Shown here: positions 1 through 64,000 of the stretch, piece by piece
How the letters are laid out: every line of letters begins with the position of its first letter
Numbering within the stretch: the stretch's first letter is position 1
Source: Fistulifera solaris
Lineage: Eukaryota; Bacillariophyta; Bacillariophyceae; Naviculales; Stauroneidaceae
Direction: 5' to 3'
Assembly: GCA_030295235.1 (NCBI GenBank)
Contig: AP026126.1
Span: 1,674,001-1,738,000, forward strand
DNA: 64,000 nt
Program-made: the position numbers and the translations under genes
The notes under the pieces: model-generated
The model's database searches: none
The model's input: only the letters and a program-made list of their open reading frames with translations
What the model was told of the DNA's origin: nothing

Positions 1-821
1 AGGCGATCGGAACAAGGATGGATCGACAGAAGTAAGTGCATTTTTGTAGAAGCAATAACTCTAGACTCTAGACGACGAAATTTGCTGTCAAACACGAGTC
101 ACGAGTTCACCACTCTAACAATATCTTGCCAGATACAAGTACATCGTGAAGAAACTACCTGGTACCGGTCGAATTCCTAAACCAACTGCCTTTCAGACAT
201 AAGTCAACAATATCCGAGAAAAAAGCGTGGAACTATACTTTGCTATTTGCTCTTTTTGGCGGGGTTAAAGCCTTTGTGTTTATCAGGAACATTTGATATC
301 TTGTTAATGTTGCTCTCTTGTGATTTTCCCCGAAACAATCACGATCTCAATCAACTTCGTTCAACGAGAGACGGGAATTAATGCTCGATGGTTCATAGTT
401 CATATTCTTTTCAATGTTACCCACGACTGCATTTCAGTCAAGAATCATATTATTATTTGTTCTGAGACAGATTTCTGCCTTATCTCCGTTGCTACTACTG
501 TACGCAGTTTATTTAGGTGTTAGCTGTATTTGCAACACGCGACACTCGATTCTTTCCTTCGAAAATTCTTGCGCAACGTTACCTTCTTAATTCACTATAT
601 ACCCAAACTGTCGGCTGAATTTTACCACGACTGCATTTCAGTCATGAAATGAAGACCTGTGACGTGGTCGTCAAGCTGTGCGAAAGCAACAAAGGCGCAA
701 GTTATTCTTTACTTGTAAAACACAACAAAACACTACCGACTTGCATTGATAGCGTCATTAGTCTACAAGGTAGCGGCAGTTTACCATCGCTCCTTCTCTT
801 TCAAGGACAAGCATCAGAAAC
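1..821. other. Intergenic, no gene recognised
   Basis: No convincing coding region is visible. The stretch holds one TACCTGGTA motif (156-164) and two copies of the 16-mer GACTGCATTTCAGTCA (425-440 and 629-644). The second copy lies about 180 bases before the GGCT-like gene. A coding tail entering from the left edge cannot be excluded. Confidence 0.5.
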
Positions 822-1793
822 ATGCATAGGATAGTATGCGGGTTGCTATTCGCGATAGCGACGACTTTTTCATCGGCTCTGAGCAAGAAATTTCTTGAAC
901 GGCCAACTTACGTCGTCGATCGTCTAGCTCAAAAGAAAACCATGTATTATTTCGGAATAGGATCCAATATGTTGCGATCCAAGTTGGAAAACAGAGGTCT
1001 GAACGGATCAAAGATTGATATCATCGATATGGAGCCAGGATACGTGCCGAACTACCGCCTTGCTTTCAATATGCGCGGGTTTGCCCCTCTGGAACCTGGC
1101 ATGGGATCATTGGAACCCATCAATGGAAGCAGACCTCTACTGGCTTACGATAAGCCAGAATGCCATGGTGCTTTGGTTACATTGACGGCCGAAAATTACG
1201 AAAAAGTCATGGCCAGCGAAGGTGTAAGCTTCAACCAAACGAACCCTGGTTATGAGGAAATCGTGGTTACAGTCATTCCATACGATACTCGAAAGGGCCC
1301 AGTGGAAGCCATCGCGCTACGAGCACGCTCGCACGTGAGATTACGGAAAGATCCTTGTCCTTCAGAACGCTACATGAGCATGCTTCGTGAAGGCGCTAAA
1401 GAATTAGGATTGCTGCCATCCTATCAAGAGTTTTTAAGACAACATCCAACTCAATTCGTTCCCGTGTGGCTTCGAAAAATTGCCATCCACAACTTCATCG
1501 CTACATTCATGATCTCGTCCTTGCTGAAATGGCGAGGACTGTCTCACACACAAAGTCTATTGCTATTCGCGGTATATGTTCCCTCGAACGCACCCAGAGT
1601 AGTGACCAGCTTGAGCCACCTTGCGAGTTCGTTCATACTTCTGCCTGGAGCTATGCTCGGAGCTTTCATTCAGTTCTATTTAAAAGTATTCAACAAGCAA
1701 CCTCCTCCATTTGTAAACAGATTCATCACGTTACTGAACACACCAAGTACAGAGAACCAACCCGTTAAACGCCAAGTCACTACAGCAACATAG
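822..1793 (+). CDS. Secreted gamma-glutamylcyclotransferase-like protein
   Basis: A 323-residue intronless ORF. The first 20 or so residues form a hydrophobic signal peptide (MHRIVCGLLFAIATTFSSAL). At residues 41-50 sits MYYFGIGSNM, matching the YxxxGSN substrate loop of the GGCT/AIG2 fold. A Glu near residue 133 (MASEG) is in the region where the family places its catalytic acid. Known relatives cleave gamma-glutamyl amino acids to 5-oxoproline. Residues 224-290 are an extra hydrophobic tail, perhaps one or two membrane segments, not part of the core fold. Together these suggest a membrane-attached protein of the secretory route. The exact substrate cannot be read from the sequence. Confidence 0.75.
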   Translation: MHRIVCGLLFAIATTFSSALSKKFLERPTYVVDRLAQKKTMYYFGIGSNMLRSKLENRGLNGSKIDIIDMEPGYVPNYRLAFNMRGFAPLEPGMGSLEPINGSRPLLAYDKPECHGALVTLTAENYEKVMASEGVSFNQTNPGYEEIVVTVIPYDTRKGPVEAIALRARSHVRLRKDPCPSERYMSMLREGAKELGLLPSYQEFLRQHPTQFVPVWLRKIAIHNFIATFMISSLLKWRGLSHTQSLLLFAVYVPSNAPRVVTSLSHLASSFILLPGAMLGAFIQFYLKVFNKQPPPFVNRFITLLNTPSTENQPVKRQVTTAT

Positions 1794-1835
1794 TGGGATC
1801 GCTAACTATAAAATCTCGTTTTTAATGCAAGAATA

Positions 1836-3133
1836 CTACACTTTCAGAGCTTGTTCAATGTCAGCCAGAATGTCATCGATGGACTCGATGCCAACACTCA
1901 AACGGATCATTCCTGGAGTAATTCCAGCTTTGCGCTGTTGTTCTTCGTTCATTTGCGAATGCGTCGTCGTAGCAGGGTTGATCGCCAAGGATTTTGCATC
2001 GCCTACGTTGGCAACATGACTGAATAATTTAAGACTATCAATGAATTTTCTCCCGGCCTCCGATCCACCTTTGATTTCAAAGACAACCAACGAGCCGCCT
2101 TTTCCGTTCAAATACTTGAGATTGCGATCGTACTCATTGTCGCCAGGAAGACCAGGGAATTTGATCCATTCAATATTAGGATGGTCCTTCAAGAAATTGG
2201 CAACTTTGAAGGCATTTTCGCAATGCCGGTCCATACGCAGAGGAAGCGTTTCTAGCCCTTGTAAAAACATCCAGCTGTTGTCAGGGCTGATGCACGCACC
2301 AGATTACGCAAGGGCACCGTGCGCATGCGTAGTATGAATGTCAAAGGTAACAACTGTTCGGGCAAGTCAATCCCCCATCGCAAACCACCATAGCTGGTGT
2401 CTGGTTCCGTAAAGAGAGGATGCCTTCCGCCAGCCCAGTTGAATGGCTTAGTAGTAACAATGCCACCAATGCCAGTTCCCTGTCCTCCGCTCCATTTGGT
2501 GAGCGAATGAACAATAATGGTGGCACCGTATTCAAAAGGAAGGCAGAGATAGGGTGTGGTGAAAGTATCGTCGACGATCAACGGCAAGCCGGTCTCCGAA
2601 GCCAATTGGCCAAGCTCTTCCAAGGGAGAAATCTCTAGCGCAGGATTGCTAACAGTTTCGCAAAAGATAGCGCGTGTCTTGTCATCAATAGCGGCCTTGA
2701 CGGCTTCGAGATCTTGAATGTCAACAAACTTGATCGTGATTCCGAACTTGGGCAAGATATCGTTGAACATTGTATACGTGCCGCCATAGAGGTTCTGAGC
2801 AGAAACGATGTTGTCGCCTTGTTCCGCAAGATTGATGATAGTGTTGTGGATGGCAGCACTTCCAGACGCGAACGCCAAACCCGCCATCTCGTGAGTCCCT
2901 TCGAGTAACGAGAAGCGCTTCTCTAAGATATCCGTCGTTGGGTTGGTCAATCGCGTGTAAATGTTTCCCAGTTCCTGCAACGCGAATAGTTTCGCCGCAT
3001 GGTCGGTACTTTTGAAGGCGTAAGGTGCCGTTCGGTAAAGTGGAACGCCTCGGCTTGTCGTGGCATCGGGCAGATAGCCACCGTGCAAACAAATGGTTTC
3101 AAATCCTTTCACAAGATCGGTATCTTTCGTCAT
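1836..3133 (-). CDS. O-acetylhomoserine sulfhydrylase-type PLP enzyme (one-base frame break)
   Basis: Cys/Met-metabolism PLP enzyme of fold type I. It starts MTKDTDLVKGFETICLHGGY and contains the PLP-lysine motif SLTKWSGGQG. The second half resumes in another frame with MFLQGLETLPLRMDRHCENA and ends GIESIDDILADIEQALKV. Relatives of this type make homocysteine from O-acetylhomoserine and sulfide. The break lies near 2299, where the family has RNLGACISPDN. One extra C on the plus strand (CC to CCC) restores it, so an assembly indel is likelier than a pseudogene. There is no N-terminal targeting signal, so cytosol is inferred. A cystathionine gamma-synthase-like role is less likely given the length and the C-terminal motifs. 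Confidence 0.85.
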
Positions 3134-4121
3134 GACGTTTAGTCGAGTGCAGAAGGCTTCTTCAAGAAAAAGGTGATGATAAGGACGTCAATAAGCTAAG
3201 CGCTCAGTTGTACGAAGAACAAACGCTGCAAGGTTACTTTGTAATGAAAGATAAGCAAGATATGCAACTGCAAAGGCTACCTGGTACACGACTGGCCCAC
3301 AAAGAATCATGCGGAACACACAACATCAAAGTTCGAAGATCCTTTCGAAAAGATCGCAAAACAAAAGTCTTGAATTTTCAAAATCCTACGGGACTGGATC
3401 AAGTCACGGAAATATAGGCCACGTGCTATGTAAATCTGAACGTTTGGTTTCAGTACTACCTGGTAGGGCTATGCAGACACAACGGATGTAAACACTTGAA
3501 TTACTCTGTCAACAGTTCAAGTGCAAAATTTGACACGCAAAACCGCATACCATCCCATTAGGATTATGATGGCAGTTGCTGTTCAAACTAGGTCGTGCCT
3601 GCAGGACATTTCGTATTGCTTATATTTTTGACGCCTTTCTTTGCGCATTTTTCTATCCACTAGATCGACGACCTCCACATAGATATCCTCCTAATTCTTA
3701 GCGGTTCGTGAGCGAATAGGATCATTCAGTAGAAAAGACTTTCGAAGATCTGGACCAATGTTTTCAAAGCCGAATATTGCATTTTCAAACATCAAAAACA
3801 CCGCAGCAAAACATGCGACTTTATGGCACGTCAGCCATCCTAGATATTGGAAAGGCCAAGGGCAGACCGAGATTCGGGAAGTAATGAGACAACGATATAT
3901 CAACTCAATGAACAAACATAATTTGGTTGATTGCATGCTATCGCTCATCTTCTATTGACGCTTTTCGCTGGAAATTGTGGATACACAACCGTTTGTTCTG
4001 ATGTGATATATTGGAGAAGTTCTGTTGCCAGCTGCGTCATGATCGGCCTGCCTCCACTATTCCATTGCTCGTAAAGTCGAGATTTCGCATTCGCGACCAC
4101 TAACAGGGATTAAGACAAAAT
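3134..4121. other. Intergenic between convergent-side ends, no gene recognised
   Basis: This is the 5' flank of the sulfhydrylase gene and the 3' flank of the lipase gene. It contains two TACCTGGTA motifs (3278-3286 and 3457-3465) about 180 bases apart. Short overlapping ORFs at 3691-3958 show no recognisable protein features. Confidence 0.5.
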
Positions 4122-5327
4122 TCAGTGAATGAGCTTGAAATAGGCTGCGGCAAAGCACTGTAGCCCATTATTCTGACACTTACAGACTGTGTGCCCGAAA
4201 GGCATGTACAACTTCCTCTTCTGTTCTATCTGTTGTGAGCCATACAATCGCAATAAATCAGACGAACTATGCCAGTCGCCTACCACATCACCCCGAGCGT
4301 GCGAGGTATTAGCCAGAATTGGAGGCAAGGGAACGGCTAGGACGTGCTCTCGGACATCACAGAACACTTTGGTCCATCCCATTTCATCCAGAAGTAAGGC
4401 CATTTCCCTTATGGAAATCGGTTTCGTCATGGTCGGGTACTCCATATCGTTTCGCCGAGCGGTTTGCGCCCGAAACACCTCATGTGGCATATCCGTGGAC
4501 GTGGGTAGTCGGTAATGATTGATCTCTGAGCTATCACATAAGAATCCAGCCGTGGGTGTGGGCACTTGAAAGTCAGTATTGTGAGCATTAATATACGCCA
4601 GTCGGGTGGAAAATTCCCGGAGAGGCTCGACGAAACGACGCTCTGTAGTCATTCTGTCGATTGTGTTGGAAATGCGGAAAAGGTCACGTCCAGTTCCCAT
4701 CATAGTGCGGGCGATGAACTGCTCCAGTAAGCGTGGGATCGGCCAAAATGTATGTTCGCTGACACCTAAATGCGGGGTAGCTATGGTACAAAAGACACTC
4801 GGTCGAATTTTTCCTTCTCGGATTGCCGATATTTCCGATAGAACGTAACGTGCATAGAGACCTCCCAAAGAATTTCCTACAAACGACAACGAAACTTGTC
4901 GCTTGTCATTCTTCTGAATGTCGGCAAGAATTCCATTTACCTCTACTGCTACGCGACCGCCTCCAGCCGCTATTCCGTCCATCGTATTTCCATCATTTGC
5001 CTTCGCGCTGTGTACAACAAAATAGGTGGATTGATCCGTGTCGTGATGAGCTTGTGCGAGTTGATTCAACGTCGTCTCCAAAAATCGCAGTTCCGAAGGA
5101 TTACCCATCCAGCCGTGGACCAGAATGATAACATGCACTGTTTCAACAGATGATGGAACTTTCACAACATTTTGCATATCTTTTTGTTGGTTATTCCAGT
5201 TCAGAGAAAGGGATTTCGCCGTAGTAAATGCACAGGTGAACATGAGAAGAACAGCTGCTACCGAAACATTCATGACGGAGAGATTGTTTATTACGTTCTC
5301 ATGCCACCAAGCAAACGAGACGATCAT
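4122..5327 (-). CDS. Secreted serine esterase/lipase, DUF676-like
   Basis: A 401-residue alpha/beta-hydrolase. HVIILVHGWMGNPSELRF is the oxyanion-hole strand, and SFVGNSLGGLYARYVLSE carries the nucleophile elbow GNSLGG. This matches the putative serine-esterase family DUF676 and its lipase relatives. ATPHLGVSEHTF follows, as is usual there. A candidate catalytic His lies near the C terminus in PFGHTVCK. The second Met (residue 19, coordinate 5273) begins a better signal peptide (MNVSVAAVLLMFTCAFTTA), so translation may start there. The product probably enters the secretory pathway. The lipid substrate is unknown. Confidence 0.8.
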   Translation of the reverse strand: MIVSFAWWHENVINNLSVMNVSVAAVLLMFTCAFTTAKSLSLNWNNQQKDMQNVVKVPSSVETVHVIILVHGWMGNPSELRFLETTLNQLAQAHHDTDQSTYFVVHSAKANDGNTMDGIAAGGGRVAVEVNGILADIQKNDKRQVSLSFVGNSLGGLYARYVLSEISAIREGKIRPSVFCTIATPHLGVSEHTFWPIPRLLEQFIARTMMGTGRDLFRISNTIDRMTTERRFVEPLREFSTRLAYINAHNTDFQVPTPTAGFLCDSSEINHYRLPTSTDMPHEVFRAQTARRNDMEYPTMTKPISIREMALLLDEMGWTKVFCDVREHVLAVPLPPILANTSHARGDVVGDWHSSSDLLRLYGSQQIEQKRKLYMPFGHTVCKCQNNGLQCFAAAYFKLIH

Positions 5328-5669
5328 ATAAATGACGAACGATTGGGATCGAAAGGCATGAAATGAAACGTTGGAATCTTCTTGATACGTAGAATGATGA
5401 TAGAAATGATCGCAAGGTCAACAAATGAAAACGAAAAAGCCTGGTGATGCATATTTGCGTTCGTTAATACCTGTACAGAGCCGTCTGTCATCCGCACCTT
5501 TGCGTCCGCTCGACGACGACTTTTTACTCGAGACGCGGGTGTGTTTGTCGTGTGCGCTGTTTTGACTTTAATTATGTGAAACGAATTGTGTTGCAAGCAT
5601 TTCAAATCGTCTTCATTTCCTTTGTTCAACCGTTTTCAATCATCATTTCCTATCAGATTTCCTTGCAAG

Positions 5670-6083
5670 ATGACGGATATGTACGACGATCCAAAAGTCT
5701 TCGAGGGAAAGTTAAATGCCTACCAACACGAAGACCGCGGTGTAGAGGTAAAGTGCTTTTCCGTTTTCTGTTTATGCGCGTGACAAATGTAGAAAAACAA
5801 GGCAATTCATGTTTCGTGTAAACTGATCTCAAAAATATTCGTATTTGTTTCACAGAGAGGACGTGCGAAAGACCCAGTGGCTTTTCTACAGTCCGTAGAG
5901 CAACGAGCTCGTGAACGTCAAGTCGCTTACGAAACCGTCAAATTATTGCGTCAGAGGGTCATTCATTGCTACCGCAAGGAAGGAGTGAACCACTATGAGA
6001 AATGTAAAAAGGAGGCTCAGGATTTGTACAATGTCATTTCCCAGAAAGATCTTGGTCAGCTTCAGCCGAATCAGACGAGCTAA
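5670..6083 (+). CDS. NDUFB10: Mitochondrial complex I subunit NDUFB10-like (2 exons)
   Basis: Exon 1 is 5670-5747 (26 codons, starting MTDMYDDPKVFEGKLNAY). A phase-0 intron with GTAAAG at the donor and TTTCACAG at the acceptor follows, then exon 2, 5856-6083. The protein has about 101 residues. KDPVAFLQSVEQRARERQ and CYRKEGVNHYEKCKKEA match the plant and animal PDSW/NDUFB10 family, whose hallmark is the spaced Cys pair around G(V/Q)NHY. Known relatives are accessory subunits of the membrane arm of NADH:ubiquinone oxidoreductase, facing the intermembrane space. The start was chosen because it gives an open, family-sized product. Confidence 0.85.
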
Positions 6084-6794
6084 TTGGGTTGTTAGAGAGG
6101 GATACAAATCCAACTAATGAAATGAAATTTTTAAAAGCATATAACTACAATCGTCCAAATTTTCTCGTTTTATTACATCTCGCTGCTTCACTGTCAAGGA
6201 CCTCAACCGGATCTTTCAATAGGAAGGAGGAGTTTTACGCTGTAGCACGCGTCTGTGATTTCAAACCACTGGGAATATCCTCTAGTCAATCAGCAAAAGC
6301 TGCTCCTCCAATGATCTAACTTGCCAGGAAGTAGGAGTATTGTCTCAAAAGAGATACGGAGTAGTAAAGTGCTAGAATTCAACGGATTCCAAACGGCAAG
6401 AGAAATTTAACCTACTCAGCATTCATTCTGCTTTGTATTTTTTCATCTGAGAGCGCATGAATCATCTATACCGGTCGCAATCGCAAAGGCATCTTCCTAG
6501 TCCTCGCTTAGACAATAATTTGTGCGAAGACACAATGACCTGTGAAACATCACGAGTCACGAGATGACCGTCACGAGCCAGATGGTTGGGACGCATCACT
6601 ACCGAACGCTATCCCTAGTAAAGTAAATGCAAGTACAATGTTTGTGACTTGTGGCATACCTTTGCAACTGCAACACAGAAAACGGAAGGCAAAAAGCGTC
6701 CTCAAAAATGAGCGGTGTCAACCATTTATTTCCTGCCCTCAGCACTTGCCAGCAACGAATGGTTCAAAGTAATTGAACACAAAGCGATTCAAAC
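6084..6794. other. Intergenic, no gene recognised
   Basis: This is the 3' flank of the NDUFB10 gene and the promoter side of the protease gene. Short ORFs at 6089-6319 and 6542-6772 show no family resemblance. CACGAGTCACGAG near 6548 also occurs near position 94. Confidence 0.45.
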
Positions 6795-8850
6795 ATGGTC
6801 GACAGTCGATTCTATTATGATGACCGTCTTCTCGAAGAATGCAGCAAGTCGGCGCTAGCAGATTTCGTTTTCGAAAGAGAAACGGTCAATCATCGGGCCG
6901 TCCAGTTGGATCGAAGCTGCGTCGCTCTCTACACCCAGCACGCAGCCCATTACACCCTCCAGGATGGTAAAGCACTTCTTCGGAACGGCGAACAAGAATA
7001 CGAGGTTAGCAACTCGATGCGCAACTTTGTTCGCAATGTAGTGTTCGTTCATGAACACAACCAGCAATCGGAATACGGCTTCACAGTAGCGTTGAATCGG
7101 TTTGCTCACTTGGATTTAAATTCAGTGCTCGGGAGTAAAAGGGAAACGGATCTTCATCAGCGTTATCTACGGACTCGGGACGACGGTCGGAGTCAGAACC
7201 AAACCAGCTCTGTGGACACTGCAGATATGGTATTCGAAGAACTGAGCGAGCAAAGAATTCACCAAATAGCGGCAGATATGGCAATCGGTCATGGAGCCTA
7301 CAATAAAATGAATCCGAAGAAGCACAAGAAGGAGAAAAGCTACTACAAAAACTTACCCGACGTGGCTATAGAAATGCCGATGAACAACCAAGATCCCTTT
7401 GAAGCCACTTACGCCAAAAACAGCGATGGAAATGGAGCACTCTATTCATTACGCAGCAATCCAAACGCAGCATATCGGAAGTCTAGTAACTCACAGACGG
7501 TGACGGATGCCAACAGAGATAAGAGCTTTTCGACTTACTTAAATTGGGCTACAGCTGAAAACCCAGGTACGTTTTTCTACATGAGATCTGCTGTTGGTCT
7601 TTCCAATGAGAACGTTTCAAACTCATTGAAATGAGCTTTCACCATTCTTTGTTCTCTCCCAATTTAGATGGCGTACCCATTGTACATGATGCATTTGACC
7701 AGGTAAGCACATAAATTGTTTCCGCCCTACTATGCTGTTTGAACTTCAAGGGCTCTTATAGTGAAACTTTAAAGGGCGCCTGTGGATCTTGTTGGGCGTT
7801 CGCAGCTGCTGGCTCGCTCGAAGCTAGTGCAGCTCGGCATGAAGCCTCTCTAAGTTTCCAGGATTCGACTCACGGCTACCACAACATTTCGGATGACTTG
7901 CAGCAAGAGGCAATCGCTCGTGCGCAGTCGGTGGAAATGAAGGCATTCCAGTCGTTGAATCTTTCGATTCAAGAACTTCTTGATTGTGATACAGCTGCTG
8001 ACCAAGGTTGTACGGGAGGAAACCCGCTGTTGGCGTTCTATTTTATACACCGGTACGGGCTCGCGAGTTGGGAGGACTATCCATACACTGGATCCGAGGA
8101 CACTTGTAAGAAACAAAGAGTCCGCAAGCCAGTTGCATCGGTCAGATCTTGGGGAGTTATTTCTCCAAATCATGAGAAGCATATGGAACTGGCGCTCCGA
8201 TACATCGGGCCTATTGCTGTTGGTATAAATGGAGGCGATCACTCCTTTTTAACGTACAGTGGAGGGATTTTTGACTCACTTAGGTGTAAACAAGGCGCGA
8301 ACCATGCATTATTAATTGTTGGGTATGGAGAAGATGCAGATAATCGTTGGTGGATAGCTAGAAACTCTTGGGGAAAAGGCTGGGGAGAAAACGGATTCGT
8401 ACGTGTCGCGCGCCGAGATGGTTCTAACGGACTTCCCGGTGTTTGTGGCATCGCGAGAAGCCCAAGTGTGGTAAGTCATGAACTGCACATTGCTAATTGG
8501 CTACTTTTAAGGTTTATCTAACATGAGTTGAACAGGCTATTGGTGGCTTTCTTCTTGAGCGAGAAGGCATTTTCAATTCCTTGTCGCATTCAGATTTTTC
8601 AAGAGGATCAGTTGAAACGCTGCAGTTCTCTCCTTTTGAAAGAATGTGCCAGGTGTTCAGAATGTCACTCGAGGGCAAATGTGGAAGTGCTGCTAATTGG
8701 ATCGATTATCATCATGCCTATGTTGTGGGCTTTCTAGGGATACTTCTTGCTCTTTTGTCTATCTGGCCTTTGTCTAGCGATTGGAGAAGGAAACGGAGAC
8801 TTCAGCGACTACGGAAGGATCGACAGGATACTGAGTCGAGTAAAAGATGA
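6795..8850 (+). CDS. Papain-family cysteine protease with C-terminal membrane anchor (4 exons)
   Basis: Exons 6795-7566, 7668-7702, 7775-8470 and 8536-8850 join in frame to about 605 residues. An I29-like propeptide lies in residues 60-110 (VVFVHEHNQQSEYGFTVALN). The spliced junction reads FDQ|GACGSCWAF, the canonical active-site Cys segment, which fixes the third exon start at 7775. The catalytic His is in NHALLIVGYG and the Asn in NSWGKGWGENGF. The last exon adds a tail with one membrane segment (GFLGILLALLSIW) followed by basic residues. The protein is nearly twice the usual length, with about 130 extra residues between propeptide and catalytic domain. No N-terminal signal peptide is obvious, so an upstream exon may be missing. 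Confidence 0.85.
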
Positions 8851-9732
8851 CTGGATCGCCGACCCAAAATGCGGACGAAACTACTGCTTTGCTGTCTTGA
8901 CATTAGATTGGCGAGGGTGGAGAGGATGGGGATTCAGAACTCTTTGTCACAACAGATAATACAGATCTTTTGTAGCACCACAATGTAATCGCCGACAAGG
9001 CATAGCATCGATTGATCTTTTTTTCGTTAGCCGCTCATCATTGATGAAGTCGTCGTCACTCGTCACCAACAGCTAACTACTTTGTAACCACCAAAACTTG
9101 CCATACTTAGTAGACATCAGCACTTTTTCAGCACCGTCCAAAACGCGAACTCCTTTCTCTTTTGCTATGACTGTGGAGTGTGCGATGTGTGATGACAAAA
9201 TACAAAATACGGAGTTTTCTTTCTCCGAGGTGCTACGTGCTACGTGCTACGTGCTACCTACCCCGTACCAGTCAACAGTACCAAGTACCTGTACAGTACC
9301 TAGCTAGTATGCCCCTTGCACTTGCCCGCATAGTCAACGGCTGTCATACCAAATTATAAGATGGTATACCGTAAAGTACCAGAAATTGTGCTTTGCCGTG
9401 CGTCATGTGACGCGCGGAGTGGTACACGTTTCATGTGTAGGTTTGGCGGAAAACGTACCCTCTAATTATTTAGTACTTTTCGCTCCTTGCTGCTGACCGG
9501 AAACTAGGTATAGTGAGTACAATTTCTGGAAAAGATCGGAAAAATCAAGAAAACTGCGAAAATGCCACATGCCACATGCCATCTCTCCTCCCTCGATCCC
9601 CCCCCTCCTTTTTCGTCGCGCTATCGGTTTCGTTGCTCGTGGCGTCACGGACCTCAACCACTGCAACGAGGCATAACACAAATATTGTTTCTCGTTGCGT
9701 TGAAAGCTTATTCGACACTATCAACAAGTGCA
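8851..9732. other. Intergenic with 7-bp tandem repeat
   Basis: No gene is recognised. A small tandem repeat, TGCTACG x4, lies at about 9231-9258. It is followed by a GTACC/TACC-rich stretch to 9310 that resembles the TACCWGGTA-rich spacers elsewhere. The segment is the upstream region of the bZIP gene. Confidence 0.5.
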
Positions 9733-10737
9733 ATGGCGGAATCGGTATCGGTATCGGTACCTGATAAGGTAAATGAAATCAATGACTCGGAATCGGAGAC
9801 TCAATCGGACCGCTACCATGGAACTTCCGACGAGGAAGACACCAATCACGCGGGCGACAATGACGAAAAGGCGAAGCTCCCTGATCAAGACAGGTCACAA
9901 ACGCCACAACGTCGTGAGTCCAACAAGAAGAGAACCAGAGATGAGTCCGAGGAAGAAGAGGCTGACGAAGGAATGAAGCGAGACGAACGTCGTGCTGCCA
10001 ATCGACTTTCAGCCTTTCAGTCTCGACAACGACGAAAGTCTATCATTTCCGACTTGCAGGTACGTTGCCTTTTTTTGTCTAACGAAAGTTAACCCATACT
10101 AAGCACTTGGCTTGCTTCAATGTAGAAAACTGTTGCTCAACTGTCCAGAGATGGTGACGATCAACGAAAGAAGAATCGGGAAAGGACGGAAGAATTTGAA
10201 AGACTTTGTAAGGAAAACGAACTCCTCCGTTCTCAACTTCTTGGAGCAGAAGGGGATAGTACGCAAGCTGCTGCTGGGTCCCAGAAGTTGGACTTGGCGT
10301 CGTTAATGCCAGGATTGAACTTTCCAGCGGGAAGCAGCGCGCATACTCAAGATCCTTTACTGTTAAGCAATGCTCTCATTGACTTATGGAATCCTGGTAA
10401 CGCGAGAGCTCATCCATTGGCGGGACAACTTCCAGATCAGCTTCGTCAGCAATATTTAGCGTTGCAGCAGGTCGCAGGTGCCGCTAGCGCACCTGTTAAT
10501 ACTGAGGATCAAATAATCGGGGTGCTTGCACTGCTTTCCCACATTGAGGCTGCACCAAGCTCGAATGCAAATGTGACCCAATTAGGGAGCACTTTTCCTT
10601 CAGTCATTCGAAATCAACCCTATCAGCCACAAGCCCAAGTCGATCCAGCGCAAATACAACATCTGCTCGAATTACTGCGCCAGTCAAATGATAGAAACAT
10701 AGATAAGAATAAGTCCATGCAACGACGCGGAAAATAA
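9733..10737 (+). CDS. bZIP transcription factor (2 exons)
   Basis: Exon 1 is 9733-10059 and exon 2 is 10126-10737, with a 66-nt phase-0 intron; the product has 312 residues. The basic region is KRDERRAANRLSAFQSRQRR, with the invariant N..(A/S)...R spacing, and the intron falls right after it (SDLQ|KTVAQ). The zipper continues as EEFERLCKENELLRSQL. The N terminus is very acidic and Ser-rich, a likely activation or phosphorylation region. The C-terminal 150 residues are Gln/Ala/Pro-rich without a known domain. It should bind DNA as a dimer in the nucleus. Its targets are unknown. Confidence 0.9.
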
Positions 10738-11000
10738 ACTGAACTTGTTTTGATTTCCATATTATTTTACATTGTTTAGAGCGGCTAAACTTGGGCGAAA
10801 GTATAAAACGCCGATGGATTGTAAATAGTGTACCCGTCTTATCGGTATCCCTCAGTCGCCTCGAAATTGGTGCGGAGCGAAAGTGCTTTTCACTGCAAGT
10901 ACATTATTTCAATTGTTTCATTTATTTCGTGTTTGTCTTGCATCGTTGAGCTTTTCTTTACCAGGTATCGTATCCTTTTATTTGATGCTCAGTCGTCGAT

Positions 11001-11261
11001 ATGAGCGAATTGGTGACGCCTGAAATATTGACGTCGACGGACGTAAAGGTTCATCGAGAAGATGAAATGCACAAGTTACGAATTGAATGCTCGGTGATGG
11101 TCAAGTACTTAAAGCACTTGGAAAAGAAAGAGGCTGGGTTAGTTTTGCAAAACGAAATTTTGGCCCGTGAAGCAGTCGTAAACGGCTTTGATATATCAGC
11201 TTTAGAACCAGCTGCACCGAAACGACGGAAAGCCGTTCCAAAGAAACATGAGCACGAATAA
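11001..11261 (+). CDS. Small coiled-coil protein of unknown function
   Basis: An 86-residue ORF. The central part (KYLKHLEKKEAGLVLQNEIL, continuing AREAVVNGF) has a helical, coiled-coil look. The C terminus is Lys/Arg-rich (PKRRKAVPKK), possibly a nuclear localisation signal. I do not recognise the family. A TACCAGGTA motif lies 33 bases before the start codon and a TACCTGGTA motif 48 bases after the stop. Codon use and the clean boundaries make it likely to be real. Confidence 0.55.
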   Translation: MSELVTPEILTSTDVKVHREDEMHKLRIECSVMVKYLKHLEKKEAGLVLQNEILAREAVVNGFDISALEPAAPKRRKAVPKKHEHE

Positions 11262-11429
11262 GCAATGTCTACAAGAGCCACATTTGAAAGACTACGTGGA
11301 AAGGGCGATACCTGGTATGCCCCTCATATGGCATTAGACCGGACGGAATTGCAGATTATTCACTATCTTCTTTCGAAATTGGCATCAAACAACCGCTCAA
11401 GAAAAACAATTACTTGATTTAGACATTTT

Positions 11430-12080
11430 CTAAAAGGGCCCGACCATAAGGTCAGCTCCATTACTAATGAATGGTATTTGATCTGGTCTCTTTCCGCGCA
11501 AATTGCTGTAGATACTGTATACTACCAGCGACATGTAACCGATCCACACGAAATTCATGGACGATGCCACCAATGCTCGCGGAAGCGGTTCTCCGGCAAA
11601 CGAACTACCAATGAGCTCGGGAAAAATGAGAGCTAAATCAATGAGAGCAGCTTGTTGAGCATTGAAGCGGACGTTGCGATTCATGTCAGTGTTGAAGCGA
11701 GTTCCCAAGGTGAAAGCCGTAAACAGAATGAGACTCAGAAAGGGAAGTTGTCGATTTATTGTGACGAATGGACCCAGGAAAAAGTCATCAATGGCACCCA
11801 ATGGTGGGATGCTATTGTAAATGAATCGTCCAAAATGATCTCCATCGATCAAGGGAAGCATGTAGGGGATGCATGATTTTACGCGGTCGATACCTTGTAT
11901 TTCATCGTCGCTACTCCACATGGAAAGACGGGGCGAGGAGGGTCTGCATCTTAAACTCGGGTAAGATTTTGTATGAATACGACCTAATGAATGTGTTGAA
12001 ATTGAGAACCCCGATGCGGTGCGAAGGAACGCAAGTAAAACAATGCTGGCAAGAAGAATGTTCGGTTGAAATCGACGCAT
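11430..12080 (-). CDS. TIC20: Tic20-like plastid protein-import channel protein
   Basis: 216 residues from the ATG at 12080. The N terminus MRRFQPNILLASIVLLAFLR is a signal peptide, and cleavage before Phe in RTASG|FSIS fits the ASA-F rule of diatom plastid preproteins. The mature part has SCIPYMLPLIDGDHFGRF, then about four membrane segments (LPFLSLILFTAF, VRFNAQQAALIDLALIFPEL, MNFVWIGYMSLVVYSIYS). This order and VRFNAQQA match Tic20/Ycf60. Tic20 proteins form part of the protein-import channel in the inner plastid envelope. An upstream in-frame extension to 12230 exists but would hide the signal peptide, so the internal Met was preferred. Confidence 0.8.
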   Translation of the reverse strand: MRRFQPNILLASIVLLAFLRTASGFSISTHSLGRIHTKSYPSLRCRPSSPRLSMWSSDDEIQGIDRVKSCIPYMLPLIDGDHFGRFIYNSIPPLGAIDDFFLGPFVTINRQLPFLSLILFTAFTLGTRFNTDMNRNVRFNAQQAALIDLALIFPELIGSSFAGEPLPRALVASSMNFVWIGYMSLVVYSIYSNLRGKRPDQIPFISNGADLMVGPF

Positions 12081-12669
12081 TTTTTCTGTGTACAATATCA
12101 AATTCCGGTTGTATAATTGTACTAGATAAATGTTTCTTCCTAACTCCCAAAAAGGGGCAGTCAATGTGGACAAGATGAATGATAGAAAGTAGGTTTGCAA
12201 ATAAAATAAAGTTCGCTTGTTTTGTTGCATGACTGTTTTACAGGTGTAAAAAAAGAAGAAAAATAATGCGAAACGCGTCGATCTTCAACATGCCTCTGTT
12301 CTGAACCTTATCCCTCGTGTTTTTCGATCCATGAATCATCCATCGCCGATCGCTGGTAGTAGACGGTTGTTTCTGGGGAAACGTACCGGTACTTGCAACA
12401 TTTCAAGTGACAGTGATTTGACGCAGGGGTGCATGCAATCCGAACCGTAACACTGGGAGTTATTTCAATCCGCTAATTTTACCTGCTGGTAAGCGGTAAC
12501 AGGACAATGTCCCGGACATTCGCCAAACGGTCAGATCAGCTCAGCGACATTCGTCTTCCGTAACAAATTGGCATTGGAACAAATAGACAAAAGCGAAGTG
12601 TTTTATCAATTCTCTTACGCGTTAACTGTCTTGAGGACTCCTCCGAAAAGAATTGTTAAAAGACCTACG
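12081..12669. other. Divergent promoter region
   Basis: About 590 bases separate the minus-strand Tic20-like gene and the plus-strand 2OG oxygenase gene, so both promoters should lie here. No TACCWGGTA was seen. An in-frame ATG at 12568 precedes the chosen start of the oxygenase but would bury its signal peptide. Confidence 0.5.
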
Positions 12670-13689
12670 ATGCGATTCCTACTGTTGTGCAGCATCATTG
12701 CATCCGTTTTGACGGGTTGTGTCGGTCAGCTCGTCGAAGAAGAAAGGGTGCTGGAGTATCACAAACGAAACTACACATGGCCGCTTCAAAAATACGTTCC
12801 AGACACTCCCGGCTGGCGACAACTTATGGAAGAGCGTTTTGAGCAAATCGCTCGCCTCAAAACAAGCGGTGCCCGCTACGAAGCATACTATCAAACCGTC
12901 CGATCCTCTTTGTTGGCCCCCAATTTCACCGAACACGGCTTTGGTCTTGCGCGCTGCCCCGAGGGCCTTCTCCAAGCTCTTCGTCAAGGAATTTACGATG
13001 GGCTACCCAATGTACGTCTGGAGGAAAAACAGGACGTCATTACTGGCCCGGTTCCGTGGATGATTGACCGTCCGGATTTGACCGAACGAGTTCTCCGTGA
13101 ATTGCACCCGTATGCCGAAGAGTGGGTCGGTATGGAGTTGACTGCTCATCAAGCTTATGGTTTCCGTCTTTATCGCAATGAGAGTAATTTGTACATGCAC
13201 GTGGATCGAATGCAAACGCATATTGTGAGTTTCATCTTGCACATTGCCTCGTCGGATGACGCGGAACCTTGGCCAATTTTCATTGAAGATTTCAACGGAC
13301 GTACCCATGAGGTCATCTTGACACCGGGAGACATTTTGTTTTACGAGAGTTCCAAGTGCTTCCATGGACGTCCCCGCAAGTTCCATGGCACCTGGTATAC
13401 GAGTGTTTTCGTCCATTACTACCCCAAGCACGGCTGGACCGAAGTAGACCATCGAATGGAAGGACATTACGCTGTGCCTCCTATCTGGGTGGAAGATAAT
13501 TACACGCCTTCGGATCTCCCTGTACTGGAGATGATGGGAACAAGTATGAGAGAGCCATACTGTCCCGATGAATGGTGCCGAGTCAAGGATACAGTCAAAT
13601 GGTCGGGACCGGGTGTGGAGGGATATTGGATCGATCCGACGCAGAAGAAGCATGTTTTTAATCCCCGTCGTGTGAGTGATGAATTGTAA
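12670..13689 (+). CDS. Secreted 2-oxoglutarate/Fe(II) oxygenase, prolyl-hydroxylase-like
   Basis: 339 residues with a signal peptide (MRFLLLCSIIASVLTGCVGQ). The Fe(II) triad is visible as H177-x-D179 in NLYMHVDRMQTH and H232 in SSKCFHGRPRKFHG; nearby basic residues could hold 2-oxoglutarate. ILTPGDILFYES is the usual jelly-roll strand before the distal His. The fold is that of the 2OG-Fe(II) superfamily, near prolyl 4-hydroxylase-like proteins. Several N-glycosylation sequons (NYT, NFT, NES) support passage through the ER. The substrate is unknown. A proline- or lysine-modifying role on secreted or cell-wall proteins is an inference. Confidence 0.75.
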   Translation: MRFLLLCSIIASVLTGCVGQLVEEERVLEYHKRNYTWPLQKYVPDTPGWRQLMEERFEQIARLKTSGARYEAYYQTVRSSLLAPNFTEHGFGLARCPEGLLQALRQGIYDGLPNVRLEEKQDVITGPVPWMIDRPDLTERVLRELHPYAEEWVGMELTAHQAYGFRLYRNESNLYMHVDRMQTHIVSFILHIASSDDAEPWPIFIEDFNGRTHEVILTPGDILFYESSKCFHGRPRKFHGTWYTSVFVHYYPKHGWTEVDHRMEGHYAVPPIWVEDNYTPSDLPVLEMMGTSMREPYCPDEWCRVKDTVKWSGPGVEGYWIDPTQKKHVFNPRRVSDEL

Positions 13690-15467
13690 CAAAGGTCGGG
13701 GAAGAAAAGAGTCAAAAGAAACACCAAATAGAAACAATTTCCGACAGTTTATAGTCAGCTGTTTATTTGAACATCCGAAGAATTATCAATGTCCTTTGTC
13801 ATCCTTTTCATGATCGAAGTGACATGTCATTTTCATCTTTTTTTCTTGTATGGCTGATTATCTTTATTTCACCTTTGTCTGAATCCCGCTTTTCCTGTTT
13901 GTCCTTCCGTGCTAGTTGACTTGTTTCTTCCCAACGACGACTCCAAAAAGATTCAAGTCAAACTCTCCTTTGCGAAAAATACCGCCCTCCTTTTGGAAAT
14001 CTCTTTCGACGCTCCTTTTTCGTGAAGTGGACAAGCAAACTTTCGTTCCCCGTCCACAATGGGAATGTATCCTTTCTTGCACGGCGTGAATGGGAGCGTT
14101 TCACCATTCCCAAATCGAATGGACGCATCACGAATCGCTCGACCTGTAGGCGTATATCAAACACCGCAGTTGTGTGAGTAGGACAAGGACAAGAGACGAC
14201 TACTTATGAATAGAAGTATCGCTGCTGTCACTTGCCTTGTGGTGTCATATCGGCCGCACTGGATTGTGTGTAATGCGCTCCCCCGTAAAGGTCGCCTGAC
14301 GAGGTAACAAGACAGAAGCAAGGAGGAGTGTTTGTGAACAAATAGCTTCAAGGTGCTTTCGCTACTCATGTCAGTCTTACCTCGATCTGTCGGATATCCG
14401 CAAACATGTCCCCAAGGAACGCTCTCGATGACACTCGCCTGAATCAAGTATCATTCACTGGGTAAGATGCCACAATCATTGCGAAACGCACTTGTGTCGC
14501 CGGGCTTGGGGCGATGACAATCTTGTTTGTTTTGCAACTGAAGCACGTCAGACAAGAGCTTTCGCTTGTGTGTAAGACGTTGCGATGTTCGTCTTGGTTC
14601 CATTTTCGATTGAGATGAGAGGAGGGACATTAAAGATTATTGGTTCGTTGGCAAAATGCACTTGGGAAACTCTTCTTTGGCCAATCTCTTGTCCTTCTCT
14701 CAATGAGAAAAGTTACTAAGAAGATTAATGTTTGATCAACAAGAGAGAAAGGACAATCTACTGACGGTGGGGGAAATTGTGTACTTTCGCGGAGGCCCCC
14801 GTAGAGAAATGTACCAAGCAGAGGTGCGTTCCCGTGTCTCCCAAAAGAAAATTGATGTTGTTGTTTTTACTTGCCGAATTACTTTGTATTTAACGATAAC
14901 GTTAAATCATTGATTAAGTATATATTTTATTCCTAATTTTTTAATCGTCAGAATCTAATCTTGACATTCGACTGAATTTTCCACTTTGTATTTAAATTTA
15001 ACTCTTGCGTGAAAGAGCACAGAAAATCTTGGCGTGTGGTGTTTTCACGTACCCAAATAATCTGGAAGTGTAGTGTTGTTACGTACCCAAATAATCTGGG
15101 AGATTGGTGTTTTCACGTACCCAGAAAATATGGGAGTGTGGTGTTTTCACGTACCCAGAAAATATGGGAGTGTGGTGTTTTCACGTACCCAGAAAATATG
15201 GAAGTGTAGTGTTGTTACGTACCCAAATAATCTGGGAGATTGGTGTTTTCACGTACCCAGAAAATATGGAAGTGTGGTGGTTTCACGTACCCAAATAATC
15301 TGGGAGTTTTGTGGTTCAGTGTATTTTGTTTCGGTAGGAGGAAAAAGCAAGAATGTTCGCTTTTTTTCTCCACTTTGCGAATAAATGACAGCGTCAAACA
15401 ACAATAATTTGATGATACTACGAAGGAATAATAATTGAGTCTTGTCGTCAATCAGCAGCATTTCAGA
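13690..15467. other. Long intergenic spacer ending in a minisatellite
   Basis: No gene is recognised in about 1.8 kb. Short ORFs at 13958-14447 and 14728-14913 lack family features. The last part contains the 34-bp tandem repeat listed separately. The spacer lies between the oxygenase gene and the ABC-class ATPase gene, both on the plus strand. Confidence 0.5.
15032..15310. repeat. 34-bp tandem repeat, 8 copies
   Basis: The hexamer GTACCC recurs at 15049, 15083, 15117, 15151, 15185, 15219, 15253 and 15287, exactly every 34 bases. Two subtypes alternate irregularly: copies 1, 2, 6 and 8 have CCAAATAATCTGG, and copies 3, 4, 5 and 7 have CCAGAAAATATGG. Because 34 is not a multiple of three, the repeat is open in several frames without being coding. 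It ends about 160 bases before the ATPase start codon. Confidence 0.9.
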
Positions 15468-17516
15468 ATGTGGAAAGTGGTATTCCGAGAAGATCCTGCG
15501 CTTATGCTGCGAAAGGATGCGGATTTTTATTCGACGAGAATTGTGTCGGCATCATTAGACCTTTCCGTCTTGTTTTCATCAGTGTTCGGGAGCCAGGAAG
15601 TTTGGGCAGCTTTCTTAGAAGGCGGCAAAACAGCGAGAACAGCATTGGCTGATTTTGTAGCAAGAAGACTGGGGGAACGAACGACATCTTTCAGTGAGTG
15701 TGGAATGTATATAATTCAGTGGGCGACTTGGAGTGCGACGATGTCGACCGTAAAGAAAGGTGGAGACCGAGGGCGGCAGACGAACGCATCATCAGTTGTA
15801 CCTTTCATTTTAGAGAGAACCGATATTCGGTGTACATCCAAGAATGAATTGCATATTGGTCTTCGTTTGTTTATGCACGCGAAAGATGAAACCATGAAGA
15901 TCGACATGGATGGCGAGGACTTGGATTTGCATTTACGAAATGCTACCGGCAACTACCTTTCCGAATTATTCGCAACAAAAGAATTTACGAAGGAAATGAT
16001 GAGTCACGTAGCTACGGCTGTCTTACAAGACCGTCTTCGTGGACAGTTGAAAATAGAAAAGGCGGTCGCTTTTGTTGCAAACGGTGCTATTTTGCCTCGC
16101 AAGAGTGGTGCGAGTCATGCTCCAATGGCCAGTCCTCCCGCTGTACCATTTCAAGCCCCTCCAGATAGTAAAATGAACGGCACTCTAAAAGTGTCCATGG
16201 GACGATTACGATCATTTCTGTGGGCCGAAAAACCGGAAATTTCCTTGACGACCTACGATGATGCAAGTAGTAGTATTTGCCTGAATGGATTACTTGTCCC
16301 GGAAGGTATTTCGCTAATTGTTGGTGGGGGGTATCATGGCAAATCGACATTGCTACGAACCATTGCGTGTGGAGTCTACAACAAAATACCGGGGGATGGA
16401 AGAGAGTTCTCGGTCACTGTCACGGACGCTATGACAGTACGCGCGGAAGATGGGCGCTATGTGAACAACTGCAATATTAGCGCGTTCATTTCCAATCTTC
16501 CGACATTGCCCGGTATGTCCGAAGTGGTTGACACAACTCGTTTTTCGACCAATGAAGCGTCTGGGTCGACCAGTCAAGCCGCCAATGTGGTAGAGGCGAT
16601 TGAAATGGGCTGTTCGGCCCTATTGGTGGACGAAGATGTTTCGGCGGCCAACTTTATGGCGAGAGACGGTCGGATGCGCTCGTTGGTCATGGATGAAAGT
16701 ATCACGCCACTACTATACCGAGTCAATGGTTTGTATGCAAGTCGAGGGATTTCTTCGATTGTTGTAGTTGGGGGTGTTGGTGATTGGTTAGATGTTCCGG
16801 ATGCGGTTATCTTGATGGACAAGTATACATGCCGAGATGCCACAGAAAAAGCACGATCCGTGAGTCGACAGTTTTCACATGGTCACGTTCAATATGGAGG
16901 TCGTGGTGTTGTTCATCGGCTAAGTTGGGAAAAGACAGGCACGCCAATTCAACGACGACCGACAGATCGTTTCTTGAAAACGATACATCATGATCAGACG
17001 GGAGTGGCACTGATTGAAGGTAGTCATGCTATTTTGCTATACCACTCCCAGGAATGCAGTTTGGAGCATCACTACCACGACGACAATGATGAAGATCGCT
17101 TGGTAGACATGTCGAAATGTGAACAACTCATGGGCAAGAAATATCAACTGTATGGCTGCGGACTTTGCTTAGTATGGTTATTGGAAGAATCTGGTAGACA
17201 TCCGGAGATCGGGTTAAAGACTCTTCTGGAAAATATGGACACGTGCATGGACGAGACGGATTTTGCTAGTGTCGTGCTCGGTGATGACACCCGCAGTGCA
17301 TCGCTTCGTCATGATACACTGCTGGCGACCATCGGTCACGCCTATCGTCCCCGGAGGTTCGAAGTAGGCCAAGCTCTTACACGATTAAGAGGCATTCAAC
17401 TTGAAAACACACCCGTTGATGATGAGGATGAAGAAGAGAAGGCACGCTTGGCAGAAGAAGAAGAACGCAAGAAAAAAGAGTTGTTGGACCTTTGGAATGC
17501 ACGTCGTAAAAAGTGA
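15468..17516 (+). CDS. ABC-class ATPase (COG3044/PF09818-like)
   Basis: 682 residues from the first ATG at 15468, with a stop codon just upstream. The region KAVAFVANGAILPRKSG is typical of this family. The Walker A-like loop follows in SLIVGGGYHGKSTLLRTIA. A Walker B-like strand, SALLVDEDVSAANFM, comes next, then SSIVVVGGVGDWLDVPDAVI. The family is a conserved predicted ATPase of unknown cellular role found in bacteria and some eukaryotes. The extreme N terminus is less like the family, so an upstream exon or a different start is possible. The C terminus is a charged helix (EEEEKARLAEEEERKKKELL). Confidence 0.8.
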   Translation: MWKVVFREDPALMLRKDADFYSTRIVSASLDLSVLFSSVFGSQEVWAAFLEGGKTARTALADFVARRLGERTTSFSECGMYIIQWATWSATMSTVKKGGDRGRQTNASSVVPFILERTDIRCTSKNELHIGLRLFMHAKDETMKIDMDGEDLDLHLRNATGNYLSELFATKEFTKEMMSHVATAVLQDRLRGQLKIEKAVAFVANGAILPRKSGASHAPMASPPAVPFQAPPDSKMNGTLKVSMGRLRSFLWAEKPEISLTTYDDASSSICLNGLLVPEGISLIVGGGYHGKSTLLRTIACGVYNKIPGDGREFSVTVTDAMTVRAEDGRYVNNCNISAFISNLPTLPGMSEVVDTTRFSTNEASGSTSQAANVVEAIEMGCSALLVDEDVSAANFMARDGRMRSLVMDESITPLLYRVNGLYASRGISSIVVVGGVGDWLDVPDAVILMDKYTCRDATEKARSVSRQFSHGHVQYGGRGVVHRLSWEKTGTPIQRRPTDRFLKTIHHDQTGVALIEGSHAILLYHSQECSLEHHYHDDNDEDRLVDMSKCEQLMGKKYQLYGCGLCLVWLLEESGRHPEIGLKTLLENMDTCMDETDFASVVLGDDTRSASLRHDTLLATIGHAYRPRRFEVGQALTRLRGIQLENTPVDDEDEEEKARLAEEEERKKKELLDLWNARRKK

Positions 17517-17574
17517 AGCATTCCCATGCTTTTCTATTTTGATTTGTTAATGCCAGCTTCAAATAAAAATAATT

Positions 17575-18000
17575 TTAATTTTTGAGAGTCCATTTGTTGC
17601 CATCGGGCCATTTAATACCGGCCGGAGCGGCGTCATCCCATACTCCCTTCAATGCCGGAGGCCCTCCTTTGGGCGAGAAATCGACAAAGATAGTCGATCC
17701 ATCAACGTTACCGGTAAGCTTCCACGCCTTTCCACTGCCATCAGCGGGACATCCCGGGTTTCCGTCGGTGCCGGACAAAGTCGCGGAGGCTCCTTGTACA
17801 TTGATCACTCGTTGGCAATTGGGATGGTTGGGATCGGCGTACGACCCCGTAAAATCTACGGCGTTGGCAATAAGTGGTGCAGCTGCGAGAGACGCCGAGA
17901 ACGAAGCCGCAGCTGCGGCTTTCTGAATGGCTTGCGGTGTCATCCATGCCTGGCTGGTATAAACCATCAGGGCGGCCATCGTGGAAACGAAAATCTTCAT
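17575..18000 (-). CDS. Predicted thylakoid-lumen protein of unknown function
   Basis: 141 residues from the ATG at 18000. The N terminus is tripartite: a signal peptide (MKIFVSTMAALMVYTSQA) before a Trp, a short transit segment, then a second hydrophobic Ala-rich stretch (ASFSASLAAAPLIANA) ending AxA. That arrangement is typical of diatom proteins sent into the thylakoid lumen. The mature protein, starting VDFTGSYADPNHPNCQR, is about 95 residues, Gly/Pro-rich, with two Cys (NC, GC) that could form a disulfide. I do not recognise the family. A role near photosystems is inference from location only. Confidence 0.65.
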   Translation of the reverse strand: MKIFVSTMAALMVYTSQAWMTPQAIQKAAAAASFSASLAAAPLIANAVDFTGSYADPNHPNCQRVINVQGASATLSGTDGNPGCPADGSGKAWKLTGNVDGSTIFVDFSPKGGPPALKGVWDDAAPAGIKWPDGNKWTLKN

Positions 18001-18427
18001 AGTTAAACTGATACGTTTTCGAGTTTCCGGAGAAGTTACAATCAATGGCTCTCGTTCGGAACTATGCAACTGCATACAATTATGTTGTGTTGTGCAACAA
18101 ACACTTTGAAAGACCAGTGATGACGAAGGTTGAAGATCGCCAATTCTATCAAAGCGACATGTTGGTGGATTTTTCTTTCGCTGTGATGATGATGGCATGC
18201 TTTAAATGACTGAGTCACACCCATGAGTCAGTCACGTGGCATCTCGATCACGCATGCGTGAAGTTTGGTTTTGCCTAGCAAAATACCACGGATTTTACTT
18301 AATAAAATGATGACAAGAACAGTTGGTTTCTGATTAGTAATTGAAATTTTTACATTAGATTATTCTAGTAGCTTCAATTAATCACCCCGACGCAACAATC
18401 ATATATTTTCTCTTCGATCGATAAGAT
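18001..18427. other. Divergent promoter region
   Basis: About 430 bases lie between the lumenal-protein gene (minus) and the Yae1-like gene (plus). An in-frame upstream extension of the lumenal gene to 18198 exists, but it would bury the signal peptide and is not favoured. ATGAGTCA and TGAGTCAC boxes near 18210-18235 resemble AP-1/bZIP sites (inference). Confidence 0.45.
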
Positions 18428-18916
18428 ATGGCCACCTGGAAATCAGAAAGCGACGAGGATGAATTCTTTGGCGCTCCGGTCGAGAACGACGGTCAAAGAA
18501 TCTGCGCCGATGGTTTTGAAGTGCAATCTGGATTGGCACAAGCGGAAGCCTGTGCATTAAAAGAACGCCACAAAGTCATTGGATACCATGAAACGTACGA
18601 TGCGGCGAAAGAAAGTGCGTTACAGTCTGGTTTTGAGGCCGGCTATCGCGATCATTTTGATGTCTCGCGGAGGATTGGAGTCATGATCGGTCGATTGGTC
18701 ATGGACGCCAAGCGGAGGGGAGGCCAAGATCAGTACAGTCACTCTATTGAAAGCTCGAAACATACTCAAGCGCTTTTGCTGACGAAGGATCATTTGATGA
18801 GTATTGGTTCAGTACAAGGCGACACGAATGCGAAGGATGCAACAATAAAAGAAAAGAACAGTTTAGAGGAGCTCGAAGTGAAACTCTCTATTATATCAGA
18901 GTCAGATTGTGCTTAG
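18428..18916 (+). CDS. Yae1/Lto1-like Fe-S adaptor protein
   Basis: 162 residues. The central segment GYHETYDAAKESALQSGFEA followed by GYRDHFDVSRRIGVMIGR has the repeated Gly-x(3)-Gly spacing of the Yae1 N-terminal domain (deca-GX3-like). In yeast, Yae1 and Lto1 link the cytosolic Fe-S assembly machinery to the ABC protein Rli1. The acidic N terminus (SESDEDEFFGAPVEND) is common in such proteins. The C terminus shows no known motif. The assignment rests on the short motif only. Confidence 0.6.
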   Translation: MATWKSESDEDEFFGAPVENDGQRICADGFEVQSGLAQAEACALKERHKVIGYHETYDAAKESALQSGFEAGYRDHFDVSRRIGVMIGRLVMDAKRRGGQDQYSHSIESSKHTQALLLTKDHLMSIGSVQGDTNAKDATIKEKNSLEELEVKLSIISESDCA

Positions 18917-18986
18917 CGCCAAGATTACCGAGATGAAACCTTTTAGAAATTTATCGTACAAATTGTAGAGAAGACGAACCTTCGCC

Positions 18987-19878
18987 CTATTCCTCTTCTT
19001 CCATTTCGTCTTCTTCTTCTAAGGCGTCTGCCGTTGGAACATACTGATCCTTCATATTCTTGAGTTGCTTTCGAAGTTTCTCATTGGCCAATTTCTCTTG
19101 TTCGATTGTGTGCTCTAGCAGTCGTTTCTCGGCGCGGACGGCGTCGAGCTTCTTTTGTAGCTTGTTGGTCAACTGTGCGTCATGAACTAACAAGCTCAGC
19201 AAAACAAAACTAAAGAGTCGCAAGCAAGTCCAACACAAAGTACACACGTACCATTTCTTCTTCACTCTCCAATTCCAAAATGATACGACCTTTCTCTTCT
19301 TGTATTTTATTCATCTTTCTCATCAAAGAATTGACTCGACCTTCTTCCATCACCTCTGCTTCCAATTGAGAATGACCGGCCACGGTTCGCATGGCCGCTA
19401 AATCTCCAGCAATGCGGCCCATTCGTTGTCGTTCTCGCTTCAAAACAAGACGAAGTTCTTCCAGACTCATACCCGCTTCTTTGATTTCCAATTCTTTGGC
19501 CCGCTGTCGTTCAGCAGAAGCGGCCGCTTCCATCGCTTTGCGCTGTTCGGCGTGATCCGGGGTCAGAAATGGCATGCGCGGTAATACTGATAGTGGAATC
19601 ATTGGATTGTGATGATGATGCGTCGGGTGATGATGATAATGAGGCGACCCTGGAACCGAACGCGTTGTATAAGGGGACGTCGGAGGATAATGACCAACGG
19701 GAGCTTTTCCTAGTGTCATAACTGGAGAATCCGGGAGTCCGCGTCGAGTGTGCGGCGGGGAATGCGGTATTTGGAACGAATGCGATGTAGGCAGTGCATG
19801 ATCGTTGTTGGCGGACGTGTCAAGCGGACGACTCTCTCGAGCCGCAGGGGAGCTGCTCGTTTGGGGTGTCGAAGCCAT
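18987..19878 (-). CDS. CCDC6-like coiled-coil protein (2 exons)
   Basis: Exon 1 is 19252-19878 and exon 2 is 18987-19172, with a 79-nt phase-0 intron; the product has 270 residues. The spliced junction reads SEEEM|LTNKLQKKLDAVRAEK, closely matching the EEEFLTNTLQKKL repeat of CCDC6 (DUF2046), which fixes the acceptor at the CAG before LTN. A second copy of the repeat is EEGRVNSLMRKMNKIQEEKG. The N-terminal 110 residues are low-complexity Ser/Pro/His-rich. The C terminus is acidic (ALEEEDEMEEEE). In animals CCDC6 is a nuclear/cytoskeletal phosphoprotein. The diatom role is unknown. Confidence 0.75.
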
Positions 19879-20578
19879 TCGTTTTACGTTTGCTTGTCAA
19901 TGTAAGTGAAAATAAACAACTTATGGTAGTCTAAAATGTTCGCAGAAGTGAGAATGCTCAATTCGAACAAATGTGTCAAGTGTCAACAAAGCAAAAAGCA
20001 GCGTTTTCACGTCGAAAAAAAGCAGCTACCTGGTAAAGGAAATCCTGTCGACAGATGGAACCCGGATATTGGTTTAGTTGACATCATCCATTTTTCGGGT
20101 ATGATTGACTGCAATGCAATCAAACCTTTCGCCAACATCGTTAGTTTGCAACAATGAACGATGTTCACAAACAAGTCGAAGTCAAAACGTAGATAATAGC
20201 AAAATACGACGCTTCGAATGTCTACGTGAAATTGACGTAGCCCCCGTAGGAATGCTATCGATGTAGGTAGTCATCGATTTCGATGTCATCAATTCTCGGG
20301 TCCCACAGCAACAAATCTCATTATTTATAACTATTCTCGACATACCTTTGTTGAGATTACAAGCAAGAATCGACGTATCAATTGGAACACCCAACATGAA
20401 AACGACAACAGATGCTATGTTGCGAATTTCTACTCGGATTTTACGTAGGCCGCGTACCAGGTAGGGAAATTTATCGACGGAGGCGAACCCGGATATTGTG
20501 TATGAGCAATTCCTTCACTCCGTACCAGTATCATTATTTTTCCAATCTCATTATCTATACGGCTTGTTATTTACTTCA
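19879..20578. other. Intergenic with a repeated TACCWGGTA-led segment
   Basis: No gene is recognised. Two related segments of about 50 bases start at the TACCWGGTA motifs at 20027 and 20455. Both continue into TCGAC.GA.G and then share GAACCCGGATATTG. This divergent spacer separates the CCDC6-like gene (minus) and the proteasome-like gene (plus). Confidence 0.55.
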
Positions 20579-21527
20579 ATGCGCTCCTACTTCCTGTATA
20601 CTCCAATTTGTTTGATCACAATCATTGTTGATCCATTTGCGACGGCGTCGTCGCTAGCCAACAATAATGACACGCCAGGAAGAGCCGGTACCGAGCTCGA
20701 TCCGTTTGTGACGGCGGCCCCCATGGTTCTTGGAGCTGTTTGTAAAGACGGCGTGGCACTCATCGCTGCGCATACTTCTTCAGCTGAAGAGCCTCTTTTG
20801 TATTCTGTTCATCCGCAATCTTCGGACGATTGGTTCCTCGACTTACCCGAGAATTATGCCGGTCCCTTTCGCATTCGTTTGGTCGATCGATACGGGACGG
20901 TATTTGTAGCGTGTGGATGGAGAGCGGACGGCGATTATTTGTGGGAGAAGGTCAAAGAGGTCGCAGCCGCGGAATTTCTACAACACGGTCCTCCTTCGAT
21001 GACATATTATCGCAAGTACTTGGCATCACAACTTTCTCTTTGCATGGCGCGTTGCGCTCTCTCGGATCAGGTAAGCAAGAAAATGTCTCTCTCCGAAAAA
21101 TATATTGTGTTTTGTCTCTCAATTTTCGCCAATCAATATCTTCACACAGATGCGAACGCTGAGTTCGGCGTGCTTGCTCGTATTTCCTATCATGGACGCC
21201 GCCCTCCCGTCTCTTTGGCTCGTGGATCTGACGGGGGCCTATCCCGTGCGCGCCATCTGTCTCGGAGGAGGACTGGACACAATGAGTGGCGAACCCATGG
21301 CGAAAATGGCACAATCTCGGTTGAGAAAAACGGATATTGACTTCGCTTCCATTACAGTAGAAGAAGGCGTGAACGAATTATTGAGGATCCTTCGAGAACA
21401 AAATGGCAACGATGGATGTCGAGGTACTTTGCTACAAAAGGATACCCGGTTGGAAATAGCGCTATTGAAAGAACAAAACGGCATTTTTACCAGAAGAAAA
21501 ATCGCTTTCCTCCAACTAAACAGATAG
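20579..21527 (+). CDS. Proteasome-subunit-like protein with signal peptide (2 exons)
   Basis: Exon 1 runs 20579-21070 and exon 2 runs 21150-21527, with a 79-nt phase-0 intron (SDQ|MRTLSSACLLV); the product has about 289 residues. The order of strands (GVALIAAHTSSAEEP, IRLVDRYGTVFVACGWRADG, a helix ending YYRKYLASQLSLCMA, then LWLVDLTGAYPVRAICLGGG and VNELLRILREQ) fits the Ntn fold of 20S proteasome subunits, though it is divergent. There is no N-terminal catalytic Thr. The first 27 or so residues (MRSYFLYTPICLITIIVDPF) look like a signal peptide, odd for a cytosolic proteasome. An ATG at 20498 is in frame too. A location in the ER or periplastidal compartment is speculative. Confidence 0.55.
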
Positions 21528-21591
21528 ATGAGGCGAATCAAACATTTTTCGCTATTGCTACAAGTTATAATTCGCGCAGTATGGGCTGTGC

Positions 21592-23454
21592 TCAATGACC
21601 CGCTTTATGGGCCTTTTTCTTTCCCTTGCCTTTCTTTTTCTTTGAGTTTGCTGTCGACTGCTCGGTTCGGACTTTCGCAGCTGTTTCCTTCTTCATCATG
21701 GCTTCAAAATCTTCTTGATTGTTCGTAGGTGATGACTCTTCCGGAGAACCACCACTTCTCTCTGGGTCGAAGGCTGCTTGCAGTGATTCCTCCGATGACA
21801 AATCCCATAGAGCAAGCTGGTTCCCTGAACCACCGCATCCCAGCAACCACGGAGTAGATGGATAAAATGATAATGCAAACAGCTTACCCACGCACATATC
21901 CTTAGTCGTGACGAGTCTCGGAGAAATGTTGGCTGCGGGTGCATTGTTTTGTGGGTAAGCGTGCCACAATGACACCGTAGCGTCTCTCGAACAAGAAGCC
22001 ATCATTCCGGGGACTTTATGATTGTAAGCCAAATTTGTCACACCGCCATATTCATTTACAACGTGGGTCCAAAGGGGTGACGAGCTTTGAAATGATCTGA
22101 CGTCCCAACAACTCATCGACCCATCTTCGCATAAGACGGTCAGATACTCCGAATGAAAAGGATCCCAAGCAATGGCCTCGCAATCGGACGGTAATTTGAC
22201 GCTCTTTAAATTTTCACCATTCGTACGAGCATCTAAAAGTGCGACGGTGCGATCAAACGATCCTGTTGCGAGCAACGTACCCTCCGACGGATGCCACGCT
22301 ACGCATTGTACTTTGTCTCGGTGATGGGAGAAAGTGGCCGAATCGCAGCGCTCGTTAATGTTCCCGGATTCGCGAGTAACGTCCCATAGCTTAACAGTTT
22401 TATCTGCAGATCCACTGGCGAGAACTTGTCGATGAATCGTATTCCAAGAAAGCGACATGACAGCTTCCTCGTGACTTCCCGGTCGTAGCCCACTAGGAAG
22501 GGGCTTCCTTCTCTTCTCCGGTTGTTTACCTGCTGCAGCTTTAAGCATTTGCAATTTCAAAAGATCATCCGCTGCTGAGGTATCTTCTCCACCTAGCATG
22601 CATGTTGGTTCAAGGGCATTCATAATATCCAAATTCCAAATCTCAATACCAGGAGAAAAGGTTCCGACGGCGCAGAAATTTCCAGTTCGTCCACCTGTAG
22701 CGACTTGTCCGTGAGCGAGACACAATGGATAAGATGGCAAGGGAATATCATGGTGCACGAATAGGGTTCCAGTCACTTGATCGTAAACATGTACTTCCAA
22801 GGTCGCAAAATCCTGCAAATCACAATTTGTTAGAATTTCGTAATGTAAGGTTGGGTCGCCCAATGCAGCTGCCCCCAGATAATCGCTCACCTCCTCCGTT
22901 TTTGCAACAACTAAAATGGCGTCGTCTTCTTTTATTTCTATATCTTCAGCATCACTGTTTTCATCGTCGTCGGCTGTGGCATACATACCACCTGTCATCC
23001 CCGAATCTGCAAAACGCATAGCTTCAAGACCTTCGACATTCAACGCGTCAAACTCTCTGGTATCAGGTACGTCCGAAAGATCATCATCTTCGTCATCGGA
23101 AACCGAAGCGCCGGATTCGTCTTCTTTGCTTCCCTCGTCGGCTGGGCCTTCCTCTTGCTCGTCCTCGTCGCCAGCGTCTGTGTCGTCTCCCGCCATTAGT
23201 AAGTCGGCTACGTCTTCTTCGTCACTCGAATATTCGTCCATTCTCAGGTCAGCTGGGAGTGTATTTTCGGCTTTAGGCAAAACGATTCTCTCCTTTTTGT
23301 CCAGTTTGGCCATCAATTTGGATTCGAGCTCCGCCATGTCACCTCCTTGTTTCTCCATCAGTTCCAGAAGCTCGCGTTCCGTGCTGCTTATCTCGTACCG
23401 CTTAGGATTCGGGTCTGCGACGCCCCTGGGCACCCATGCTATAGATGATATCAT
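21592..23454 (-). CDS. PWP1: Periodic tryptophan protein 1 (PWP1), WD-repeat
   Basis: 620 residues, intronless. It begins MISSIAWVPRGVADPNPKRY, the conserved PWP1 start, followed by an acidic stretch. The block DFATLEVHVYDQVTGTLFVH then FVHHDIPLPSYPL is a PWP1 signature. WD repeats follow: SWNTIHRQVLASGSADKTVK, VAWHPSEGTLLATGSFDRTV, LTVLCEDGSMSCWDVRSF and MASCSRDATVSLWHA. The tail is Lys-rich (KKKKGKGKKKAHKAGH). PWP1 acts in ribosome biogenesis and rDNA chromatin in the nucleolus. No anomalies are visible. Confidence 0.92.
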   Translation of the reverse strand: MISSIAWVPRGVADPNPKRYEISSTERELLELMEKQGGDMAELESKLMAKLDKKERIVLPKAENTLPADLRMDEYSSDEEDVADLLMAGDDTDAGDEDEQEEGPADEGSKEDESGASVSDDEDDDLSDVPDTREFDALNVEGLEAMRFADSGMTGGMYATADDDENSDAEDIEIKEDDAILVVAKTEEVSDYLGAAALGDPTLHYEILTNCDLQDFATLEVHVYDQVTGTLFVHHDIPLPSYPLCLAHGQVATGGRTGNFCAVGTFSPGIEIWNLDIMNALEPTCMLGGEDTSAADDLLKLQMLKAAAGKQPEKRRKPLPSGLRPGSHEEAVMSLSWNTIHRQVLASGSADKTVKLWDVTRESGNINERCDSATFSHHRDKVQCVAWHPSEGTLLATGSFDRTVALLDARTNGENLKSVKLPSDCEAIAWDPFHSEYLTVLCEDGSMSCWDVRSFQSSSPLWTHVVNEYGGVTNLAYNHKVPGMMASCSRDATVSLWHAYPQNNAPAANISPRLVTTKDMCVGKLFALSFYPSTPWLLGCGGSGNQLALWDLSSEESLQAAFDPERSGGSPEESSPTNNQEDFEAMMKKETAAKVRTEQSTANSKKKKGKGKKKAHKAGH

Positions 23455-23780
23455 GGTGCTGAGCTATAAACTTCAAGAGTTGTTTGGCTTTCCAACGAGA
23501 TAAAGATAGCTTTTACAGCACTTATTGTTGAATGTTCAAAAAATAATGTGCGGAGAAAATTTTGTTCGGCCTCGAAATTCAAAGTTTTTCTTGGCTGTCA
23601 TTATTTAGGTGTGTCGTACGGACGATAAAATGATGATTAGGGATCGGGTCGTTCAAGTTTCTCTCATTGTTTGGAATATTTGGAAACTAGGTCTACTCGG
23701 TAAAAACTCTTAGGTGCAGCACTCTAGTCCTTCTAATTGACTTGAACATCGCTGACAAAAATAATATCTTTTTTCTTAGT

Positions 23781-25345
23781 TTATAGCTGCTCTGATGTGT
23801 TGCCGATTACTTGTTCATCGCTGTAGTATTTGTAGAACTGGTCCAACTCGAAGACGTTTTCTATACTTCCTAAAAAGGTGGGAACCCTAATCAAGCAAGT
23901 CAATAAAAACAGATGAGACAACCCTTTCTTTGGGACATCATCATAAACTTCAAGCAAGCAAACTCACCTTTGATGTGTTTCTTTCGGCTTGACGTCAAGT
24001 ATTCGCCTGCTACCTGTCGACCCAGCTCCTCCCGCCTGTTCCATGATCATTGCCATGGGTGCCGATTCGTAGAGCAGACGTAGCTTTCCTTCTTTATTGC
24101 CCAAAGTTCGAGGATATCCATAAATTCCACCATTGATAAGAACATTGTGAACATCGGCAACCATCGATCCAATATACCTTGCCGTGGATCTTTCCGAAGA
24201 AGAGGAAGATGAATGAGCTACTCATGCGGATCAAATATAATTGATTGCTGACAAAGTCTTACCGCTTTTTGATTGAGCTGGAGCCATGTTTCAGTGCGCT
24301 GAGATACTTTTGAACTGGTTCGTCGAAGTCGTTGTAATTGGCCTCGTTAAAGCTGTATATGGCTCCATTCGAAGGAACTCTGATATCTTGATGAGTGTGA
24401 AGAAATCTGGACACGTCAGGATCCAAAGTAAAGCCATCCACACCAGATCCTAACGTTAGTACTAAGATTGTCGTTGCACTTTCGACCGAGCACAAGAATA
24501 TGAGAAAGATGAAGTTACGCGAGCAGGCGAAGCAAGCCCATTCTTTCGACGTAACAAGACTTACGAGTACAAGCAATATCCAGCTGCCACCAATGAGTTA
24601 CCGTCCTGAAGAAAGCTTTCGGCATTTACTGGCTTTCCTGGTTGCGTGCGATAGATACCAAAAATGCTTCCCACCGGAAGTGAGGCGTCAATATTTTTCG
24701 ACCCGTCGATCGGATCGAAGACGGCAATGTATTCCCCTTGACCAAACACGGAATCATTCTTTCCATCATGAAGCGAATAGCAGGTGAGATTCCAGCTTGA
24801 GCATGCGTTGCACATTTGACTGAACCTTACCATGACATCAGCGCAACATCGGGGTTCATCTTCTTCTTCCGAGGCCACGGAATGAATATTACAGCTACTG
24901 CCACAAAAGGCTTGCATCATGATTGTGTTACAAAGAACATCCAGCTTTTGTTGAACCTCTCCTTGCACATTTTCTTCGAGAGGCTTTCCTGTCGAATCCA
25001 CTGCGACACCATACACATCATCGGTCTGCGCTCTTTGTACGATACGGTTGATTTGTTTACAAGCTTCCGCCACCGCCTGTAAAACCGGTTCTAAACCACG
25101 CAATTCCGGTCGTTTCCAGCATTCAATCTCCAAATATCGAGGAAATGTAGTCAACGCTTTCTTTTCAATTGTTTCGGAAGTTTGATCTGCCCGCTGTCGG
25201 ATGAATCATCCAAGGAAGTTGCGGACAGTCTGTGCGTTACATGTCTCAGTTTGTAGTTGCTCCGTGACGCAGCTTGAAAGCCCATCGACGGCGTTAGGCA
25301 ATGCAAGCAAAGGAAAACTCCGAATAAAGTGATTGAATGTCTCAT
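23781..25345 (-). CDS. FBP: Plastid fructose-1,6-bisphosphatase (6 exons, one-base frame break)
   Basis: Exons, 5' to 3': 24831-25345, 24565-24758, 24263-24478, 23968-24189 and 23781-23886. If the 5' frame break were an intron there would be one more. It starts [16 protein letters not shown], a signal peptide ending SMG|FQAA, the diatom plastid motif. Metal and substrate motifs are [21 protein letters not shown] (usual: DPLDGSSNID), [12 protein letters not shown] and [14 protein letters not shown] with EQAGG. Spliced junctions fit the family: [43 protein letters not shown]. The enzyme hydrolyses fructose-1,6-bisphosphate in the Calvin cycle. The 72-nt intron 24759-24830 is a multiple of three and has no stop. 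Near 25190 one G is missing from a GGG run on the coding strand. Confidence 0.88.
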
Positions 25346-26236
25346 TTGTGATTTGGATGCGCAATGAAAGACCCGGAACACGCCACGGCCCGGCGGCTGA
25401 TTCTATCGAGAATGAAGATTGTGACGCCTTTTCTATCAAACGGATTCTCGGTGCTATTAGAAAAACTTTCCAGATATGAGGCGGTCGATGTTGAAGCTTT
25501 ACTAAGTATTTTATCGTTACCAGGGGTTTTAAGCTTCGTTGAGATTGTCTCCATTTTTAGCAAACGTTTTCCATAGCTGCCAGCTACGGCCGGCAGCTGC
25601 CATGTCGTACCAGTACCAGTATCAGTAGGCGGCCTACGAGATTTCCACGTATGCATTCGAAGTGTTGTATCTTTGCTTTTCCTGTGTTTGATGTTCCAAG
25701 TAATGTCAATTCTTGGTAAGGGGCTCTATAAATGTATGTTGATGAATGTTTTGAGCTTCGTTGAGATTGTCTCCATTTTTAGCAAACGTTTTCCATAGCT
25801 GCGAGCTGCCGGTACCGAACCTGGTACAGATTACAGGAAAGGACGGTAGGACGTTAAAATTCTGCCTCTTGTACAAGATTCTACGTAGCATCTACGACGA
25901 GGCAGAATTTTACCTTCATCGACATTTTGTCCTCTCAATGTCCGTCAGACGCACGGCGAACCTCTCATCCATTCAACTTTCAACATCTCGCCTTTTGAAA
26001 GAAAAGATCTTCACCTCACACCATGGTCGAGGAGTCAGTCCATTATTAAATCAAGCATTTCACCCAACTCACACATCATGACAAGTTGCTTGTCGGTCGT
26101 TAAGTTCTGTTTGAGATAGCCTCTTTATCCCACGCTCCATTCCTTTCTCCTGACATCCTAGAGTGAGAAAATCAATAGCCACACTCTGTGCCATCAAAAG
26201 AATAAGACGAAGAAAACGAACTACTCCGTATCACAA
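25346..26236. other. Intergenic with a 60-bp direct repeat
   Basis: This divergent spacer separates FBPase (minus) and TRM7 (plus). Two 60-base copies beginning GTTTT(A/G)AGCTTCGTTG lie at 25526-25585 and 25748-25807, with two mismatches. A GTACC-rich patch (25605-25630) and CCGGTACCGAACCTGGTACA (25809-25828) flank the copies. ORF 25761-26081 (106 codons) shows no family resemblance and begins inside the second copy. Confidence 0.55.
25526..25807. repeat. Direct repeat pair, 60 bp, 222 bp apart
   Basis: Copy 1 is at 25526-25585 and copy 2 at 25748-25807. They differ at two of 60 positions, and sequence outside them is unrelated. They share GAGATTGTCTCCATTTTTAG and CAAACGTTTTCCATAGCTGC. No flanking target-site duplications are obvious. 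Confidence 0.85.
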
Positions 26237-27233
26237 ATGGGAAGGTTATCACGTGACAAACGCGACATCTTTTATAGGTTAGCAAAGGAGAAAGGCTACA
26301 GGGCCCGGTCTGCCTTCAAACTTTTGCAGCTTGATGCTGAATTTGATCTGTTCGGGCTAAAGTCGAACGGTGGTCTGAAAGTTCGACGATGTGTGGACTT
26401 GTGCGCGGCTCCTGGTTCATGGTCGCAGGTGCTTGCCGATAAATTGTATGATATCAAAGAAGAACTACGGAAAAATGCACATGATGATGGATCGGATGCA
26501 CCGATACCAAACGACCAAGGCATCTACTCAATCCCCGATATTGTCGCGATCGACTTACAGCCCATGGCACCTATCGATGGTGTCTTGACCATGCAAGGGG
26601 ACATCACATCGATTGAAACAGCGCAACGTGTCATTGAACACTTTCAGGGCGGGCGGGCAGAACTAGTAGTATGTGATGGAGCACCCGATGTAACGGGGCT
26701 ACATGACGTGGACGAATATCTGCAAAGCCAGCTGTTGTTGGCAGCCATGCTGATAACAACGCATGTTCTTTGCGACAACGGGACATTTGTGGCAAAGATT
26801 TTCCGTGGTCCTAACATCGGTTTCCTGTACTCGCAGCTTCGCCTACTGTTTGAAAGGGTCAATATCGCCAAACCGTCCAGCTCACGGAACTCTTCTATGG
26901 AGTCTTTCGTAGTTTGTCAAAAGTTTAAAGGCGCCCCCTATCAAAATCTCCCGCTAGATATTGGAGGTTATATCGATTTGCAAAGAATGAATCCCTTGAT
27001 TGGGTCTGATGTGACCAATGAACAAAGTTTCCACGATTTAGATCCGTCCGTCGTTCCTTTCATAGCCTGCGGCGATTTTGAGTGATTGGAGTTACAATGG
27101 ACAGGTCTTAGATGCTGATAAGAGCTACCCAATAGACGTTGAGCAATACAAACCACCGATTGCTCCTCCAATCAACCCTCCATACAATCAGAGCATAGCA
27201 TTACAAAAACAAGAGCGTAGAAAGATGGCTTGA
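26237..27233 (+). CDS. TRM7: tRNA 2'-O-methyltransferase TRM7/FTSJ1 (one-base frame break)
   Basis: Starts [20 protein letters not shown] then [19 protein letters not shown], the near-invariant start of TRM7. The SAM-binding motif is [19 protein letters not shown]. The catalytic K-D-K-E set is visible as K in [13 protein letters not shown] in [12 protein letters not shown] in [10 protein letters not shown] and E in [15 protein letters not shown]7 methylates tRNA anticodon-loop positions 32 and 34. The first frame stops at 27085, but a new frame continues [19 protein letters not shown] and [13 protein letters not shown], the family C terminus. Removing one T from the TTTT run at 27076-27079 gives [12 protein letters not shown], matching animal FTSJ1 (ACGDLS). 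Confidence 0.92.
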
Positions 27234-28229
27234 CAAGATTGCGGGTACGTAACTATGGATGTTTCCTTTCGATGCGCACGGGGATTTTCTTCAGGCATTT
27301 AAGGTTCAATCTTGAATGTCGTTTTACTCCTTCTGCAAGAACAATGTTGTCTGCTTTGCCCTTAGTGATCGTAACACAGTCGATCATTGAGCTTTACCGA
27401 TGGACCCACACACTGACTATTCTTGCTGTAATCTAGATAGGGAAGACTACTGATTACCATTTTGCACCGAAACTGAAATATAAGGATGACTAGGCTCAAG
27501 CGCAAGAATGTTGGAACTACTTTTTTTAATGAGTCCCATTACTTACGAAATCAACGAGTCTTTTGAGAAGGAAATGGCGTTATGGCTCCTTTGAATTTCA
27601 TATTGCTAGAAAGAATCAACGATTATCTTTAGAAGCTCGATTTGTTTTCCATCTTTGCGTTCTTTGTGAATAATGATTTGATCTGTAAAATTTTAGCTCA
27701 TCCTACGTATTGAATGGCAATGACAAATGGAGGTTTATGTGATAAATCCAACCGCAACATCAACGCCAGCAACAGCTTCAATGTAGTTATAATATTCGCT
27801 TTGTGGCTTGGCAAGAGCTGGTCAACAATCTTATCTTGGTCGTACAACTGTCCTTACGAGCAAGAAAATTCCGGGACTGAAATTTACTTGAGTCACGGCA
27901 AGTCAAGACAACACTTTGGTTCATACAATGGACTTTTTCGTGTCGCAGTGAGTGTCGGTACAAAATCTCGGATCTCCCACACGCCGCTGCCGATCACATT
28001 GGCGACCATTGCAATGTGGCAGGAAGTGCAAAATAAAATAATGATGTCTCTCATTTCTTTTCATTTCTAGTCAACCTGTCGTCTACTTTCTTGAGTGAAG
28101 CTGCGGTCTTGTTGCTAAGTCAACTAATTACTAGCAGTCCTTTTCGTACAGTGGCGATCAAGAAACACTTCTGAAACGAATGCGAGTGCCTTGTCCCTCC
28201 TTAAAACGACAATAATTTAAAACACCAGG
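27234..28229. other. Intergenic, no gene recognised
   Basis: About 1 kb without a convincing gene. ORF 27714-28070 (118 codons) has no recognisable domain and poor protein-like composition. No TACCWGGTA motif was seen here. Confidence 0.45.
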
Positions 28230-30384
28230 ATGCAACTACTAGGGGCTTCTATCACTCCCAATCCTGAGTTTGTATCAATATCCTTACTGATTAAGCAAGA
28301 TCATGCAAGTCACCAGGAGTCGGTGATAGAACGCACAATCCTCGTGTCACCTTCATCGACCATCTCTCAAATATCAGTCGACAATGCACTCCTGGAACTC
28401 CACAATTATCTGACTTATGTAATCAGCGCTTCTTCCGAGAAAAATTCAAATGAGTCGTCAGTAGACAGCGTCACTCTTGAGCTGCTGCGGGCGGATGAGA
28501 GATTACTTTCCTCGATGCAAATCTTTCGGCCGATTGTTGGCCAAGGGATGGGACTATACTACCGACTCGTGTGCCCAAGCGTCGGCAGTCCATTGTTTCA
28601 AAGCCTAGTTTCATGTTCTGTGTCCAGAAACGTTAGCGCAACCCCAGCGAAAGTAGACGTATCAAAGATTCAAGGGGTTATTTTTACTGTGGGGATTTCT
28701 GGTCTTGCTTCGGCGTACTGTTCTTCGCCTCTGGAATATTCCTTATCCCAGCGAGTTAGTGATTGTTTCAGCTTTATCGAAAAAGTTGGAGTAGAGGATA
28801 CAAATGCTACGAAACAGCTACTTTCATCGTTCCTGCTCTGGAAGGATGAGTCAAAGAAGTCAAATGCAGCTGTTGAAACAAGGAACGCTATTACTATTCC
28901 CGAGCTTGATGATGCCGCGAAAAGTTTAGTGTCGCCGCTACGGATAAACCGGAATAAGGCTGCTCCCAAATCGGCAGAAAATGGTTTCAAGAAACAAATA
29001 TCGACGATTCAAATGGTGGCCGCCAATTCTGCAGAAACTGCACGCGCGATGGTCGACCGAATGACTTTACTTTCGGTATCTGAATCACAAACACTTTTAC
29101 GCCCTTATGAAACACCAGGATTGCAAGGAGAGCGAATCTTGACTTTTCTGGATTATCAAAGTCTAGATTTAGACGGCGGAAGGGTGACGGGAAAGATGCT
29201 GATTTTGATGGCTTTGATTTTAAAGGCAATATCGAGTCCGTCTCAGTGAAAGGTGGTCTTGCTCCACAAAGCAGTCGAGTGAGTAGCACTGGCAGTGTGT
29301 CTTCACTCGGAAAACCACCTAAGCAATTTAAGGGCCCGCAAAAGGACACGAGGACGAAAGGTGCATCAGTTTCTGCGCTTTCTGCTCCCCGGACAGATGG
29401 CCAAGTACGAAGGAAGAACAAGTTACACTTTGACGACGATACATCCGATCATTTTAAGGGAGGTTCTAGTGTCGCTAGCGTGGGAAGAATTCAAGTCAAT
29501 ATTGCTTTGAACGAAGATCTTTCATGTTATTATAAGGATTCGCAACTGTCTACGTGTAGCGTCGAGGGCATCATTCAAGTAAGTTTGCTTACAACGTTCG
29601 AATTTTACGGTTTCATCTTTGCTGATCGAGTGTCTTATAGGTCCAGCTCAAAGCGAACGTAAGAACGCCGGGTCCATTTTATCTACTTTTGAGAGACCCC
29701 GCACAGCAAATAGCCTCATTGAACGAAAACAAGAAGTTTGCCGAGGACGTGACCACCGAGCTTGCAAGGGATAACGAAAGCGAGTATGCCGATCGAAAGT
29801 TTACTGTTAAAGTTCCAACAACTGAGAGCTATTACCCCATTTTACGTTACAAATGCTCATCAAATCTCCGACCTGTCCCGATCGTAAGTACTCAGGATGC
29901 TTTCACCGATCTGTTGACATAATATTCTTTTTCTTAAGTTTCTTTGACTGAAAAGCGAGTTCAAACAAGAGTAAAAGTCGATGACAATGCATGCCGCGTT
30001 GCTCTACAAATAAGTTCAAATCCAAACAATTCTGCGAGTCTGACGGATCTCACCATCATTATGAGTGCACCGGATCTTGTCGTAGGTGAAAGTCTATTAA
30101 CGCAGCCTGTAGGGGGAGTATGGGATGAAGAAAAGAGAGGCGTAGTATGGTGCGTTTCAGAGCTAGGTGGAGGCGAGAAGTTTCAACTTCAAGCTAGATT
30201 TGAAATGATTAAGAAGTGGACATCGAAAGACATCTTGCAGTTCCCCGTGACCGTACGTTGTCAATGCCTCTTTGCACAACTGAGTGAGATCGAAATGGAA
30301 GTAAGAGATATACCGGAACGTTATACAGCAGAAGTTGCAATGAAAGTCGCGAGGCGATTTCGAGTTTCTCATAGAGAGAAATAA
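28230..30384 (+). CDS. Muniscin/TCUP-like protein with C-terminal mu-homology domain (3 exons, one-base frame break)
   Basis: Exons 28230-29578, 29641-29883 and 29956-30384. The C-terminal third, VGRIQVNIALNEDLSCYYK then VQLKANVRTPGPFYLLL, RPVPI|RVQTRVKVDD, GGVWDEEKRGVVWCVSELGG and FPVTVRCQCLFAQLSEIEME, fits the mu-homology domain of muniscins or the TSET subunit TCUP. Those bind cargo or adaptors at clathrin-type coats. The acceptor at 29955 was chosen because it gives the family-like RPVPIRVQ. Exon 1 changes frame in 29170-29245; one extra G in the GGG at 29182-29184 gives DLDGGRGDGKDADFDGFDFK, a plausible linker. The N-terminal 300 residues are not recognised. Confidence 0.65.
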
Positions 30385-30541
30385 GTGTTAAGTTTAGGGC
30401 AATGGTGACGACTTACTTATGGAGGAAATTTAGTGCTAAGGAAGGAAACAATCGTAATCAATGCTAATCATTCAATTCTACGTTCAAATCTCTGTCACAT
30501 TTTCGTCATCTTCTTGCTTAAAGGGAATCATCGGGCTGGCG

Positions 30542-31353
30542 TCAGCTAGAGGCGTCGTGACGGCTTTTTTTTGACGAGTTGTGGATTCTCCAACATTGTT
30601 CTAAAGCTGCCAACGATTCAGTGTCTGTTGATGCAATAGACAACTGCGGCGAACGTGCCTCCTTGCGTCGTTGACTTCGCTTTGTAGCATTCCACTTGTT
30701 TTTGATGTCATTGTCCGTGCGATTCTTCATGAGCTTTGCCATTGCACTCCATCTGTGAGCACGCATTAAGGAACAACTTGAGAATAGCGAGAAATGGCAG
30801 ATATGTAGCACAGTTTTAAGCTTACCGAGGTCCAAATGAACGGTACATCTCATAAATCAGCTCTTCCTCTTCAGCTGTCCATTCCCCCTTTTTGATACCA
30901 GGACGAAGGTAGTTAGTCCATCGTTCCCGGCACTGTTTGGCGGATCGCTCTGTACCCATTACCATACAAACCTGGTTCCAGGCTCCGGTATTCTCGAGAT
31001 TAGGATCGTTTGTCATCACATCCTCGACGGCGTTGCAAAGATCCTTATCTTCCTGTACGTGGGGTCATCATCAGTGTTTGATTCCATTGGATAGTCACAC
31101 ATCATGGTCTTACCGATTTGGTCCAACGATTTCCTTTCTTGCCAGCACTCATCGCATCACTCAAGACACTCTGACTTGCTTCTTTTGAGAACTGTTCCAA
31201 AAGGTTTGGCTTGCTGGGAAGCTTTCGATGTGACCACATGGGAGTATGCATGGTCGAAGATTTGATGGAAGCACAATTGCCCGAATCCTGTAAGCGCATT
31301 TTCTTAGGACGAGGAGTATCGTTGTGCGCTGCTGAGCGCTTACGATCGCTCAT
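30542..31353 (-). CDS. R2R3-type MYB transcription factor (3 exons)
   Basis: Exons 31114-31353, 30826-31052 and 30542-30752 join to 225 residues. The spliced MYB region reads NRWTKS|EDKDLCNAVEDV, AWNQVCMVMGTERSAKQCRE, RWTNYLRPGIKKGEWTAEEE, ELIYEMYRSFGPR|WSAMAK and NRTDNDIKNKWNATKRS, which holds the regularly spaced Trp residues of two MYB repeats. It should bind DNA in the nucleus. The regions outside the repeats are Ser/Lys-rich without other domains. The start is the ATG at 31353, as the longer frame begins with TTG. Introns are about 60-73 nt. Confidence 0.92.
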
Positions 31354-31971
31354 TGTATCAGAAATCCCAGCAGACAGCGGCAATCTCAGTTGAGCTCGCG
31401 TTGATCAGCAGCGGTTTGTAGAACCTGTTGATGCAATCAGAGACTATGCAACAGGATTCGCCGTCGAATTCAGGATGTTCCTTTCCGCTGTATGATACAC
31501 ACTCGCTTCCGTTACTGTGTTTTATGACGATCATCGTTTGAAATCGCGTCGCGACGCAATCGGCGCATCAAGGCGAAGAGGATCCCAATTGGATTTAATT
31601 GCTTGATACCAGGTACCGTACCTGGTAATGAGAAGAAGAAAAAGAACGGTTTTCAATTTTTGCCGATCGTTTTTCCAATGCTTACCGAAGCGACATGACC
31701 AGCAGATCGACTTACTTGGATGCTAGAATTGTACTCCGTACCAGGTACCGTGCCGGTACCTGGTACCAGTACGGCACGGTACCAGTATGCGGCGGCATGT
31801 TGACAAGACTTCCGTCAGGCGTCGGGTTGATTTCGTCATTGCGTCTCTTTCGCGTGTCTCATCCATCGGAAATTCGAAAATGATACGGAGTACTGTAGTA
31901 GATTCCTTCGACATGATTATTTATGAGATAGCCTCTAGAGCCGCTTGCTATTTTTAAAAGTTAATTTTAAT
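31354..31971. promoter_or_regulatory. Bidirectional promoter region with TACCWGGTA cluster and hairpin
   Basis: The MYB gene (minus) and NAP1 gene (plus) are divergent across 618 bases, so this spacer should hold both promoters. Four TACCWGGTA motifs lie here (31607, 31619, 31739 and 31757). Around the last pair, GGTACCGTGCCG (31744-31755) and its exact reverse complement (31772-31783) enclose a 16-base loop containing the palindrome CTGGTACCAG. The sequence proves the structure; a promoter role is inference. Confidence 0.55.
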
Positions 31972-32990
31972 ATGACTAACGGTTCTAGTGAGCAGCATGA
32001 CCTCGTACCGCCCGACTATGCTCTCGGGGACGACACGGATGACGAAGATCAAGAATCGGACGACGAAGTAGATCCTTTGTCGCACCTCCCTACCTATGTC
32101 GTCAGAAGAGTCGAAAAGCTTCAAGATCTTGATGCAAATCGCGAAAGTATAATGGAAGATTACTTGAAAGAAAGGGCTGCGCTTGAGAGAAAGTACAGTA
32201 CCTTGATCAAGCCTTTGTACGAAAAACGAGCCGAAGTCATCCGTGGTGAGCACGACGAATCGATCGCTAATGCAACTCCCGCAGAGATTCGTGATAGCCA
32301 ATCTGACGAGGAGAACGTCACAGGGATCCCACAATTTTGGGCGTGTGCGATGACTCATATGGAAACGATTGGGGAGCTCATTACGGAAGAAGACGTAGAT
32401 TGTCTAGAGCATTTACAGGATATTCAATGTGAAGACGACGTGGATGGAAAAGGATTTACTTTACGCTTCTTCTTTGCCGAGAATGAGTATTTTACGAACA
32501 CAGTGCTCACCAAATCGTATCAAGTTCCCAACCTTTTGGTATCAGACGAGCCCATGATAAAGAATGTCGAGGGGACCAAGATTGACTGGAAGCCAGATAA
32601 ATGCCTCACTCACAAGAAGATAACGAAAAAGCAACGTGGCAGGGTAGACACGCTGGACAAGTTCGAACGATTGTACAGCAAGAAGAAAAAGAATCTTTTT
32701 TTAACTGGTTTAGTGCTCCTGAATTACCGTCGCTGAATCCGGGTGTCGATGAGATGGACGAAGAAGAAATTGAACGTTTAGAAGAATTATTTGAAAGCGA
32801 TTATGATGTAGCGCAAGCGTTTCGGTCAAATGTTATTCCGAAGGCTGTTGGTTGGTTTACAGGAAAGGTGAGTGGGCAATCTCTAGAATGGTTTACCTTT
32901 GCGATGAGAACTAATAGTGTTTAGGCTATGCAAGAAGAAATGGAAGGAGTGCTGGGAGGCGGCCAGAATGCGGCCGACGAAGGAAATTGA
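31972..32990 (+). CDS. NAP1: Nucleosome assembly protein 1 (NAP1) (2 exons, one-base frame break)
   Basis: Starts MTNGSSEQHDLVPPDYALGD. The NAP helix is LKERAALERKYSTLIKPLYE followed by KRAEVIRGE. The family core continues as GIPQFWACAMTHMETIGELI and GFTLRFFFAENEYFTNTVLT. The frame changes near 32642. One extra G in GGG there gives KKITKKQRGRGRHAGQVRTI, and the next frame supplies KESFFNWFSAPELPSLN and SNVIPKAVGWFTGK. A 57-nt intron (32868-32924) leads to a last exon ending GGGQNAADEGN. NAP1 is a histone H2A-H2B chaperone. The acidic C-terminal tail is short in this copy. Confidence 0.92.
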
Positions 32991-33429
32991 GGTTGACTTG
33001 TAGTATTCTATTTTACAGAATCCTTCATTCGTTTTAGTTTGTTTGAATCGACTTGTAGGTTGTGGGTGTACAAGCACTAGTACTGCCTGAAAAACCATAA
33101 GTCGACAAACAATAACTGTATTTAAGATACTATGAACGTACCGGTACCGACTCACGCGATGTACAAAAAATGGAGCGTGTTGTTGAATATTGTCGCCCAT
33201 GAGCTTGAGGTGCATCAATGCAACTCAATAATACAAACGCTTGGTTCGTGTCTAATCCTTTCACTTCATTAACTGACCGAGCGTCACAGGAGAACGCGCT
33301 AGCTTCAATCCAGAAGATTTTATAGAGCCTGAGAAACTTTCCGCGCATTCTCACACAAGAACGTTTTCGCTTGTTGATAGCAATCAGCACTTCATTTCTT
33401 ATCCTTTTTAAGGGCTCTAAGCTTCTTCC
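32991..33429. other. Intergenic, no gene recognised
   Basis: A 3'/5' spacer between NAP1 and the PDZ-SYLF gene, both on plus. It contains CGTACCGGTACCGA at about 33138, a relative of the GTACC-type motifs. Minus-strand ORFs here have no recognisable features. Confidence 0.45.
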
Positions 33430-36400
33430 ATGTCGCTTTTGCAGAGACTATCAGCTGAAGCGAGAGATGCCGTGCAGGATCTCTACAGCAATTGGGTTCT
33501 CGGTGACGATGCGGGGAAGTCAGCGCGTATCACTCTGGTTGTGAGACCACGTCGCGCTGTTACAAATCGTAACCAGCCTCTGCTTGACTTGGGTATGACT
33601 TTCATTGAAATTAATGGGAGGGCATACGTCAAATCTGTTTTACCAGGGTCCCTGGCGCAAAAGGCGGGGGTGTTACCCCAAGATGCCGTGCAATTTGCCA
33701 TGTTGTATCGGAAAAATGGTATTTGTCGTCACATGATGAGCATGACCTTGTTGATCGCTCTTCTGCAAGATCACGCGAAGCTATTGATGAGATTGCGGCT
33801 AAGCATGTGTTGGAATTAGAGTCAAAAGGTGTACGAATTTCTTACGACGAGCTTAAAGCATTGCTAGCACAAGGGCTGGATCCATTGCAATCTGCATTTT
33901 TATCACCGTCGACGTCAAGCAAGTCAAGAGGAAACCCTTGGAATGGTCCTCCCATACCAGCAACTGTCAATATTTGTGTTCCCTTAGAGGCCTCGATTAA
34001 AGATGATTATAAGAACTCACGCGGAGATGGTACTGACGATTGGTATCGTCGTCCAAATTCTCCCTTTTCGCATGAGATGCCACGACCTGTGGTTTTTGTT
34101 TTTCGACGAACGCGTCAGAGGCGATCTTTGCAGGCCTATACATCGAATTTAACGCCTTTGTTTCGGTTAGATGACGAGTGTGATTTTGCTACGTCATTGG
34201 TTCAAAGGCTCGCACCTACTGGTGACATGGCGGCACCTCCTCCGAATATGTTCGAGGAGTTGATTCACGACGGTACCGACTGGCTGCTTGGACGAGAAAG
34301 CATGTTACCCCCAAAATCGAAAGAAAATGGTTCGCAACAAATGACCAAAACCCTACTACCTGATAACAACGACGAGGATCCCATTCCATTGGACGACTTC
34401 GAAAAGCAGAGAGCTGCAAAACTTGCAAAGCTTCGTGCGCAAATGGCTGCCGAGTCGGGAAAGACTGGTTCGGGCAGCGATGTTGAGGCGGAAACGATCC
34501 GGGGTATGATTCAAAAGGCAGTGGGTTTGGCGTTTGTGCGATCGGGTAAAATGGTTTTGGGCGTTTCATTGCACGCTGGAACAGGACTCGTCATTGCTCG
34601 GCTTTCCGACGGAACTTGGTCGGCACCGTCTGCTATAGGAACGTGGGGGCTAGGATTTGGGCTACAGTTTGGTCTGGAAGTTGCAGAGTATATATTTATT
34701 TTACAAACACAAGATGCTCTCGAGCACTTTCGAAGGGGGAGGGAGTTTTACCATAGGGGGCAATGTTGGTATAGCTGCCGCGGGGATCGGCCGTGAAGCG
34801 TATGGAGCAGCGAGTATTTCCGGAGCATGCGGCAACGTGAACACCGTAAAGGACGATGAGTACAACGACAATGATACGCAGGATGAAAAGATAACCCCAG
34901 CTTTAGCAATGACCCCGATAGTGGCTTACGCGAAAAGTCAAGGATTGTACGTGGGCGTTTCGTTGGAAGGGTCCAGAATTTTTTCTCGGGACGATATTAA
35001 CTGCCGAGCGTATAAGTTCGAACTCGGTAGGGACGTCACTGCGAACGATATATTGTCTGGCAAAGTTGCTACGCCCACGGAAGCGGAAGATCTCTACGCG
35101 GCATTGCACACTGTCGAATTTGCTCACGAGATGTCATGCTTACCTAAACCTCCGGCATTCCTAGACTCGGCTAGTTCGTGGCGCTACGATCGATTTTCTT
35201 TTGGACGAACTTCGTCTGCACCGGCGTCTCCGAATAGCAATCAGGGCCAGCCTTTTTCATTCCTGAACAATTTGACGCCAGAAGAAGCAATCGAATGCGA
35301 GACTTTCGAAGCGCAGTTTAAGAAGTTTATGTACGGGGGAGTGTCTGTTCAAAGAATTCTTCCTGACAAGAAAACCCAGTCTGGAAAAACAAGTAAAGAA
35401 CGCAGGACTTTGTGGCTAATGCTTCCGGAAGTGGGGTCGCTGAGACTCGGTTTCCTTTCCAAGCTCAGTGACGGTGAAGGAACATTTTCAAACAAAAGTA
35501 GCACCCAACAGGCTCGGCGCGACGAACGAAACCGACTCGCGGCTGTGGATGGAGATGTTGCAACTGTTGCGTCTGAAGAATTGACTCTTGACTCAGCTTT
35601 AAATACAAAGGTATGCCCGATTGTTTCTTGAGGCTTTGTCTTCATATCTTTTACAACTAATGCCGTTTCCTTTTGTTTTTCAGGATGGTTCAACAACCAT
35701 TGGTCAAAACATACGTCCGGGAAACGTACTTCTGTCACATAAGCATTCAGTCGCTTTGACGGATGTTTCTGTCTTGTCTCATGATTCACCTGTTCCTCTC
35801 CGTTTTGAGGAAGACAAAGTGGAACATCTTAGAGTTATTTCTGTTCAGGATGTTTCGGGTACGACCTTGCTTTTCCTTGCTAACAACTTCCGCGAGGCTG
35901 AACTGTTGATATGTGGCTTGAAACTGTTACTAGAGCGGGAAACAACTCGATTAGGAGTTCGTGGTGGTTTGCCCCTTAGAGCTTTCGGTGGAAAATGCCT
36001 CGAAGGGGCCATGTCACCTTCGGCTGCTCGTGGGTTTCGCGATGCATCAATCATTAGCACTCGTACTTCTTCTAGAGGCTCGAAATCATCCAATTCGCAT
36101 GTCAACGATCTAGATGCTTGCAATGAGAATGAAGAGAACTTGGTCGATCAGTACCAGCGAGACCATGAAGGGGTGGCTGATCGAAATTGGGGGGAATGTG
36201 CCGGGGAGAAATTACATGCGAAACCAAGCTGCCACTGCTGTTGAATCTGATGACAATGGTTTCATAGAAAGAGGCTTCCCGCAATACATTCACGGTCATA
36301 CAATTGTAAAAGAGATTGTCAACAGTGTTCGAATTCCTCTTTCATTTTCGCTGTGTCGGGAGCTTTTATTGGATTCCACATCTCCTGTTTTCAGAGCCTG

Positions 36401-37392
36401 GGAAAAGGGACGTGGTGACAAGAACTTTGAAAAAACAAGATGGTCGTTCCCATCTTCTCAGTCAAATCATGATCAGAATTTATCAGACCGACAACGAATT
36501 GCGACCATTAGTATGGCAACTGCATCGCGTACCTTCACCTTCGATAGACCAAGATATGGCTCCACCGTACGACTCTCCGAAACGCATTCGATCGAAACTG
36601 ATGACTCGAATAATGTTGTATTTTCAATCGCCGAGCGCACGCCAAGACGAGGATTTTCTATCAGAGTGCGCGTCGTCCTTAGTGCTCGGAGAAACAATGA
36701 ATGCGACGCTTACGTCTCTGCGGATATTCGCCCAATCGGAAAAGATATGTCGAACCAAGCGGCAGTTCACAAAGCTTTTCTTCTGGTAGTTGACGAAATC
36801 AAGCAACGATACGGGATGGACAACAACGGTCTTGTTTCATGTTTTTTCGCCATTGTCGACGAAGCGGACACGGAGTCGTCGAAGATTTTGCGAAATAATG
36901 TTGGCAACGGGCCGCCTTCGGTTTCTCATGTGTTTCGCAAAACTGACCCATTGTTGGAGGAGAAAAAAAGCGACCTATCATTGGGAAAACGGTCAGCAAT
37001 CAGTCCTAGTAAGACGAGAACCTCCGGTTTCGTTTCGCTAGAAGACATGCTGAAGACGGGCCGTACAAGTCCGGAGCCCACGCCTGGAGGCTTCAATCCT
37101 AGTAGAGCCAAAGAGGAGTACGGTTCATTTGTACCCGAGATAGAAGATGAGAGATACGGCGTGGCTCTTCACGAAAAACGAAATAGACAGCCTGTCACCG
37201 TTGAAGTAAAACCTCTTCCAAAGATTCGTTTAAGCCTCATGCCATCGCCACGAGAGGGAGGATGAAGAGGAAAGTAGCGCCAATACTCAACAGCAACGAA
37301 AAAGCAGTCGTAAGAAGGAGTCGCACTCTAGTCGCTCGAGTTCACGCAAAGCTTTTCAAAGCACAAGCGAAGATACAAAAGTACAGATCTAA
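33430..37392 (+). CDS. Multidomain lipid-binding protein: PDZ-like, SYLF, PH-like, VASt-like (several one-base frame breaks)
   Basis: A long gene read through several frames. Order: a PDZ-like start (GMTFIEINGRAYVKSVLPGS); a linker; a SYLF domain (GMIQKAVGLAFVRSGKMVLG, SAIGTWGLGFGLQFGLEVAE, SFTIGGNVGIAAAGIGREAY, GLYVGVSLEGSRIFSRDD); a 73-nt intron (35611-35683); a PH-like region (GTTLLFLANNFREAELLICG); then a VASt-like region (SIAERTPRRGFSIRVRVVLS). SYLF proteins bind phosphoinositides; VASt domains occur in sterol-transfer proteins. Frame changes fall at A5 33712-33716, G5 34735-34739, G6 36189-36194 and possibly G3 37255-37257. If the last is not an error, the protein ends at 37265. Domain names for the PDZ, PH and VASt parts are inferred from short motifs. 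Confidence 0.7.
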
Positions 37393-37441
37393 CAATAGAC
37401 CAACGCAACTTCTTACCGTCTACTTTTACAAATTATATTCC

Positions 37442-38506
37442 CTAGAGCTTACTATCGTTAAACCGGACAATCATCGTGATGCCTATTGGACTTCCCTTAT
37501 CCATGCTTTCCAATTCAATAGCTCCTTCCCTTAAAGAAACCTCTCGACGCACTAATTTTGCCGGATCAAGCGATGAACTAGCCACCATATCTAGCAATTC
37601 AGGAAGATCATCCGCGGCAAACCCATGAGAACCGATAATTTCTATTTCTTTGCCTGCCACACGTCCCATAGGCACTTGCGGTCGATGATCACCAATGGGC
37701 AATCCCACCTGAACCATCCTACCCGCCGGTCTTGTACAGAGAACAGCATTTTCGCAAGTTTCGGCAAAACCCGCTGCATCCACGCAGAGATCTGCACCAT
37801 CCCCGCCACATAGTAGTTGTACTTGCTGACAGCAGTCTTTGACGGACGCTTGTACGACATGAGTAGCACCCAGCTTCATTGCTAAATCGAGTGCGTCGTT
37901 TGACAGATCAATGGCCACAATAATGTTTGCTCCGATCGATGCCGCCATCATGACACACGAAAGACCGACTCCGCCGGCTCCAAAGATCGCTATCGATTCA
38001 CCTTGTTGTAGCCGTCCCTGCTGCTTCACAGCGCGATAAGCGGTCGTGAATCGACACCCCAAAGAAGCCGCTTGAACGAAAGACACCGAATCCGGAATGC
38101 GTTTGACATTCCGATCGGCACGAGGGATGGCTACATACTCCGCAAAACTGCCCCAATACGTGAAACCAGGTTGCTGTTGATCGGAGCAAACAGTTGTCCG
38201 GTTTCGATGGCAATATCGACAATTTCCACAAGAAAGAATGAAGGGCGCGGTGACTCGATCTCCCACCGAAAATTGTTTCACCGAACGTCCTACCTGAACG
38301 ACGATTCCACTGAGTTCATGACCGGGCACAAAGGGCAGTCCATGTTGTTTCACATCATCGTCGTGTCCCTTCCATCCGTGCCAATCGGATCGGCATACTC
38401 CGGTCGCCATGACTTGCACGAGAACACCATCGGGAGATAGTTGGGGAACGGGCACTTGTTCGATCCGTATGGGTCCGCCAAATTCTCGATAGACAGCAGC
38501 TTGCAT
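37442..38506 (-). CDS. Zinc-dependent alcohol dehydrogenase (MDR family)
   Basis: 354 residues from the ATG at 38506 (MQAAVYREFGGPIRIEQVPV); the frame extends to 38533. Catalytic-zinc residues are in GVCRSDWHGWKG and FVPGHELSG. Structural-zinc cysteines are CGNCRYCHRNRTTVC. The cofactor loop is IAIFGAGGVGLSCVMMAASI followed by GANIIVAIDLSNDAL, with Asp at the end of beta-2, which favours NAD over NADP. C-terminal GSPIGITMIVRF is typical of the family. The substrate cannot be told; relatives oxidise primary alcohols or polyols. Its 3' end lies close to the PDZ-SYLF gene, tail to tail. Confidence 0.88.
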   Translation of the reverse strand: MQAAVYREFGGPIRIEQVPVPQLSPDGVLVQVMATGVCRSDWHGWKGHDDDVKQHGLPFVPGHELSGIVVQVGRSVKQFSVGDRVTAPFILSCGNCRYCHRNRTTVCSDQQQPGFTYWGSFAEYVAIPRADRNVKRIPDSVSFVQAASLGCRFTTAYRAVKQQGRLQQGESIAIFGAGGVGLSCVMMAASIGANIIVAIDLSNDALDLAMKLGATHVVQASVKDCCQQVQLLCGGDGADLCVDAAGFAETCENAVLCTRPAGRMVQVGLPIGDHRPQVPMGRVAGKEIEIIGSHGFAADDLPELLDMVASSSLDPAKLVRREVSLREGAIELESMDKGSPIGITMIVRFNDSKL

Positions 38507-41500
38507 GGTCCGATTCAGGATACAATGGGGCAAACTCTGTCTCCCGAATCACAAAATGTTCTGAATAATAATAATCACTATCGTTTTCTTTCTTATGAAC
38601 GTGGCGAAATAGTAGATCTCTCTAGTAGAATTGCAACAAATGCAATGGGAGTGTGATAGAGAATCATCTCATCGCGGTCACTCAGACGCAGACACGCAGA
38701 CGGGCTACACATCGAAAGACTGCGATTGAAACAACAAGTTTGGAACAGTGCGCATAATAATGCGACGCAAACAGAAACAAAACAACATCTCACCATCATC
38801 ATCGTCGAGGCACAAAAAGTGCCTCCAATGGATTCGACATCCATTATTTTCTCCCTGGTCAAAATTGGATTTCAAACGCGTATTCCGCTTGTGTGATACG
38901 AGCAGGCTGGGCTCGCAGCTGCGTTTATCATTATTGAAAATATAAAGATGCGTATACTGTGACATTCATTCGTGGGTCGTGGGATCCCAGCACATGGTGA
39001 AAACCGTTGCTCGGCACAGGAATACTTAGAGAGCTCCCTCTAAATAATTTTAAATGAAGTTTGTGAACACAAACTGATTTTGATTTTACGATAGGAGTAG
39101 CATCGCTGAATTTTTGTTTCCCTCTTTTTTCGCTGCGTTCTTCTTCTCACATCTCCTCTCAAAGGCGACTGAGAGAGGTTTGATGTCCTCCCCGTATTCA
39201 GTTGTTGCCAAAGCTGTGGCCTGCGATCATAGCTTGGGACCGTATGGTTGAATACTCAGTGGGAGCGCATGAAGGGTTGTGGTGCGTATGTCCCGAGGAA
39301 GGAGGAGTCGTCTCGCGAAACGGCAACCACGTGTCGTCTCAACGATTCGCTTGCCTGTTTGCGAGGCTTCCTGCCTTACCGGAAAACACGCAGTTGGAGC
39401 ATTGTGCTGGGAAAAGTTCTTCACCTGAGTTGTGGGATCCATGAGGCGTGCCGAAGAACTGCGTGCGCCGATGATTGGTGAAGCAATGGTAACGGTTGAG
39501 CGGGGTTTGGGGTTCACCCGCTGAGCAGCTTATGAAAGCCACATTCGCCTTTCCGCTCCCAACCGGATACATGGGCGTTTGTGATCGCTTGTTGACATCT
39601 GCTTAACGTCTTCGGAGCTCTTGCGGTGCTTATGAGTTATCCTAGAAATAGGTTAGCGGTTACGGGCACTAGCAAGGGTCCCCCATATGTCCCAGCACAA
39701 TGAAAAATGTATACCACAACACCTTCATGCTAACACTTGTTCATTTCAAAACCAAATAATTTTAATTAATATATAAAATACAACTGATGGATGCGCGCGA
39801 TGGGTAATGGTGACAGAGGAGCTCCTCCATCTAACACTGTCCAATTTTGTGCGCTCAAGCGGTTTCGTGGTCGTGAGAATTGTTGTTTGCTCATATTTTC
39901 GCCACCGCCTCTTGTTGCGTCGTGCTTTATCTAGGATTTATTTTATTTTCGTTCCAAGAAGTCTTCAGGTTCGTCATTAAAGTACGAAACGGGCGAGAGC
40001 CGGTCCAACAGTCCTATCACCAACAAAGAGTCGACTTCGAAATGTAATGACAAACCAAAGCATTCAATACGTCATCCAACATATTTGTAAAGTCCGCAAC
40101 AGACCCATTGTGAACAATTTAGAAGCACTGTTTGGTTTCTTTGAGCTTCACGGTAGAATGGAACCTGTCTCTTTCTCTCGCGCCGCGTTTCGATGTCGCT
40201 CTCGAACTGATAAACAGGCACTCGGCTAGGCCGCCATCCAATTGGAATAAAACCCTTAAGCGTAAACAACATCTTGGGGGAAATGGGGCTCTCCCGAGAG
40301 ACGTCGTGACACATTCAGCAAGTGAGGGGCGAATGGATTGGAGGCCACGCGTTTCTTCGCACGGAAATACATGCTGATTACATCTTTGACGCCAAGAGTG
40401 GTCAGATTTTCCAAATAAGTTTTGAAACTCCCATAAGCGCCAATTCAGAGGAACTATGAATGCTGGAATCTGTAGGGCCAAAGTGGAAATTTCTTTCGAA
40501 AAGTCGCCACGTATGCCACCGCGACCTTGAATTTCGTCCACCACCGAGCCTTTTATGACCACCAAGATAGCCATCTGGGCATGTTGCCGAGTGAAGAGAA
40601 GGACAGGCGCAGTATAATTCAAGCCGTTTATGAGGAATACGCTGCGCGCGGAATGGGAGCTGCAAGAGTAGCACGCGAGCTTCCCGCTAATCTAAAAGAT
40701 GCGTGTTCTACTATGATGCATCAAAACACAAGGACTCGACACCAAAAGAAGCACTGACCGTCGCGACGTTCACATTCTACTTGAGACCACGTTTGTTGCA
40801 ACAATGGCGGACCCACTGGAGATGATTGACAAATGGCACCACTCGGTCCGTTGCGAGACTCGCTATCAAGGCCGGGACAGCCCCATACCTCATGTTGGCT
40901 CAAATGCCATATTCATGAAATCGCACAACGAGGAACGTTTCGTTTGCATATTCTAAACCAAAGGGTCTGATACCGGCTTCTTGGCTCGGGACTATGAGAT
41001 GCGCGTCCACGGTAAAAGCGTATCGGTGCTGATGATAGTGAATATATTGGTAAACGAACCGAACAACCCAGAGCCCCACTTCCGATTCGGCATCTTCTAG
41101 AGGCTCTCTTTGCATAAAAATCGAAGTCTTTTCACAAATGCTATGATGTACCTGGTAAGAGAACAGGCAGATTGTAATTGCTCCAATGAACTGAGGATGT
41201 TATCAAATCTTTCCGCAACGAGTCGTCCATTTCAGAAATATGATTAGCATTACCGAGGAGAGAACAATGAGGGCAAGCAAAGCAGCTTCTCCGGGAAGTA
41301 GCTGCAGCCTTCCGAGGTGAATCATTTAGGGCGAAGGATGCCTTTGCGAAGACAGTAGCAACGGTCTCATCGCGATCATTCTTGCGATTCAGCACCCATG
41401 TGTTGGATATCAGCAACCATACGGAGTACAAGATGGGTGAAAAGAGAGCACCAATTCGGACTTTTCGCAATAGAAAATTCAGCATCTTGAAATTGTTGAA

Positions 41501-42711
41501 GAATCCCAAATGAGCGTTGATTTGGTCTTTGTGTTGCTTTTGTACCGCTATTGTCCTCACAACAACTCACCAGACTTTGACGTTAATGAACGAGATATCA
41601 CGGCTCATAACAATGGGTATAGCATTCGTCTGACCTTCTTTTTCTAGACCGTTCGCTTTGTGTGATAGTAAATCAAAGTGTATACGGTGTTTCCACCATG
41701 GGACTTGCCAATTGTATTCGAACTAAACTCTGTCACAAATGATGTTCCATGGCGTTGGTGGCGGTAATAAATATGACTGCTACCGCTGTGTAACGTTGTT
41801 TCGGCGATACAGAGTCAATTGTCACGGTACATTTTACAAACGCTCGATTCCCATTACAATACGATCGGTCCTTCCACAGTACCCTAAAAAAATGATTGCA
41901 AAAGAGGCCCGGTTGGTAATGTGCGTCTACCAATGACCCCGGTGGTTGAATTTGGCTTATTCAACGTATTTGAAAGGTTGTTTGACGTCTTTGGGTCGAT
42001 TCAATTTGGCTTCTTCGAGTAATCGAATGAGCGGATTGCGACGTCCAGTGCACGATTTTGTTTGGACGTTTCGACGGGATGTTTTCAACCAATTGGCTCA
42101 ATAATTGACCCTGATTATGTTGCACTTCGACAGACGGCGCATCGTACAACATAATCTGCATCGTACGGTCCATCAAAAAATCAAAAACACTTGAGAGAGA
42201 GACGAAGATTTGACGGCGCGATCGATGTATGAACGGTCAATATCATTTTCTGCATCCTTTTTGAGTTCATTTCTAGCACAAACATGACGAATGCAAGAAA
42301 GTACTCCGTACCAAAGTTAAAGAAAGAAGGTTGGTGAAGAAATACTTGTTGTATACCTGGTAGTGTGACGAAAATGCGAGTGTCGATACTCCTTTGAATG
42401 ACACGTCAAACATCATAACAATAACAAAATGCGTCGTTTATGTATAAACGGGTGTGACTATGTAATTGTTTGTCTTCGTTCGTCGTACCTGGTAATGTAT
42501 CAGTCATCCGTCATCCGTCAGTGAGGAGTCATCAGTCATCAGGGACAGGGTTATTCTTTTTCATAGTGGCCGTAACCATAGCTGTACTGGGACTGTGACT
42601 GGGAAATTTAATGAGGGTAAAAGCTGCTACAACTACAATTACATAATTAGCTTCGACGCAAAAAGGAGGACACGGACGATTTTACCTGATAGCGACAAAA
42701 AATCCAGCTTC
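38507..42711. other. Gene-poor 4.2-kb region
   Basis: No gene is recognised in either strand. Small ORFs such as 40119-40622 (minus) and 41141-41560 (minus) have odd composition and no family match that I can see. TACCWGGTA motifs occur at 41149, 42354 and 42486. A short TCATCCGTCATCCGTCAGT tandem lies near 42508-42540. A non-coding RNA or old repeat could hide here, but the sequence gives no clear sign. Confidence 0.45.
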
Positions 42712-43854
42712 ATGGCTGCGAAACAAAGAAAGAACAACAAGGGGGTCAAGGGTACGGAAGAAGGGAAACGAATTGACTGTAATAAACAAGCAAAAAAAGA
42801 CTACGAAAGGATCGTGCGAGAAACAAGTAATTTCGTCCTCATCGCCATCATACCTATGGTCACGAGTAGCCATGTGGATGGCCATCATCAGTGTTGCCAT
42901 TCTAGCCGTGTCAATTATCTTTCCGTCGCGAGAAAATGTAAGCTTCTTCGATGAATGGCAGCGTACTGCACAATAACGAGCCTCACATTGGCACTTTCTC
43001 AAAGCAGGCTTCTACAACAACAACAGCCACTCAATCAACAAAAAAAACAAAAGAAGCAATCGTCAACACCATCAAATACACGATTTGGTCGTTTCGAATT
43101 GTTAGAAACAGTACCTCACGATGGCGATGCGTTTACACAAGGTCTGCAAATAGTAAATGATACGTTGTATGAAGGCGTCGGACATTACGGGAAATCGGAA
43201 TTGCGTCGTGTCGATTTGTCCACCGGAAAGGTTTTGCAGCGTCACAAATTACCACGTGAATTCTTCGGTGAGGGGATTACTTACTTTGAAGATGGTAGCA
43301 CTGGACAAGGACGTTTACTTCAGTTGACGTGGAGAGAACAAACAGCATTTCTGTATGATAGTGAGTCATTGCAACTCCTTCATCAATTCTCTTACAATAC
43401 AAGGACAGGTCAGGGCTGGGGGATCACTTGGCGTCAGAAGCAATCCACATTCATTGTCAGCGATGGCTCTTCCTTCTTGCATTTTTGGGATTCGCAAACG
43501 TTTGCGGAAACGAAACGCATCGAGGTCTACACGCTGTTGCACGGAGGAAAAGGAAAAGTTAGACATATCAACGAAATGGAATACGAACCGGTATCGGATA
43601 CCCTTTTAGCGAATGTTTGGCACAATGATGTGATCTTACGAATCGACCCAGATACGGGTTTTGTGACGACAATATACGATCTGAGTAGTCTGTATCCTCC
43701 CGAGCAACGCTCTCCATCGGATAATGAAGCCGTCTTGAATGGCATCGCGCTAGTTGAAGGGAAGCCAGACGAGGTTTGGGTTACGGGCAAGTTATGGTCT
43801 CATATGTTTCGAATTCGACTTATTGATCCGGGTGATGACGAAGTAATAACGTAG
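42712..43854 (+). CDS. Glutaminyl-peptide cyclotransferase, membrane-anchored (2 exons, frame breaks in poly-A)
   Basis: The catalytic part (from about 43080) is a plant-type glutamine cyclotransferase: RFGRFELLETVPHDGDAFTQ, LYEGVGHYGKSELRRVDLST, GEGITYFEDGSTGQG, YNTRTGQGWGITWRQKQS, LANVWHNDVILRIDPDTGFV and VLNGIALVEGKPDEVWVTGK. It converts N-terminal Gln of secreted peptides to pyroglutamate. Upstream, a different frame encodes a type II signal anchor (MWMAIISVAILAVSIIFPSR). A 70-nt intron (42938-43007) and one-base excesses in A7 (42792-42798) and A8 (43040-43047) would join MAAKQRKNNKG to the anchor and the enzyme. The catalytic part is certain; the N-terminal structure is inferred. Confidence 0.8.
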
Positions 43855-43925
43855 CACTAATAATTGATAATGTCAACTAGGAAAGACATACAACATTCAT
43901 TACGTATTTCAAGAACTGGTCGACA

Positions 43926-45676
43926 TCAATAATACAAGCTGTCATCAACGGACTGATTATCATGGTTGCTTTGTCTTCGAGCCGGGTATTCATCTTCCTC
44001 GTCGTTATCATTCATTGGGGAATCCTTGGCAGCTCCGAACTCTTGCGAATCGATGTATTGAGTTGGCTTGTAGGCTGACCGTAACGTGAGCATCCAAAAC
44101 CCGGCAAATGCCACAACCAGCATTCCCATAAACAGCCACATCAGAGCTGTCATCGAATAATCACAAGTTGCATCGTATGCTGTACTAGCATAGATAGGGA
44201 CGATAGTATCGCATTTCGTCAAAGCGATCGTGCGGCTGAGAGCATTGACGACAACTTGCATGATATCGACAATATCTATGATCATCAATCGAACGGACTC
44301 GAAGTCACGGTTACACAAGAGTTCGAGAGGTGCCATACTATCAGTATTCGACATGGTCGCACCAAGCTGTTCGAGATAAACTGAAGCATTTTTCTGATGA
44401 AAAAATTAGACGAAAGAAGTCAAGAAAGGGAGACGAATCGTGCGGAGAATCCTTACCAACTGGACCTCAAGTCGTTCAATTTGCTCAAAAGGATCCCTCG
44501 TCTGGCAGTTAGTGATGTAGAATTCTGCCAGCTTGTATTCGTTTGTCGTGTTCGGATAACCTTGTAGCGGCAAGATGTTAAGCACGGTTGTGTCCACTGT
44601 CTGTGGACCATTTTGGTCTTTCGGCAAGCAAAAATCCGAATTTATACCCACTGCGATGATCATGACCGTTGATATAATACATGCGGAAATGACCAAGATG
44701 AAGAAAAGCGGGAAGATGATCCAATTTACGAGACACGTAAACAAATGGAAATGTGCATCAAACATCGCGAGAATCGTAGCTGACATGAGAATAGCAGGAA
44801 TGATGGTGAAGGGTATTAAGATGATGAGAGACTGCCAAGACGTCAAATCGATATTGTCTGTTTCTTCTTGAACAGTACCGGCAGCACTCTGCAGTTCGTT
44901 CGCAGCCGACTCCAAACCGTCCAAGTCATCTCCTGCAAAATTCTCAAGCTCCGTCAAATAGGGGATCGCCTGATTCGCTTGGCTCACAATTTTTGTAGAA
45001 GCTCCCGAGTCTTCAAGTAGAGCATTACCTGGGCAAAAATTGTCACCGTTTAGTTCTGTAACAAGTTGCTCTTTGATACGCACAGCCGTTTCACGGACTC
45101 CCTTGACCGAGCTAAGAATATCACTTGCTTCTCTGGAAAGACCGTCGACAACATAGGAGTTATAGCTAACCGTATCGACAGTACTCTGAAGGTTTGATAA
45201 ACCATTTGTCACGGAAAGAATTGAAAAGATGATAAAAACCAAAGAACAAAGCAAAAACCATATGCGAACTCGTGTCGACCGAAGACGGAAGGAAGCTCTC
45301 TCGTAAGGCTTCTCTGTGTAGCCCGGATCGTCAACAGCTTGCTGAAAGCCTTGGCCTGCCCAAAACCCTACTCTGTGTTTGCCCATGCAACGGAGGAAGA
45401 TGATCGCAAAGAACCACACCAGAAAGAGAGTCATCATGAATATACCCATATAAATAAGACCATAAATATAATCCTCGCTTTCTTCGCTAGTTCCGAAAAG
45501 GTTTGTGATATCGCCCGAACGACCAAACCGTAACGATCCGGAAAATGCCGAGGCAAAACGGTGCTGAAGCAATCCGCAACAAAGAAAGAAAATGAGAACC
45601 TCGGCAGAATGACCCTTGTTGCTTACACCATAATTCCGCGTACCTCTCGAAAAGTTATTTCCCCTTCGTTCGACAT
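43926..45676 (-). CDS. Multi-pass membrane protein A, paralogue of 46282-48904 (3 exons)
   Basis: Exons 45644-45676 (MSNEGEITFRE), 44457-45563 and 43926-44393, introns of 80 and 63 nt, give 535 residues. About five membrane segments: YGLIYMGIFMMTLFLVWFFA, IWFLLCSLVFIIFSILSV, SLIILIPFTIIPAILMSATI, WIIFPLFFILVISACIISTV and MTALMWLFMGMLVVAFAGFW. Two large loops hold Cys-containing motifs (NFCPGNALLED; SDFCLPKDQ, then YITNC). The topology resembles Tweety-type or prominin-type proteins, but no family is assigned. The short first exon was found because no ATG opens the long frame and the donor and acceptor fit in phase 0. A paralogue lies head to head 605 bases away. Confidence 0.7.
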
Positions 45677-46281
45677 GATACTATTAATTATAAACGTTAG
45701 TAAGCGAATGAAAAGAAACTATGAATCCAACTTTGAATCTCTATCGGGCTCTCGCTTTATGGCGGACGAGAACGGAGGTCGATGTCGATCCAGCGTTTGT
45801 CGGAGTCGAGGATGCTTCTTCGTTTCCTTACTAACTTTCATCACCCAGCCGGCTGGCGGGAAGACGTTCTACGGTAATTTCGGTACTAACTGTGCGTAAA
45901 CTCCACAATGATCAATCTTGCGTGTTTATCGTGAGTCGTGCGGACTACTCTTGTCGTGGAACTACTTTCTATTGATAGTGAAAGCGCAGGTCACACCTAT
46001 TTTCCATGTGCCGAATTGTGTTCTAACCTGCTACTTAAGGCCAAACTACATGTTCATTGTTCAATCATGAATAGTTGTAAATCTTTTACATAGAGCGTCA
46101 CCTCCTCCACCTCCCATTTTGCTAAACACGTTCTCCCGTCACATTTTCAAGGTTTTCTTTTGCCAACAAGTACAAAGTAACAACCCAACAAAAGGTTCGA
46201 CAGCAGCGTCCAGCAGGGAAATTTTACAGCGTATGACTTATTATCTTTACAATTTCTTTCCACAACTTGCTAAAAAAGAAG
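45677..46281. other. Divergent promoter region of two paralogues
   Basis: 605 bases between the start codons of membrane proteins A (minus) and B (plus). No coding feature is recognised; the ORF 45561-45899 only overlaps the 5' end of A. The head-to-head layout suggests an inverted duplication and perhaps shared regulation (inference). Confidence 0.45.
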
Positions 46282-48904
46282 ATGGCTCCGGATGACAACA
46301 GTTCGGTAGGTGCACCAATCGTCAAATGGGATACGTTTCGATCTTTTTCCTCACTTTATTCTCTATATGCTTTTTTCGTCTTTCAGCGAGTCGAATCAAA
46401 TCTTGCGATGCGTAAAGCGCCAAGGTAAGAAATTGGCAGAAGACTCGACTTTGTTGGCTCATCTGTGCTGAATCTTTGTTCGTTTTTTTGCTTTGCAGAT
46501 TCGGCCATACGAGGGAGTTTGCCGCAGTCGTTTCGGAAGAGAGCCGCGACGAATACATCGACGGAGTAAGTTTCATAGGGAAAATTTATGTCTTTAATAT
46601 CTAAGCTCATGTATGTTCCAGCTTGCTGCCTTCGCAGTTTTTATTTTCGCTTTCACTTTTGTTTGGTTGGTGATAATCTTTCTCTTCAAATTTCACTACG
46701 GTGTCGACCGCGTTGGATGGGCTGCCGGTGGGGATGTTGTTGATGTAGAATATCTGAGGAAGCAGGGAATAAGTCGGAAGCACAGAACACAACGAATTCA
46801 TCGCAACTGGCGCGTGCAATCTACCTTTTGATTGCCTCAATGTGCATACCCGTCCTCTCATTTTTATTGGTGAATCATGGACTAGAACCCTTCATCGAAA
46901 GCTTGATGGATATCGAAGACATGACCAACGATGTTGCTACACAAGCTTACATTGGAATTTATACCGGACAACAGATCGACACAATATACAACAATTTACG
47001 GAATCTAGTCTCTCATAACGTCACAACTTTATGTCCCGATTTCCCTTCCAGTCTTTTGAATAATGAAAGTCGATTCACCGTTGCTCATGAGGACTTATCG
47101 AATTCGTTGACCTCTCTTCTACCGGTAGTCAATGAAACAATTCCAATTACCGTCGAAGTGCTTGAAGCAGTGACAACAGCAACGAGAAAAGCAGAAGATA
47201 TTGTTGATATCATTCGCAGTCACGACTGGCTATTGATCCTCCTACTGGCCGTTCTTAATATCATCAATGCTTTCTTCCTATTCGGTGTATTTCTGACGAA
47301 AAATAATGTGGGCTTTCCTGTGCTTCAAGCGTTTACAGGCTATCTGCTGGTTCCTTCATTTCTTCTTGTCTTGTTGGTGTTTGTCTGCGCGAGTGGTCTC
47401 TTCGCCGCCGCCGCCATTTCAAATGCAGGTGAGTCGTTCTAAGCTGAATGTGAAGCGAAGGCAACTTTCGATCTAATCGATCGCTTTGCACTGTTTAATT
47501 AGATTTCTGTTCCGGGGGATATGGTGTTCCAAATCCAATCGGTACATTTCGTGACATTTCAATTAGACTCGGTTACAAAGACAACAGCGTCCCCTTGACC
47601 GCTCTCGAATATTATACTTCTGTACGTATACCTTCTTGTGTTCCTTGAAACCATTGAATGACACTCATCCATTGGTTTCGCTTCAGAACTGTCGCGCTGA
47701 ACATCCGCTAGCGCTCATAAACGAGGCAAAACGATACGTTGAGATGTCCACAATCCGTTTTGATCAGCTTTCGGATGCTCTAAAGTCAACGACGTGGGAA
47801 GAGGTTCCCGATGGATGCGAAGTGCGATTCCCATTTTCCAACTCGTCGTTTCATGAAATAGCAGATAATCTGGGGATGTTGCAAGACAATTTCAATCAAG
47901 TATTAGAACTGACTTCTTGTTCCAATATGCGACCGATCTTTCATTATCTTTCTTCCGGTTCAATCTGCACCGAATCCGTTAGTGGATTAAGTGTTCTCTT
48001 CGCGCTCACTTCCGCAATTTCTGTGTTAGGTCTGGTTTTGCTGACGACACGGGCGGCCATTTTTAACCCTATAATCAAAGCAAGGCGCATTAAACGGAGA
48101 GAGAAAGAATTCAATGAATATAAATGCTACATGGCGAGATACTACGATACAGATACATGGAAAATGGACCCGCCAAAACCTTTCGAAAATGACATCATAT
48201 GCTTATCAACGATGGAGTCTGACGACACATCCCCTCGATCATTTCTTACAGATTCAGACGGTACCACAGTTGAAACGAAAAGTTCCATCGTGCAACACAG
48301 TGAGGAGACGTTGAACCTTTCGTTGCAGTCTGATGGTAAATTCTTCCGGAAAAGTCAGTTCTATCACGGAGAAATCGAAGTCATCTACTATTCTTCGGAT
48401 TCAGACTCTGATGACGAAAACGGTGAATCGGTCTCTATTTCAAGGAGCTTAAATTCTAGCATGTCTACCTTGTCTGGGCTTCTCTGGAGTTCAGGGAGAG
48501 CAACGGCGCAATACAATAAAAGTAAATCAGAAACGGATCCACAAGCTTGTCCAACGGTAAAAGCATCGGATGTAACCGGAACCACTAGGTCAAATAATAT
48601 GCGTCTGTTCTTTGGGACTGGTCCGCCTTTACAGAGTCCAAAGATGGCAAAACCAGAAGTACAAGAGCCAAGTCTGCATATAAGCGTCCCATTAGATCAT
48701 GATGTTCCGCATCATGATATTACAAGCAATCCTCTTAGCCTCGGAAATATGGAAGTGTCTATCGACGACTTATTTGATGATTCTTGTGACCATCCCTTTG
48801 CTGAGGCTCCATCTACCCCTGACGCACCACAAAAGAAAGTCAGCGCAGTTGCAAGAACAGCCGGTGCTCGAACCATTGAGATCCGTGTGAAAAATCAACC
48901 TTAG
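46282..48904 (+). CDS. Multi-pass membrane protein B, paralogue of 43926-45676 (6 exons, one-base frame break)
   Basis: Exons 46282-46305, 46387-46424, 46499-46565, 46622-47428, 47503-47621 and 47687-48904. All junctions agree in phase. Membrane segments include FAVFIFAFTFVWLVIIFLF, YLLIASMCIPVLSFLLV, WLLILLLAVLNIINAFFLFG, LVPSFLLVLLVFVCASGLFA and LSVLFALTSAISVLGLVLL. The spliced block DFCSGGYGVPN, then ALEYYTS|NCRAEHP, aligns with DFCLPKDQN and EFYITNCQTRDP of protein A. Exon 4 changes frame near 46818; one extra A in AA gives RNWRVQIYLLIAS, which aligns with RSTRVRIWFLLCS of A. The C-terminal 250 residues are cytosolic-looking, with an acidic Ser cluster (SSDSDSDDENGES). Confidence 0.7.
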
Positions 48905-51137
48905 CGCAATGGCGAAACTCTGTATTTAGTAAACTCAATCCTTATAAGACAACCTATGTTGACTCTAGACTTGATGAGAGACAGCGAGACTCATTCCATA
49001 CAGGTGCCGAAAAGCTGAAATGAAGAAACAAGCGCAAGTGGCGACCACTGTTACCGTCGTATGTTTCTCAGCAATTTTCTCGTTTATTGGTGTCCCCTTA
49101 CTTTTGAAAACTGCGAGGTCCAAGACATTACACCAATGCCATGCAAATGTCTTTGGTTGGGAACAGATTCATTGAACGAATCATGTCTATCGATTATACC
49201 CCGCCATCTTTTCTTGATCTTCGGAGCGATGTCCAAAGAGAGCGGCTACTATTCAGCCTCGTGTTTGACAAGTCCTTCCGCTTAGCTAGCGCCGAACTCA
49301 TCTGTAGTTAGCCCTCTTTTGGGATAGTCGACCCTCTTGACAAGCCAGAGATTTGACTAAAACTGGAACGTTGAGTCGTCAAAAGAATTAAAGACTCGTC
49401 AATGCGCGTACGGGTCCTTGTAAGGAAGCACGACCACGTTTATACCAAGCGGGCTGTCGTACGCTCTAAATTGCTATTTGATCCAAAATAAAAGGCGTTT
49501 GCGCGGCCATTGGCGAAGGACAAGGAAAAGGCCAAGCACTTGTTGTGTTGTTTTTCCTCATGGTTCTGTGGTGATCCGGAGTGATTCAAAAACTATGTTT
49601 GTTCTGTGGACAAGAGGATGTATTCCTTGCTCGGGATCAGTGTGTCATTTTTAGTAATTATGTTCATTACCGACGGACACCAATCATCAATATTTCGTAA
49701 ACCTCTGACGAGAAGGTCTAGATTGAGTGTGAATGCGAGAAAGTTTGTTAAGCTGAGATAAAAGGTCAGGAAAGTTTTATGCGTCAATTTGAAGCGCCAT
49801 GACATGTGGAGAGCCAATAGCCCTATTCGTCCAATACTACCACACAACGGACGGGTAGCCTTTCAAATACCGCCACAGTACCTGGAGAATAAGAAGATAA
49901 ACAAAAATTCATATCGAAGACATCGAGTCATCGGTGGGGCGATACCGGTTGTCTACCAATTCTTGCGTGCTTGTGGCTGGCAACATCCGTATATCAATGG
50001 TCGAGTCCTTAGACTTCGAATGTAAATCGCTTATCGTACAAGTTGTCTTTCCCACAGAATTCGGAAACGCTGATCTATCTGCGAGTATACTTGATGGTAA
50101 TGGAACTCTTTCGACTAGCGTGGGAGACCTTGTGCCGTTATAAGCACTTGAACGATGCCATGAACGAAGCAGTTTTCTGAACCCCAGTGTGCGTCTTCTC
50201 ATGAATAAATGGTCAAGGTCATCTACGGAGTAAAAGAATGAAAGAGAATTTTTTCAAAAGTACAGCAAGGTTCTGATCACGCGGTTGATCACCATTAGAA
50301 TGTGTCCCGACGTCCCGACCTGTCGGCTGCGTCAAACGATCAAAAACTAATATCGTCGACCCAGCGTCACGAAAACAAATAGAAGTACGGTATCAAGCGA
50401 CTTTCGCGTCATTTTCCGCACACTCTAGGCATCCACAATTTGTCATTATTTCGGAAGATATCGATGGTCCTAAAAAGGCAACGAAATGTCGACTACTCCG
50501 GAGTATAATTTTTCATGGGCTACGTACGCATGGGCATTTTTTGCCTGAGAACACGGTTTGATGACAATAGGGAATACCTGGTAGGGATACAAAGTGCAAA
50601 GAAAGCTACTATCATGAAGCGGTACTGTACACATTTTGGCTTACATATCGCAGTGTGTTTGTAAATTGTCATTTTGGGTTCACGGACAGACTGGACAATC
50701 TTTAAGACTCGTGACAAAATAAGATAGAGTATCCGTTTACGGGACTCACTTAGCATATTCACAAAAACCACCTTATCAACGCGAATTGTTACCTAATCTA
50801 ATTGACATCGCAAAGCGTGGACACCAGATGATGATTAACATACAATTATGTATGATGTTGTTCTTGCTGAGAATGGATATAGGTGGACAGAGGACAGAGG
50901 ATTGTGCGTGAAAATTTAACTTGAACTTTAGTGTTGAATGATGAACTGGTGATCCTATTTTTGTTCATATTCATTCCATTCAAGTGCACTACCACGTACT
51001 TCCTAGACCATGAAATTATAAGGCAAACGCATGCGCAAACAGTCCTTTTCATTTTCAGGTTGTGGTTTTCTGATTGCTACTTTAGTATTTGGGAGAATTA
51101 TTGTGGAGTGCAAACAACACATCGATGTAATGCTGCA
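48905..51137. other. Intergenic, no gene recognised
   Basis: About 2.2 kb without a recognisable gene. One TACCTGGTA lies at 50575-50583. Small ORFs (49061-49285, 49593-50202, 50520-50771) show no domain. The frame of kinase 1 is open from 50931, but the 69 extra residues are not kinase-like. Confidence 0.45.
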
Positions 51138-52762
51138 ATGAAGATTTCCACCTCGGAAGATGACCATGAAGACAAAAAATGCAAACTCAGGAAGGAACGA
51201 AAAGATGCAAAAGACCTTCTTGAAAGAGCCCATGATATTCTCAAAGAAGCCGACGAATCATACATCGCAAATAACACCGGACCTCGACGGCGATACCCAA
51301 CGATCGATTTATGCGAAGTTCTAATAGGCCCTTTACTGGGGGTCGGAGGCTTCTGTCAAGTATTTGAAGTCAAGCAATTCCGACTCAATGAGCTAGAGCA
51401 AATAAAAGAGGAAGGTGACGAGACGAATGAAAGCAATACGCTAGCAACTTCTATATCAAACGCGAAAGACGAGAGCAGCACACCATCAAAAGGCGCAACG
51501 GAACGGGGTGACAAACGGGTCGATGACTCTTCCCTCATGAATGACGATGAAACGCATTACGATATAAGAAATGCACGCACCACCATGGCGCGACTCGTCC
51601 GTAGAGATGGAAGCGCTCGCTATGCAATCAAAAAGCTTCATGAGGACTTAAACGAAATCGAACGGGCTCGCGGAATTGTCGATCTAGCTCTAGAGGCCAA
51701 ATATCTTTCGGTTTTGTGGCATCCTAACATCAGTAAGTATCGTTTTGTTGCGAATGCGCGCGGTTCCTTGGATGGTCGGCTCACTTTTCCGCGTCAAGTA
51801 AAAATGAGAGCAATCGCTTCGGGGTCCTCTCTTGACTCCAAATTTTTCATCATCATGGATCGACTTTACGATATATTGGACCATAGGTTTGAAAAGTGGG
51901 TAGTAACAAAACAAAGGAATAAAGGAGGTTTATTCGGAAGGGGTGCGAATCGCGAACTTTTACATGAATTACTGGTCGAACGCTTAACCGTTGCTTATGA
52001 TCTTGCTTCGGCACTCTGTTACATGCACGAGCACCATCTTGTGTACCGAGACCTGAAAAAGGTATAATTTTACTTATGTGTCCGGAGTTTGCAGAGGAAA
52101 AGACTCTCACTTATCTTGCTTCTCGTATTCTGACTTTTTGGTTTCTTATTTCTTTCATTCTTGCCTTTCCGGCCAACCCTGTGATGGGCCATTGCGGAAA
52201 CCCCAATTCATAGGAAAATCTTGGCTTTGATATAAGAAACGATTTAAAAGTTTTTGATTTCGGCTTGTGCAAAACTTTGACACCTTCTTTGAAGGCACGT
52301 GATGAGAAGGGCAAAGAGGTGTACGGATTCAATCTTACTCCCCGAACTGGCTCTATACCATTCATGGCACCCGAAGTGGCGGAATGCAACCCATACGACA
52401 CTCAATGTGATGTCTTTTCATTCGCCGTCTTGCTGTGGGAAATCATGTCGTTGAAACCTGTATTTGATAATTATTCACGTCGCGAGTACTATTTGCGGGT
52501 CGTGAAACATCAAGAGAGACCTGTGGTTCCACCACGAAGCTGTCCGCCTCTGGTTCGAGTGGCTGTGAAAGAAGGGTGGGATCACGATCCACAAAAACGA
52601 CCCAACATGAAGCGAATGGCGGCATTGATCCGGGGAGATTTAAACGATTTGACGAACGATCCAACGATACGAGATCGAACAACACACATGAAAAATCGAT
52701 CCAGTCACAGTCAAAGGAATATCATGCGTAGTTTGACAACGAAAAGCTCTCATGGTCTCTGA
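51138..52762 (+). CDS. Protein kinase 1, diatom-type with insert in N-lobe (3 exons)
   Basis: Exons 51138-51732, 51799-52061 and 52214-52762. An N-terminal helix (AKDLLERAHDILKEADESYI) is followed by the Gly-rich loop GPLLGVGGFCQVFEV. About 100 residues of acidic insert come before the VAIK-type Lys in ARYAIKKLHE. The catalytic loop is VYRDLKKENLGF (usual RDLKPEN), the Mg loop KVFDFGLCK, and the P+1 region GSIPFMAPEVAE. The tail has KEGWDHDPQKRPNMKRMAAL. The 66-nt intron 51733-51798 is a multiple of three and stop-free; the paralogue at 53792 has an intron at the same point (HPNI|IK), which reveals it. The third exon starts after a longer intron of 152 nt. The target is unknown. Confidence 0.85.
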
Positions 52763-52855
52763 TCGCTTGTGCAGAAGCTGGACAAGTATCCTTCATTTCG
52801 ACTTCACGTCTCGATTTAGTAGAAGCAGCTTTTTCTTTAGACAAGCAAACTATGA

Positions 52856-53434
52856 TTATAACTCGTTTTTGTCTCCTGCAATGTCGTTTTCTGATATCAA
52901 ATCGAGAGTATGCTGATTACTAGTCATTTCACGGCAAGTCGCCCCACTGGTACGGGACGGCATGCTCAGATCCACACCCGCTGCATCGCGCAGCACCCTA
53001 ATTGTTTCGGCATGGCGTCGCTCTCTCCCCCAACAAGCTCTGTGTAACGGAGCATAACCGTCCGTATGAAAATCATCCTTCACATTAATACCTGCATGAA
53101 TCAAGAGACTCATGATTTCGGGTCGTCCTTGGAAAGCCGCTCCGTGTGCCGGAGTATATCCATCCTTTTCGGGTATCGATACGTCCACCACATCTCTCCG
53201 CGACAGCAGATACTCCACTACATCTGTTTGTCCCCGCAAAACAGCCGCCATTAAGGGTGTTTGCAGGCTACCGGGAGCCTGGTAATTGACATTGGCGCCC
53301 TCTTCCATAAACTTGGCGACACTCTCGACATCGTTTTGAATGGCGGACATGAACAGTTTGTCTTCGAGAGACTGGCTCAGCGCGAGTTGCTGTTTAAAAC
53401 TGAAAAGAACCAAGGAGAGAATTTTTAAGTTCAT
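52856..53434 (-). CDS. Secreted ankyrin-repeat protein
   Basis: 192 residues. The N terminus MNLKILSLVLFSFKQQLALS is a signal peptide. Ankyrin repeats follow: LFMSAIQNDVESVAKFMEEG, then ANVNYQAPGSLQTPLMAAVL, RGQTDVVEYLLSRRDVVDVS, DGYTPAHGAAFQGRPEIMSL and DGYAPLHRACWGRERRHAET. Ankyrin repeats mediate protein binding and are rare in secreted proteins. The gene sits between the two related kinases on the opposite strand. There is no catalytic domain. Confidence 0.75.
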   Translation of the reverse strand: MNLKILSLVLFSFKQQLALSQSLEDKLFMSAIQNDVESVAKFMEEGANVNYQAPGSLQTPLMAAVLRGQTDVVEYLLSRRDVVDVSIPEKDGYTPAHGAAFQGRPEIMSLLIHAGINVKDDFHTDGYAPLHRACWGRERRHAETIRVLRDAAGVDLSMPSRTSGATCREMTSNQHTLDLISENDIAGDKNEL

Positions 53435-53791
53435 GGCGGTAAAGTCTCACTGATGCAACTTGAATTGTGACAATAAGTAATACTCCAAAGTAACCATTAC
53501 AATCGAACGATTTTAGAAGCAAAATTATCCAAGTACCGGTAGATAGAAACGGATCTCATTGTCACTGGATGTCGTAACGAAACCTACGCATTAGTATCCG
53601 GTACCGGTTCATGGTTCGGCGCGTCTGCACCATAGCATCATCAATGCGTCTTGCCAGTTTATTGCAAGCAGCTGCAAAATAAACACCTCGACATCGACAC
53701 CTCTCTCATTCTTTGGCAACGTAAATAACACAAAACCCATTGCAACACACACTTCTGCTACACCGTCACATCTTTTCTTATATGCCACATC
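53435..53791. other. Divergent promoter region
   Basis: 357 bases between the ankyrin gene (minus) and kinase 2 (plus). GTACCGGTA-type motifs lie at about 53532 and 53600; no TACCWGGTA was seen. No coding feature is visible. Confidence 0.45.
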
Positions 53792-55376
53792 ATGAGTGGC
53801 GATGATGACTTAGCGAAGCGCCTATTACAGAAAGCGGATAGAATACTGAAAGAGGTGGATGAAGCTTACATCATCAAACAACGAGGGCATCACCAAAGAG
53901 CCATGCCGACGTTTCGGCCCGAAGAACTCTCTTTGGGTAAAACGCTGGGCACAGGGGGCTTTGGGATTGTCAGCGAAATATCAAAGTTTAGTTTAGATCC
54001 AGATGAACCCTCCGAAGAGCTTCCTGTCGATACAGAAGGCGAGGAGCATCCGATTACGTTGGAGAATCCACAACAACCCAACAACAACATACATCCAACG
54101 GTCAGCTTGGACGACGCAATACCAGGAACTTTCGTGGAAGTTGTCGATCGACCAGAAGAATTAACGATGAATGATCATGTTCATTACGATGTGAAAAAGG
54201 CTAGAGAGTTCATGGCGAATCGGTGTATGCGAAATGGCAAAGCACGGTATGCGATCAAGCGCCTTCATAAAGCTCTTACGCCCGTCGAAAAGGCCCGAGG
54301 AATGATTGATCTGGCGATTGAAGCCAAATATTTATCTACAGTGTGGCATCCAAATATCAGTAAGTGTTGCATTTCGCTGGGTTTGTAGATCGACACACGG
54401 AATAGACTCAACTTGTCTCTTTGACTAGTCAAACTACGAGGTGTCGCCAAGGGCGACATGGTCGATCCGGATTTCTTCATCATCATTGATCGACTCTACA
54501 TGACACTAGACGTTCACATAAAAGAGTGGGCTGCCACATTCAAAAGCAAGAAAGGGTCCTTGTTTGGGATCGGAAAAGATAAGGATGGACTGAAGGGTTT
54601 GCTGATCGACCGCTTAACGGTGGCCTACGATCTCGCTGCTGCTTTCTTTTATCTTCACGAGAACCGGTAAGCTTTTAAATTGCGTGTTACTTTGACAGGA
54701 GTCAAAATTTCAGTGGACTGACATCGAGACACGAAGAGTGGTCTACAGGGACATTAAGCGTAAGTTGTTACATCGACATTTTTCGTTCCATCATAATTGT
54801 TCATCTTACCTTGGATGATTTCCGGATCATAAAGCTGAAAATATCGGTTTTGATGCAAGAGGAGATTGCAAGCTTTTCGATTTTGGATTGTGCAAGTCAT
54901 TATCACCGAACTTGAAGGCACCGAATGGAGGGTATGGTTATAAGCTGACAGGAAGAGCAGGGAGCCTGCCGTATATGGCACCTGAAGTGGTGCGTATGGA
55001 GACGTATGACACCAAATGTGATGTGTTTTCGTTTGCTATTCTCTTTTGGGAAATCATGAGTTTGAAGGAATCATTTCAGGGGATGAATCCAACTAGTTTT
55101 GTGGAGCATGTTGTTGTGGAGAAAACACGGCCAAAGATAGCGAAAAGCTGGCCACCACTGACAAGGTTATTACTCCCTGAGGCTTGGGACGACGATCCGC
55201 GCAAACGTCCCGATATGAAACGCGTGGCAGTAATGATTCGCGCTGACTTGAATGATGTTTCAAGTAGCGAGGATGTCTTGCATCGAACGGATCATATGTT
55301 AAATAGATCACGTCATTCCGCACGTGAAATGTTTGATAGTTCTGACGTTGGCGGCAATAGTTATCGTCGGAAATGA
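53792..55376 (+). CDS. Protein kinase 2, paralogue of kinase 1 (4 exons)
   Basis: Exons 53792-54359, 54429-54666, 54737-54759 and 54835-55376, all in phase. The layout matches kinase 1: LLQKADRILKEVDEAYIIKQ, Gly loop GKTLGTGGFGIVSEI, an acidic insert, ARYAIKRLHK, catalytic YRDIK|PENIGF, Mg loop KLFDFGLCK, GSLPYMAPEVVR, then WEIMSLKESFQG and PRKRPDMKRVAVM. It carries the usual HRD-type PEN, where kinase 1 has KEN. A tiny 23-nt exon encodes VVYRDIK. Introns at HPNI|I and near RDIK|PEN are shared with kinase 1. The two genes are a tandem duplication of the kinase unit, separated by the ankyrin gene. Confidence 0.85.
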
Positions 55377-55420
55377 ATTTTCTAAGTACTAAAGTGATTG
55401 TTATTAGTAAAGCTGCCCTC

Positions 55421-55774
55421 CTAGTTATTGATACTCCACGTATGTTGGCAGTTGGGACAGTCGTAAAATACAGTTTGACCTTCATCAACACTTCTCAGTT
55501 GAACTGTGTAATATCCCACTTCAGGATGAGCGCATTTTATACAAGGCTCTTCGATGGTTGCTCGAACTGGTTCTTTCGATCGTTTCAGTGCTTGTTGTTC
55601 TTCGTCGCTCTTGGCCCAAATCGGTTCTGGTCGAGGAGCGGAGTAGGTTGTCGTCGTCGGCAGATCATCCATCTCCGAAAGATGGGATTTGTAGGAACAG
55701 ACGTCACACTGGATCAAGCCAGAGCTATCGACGCGTAAAGTAGCGTGGCATCCCGGACAGAATGGCCAAGGCAT
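55421..55774 (-). CDS. RPA12: RNA polymerase I subunit RPA12
   Basis: 117 residues with two zinc ribbons. The N-terminal one uses C6, C9, C23 and C26 (FCPGCHATLRVDSSGLIQCD, VCSYKS). The C-terminal TFIIS-type ribbon is CIKCAHPEVGYYTVQLRSVD followed by EGQTVFYDCPNCQHTW, with the acidic hairpin DE. This is the standard size and pattern of Rpa12/ZNRD1, which supports transcript cleavage and termination by Pol I in the nucleolus. No anomalies. Confidence 0.95.
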   Translation of the reverse strand: MPWPFCPGCHATLRVDSSGLIQCDVCSYKSHLSEMDDLPTTTTYSAPRPEPIWAKSDEEQQALKRSKEPVRATIEEPCIKCAHPEVGYYTVQLRSVDEGQTVFYDCPNCQHTWSINN

Positions 55775-56343
55775 ATTGTAGTGCTAGTCAGGAAGATACA
55801 CAAAAGACAAAATGTGTGCCTATTGCTGACAGAATTTGAAAAAAATGGAATGTGTTTAAAAATCGCGGAGGCGGAATGGAGGAAAATTGGTTGACGCGGT
55901 TGGCGTACAGTCGACTACTATAGGCAAACCGATGACGGATGACGGATGACGGATAGACGGCTGCGGATGAAGGAAGCCCGTCTTACCGTCCGACTGAATT
56001 AATACTTTCTACAGTACAGGACAGTCAGCCTTCCGAATCCCGAATAATCATCAATACTTAGGTGATCAAGCATGTCCATTTTCCGTTGCATTTATTCGGT
56101 ACTAATAATATCTTTTTAGTGTACTATTGACTCAATAATCCTTTCCGTTGTGCGTTTTACCTCCGCTACACGCAGCAATGCGTTTCATTCGCAAGACAAA
56201 ATAAAAGTGATATGGAATTACGTTGCAGCAAAAGGAAAAAGCAATCGAATGAGTCAAATTGAATGCAGTTAGTTCTTCCTAAGCATTCATAAGTTGATCC
56301 TGTCTGTATCGTCGTCGCATATCTAATTTGTTGTTAACATACA
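55775..56343. other. Divergent promoter region
   Basis: About 570 bases between RPA12 (minus) and the Rab gene (plus). A short tandem GACGGATGACGGATGACGGA lies near 55930-55960. No coding feature is recognised. Confidence 0.45.
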
Positions 56344-57018
56344 ATGGCAAATCGCACAGCTACCGGAGCCGGCAAACCGCCCTTGTACAAGATTGTTATG
56401 TTGGGTGATTCTGGAGTAGGCAAAACGTCCCTCGTCGCGCGACTCACAAACCCTGATAGGCCTCTCAATCACGATATTTCCGCCACAATGGGTATTGAGT
56501 TCGATACGCAGATGCTGGATACACCGCATGGCAAGGTGAAAGCACAAATTTGGGACACGGCCGGGCAGGAACGCTTTGCGAGAGTTTTACTGCCAACTTA
56601 TTTTCGAAAAGCCAAAGGCGTCATACTTGTGTACGACATAACAAACGCCAAGTCGTTTGAGAGTTTGTCAGAGCGCTGGATGGTACAGTTGAACGACCAC
56701 GCTTCGTCAGACGATCTGGCCAAGCTGTTGGTCGGAAACAAGAGCGATCTGGAGGGCAGTCGAGAGGTTTCGCGAGAAAAGGCGCAACAGTTCTGTCAGG
56801 AATACGGCATGGAAATGCTCGAGACGTCTGCGAAATCAGGCGAAAATGTTCTGAAATCATTCGAGCAGTTGATTGGAATTGTACATGACAGGGCACTGGC
56901 GGCCACCAAGAACAAATCGGGTATTCAGGGTATGAATAAAGCAGTTCCGCATCAAACCGTCAATTTGGAAGACAAAAATAAAGACGCAAATGCAGCGGAG
57001 AATGCTTGTGGATGTTAA
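56344..57018 (+). CDS. Rab-family small GTPase
   Basis: 224 residues, intronless. G1 is GDSGVGKTSL (residues 21-30), the switch I region ISATMGIEFDTQ, G3 WDTAGQERF, G4 LVGNKSDLEG and G5 LETSAKSGEN. The C terminus ends NACGC, a geranylgeranylation signal. KGVILVYDITNAKSFESLSE is characteristic of Rabs. Rabs cycle between membranes and GDI to direct vesicle traffic. The subfamily cannot be told safely. Confidence 0.93.
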   Translation: MANRTATGAGKPPLYKIVMLGDSGVGKTSLVARLTNPDRPLNHDISATMGIEFDTQMLDTPHGKVKAQIWDTAGQERFARVLLPTYFRKAKGVILVYDITNAKSFESLSERWMVQLNDHASSDDLAKLLVGNKSDLEGSREVSREKAQQFCQEYGMEMLETSAKSGENVLKSFEQLIGIVHDRALAATKNKSGIQGMNKAVPHQTVNLEDKNKDANAAENACGC

Positions 57019-57217
57019 ATGTCAGTGACTTCCTCGTGGAGGATTATTAGGTTATCAGTTGATATATTATAAGAAAAGCTTTCTGTACCATAAATACTGG
57101 ACCTCGTAGCATAGTTGAGACAGTTTACGGTATTCACCCGCTTTTTCATTTGCAACGCTGACAAAATACGGTGCTGTATTCTCTACATTCTATATCGTTG
57201 AGCTGCTCGTTGCACTC

Positions 57218-58648
57218 TCACTCGTCAGGAAATTCCCCGATACAATGTATTTTAATGTCCATCACCTTCCACTCAAAAAGTGTCTCGTTCGGGGTTCGAT
57301 TATCGCTCGTTTCCACTACGCCCAAATGAACTAAACTGAATTCACCGCGTTCACGAAGAGACCCCGGAAGCAGAACGTTCGCTTTCCAGTTTGGTTTGTC
57401 TTTGGGCAAGGGTGATTGTATCCACTGAGCCGGAACGGAACGCGAGGAGCCACTGGCTATTTCCAAGCACATGAGCTCACGGTTCGCGTCGAAAAAGTCG
57501 TTGCGATCATTCGTGCTGCCGGCCGGCCATGGCATCGTGGGATTTGAGCCATCAGGAGACGAATCATTGCACGAAGTGATCGCGAGACTGTCCACATAAT
57601 GTGTCACCAGTATGGATTGCGGTTGAGCGGCTTTCCACGGGATCTGCGTCGATAACGCTGGTGTCTTGGAAGCGTTGTGAGTAGGGAGATGCAAGAGACG
57701 CGACAATGTGGAGTAGTAAGTATCGCCCGTTTGACCAAGCTTGGCCACTTGATCGGGAAGTGTCTCAGCGAACCGCACGGACGTTTGCTCGTCCGTAATT
57801 TCACTCAAGTCATCATCATCATCATCATCACCACCATCGCCGTACGCATAGTGATTGTTGGAGCTAGAGACTTTTCGATCCGAGGGGGAATGATGTACTC
57901 GGACGCGATAGAATATAGTGAATCGAGTCCAAGTAAAACAATCCACCGCAGCCTAACCCAGGTGCTAGAGGATACCACAAGTGATTCATGTTTCGGGAAT
58001 TTGGAGTCAAGCAATCATACTGTTGCCGATTGAGCTTTAGTAGGGACTGGTTGGTGGCCCATGGTGAAAAGGTCGTCAACGGGTCGGAGGAACCGGGACA
58101 AAAAGAAGACGACAAACAATGCTTTCTAGTTGTGACAAGGTCGCCGTCATGTTTCCCTCCAAGGCGGCGTTCTCTTCATCGGATCGAAAAAATGGTGTCT
58201 GAGACCAGTCATACGGAGGATGCTGCGCTTTCTCGGCATCGTCGGTCGCATTTTTCAAATCCTGCTTCATTTGCTGGTACGGAGCAGGAGCTCTTCGGCG
58301 TGTCGTGGATTTTGAACTCGACTTATTGAAAGTTCCCGTTCGATAAATATCCAAATCATCATCGCGACAAAACGGACCGCAAGCTATACAGAGATCAATC
58401 AGAGACGCATCAAATACATTGTATCGCTTCTGTTGCAAAGCGTATTCGGCCAGAGCCGAAGCGGAGGCAAGATCGAGATCCGCAACCACCAAAACACAAA
58501 TTGAGGGTATTGATTGTCCGGATCGCCCACTTTCTGCAGCATGAATCGTATCTTTCAGATTTTCTGGCAGTGGCATTTGCGGTAACTGCAAAGACGACAA
58601 CGGCGAACGAATGTCGTCATACTTGTCCCCTTTGGATGGCTGTTCCAT
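57218..58648 (-). CDS. Metallophosphoesterase-like protein (two one-base frame breaks)
   Basis: Begins MEQPSKGDKYDDIRSPLSSL. SICVLVVADLDLASASALAE, DLCIACGPFCRDDDLDIYR and LSQLESIVCRLLFV resemble calcineurin-like phosphoesterase strands. The next strand, read in another frame, gives VPGSSDPLTTFSP, similar to the (G/N)-NDP motif of that fold; one extra C in CC at 58093-58094 joins them. A second break at the G5 run 57884-57888 leads into a C-terminal region with a run of Asp (GDGGDDDDDDDLSEITD, a GAT repeat) and ILVTHYVDSLAIT. Key metal residues are only partly matched, so it could be an inactive relative. Confidence is moderate. Confidence 0.5.
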
Positions 58649-59270
58649 GATTGAAAATCGTCAGCGTTGGAGTTCGTGAGAGGATCAAGAGGTATATTGT
58701 TGATTTTGTGGCGATTTTAATAGTTTGCCGTTCGATTGACTAGAAATAAAATGAGCAGCATCTTGCCCAGGTCATCTTTTCCGCCGTTTTCCGTGAAAAT
58801 CATGACCGAAGTTCCGGGTTGCCCCTGTAGAAAAAATTTCTTACTAGGCCTACGTGAAATACGCGTAGACTTTAAAAGAGTTCCAATGTTCTTGTCTTGC
58901 AAGGTTTGTCGTCCAATGACAACTCTTTTTTCATTATTATTTCATGTTACGAAAGGGTAATGGCGGGTCTGTCTTTGAATGACAGATTGCATAAGGAGAA
59001 CCAATACTTTGTACTAAATCGTGTGCTCCAACTACCATTATTTCTCTGTCACTAGTTTACCTTTCACCTTTGTGCAGGACGTAGATGAAGCACAATCTGA
59101 ATGGTTCTATTTTCATCCCTACTTTGTAGTATGCCTGGTATTTTTTCATCGATCGCATCGACCGACGACGATGACTTATTTTTATTTTTTTAGGATTCAT
59201 TCTTTCAATTCGATTTTTGATCTTCTTTACAGCAATCGATGCATGACTACAATACCATATAGAGAGAGGA
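58649..59270. other. Divergent promoter region
   Basis: About 620 bases between the phosphoesterase-like gene (minus) and the NAA60-like gene (plus). Small ORFs here, including 59021-59281, have no recognisable domain. A partial motif (GCCTGGTA) is near 59145. Confidence 0.4.
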
Positions 59271-60316
59271 ATGGTGTTTGATCTGGAAATGAATCCATTT
59301 TGCCAGGAAGTATCCACAGGATACCGATCCATCAAATTTACGGTTGAAGAACCGGTGGCAACGACGCCACGACATCTTCCTCCTCCTCCTCCTCCGTCTC
59401 CTCCAGGAAAAAGACAACAACGAAACGACACCGCGTCAAGGACTTTCCCGGTCTCTATTTTCGTTCCATTTTACCGATCGATCGACAACAAATACAAAGA
59501 CTACACGAAGAATGGTTTCCGGTAGAATATCAAGAAACGTTCTACGATACTTTGGTGCACGGTAAATTAGTTACGCCTCGTCATGATCGTCGACCGAGCG
59601 ACGAGAATGATATTATTTGTGATGAAGAAGGCGCATTAACGAGGCCACTCTTTACTTATTTGGCCTGTGTGGATGATTGTGCTACCTTGAACGACGACTC
59701 AAACGTTAACAACAAAACTGAAGATTACGGCAGTGGAGGGAAGGATGTGGAAGATAGGGGAGTAGCACAACCGGTTAACACGTTCACGGATGACAATATT
59801 GACGAGGATAAGCTTGTTTGCACCAAAGAGCACCGAATTGCAGCCTGTATTGTTGGGGCCAAAGTAGAGTTGGATGTTCTACCACCCAATTTACGGCAAT
59901 TGCTGGTGCCACAACCCCACATTCATTCGAAACTCTTCTACATTATGACATTGGGAACCGCGGATGATTATCGAGGTATGGGATTAGCGTCCTACTTGGT
60001 ACTGCAATGTATTGAACAAAAGATTGAAACAGACCGGTCGTGTGGGACTTTGTATCTGCACGTTTTGGATACGAACTTCGCGGCAATTCGTTTTTACGAG
60101 AAATTGGGTTTTTACTGCGTGAGATTGATTCCCAACTATTACACAATTGACGGAAAATTGAGGCATTGCTATCTTTATGCAAAATATTTTCATGGAAATA
60201 CGGGGCATCTCACCTTGTTAGATATAGTAAAAGGAGGGATTCATTCGCTTTGGAGAACTTTGGTGCGGACCCCATCGGATAATTGGGACCGGTTTCAATC
60301 GCGCATGGTATCCTAG
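59271..60316 (+). CDS. NAA60: N-alpha-acetyltransferase NAA60-like (one-base frame break)
   Basis: GNAT-fold enzyme. HEEWFPVEYQETFYDTLVHG, YIMTLGTADDYRGMGLASYL, LYLHVLDTNFAAIRFYEKLG, FYCVRLIPNYYTIDGKLRHC and HLTLLDIVKGGIHSLW align well with animal NAA60 (HAT4). The AcCoA loop is DYRGMGLA. NAA60 acetylates N termini of membrane proteins from the Golgi side. The start at 59271 (MVFDLEMNPFCQEVSTGYRS) is in another frame. One extra A in the A5 run at 59408-59412 gives PPGKKTTTKRHRVKDFPGLY and joins the parts; a CTC/TCC microsatellite nearby is also slip-prone. A long acidic insert (about 60 residues) precedes RIAACIVGAKVEL. Confidence 0.8.
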
Positions 60317-60427
60317 CTAACGAACTGTCAGCTAGATCGAAACAATGGCATGTCTTGAACATGAATTAGATTAGCTATAAATTAAATAGAAAGCTTTGTC
60401 AAATGACATATTCATCAACAAATGTCT

Positions 60428-61365
60428 TTAGAGTTCATAGTCATACACCTTGTTTTCGGCAAGAAATTCCTTGAATGCTTCTTCCGGTGATCGTACTTTG
60501 GTGACTCCCTCTTCTCCCACATTCTGTGTGATGCAATCGAGTGCAATTTTCTTTCCCTCACCTTCCGCCAGTGCTGCCACACACAAATTTGCGACATCCG
60601 ACCGACTGATGGATCGCTTCTTACGTTCGAGAAGAATGTCATTGACATCTAACACAAAGTCTTCTACACCAGCCGGACCGTCGGTCAATCCTCCCGGATG
60701 AATGATGCAGTAATCCAATCCGGATTCTACCAAGTAGCGCTCAGCTTTTCGTTTCCACAACAAAATATCCCCATTGCCGTTACCATCTTTGTCTTTGCCC
60801 ACCGAATTCAAGAAGTTCGACGGGTCTGTTCCTCCCATACTTCCCACTAGCACAATATGCTTCACCCCTATTTTCTTGGCCAACTCAATCTGATTGATGA
60901 CTCCCTTGTAATCCACCTGTTCGGGATACTGTCCTCCTTGCCACTTGAATCGGAACGAACGGAAATCAATCGGTTTCTTCCCCCGAAGTAAATTGAAGGG
61001 AGCTTTCAAAAAGCGAGTGCCAAACTGCGTTTTGAAATAACCGGCACGGCCGATGTGCAAATCACAATTTGTGGTGAATTTCCCTGCCAATAACTGGCAA
61101 TGTTTTCATTGTCGGCCGACAATTGCGTAATATCGCACACGACAATTTGATCGATTGTTGTTTGTGGGATCGCCTTGCGTAGTTTTTGCGCCGATTTTTC
61201 CGACCGTACCAACGCTTTGGGATCGAAGCGAGGATCTTTGACGAGTTGTTCAAACACCAATCGTCCCGTTCGTCCTGAAGCGCCGGTGACGAGGACTGGT
61301 TTTAACGACGAACCGATGTTGAAGAGGAATGTCGCGATGACAAGAAATACTATTCGATGAAGCAT
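60428..61365 (-). CDS. Atypical SDR, NAD(P)-binding, secreted or organellar (one-base frame break)
   Basis: N terminus MLHRIVFLVIATFLFNIGSS is a signal peptide. VLVTGASGRTGRLVFEQLVK is the Rossmann loop. PQIVICTSAVPVISK ends the first frame; the second supplies FKWQGGQYPEQVDYKGVINQ, GVKHIVLVGSMGGTDPSN, ESGLDYCIIHPGGLTDGPAG and SRSDVANLCVAALAEGEGKK. Order and motifs match atypical SDRs of the plant NAD(P)-binding type (GQYPEQVDW, GSMGGTNP). One extra A in the AAAA run (plus-strand TTTT 61030-61033) joins the frames as VISKTQFGTRFLKAPFN. Function in the family is often unclear. The signal peptide suggests ER or plastid routing. Confidence 0.82.
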
Positions 61366-61766
61366 GTTCGTGTCAGATGAGCTTTGTAGTAAAAATCAAA
61401 CGCAAGATATTGTTATTAGATAGTCTGAAGATGGTCGTCGCATGAATAATGACTCCTCATTCTCCGCCGATCGCCAATTTTTTGCTTTCTCATTGTTTTT
61501 CGATGGCGTTGATCATTCATGACGACTCATGACTGAATGCAGTCGCGACGAAATACACACCACACCTTGGACACAAACTACCCTGCTTGGACACAAAGTT
61601 CTTGGTAAATACGCAAGACAACAGTTCACAAGTTTCATCCACATTTACTAGTTGATCCGTGAATGAGCATATGGCAAAACAAACAAAAATTAGGTTAATG
61701 TTATGAATGTCTGGCTCGGAAAGAATAATCAGAGTCATGACTGAAATGCAGTCTTGGTTAGATTTT
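61366..61766. other. Intergenic before the repeats
   Basis: No gene is recognised. TGACTGAATGCAGTC (about 61530) and TGACTGAAATGCAGTC (61738-61753) are reverse-complement relatives of the 16-mer seen at 425 and 629. Confidence 0.5.
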
Positions 61767-61963
61767 CTGTATGAATGAACTCCACCAGGTCCAGAATTTC
61801 TGGACAGACTAAGATCTTCTGTATGAATGAAATCCACCAAGTCCAGAATTTCTAGACCATCACAGATCTTCTGTATAAATGAAATCCACCTGGTCCAGAA
61901 GTTCTGGACCACTGCAGATCTTCTGTATGAATCAAATCCACCTGGTCCAAAATTTCTGGACCA
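61767..61963. repeat. 52-bp tandem repeat, 4 copies, with hairpin
   Basis: CTGTAT(G/A)AAT recurs at 61767, 61819, 61871 and 61923, every 52 bases. Each unit holds an imperfect palindrome around TCCAGAATTTCTGGA. It runs directly into the 18-bp array. A partial fifth copy (TGTCCAGAATTTCTGGAAC and TTTCTGTATGAATGAAAT) lies at about 63398-63440 beyond the array. Confidence 0.85.
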
Positions 61964-63064
61964 CCGACTATTGCAACATGTCCGACTATTGCAACATGTC
62001 CGACTATTGCAACATGTCCGACTATTGCAACATACATGTCCGACTATTGCAACATGTCCGACTATTGCAACATACATGTCCGACTATTGCAACATGTCCG
62101 ACTATTGCAACATGTCCGACTATTGCAACATGTCCGACTATTGCAACATGTCCGACTATTGCAACATACATGTCCGACTATTGCAACATACATGTCCGAC
62201 TATTGCAACATGTCCGACTATTGCAAATTGTCCGACTATTGCAACATACATGTCCGACTATTGCAACATGTCCGACTATTGCAACATGTCCGACTATTGC
62301 AACATGTCCGACTATTGCAACATGTCCGACTATTGCAACATGTCCGACTATTGCAACATGTCCGACTATTGCAACATGTCCGACTATTGCAACATGTCCG
62401 ACTATTGCAACATGTCCGACTATTGCAACATGTCCGACTATTGCAACATGTCCGACTATTGCAACATGTCCGACTATTGCAACATGTCCGACTATTGCAA
62501 CATGTCCGACTATTGCAACATGTCCGACTATTGCAACATGTCCGACTATTGCAACATGTCCGACTATTGCAACATGTCCGACTATTGCAACATGTCCGAC
62601 TATTGCAACATGTCCGACTATTGCAACATGTCCGACTATTGCAACATGTCCGACTATTGCAACATGTCCGACTATTGCAACATGTCCGACTATTGCAACA
62701 TGTCCGACTATTGCAACATGTCCGACTATTGCAACATGTCCGACTATTGCAACATGTCCGACTATTGCAACATGTCCGACTATTGCAACATGTCCGACTA
62801 TTGCAACATACATGTCCGACTATTGCAACATGTCCGACTATTGCAACATACATGTCCGACTATTGCAACATGTCCGACTATTGCAACATACATGTCCGAC
62901 TATTGCAACATACATGTCCGACTATTGCAACATGTCCGACTATTGCAAATTGTCCGACTATTGCAACATACATGTCCGACTATTGCAACATGTCCGACTA
63001 TTGCAACATGTCCGACTATTGCAACATGTCCGACTATTGCAACATGTCCGACTATTGCAACATG
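61964..63064. repeat. 18-bp satellite array, about 60 copies
   Basis: The unit TCCGACTATTGCAACATG is repeated for about 1.1 kb. Some copies are 22 bp long (ending CAACATACATG), and one variant ends CAAATTG. Because 18 is a multiple of three, all six frames stay open and produce long artificial ORFs (up to 477 codons). No spacers are present, so this is not CRISPR. The order long, long, short, CAAATTG variant, long, short occurs twice, about 722 bases apart. Confidence 0.95.
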
Positions 63065-63727
63065 TTTTACTACAACTACAATGAGGGACGAAAATGCTTT
63101 CTCTCTCTTGTTAAAGCGTCAGCAATATCTAGTTTTTTACTGTATTCTTTACCCTGATTGTTTTGCTTATATCCACTTTTTTACAAAGTTTTTGAAAATT
63201 ATCATATTTACCCTGCACCCTCCGGCTGATTTCAACGGAAAAACGACGCTCTGTTTTTGAAAGGCGAAACTCAACGAAGCGCTGTGCTACGAACTTTAAA
63301 ACCTTTTCACCCGAACCCCAACGAGGAAAAGTATCAATTGTTCATACAAGTGGAAGTGTTGTCGTTTTTCGTTGGAGGGCTCAAAGAACTTATTGTCCAG
63401 AATTTCTGGAACTTCCCAGATTTCTGTATGAATGAAATATTTCTCATAGTGATCTTTTGGTCATCACCTGGTATTTACTTGTAATACAGCTTCCAACATG
63501 ATCAGCATGCAACCGTTTCGACAAAGAATGAATCATCATCATCCTTTTGCGTCATTTCTATTGCTTAATTAGACTATGGTGTGGCAAGAAAACCAATACT
63601 ATAGTGCGCTTCATTTGTCGAACCTCACCGCAAAACGGCCCCGTCTCCGCTTACACTTTTTGCATCGACCAAGCCCCTGCTCGGCCGCCGATAACGTTAC
63701 TTCTCGGATAAGAAATCTTTTCATAAA
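63065..63727. other. Intergenic between the satellite and the edge gene
   Basis: No gene is recognised; the ORFs leading out of the array are artefacts. It carries the partial 52-bp repeat copy (about 63398-63440) and a partial CCTGGTA (63468). Confidence 0.45.
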
Positions 63728-64000
63728 ATGCCTAGTGAAATGTATCCGTTCGTCTTTTACCTTCTTTTTGTTGTCGGTGTGCAGGGGTTTGGTCTGTATC
63801 CAGAAATTTACGCAGGCAAGAGTGCCCTGAAAACGTCCTCTTCGGACTATTCTGTATCCGACCAACAACGACGAGACCTGTTCGTCGCTTCTACATCAAC
63901 CACTTTCGAAAACGTCGACCAAGCTCTCGTATACATTGATCCTGAATGTGATCGCCGGTTTTTACATGCCGTTGTGGCGAGTGACTACCGATTGCTTTAC
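63728..64000 (+). CDS. Secreted protein, partial (runs off the window)
   Basis: An open frame from the ATG at 63728 reaches the edge (91 codons so far). It starts MPSEMYPFVFYLLFVVGVQG, a good signal peptide, perhaps cleaved at QG|FG. It continues YPEIYAGKSALKTSSSDYSV and ALVYIDPECDRRFLHAVVAS. I do not recognise a domain in this part. Confidence 0.55.
   Translation, partial: MPSEMYPFVFYLLFVVGVQGFGLYPEIYAGKSALKTSSSDYSVSDQQRRDLFVASTSTTFENVDQALVYIDPECDRRFLHAVVASDYRLLY

What the first reader, a model, noticed from the sequence alone, without database searches (positions are those of the whole stretch)
156..50583. TACCWGGTA is strongly enriched between genes
By eye I find 15 copies: 156, 3278, 3457, 10959, 11309, 20027, 20455, 31607, 31619, 31739, 31757, 41149, 42354, 42486 and 50575. 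About 0.5 is expected in 64 kb of random sequence, both orientations counted (the motif is its own reverse complement). None lies in a called CDS. It could be a promoter element, a replication or chromatin mark, or the end of a dispersed short element.
Basis: seen in the sequence. Interest (0 to 1): 0.75.

Follow-up and report, generated by a model that had tools for sequence, protein, structure and literature searches.

The report
Transposon scars between diatom genes
The repeated nine-letter word looks like the scar left when a jumping gene cuts itself out at a TA, and this diatom genome carries thousands of such words, sometimes several stacked at one spot.

Summary
All 15 TACCWGGTA sites are present (0.21 expected). 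The genome, Fistulifera solaris, holds 4365 against 328 for the reversed word; TACCSGGTA is near its control (349 vs 286). 0 of 23 sites in 264 kb lie in ORFs of at least 120 aa, which cover 58%.

It is most likely not a promoter or chromatin mark. I could compare 22 loci with a homoeolog or paralog: in 10 the other copy has a single TA (once mutated) and lacks TA+CCWGG units by an exact or near-exact length; in 8 the word is absent without an exact length; 1 is shared but degraded; 3 are unclear. Units stack at one TA (26 bp = 5+7+7+7). The doubled word occurs 150 times (control 1); 22 of 50 listed are inverted, which tandem duplication cannot make. Other TA-C…G-TA words are enriched too (TACTCCGTA 2789 vs 312).

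Best reading: excision footprints of TA-targeting cut-and-paste transposons. Five bases exceeds the 2-4 bp reported for Tc1/mariner. No intact element or transposase was found, so family membership is open.

The parts
156..164 (.). TACCWGGTA; absent in the C5 homoeolog, length difference not exact
134..141 (.). TACAAGTA, a 4-base module; the homoeolog lacks exactly TACAAG
3278..3286 (.). TACCWGGTA; exact 7-bp insertion at a TA
3457..3465 (.). TACCWGGTA; 7-bp gap at TA in the homoeolog, left flank diverged (scored unclear by the strict script)
10959..10967 (.). TACCWGGTA; 7-bp insertion at a TA
11309..11317 (.). TACCWGGTA shared with the homoeolog, which has lost one base of it: an older site
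20027..20035 (.). TACCWGGTA inside a copy of a dispersed repeat; left flank diverged, empty state not exact
20455..20463 (.). TACCWGGTA inside a copy of the same repeat; other copies have a bare TA at that place
31607..31627 (.). Stack TA-CCAGG-TA-CCG-TA-CCTGG-TA (two TACCWGGTA sites); homoeolog lacks exactly 19 bp, its TA reads CA
31732..31787 (.). Stack with TACTCCGTA and the sites at 31739 and 31757, plus TACCAGTA at 31764 and 31780; homoeolog not readable here
41149..41157 (.). TACCWGGTA; no alignable homoeologous DNA
42354..42362 (.). TACCWGGTA; no usable homoeologous alignment
42486..42494 (.). TACCWGGTA; no usable homoeologous alignment
50575..50583 (.). TACCWGGTA; no alignable homoeologous DNA
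46171..46179 (.). TACAAAGTA, another 5-base module; homoeolog scored empty at TA
6355..6363 (.). TACGGAGTA, one of 7 TACTCCGTA-type words in the window (others at 26222, 31732, 31884, 41420, 42302, 50224); homoeolog states filled or unclear

Best explanation
TACCWGGTA is an excision footprint. A cut-and-paste DNA transposon that inserts at TA and duplicates it leaves, when it excises, both TA copies plus a few bases of its ends, here CCWGG. Shown: at 10 of 22 readable loci the other copy has a single TA and the site is TA+CCWGG (or a chain of such units) extra; units stack at one TA in both orientations; other words of the form TA-C...G-TA are enriched and some behave alike; the words avoid ORFs. 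Inferred: that an element was once there and left; that its ends began CCAGG or CCTGG and were cut with a stagger (CC and GG of the overhangs pair, and an A-A or T-T mismatch in the centre is mended; or four bases of one end join one of the other); that several element families acted; that the scarcity in genes is mostly selection against 7-bp frameshifts.
For: Exact or near-exact empty TA at window 3278, 3457, 10959, 31607/31619, 20455, C6-left 36202 and 72602, C1:671349/356, C1:1039906/913, C4:1100987-1101008. Unselected scoring: CCWGG 2 empty, 0 filled, 4 unclear, 10 not alignable; words outside CNNNG 3 empty (one event), 144 filled, 77 unclear, 105 not alignable. Doubled word 150 vs 1, 22 of 50 listed inverted. 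W but not S at the centre. TA-C...G-TA excess peaks at five bases: 87 vs 28.1 in C6, 25 vs 12.2 in C5. TACTCCGTA 2789 vs 312. 0 of 23 in ORFs. Order visible in copies: CCAGG alone on C12, CCAGG plus CAAG on C6 and C4; CCGG added to a CCAGG footprint on C4 but not C41.
Against: No TA-flanked inverted repeat with these tips in C5, C6 and ten further loci and no DDE_3 transposase in the genome; DDE_1 and Transposase_1 searches are uninformative. Five bases is longer than the 2-4 bp given for Tc1/mariner (PMC7913693). In 8 of 22 readable loci the length difference is not exact, 3 are unclear. For CTCCG 2 of 8 aligned sites are filled and 6 unclear. TA-Nk-TA words of all kinds are somewhat above expectation, and G...C words at four bases are 32 vs 15.0 in C6. 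With two copies alone gain and loss are told apart only by the motif logic.
Confidence: 0.85

Rival explanations
1. A promoter or enhancer element: a near-palindromic site for a transcription factor, spread by selection upstream of genes.
For: Intergenic only (0 of 23 in ORFs); divergent gaps hold 12 of 23 against 36% of background TA.
Against: Precise TA-to-TA length differences and stacking; 0 of 6 aligned sites intact in the homoeolog; 3 of 23 in convergent gaps as for background; unrelated words CTCCG and CAAAG between TAs are enriched as well. No expression data here.
Confidence: 0.06
2. Slippage or tandem duplication of a short GGTACC-rich repeat (microsatellite growth).
For: Stacks look repetitive; same-orientation doublets are 28 of 50 listed.
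Against: 22 of 50 doublets inverted; single sites arise in unique DNA as one 7-bp gain; stacks mix modules of different sequence.
Confidence: 0.04
3. The word is ancestral and the other copy lost it by deletion between the two TA repeats (microhomology deletion).
For: Two copies alone do not show direction; TA repeats flank the lost part.
Against: Does not explain why thousands of copies of one word existed, nor chains removed down to one TA with modules intact on the other side, nor nested states in a repeat family with several copies.
Confidence: 0.03
4. A DNA-methylation, replication or chromatin mark (CCWGG is also the bacterial Dcm word; recalled).
For: Dispersed and palindromic apart from the centre.
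Against: The enriched unit includes the outer TAs and other five-base fillers are enriched too, which a CCWGG mark does not predict; not conserved between homoeologs.
Confidence: 0.02

Closest known systems
Tc1/mariner excision footprints (ZB, Sleeping Beauty, Frog Prince; PMC7913693, passages; Mos1, PMC2642840, one passage)
   Same: TA target duplicated; a few bases of the element ends remain between the two TAs. Sleeping Beauty's TAC(A/T)GTA (recalled) has the same form with a central A/T.
   Different: Reported range 2-4 bp (cuts two or three bases inside for mariner in vivo); here five bases dominate. No element or DDE_3 transposase found.
Stowaway / Osmar5 footprints in grasses (PMC1925063, passages; PMC4423477, passages)
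   Same: TA plus short end fragments from both sides; reinsertion at a TA with an earlier footprint (Australopyrum). Mariner ends in rice start CTCCCTC, so TACTCC|GTA could be four bases of one end plus one of the other.
   Different: Those studies read one locus or tens of excisions with elements still present; here thousands of words and no element seen.
Passer, a pogo-type transposon (PMC9976928, passages)
   Same: TA-type cut-and-paste element with short footprints.
   Different: Footprints of 0-4 bp in cell assays; a DDE_1 search here could not be interpreted.

Membership tests
Tc1/mariner-type excision footprint | TA target present once in the empty copy and twice around the scar | tested here: met
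   10 of 22 readable loci exact or near-exact; 8 absent but inexact, 1 shared, 3 unclear
Tc1/mariner-type excision footprint | Scar of 2-4 bases from the element ends | tested here: not met
   CCWGG, CTCCG and CAAAG are five bases; excess peaks at five. Modules of three and four bases exist in stacks
Tc1/mariner-type excision footprint | Intact element with inverted ends matching the scar | tested here: not met
   None in C5, C6 and ten further loci, about 0.3 Mb of 51.7 Mb; the rest of the genome was not searched for this
Tc1/mariner-type excision footprint | DDE transposase of the superfamily in the genome | tested here: inconclusive
   DDE_3 no match, control rang in 3 of 14 genomes; DDE_1 and Transposase_1 no match but controls rang nowhere; exon-by-exon search
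Tc1/mariner-type excision footprint | Excision observed to leave this word | not testable with these tools
   needs an excision assay
Transcription-factor motif | Conserved at orthologous positions | tested here: not met
   0 of 6 alignable sites intact in the homoeolog; small number
Transcription-factor motif | Concentrated upstream of genes | tested here: inconclusive
   12 divergent, 8 tandem, 3 convergent of 23, against 36%, 51%, 14% for background TA; ORF-based
Tandem microsatellite | Units in one orientation | tested here: not met
   22 of 50 listed doublets inverted

The most novel reading that the evidence does not exclude
A TA-targeting transposon lineage with a five-base cut, outside the known 2-4 range, repeatedly swept this diatom's genome, left thousands of scars that rank among its most enriched intergenic words, and has otherwise nearly vanished; because each scar holds two TAs, scars invite further insertions and pile up at the same spots.
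Probability: 0.35. Interest if true: 0.75.

Novelty: new variant of a known kind. Interest (0 to 1): 0.6.

Why it matters
A motif finder would report such a word as a regulatory element, yet it appears to be a scar. If so, the genome keeps a countable record of cut-and-paste transposition without the transposons: each scar is one insertion and one excision, stacks give their order, and homoeologs date them. It also points to an unusual cut in a diatom transposon lineage, which an excision assay could test directly.

Tried and rejected
Subgenome marker: 15 sites in the window against 1 in the homoeologous 80 kb suggested that one parental genome carried the scars. Simple sites do not bear this out: TACCWGGTAAT has C1 21, C2 26, C3 24, C4 20 among the first 100 listed. 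Only the composite TACCWGGTACCG is uneven: C1 13, C2 52, C3 12, C4 23 in its first 1.19 Mb (list stops at 100). Homoeologous pairing C1/C2 and C3/C4 is, C5/C6. The local 15:1 is probably fluctuation plus clusters.

A longer inverted end read from 31607 and 31739 (CCAGGTACCG...) was dropped: both TACCAGGTACCG and TACCTGGTACCG occur widely and stacks resolve into TA-delimited modules. Target preference beyond TA: nothing strong in 25 simple sites, slightly more C at -3 and -2. Inverted-repeat scans gave no element with these tips; one weak CAG-tipped pair on C5 (13 of 22 letters) was not pursued, and one search returned only pairs of complete sites. An inverted-repeat element in L006 has an 8-bp duplication (read by eye), not TA. 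Transposase profiles. Rfam and tRNA scans of the window: nothing.

Literature: TACCTGGTA is in 109 papers, of which 15 titles were listed and none read; ACGGAGTACGGAGTA in none; mixed word and footprint searches listed no report of such scars in a diatom by title or abstract start. This covers only the held open-access library.

Full report
Source and counts. The window is C6:1674001-1738000 of a 51.7-Mb genome in 61 contigs. A glutamine cyclotransferase ORF in it is 100% identical over 90% of its length to FisN_4Lu515 of Fistulifera solaris, a diatom with an allodiploid genome (abstract start of PMC13276009, seen in the listing). The 15 sites are exact and complete. Genome-wide there are 4365 against 328 for the reversed word. 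With C or G in the middle the word is near its control, 349 against 286.

Window against its homoeolog. A 20-kb query located the homoeologous stretch on C5; I fetched C5:1766001-1846000 and C6:1554001-1674000. The long aligned blocks are 82-90% identical. At 3278 and 10959 the homoeolog has a single TA where the window has TACCWGGTA, a 7-bp difference; at 3457 there is also a 7-bp gap at TA, but the left flank has diverged. At 31607-31627 the window has TA-CCAGG-TA-CCG-TA-CCTGG-TA and the homoeolog lacks exactly 19 bp, its TA having become CA. At 11309 the word is in both, with one base missing on C5. Site 156 is absent in C5 but the length is not an exact sum. Sites 31739, 31757, 41149, 42354, 42486 and 50575 could not be read. 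Sites 20027 and 20455 have no homoeolog either, but lie in copies of a dispersed repeat: for 20455 other copies (C6 near 1,594,165, L003, L006) have a bare TA at the same place; for 20027 the left flank has diverged. The one C5 site (1913) is absent in the window without an exact length.

Further loci. Of the seven sites on C6 left of the window: 36202 is empty in C5 when the gap is shifted by eye; 72602 lies in a repeat family in which one copy (C4:794830) is empty, C12 copies carry CCAGG alone, and C6 and C4 copies carry CCAGG plus a CAAG module; 45089, 97406 and 105426 are absent in C5 without an exact length; 25573 is unclear; 108560 is not spanned. Eleven pieces from C1, C2 and C4 were used as a query; seven homoeologs and one paralog were fetched and aligned. 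C1:671349/356 has 26 bp more than C2 at one TA, reading CAG, AACCT, CCTGG, CCAGG, each behind a TA (5+7+7+7). C1:1039906/913 has two 7-bp units, with one neighbouring single-base difference. C4:1100987-1101008 reads as a 28-bp chain (CCAGG, CCGG, CCTGG, CCCTGA) against a TA on C3, beside a separate length difference upstream. C4:153925 against C41 shows CCGG added to a shared CCAGG footprint; against its homoeolog C3 it is absent but inexact. C2:1133972/993 is absent but inexact; C4:386256 and C4:648426 are unclear. For the other four pieces, for the seven C1 pieces and for two C5 sites no copy was found.

Tally: 22 loci could be read. Ten are exact or near-exact TA differences (3278, 3457, 10959, 31607/31619, 20455, 36202, 72602, C1:671349, C1:1039906, C4:1100987). 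Eight lack the word without an exact length (156, 20027, 45089, 97406, 105426, C2:1133972, C4:153925, C5:1913). One is shared (11309). Three are unclear (25573, C4:386256, C4:648426). Several of the ten rest on my reading of an alignment, not on a score.

Unselected tests. In aligned window/C5 sequence each TA-N5-TA word was scored empty, filled or unclear in the other copy: CCWGG 2, 0, 4 with 10 not alignable; words outside the CNNNG form 3, 144, 77 with 105 not alignable, the three empty ones being overlapping readings of one event; other CNNNG words 0, 12, 11; CTTTG-type 1, 2, 2; CTCCG-type 0, 2, 6. At module length four two TACAAG words scored empty. Of 22 seven-base indels, 3 fit the TA rule, two of them CCWGG and one CACTT. 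The numbers are small but agree with the selected cases.

Other words of the same form. Ranking all TA-Nk-TA words in C6 gives CCWGG first (22, 0.58 expected), then CTCCG/CGGAG (13, 0.81) and CTTTG/CAAAG (11, 1.89); CTCCG leads in C5 (6, 0.34). All three are five bases long with C first and G last. Summed, TA-C...G-TA at five bases is 87 against 28.1 in C6 and 25 against 12.2 in C5; at three and four bases 37 against 27.7 and 43 against 28.9 in C6, at seven 37 against 28.8. The mirror class G...C is 17 against 14.9 at five but 32 against 15.0 at four in C6, and TA-Nk-TA words as a whole are above expectation, so part of the excess at four has nothing to do with C...G (20 resamples). TACTCCGTA counts 2789 (1364+1425) against 312 (155+157) genome-wide. 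For that word the insertion reading rests on single alignments: C5:55006, where shifting the gap gives TACTCCG, and C5:74461, where a 17-bp difference begins with it.

Stacking. TACCWGGTACCWGGTA occurs 150 times, its reverse once. Of the 50 places listed, 28 have the two units in the same orientation and 22 inverted (my count from the list). Tandem duplication makes only the first kind. In 20 stretches picked from the lists the modules in chains were mostly CCAGG (33), CCGG (17) and CCG (11); the set was chosen for containing the word and gives no frequencies.

Mechanism. A TA-specific cut-and-paste transposon duplicates TA on insertion. On excision the flanks keep their TA and a short overhang from the element tips. 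For tips CCAGG or CCTGG the overhangs pair as CC with GG and leave an A-A or T-T mismatch in the centre, which gives one word, TACCWGGTA. Joining four bases of one tip to one of the other would give the same length; the data do not choose. The scar holds two TAs and can be hit again. Passages read: Tc1/mariner footprints of 2-4 bp (PMC7913693); 0-4 bp for Passer (PMC9976928); end fragments next to the TA copies and reinsertion at an old footprint for Stowaway (PMC1925063); 3' overhangs from the tips, mariner tips CTCCCTC (PMC4423477); cuts two or three bases inside for mariner in vivo (PMC2642840). Five bases lies outside those ranges.

What is missing. No TA-flanked inverted repeat with these tips was found in C5, C6 and ten further loci, about 0.3 Mb. 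The DDE_3 profile found nothing; DDE_1 and Transposase_1 searches cannot be read as absence. Intact copies may be few, or gone.

Position. 0 of 23 CCWGG, 0 of 19 CTCCG-type and 1 of 14 CTTTG-type sites fall in ORFs of at least 120 aa. Between ORFs, CCWGG is 12 divergent, 8 tandem, 3 convergent, against 36%, 51% and 14% of intergenic TA. This fits insertion in open DNA with loss from genes, and is only weak support for a promoter role. Some scars may since have gained a function; nothing here tests that.

Noticed in passing
61964-63065: Tandem array of an 18-bp unit, 59 copies (CCGACTATTGCAACATGT), within a long ORF 61827-63260.
   Followed up: no
15020-15313: Minisatellite of a 34-bp unit containing ACGTACCC, related to many stretches on other contigs.
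   Followed up: no
L006 180-1066: Inverted-repeat element with ends TAAGGACGTATAAAAATGTAAGGACG and an 8-bp duplication ACACCAAT, sitting in a copy of the repeat found at L003.
   Followed up: partly
window 20027-20500; L003; L006; C6 near 1594165: Dispersed, in L003 tandem, repeat containing GGAAATTTATCGAC...CCCGGATATTG; two window copies each carry a TACCWGGTA at the same TA.
   Followed up: partly
contigs C1-C4: TACCWGGTACCG is about four times denser on C2 and C4 than on their homoeologs C1 and C3, while simple sites are even: the CCG/CCGG modules may belong to an element more active in one parent.
   Followed up: partly
C4:1446875, 1446950, 1447025: TACCTGGTAAT three times at 75-bp spacing: probably a scar copied within a tandem repeat.
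   Followed up: no
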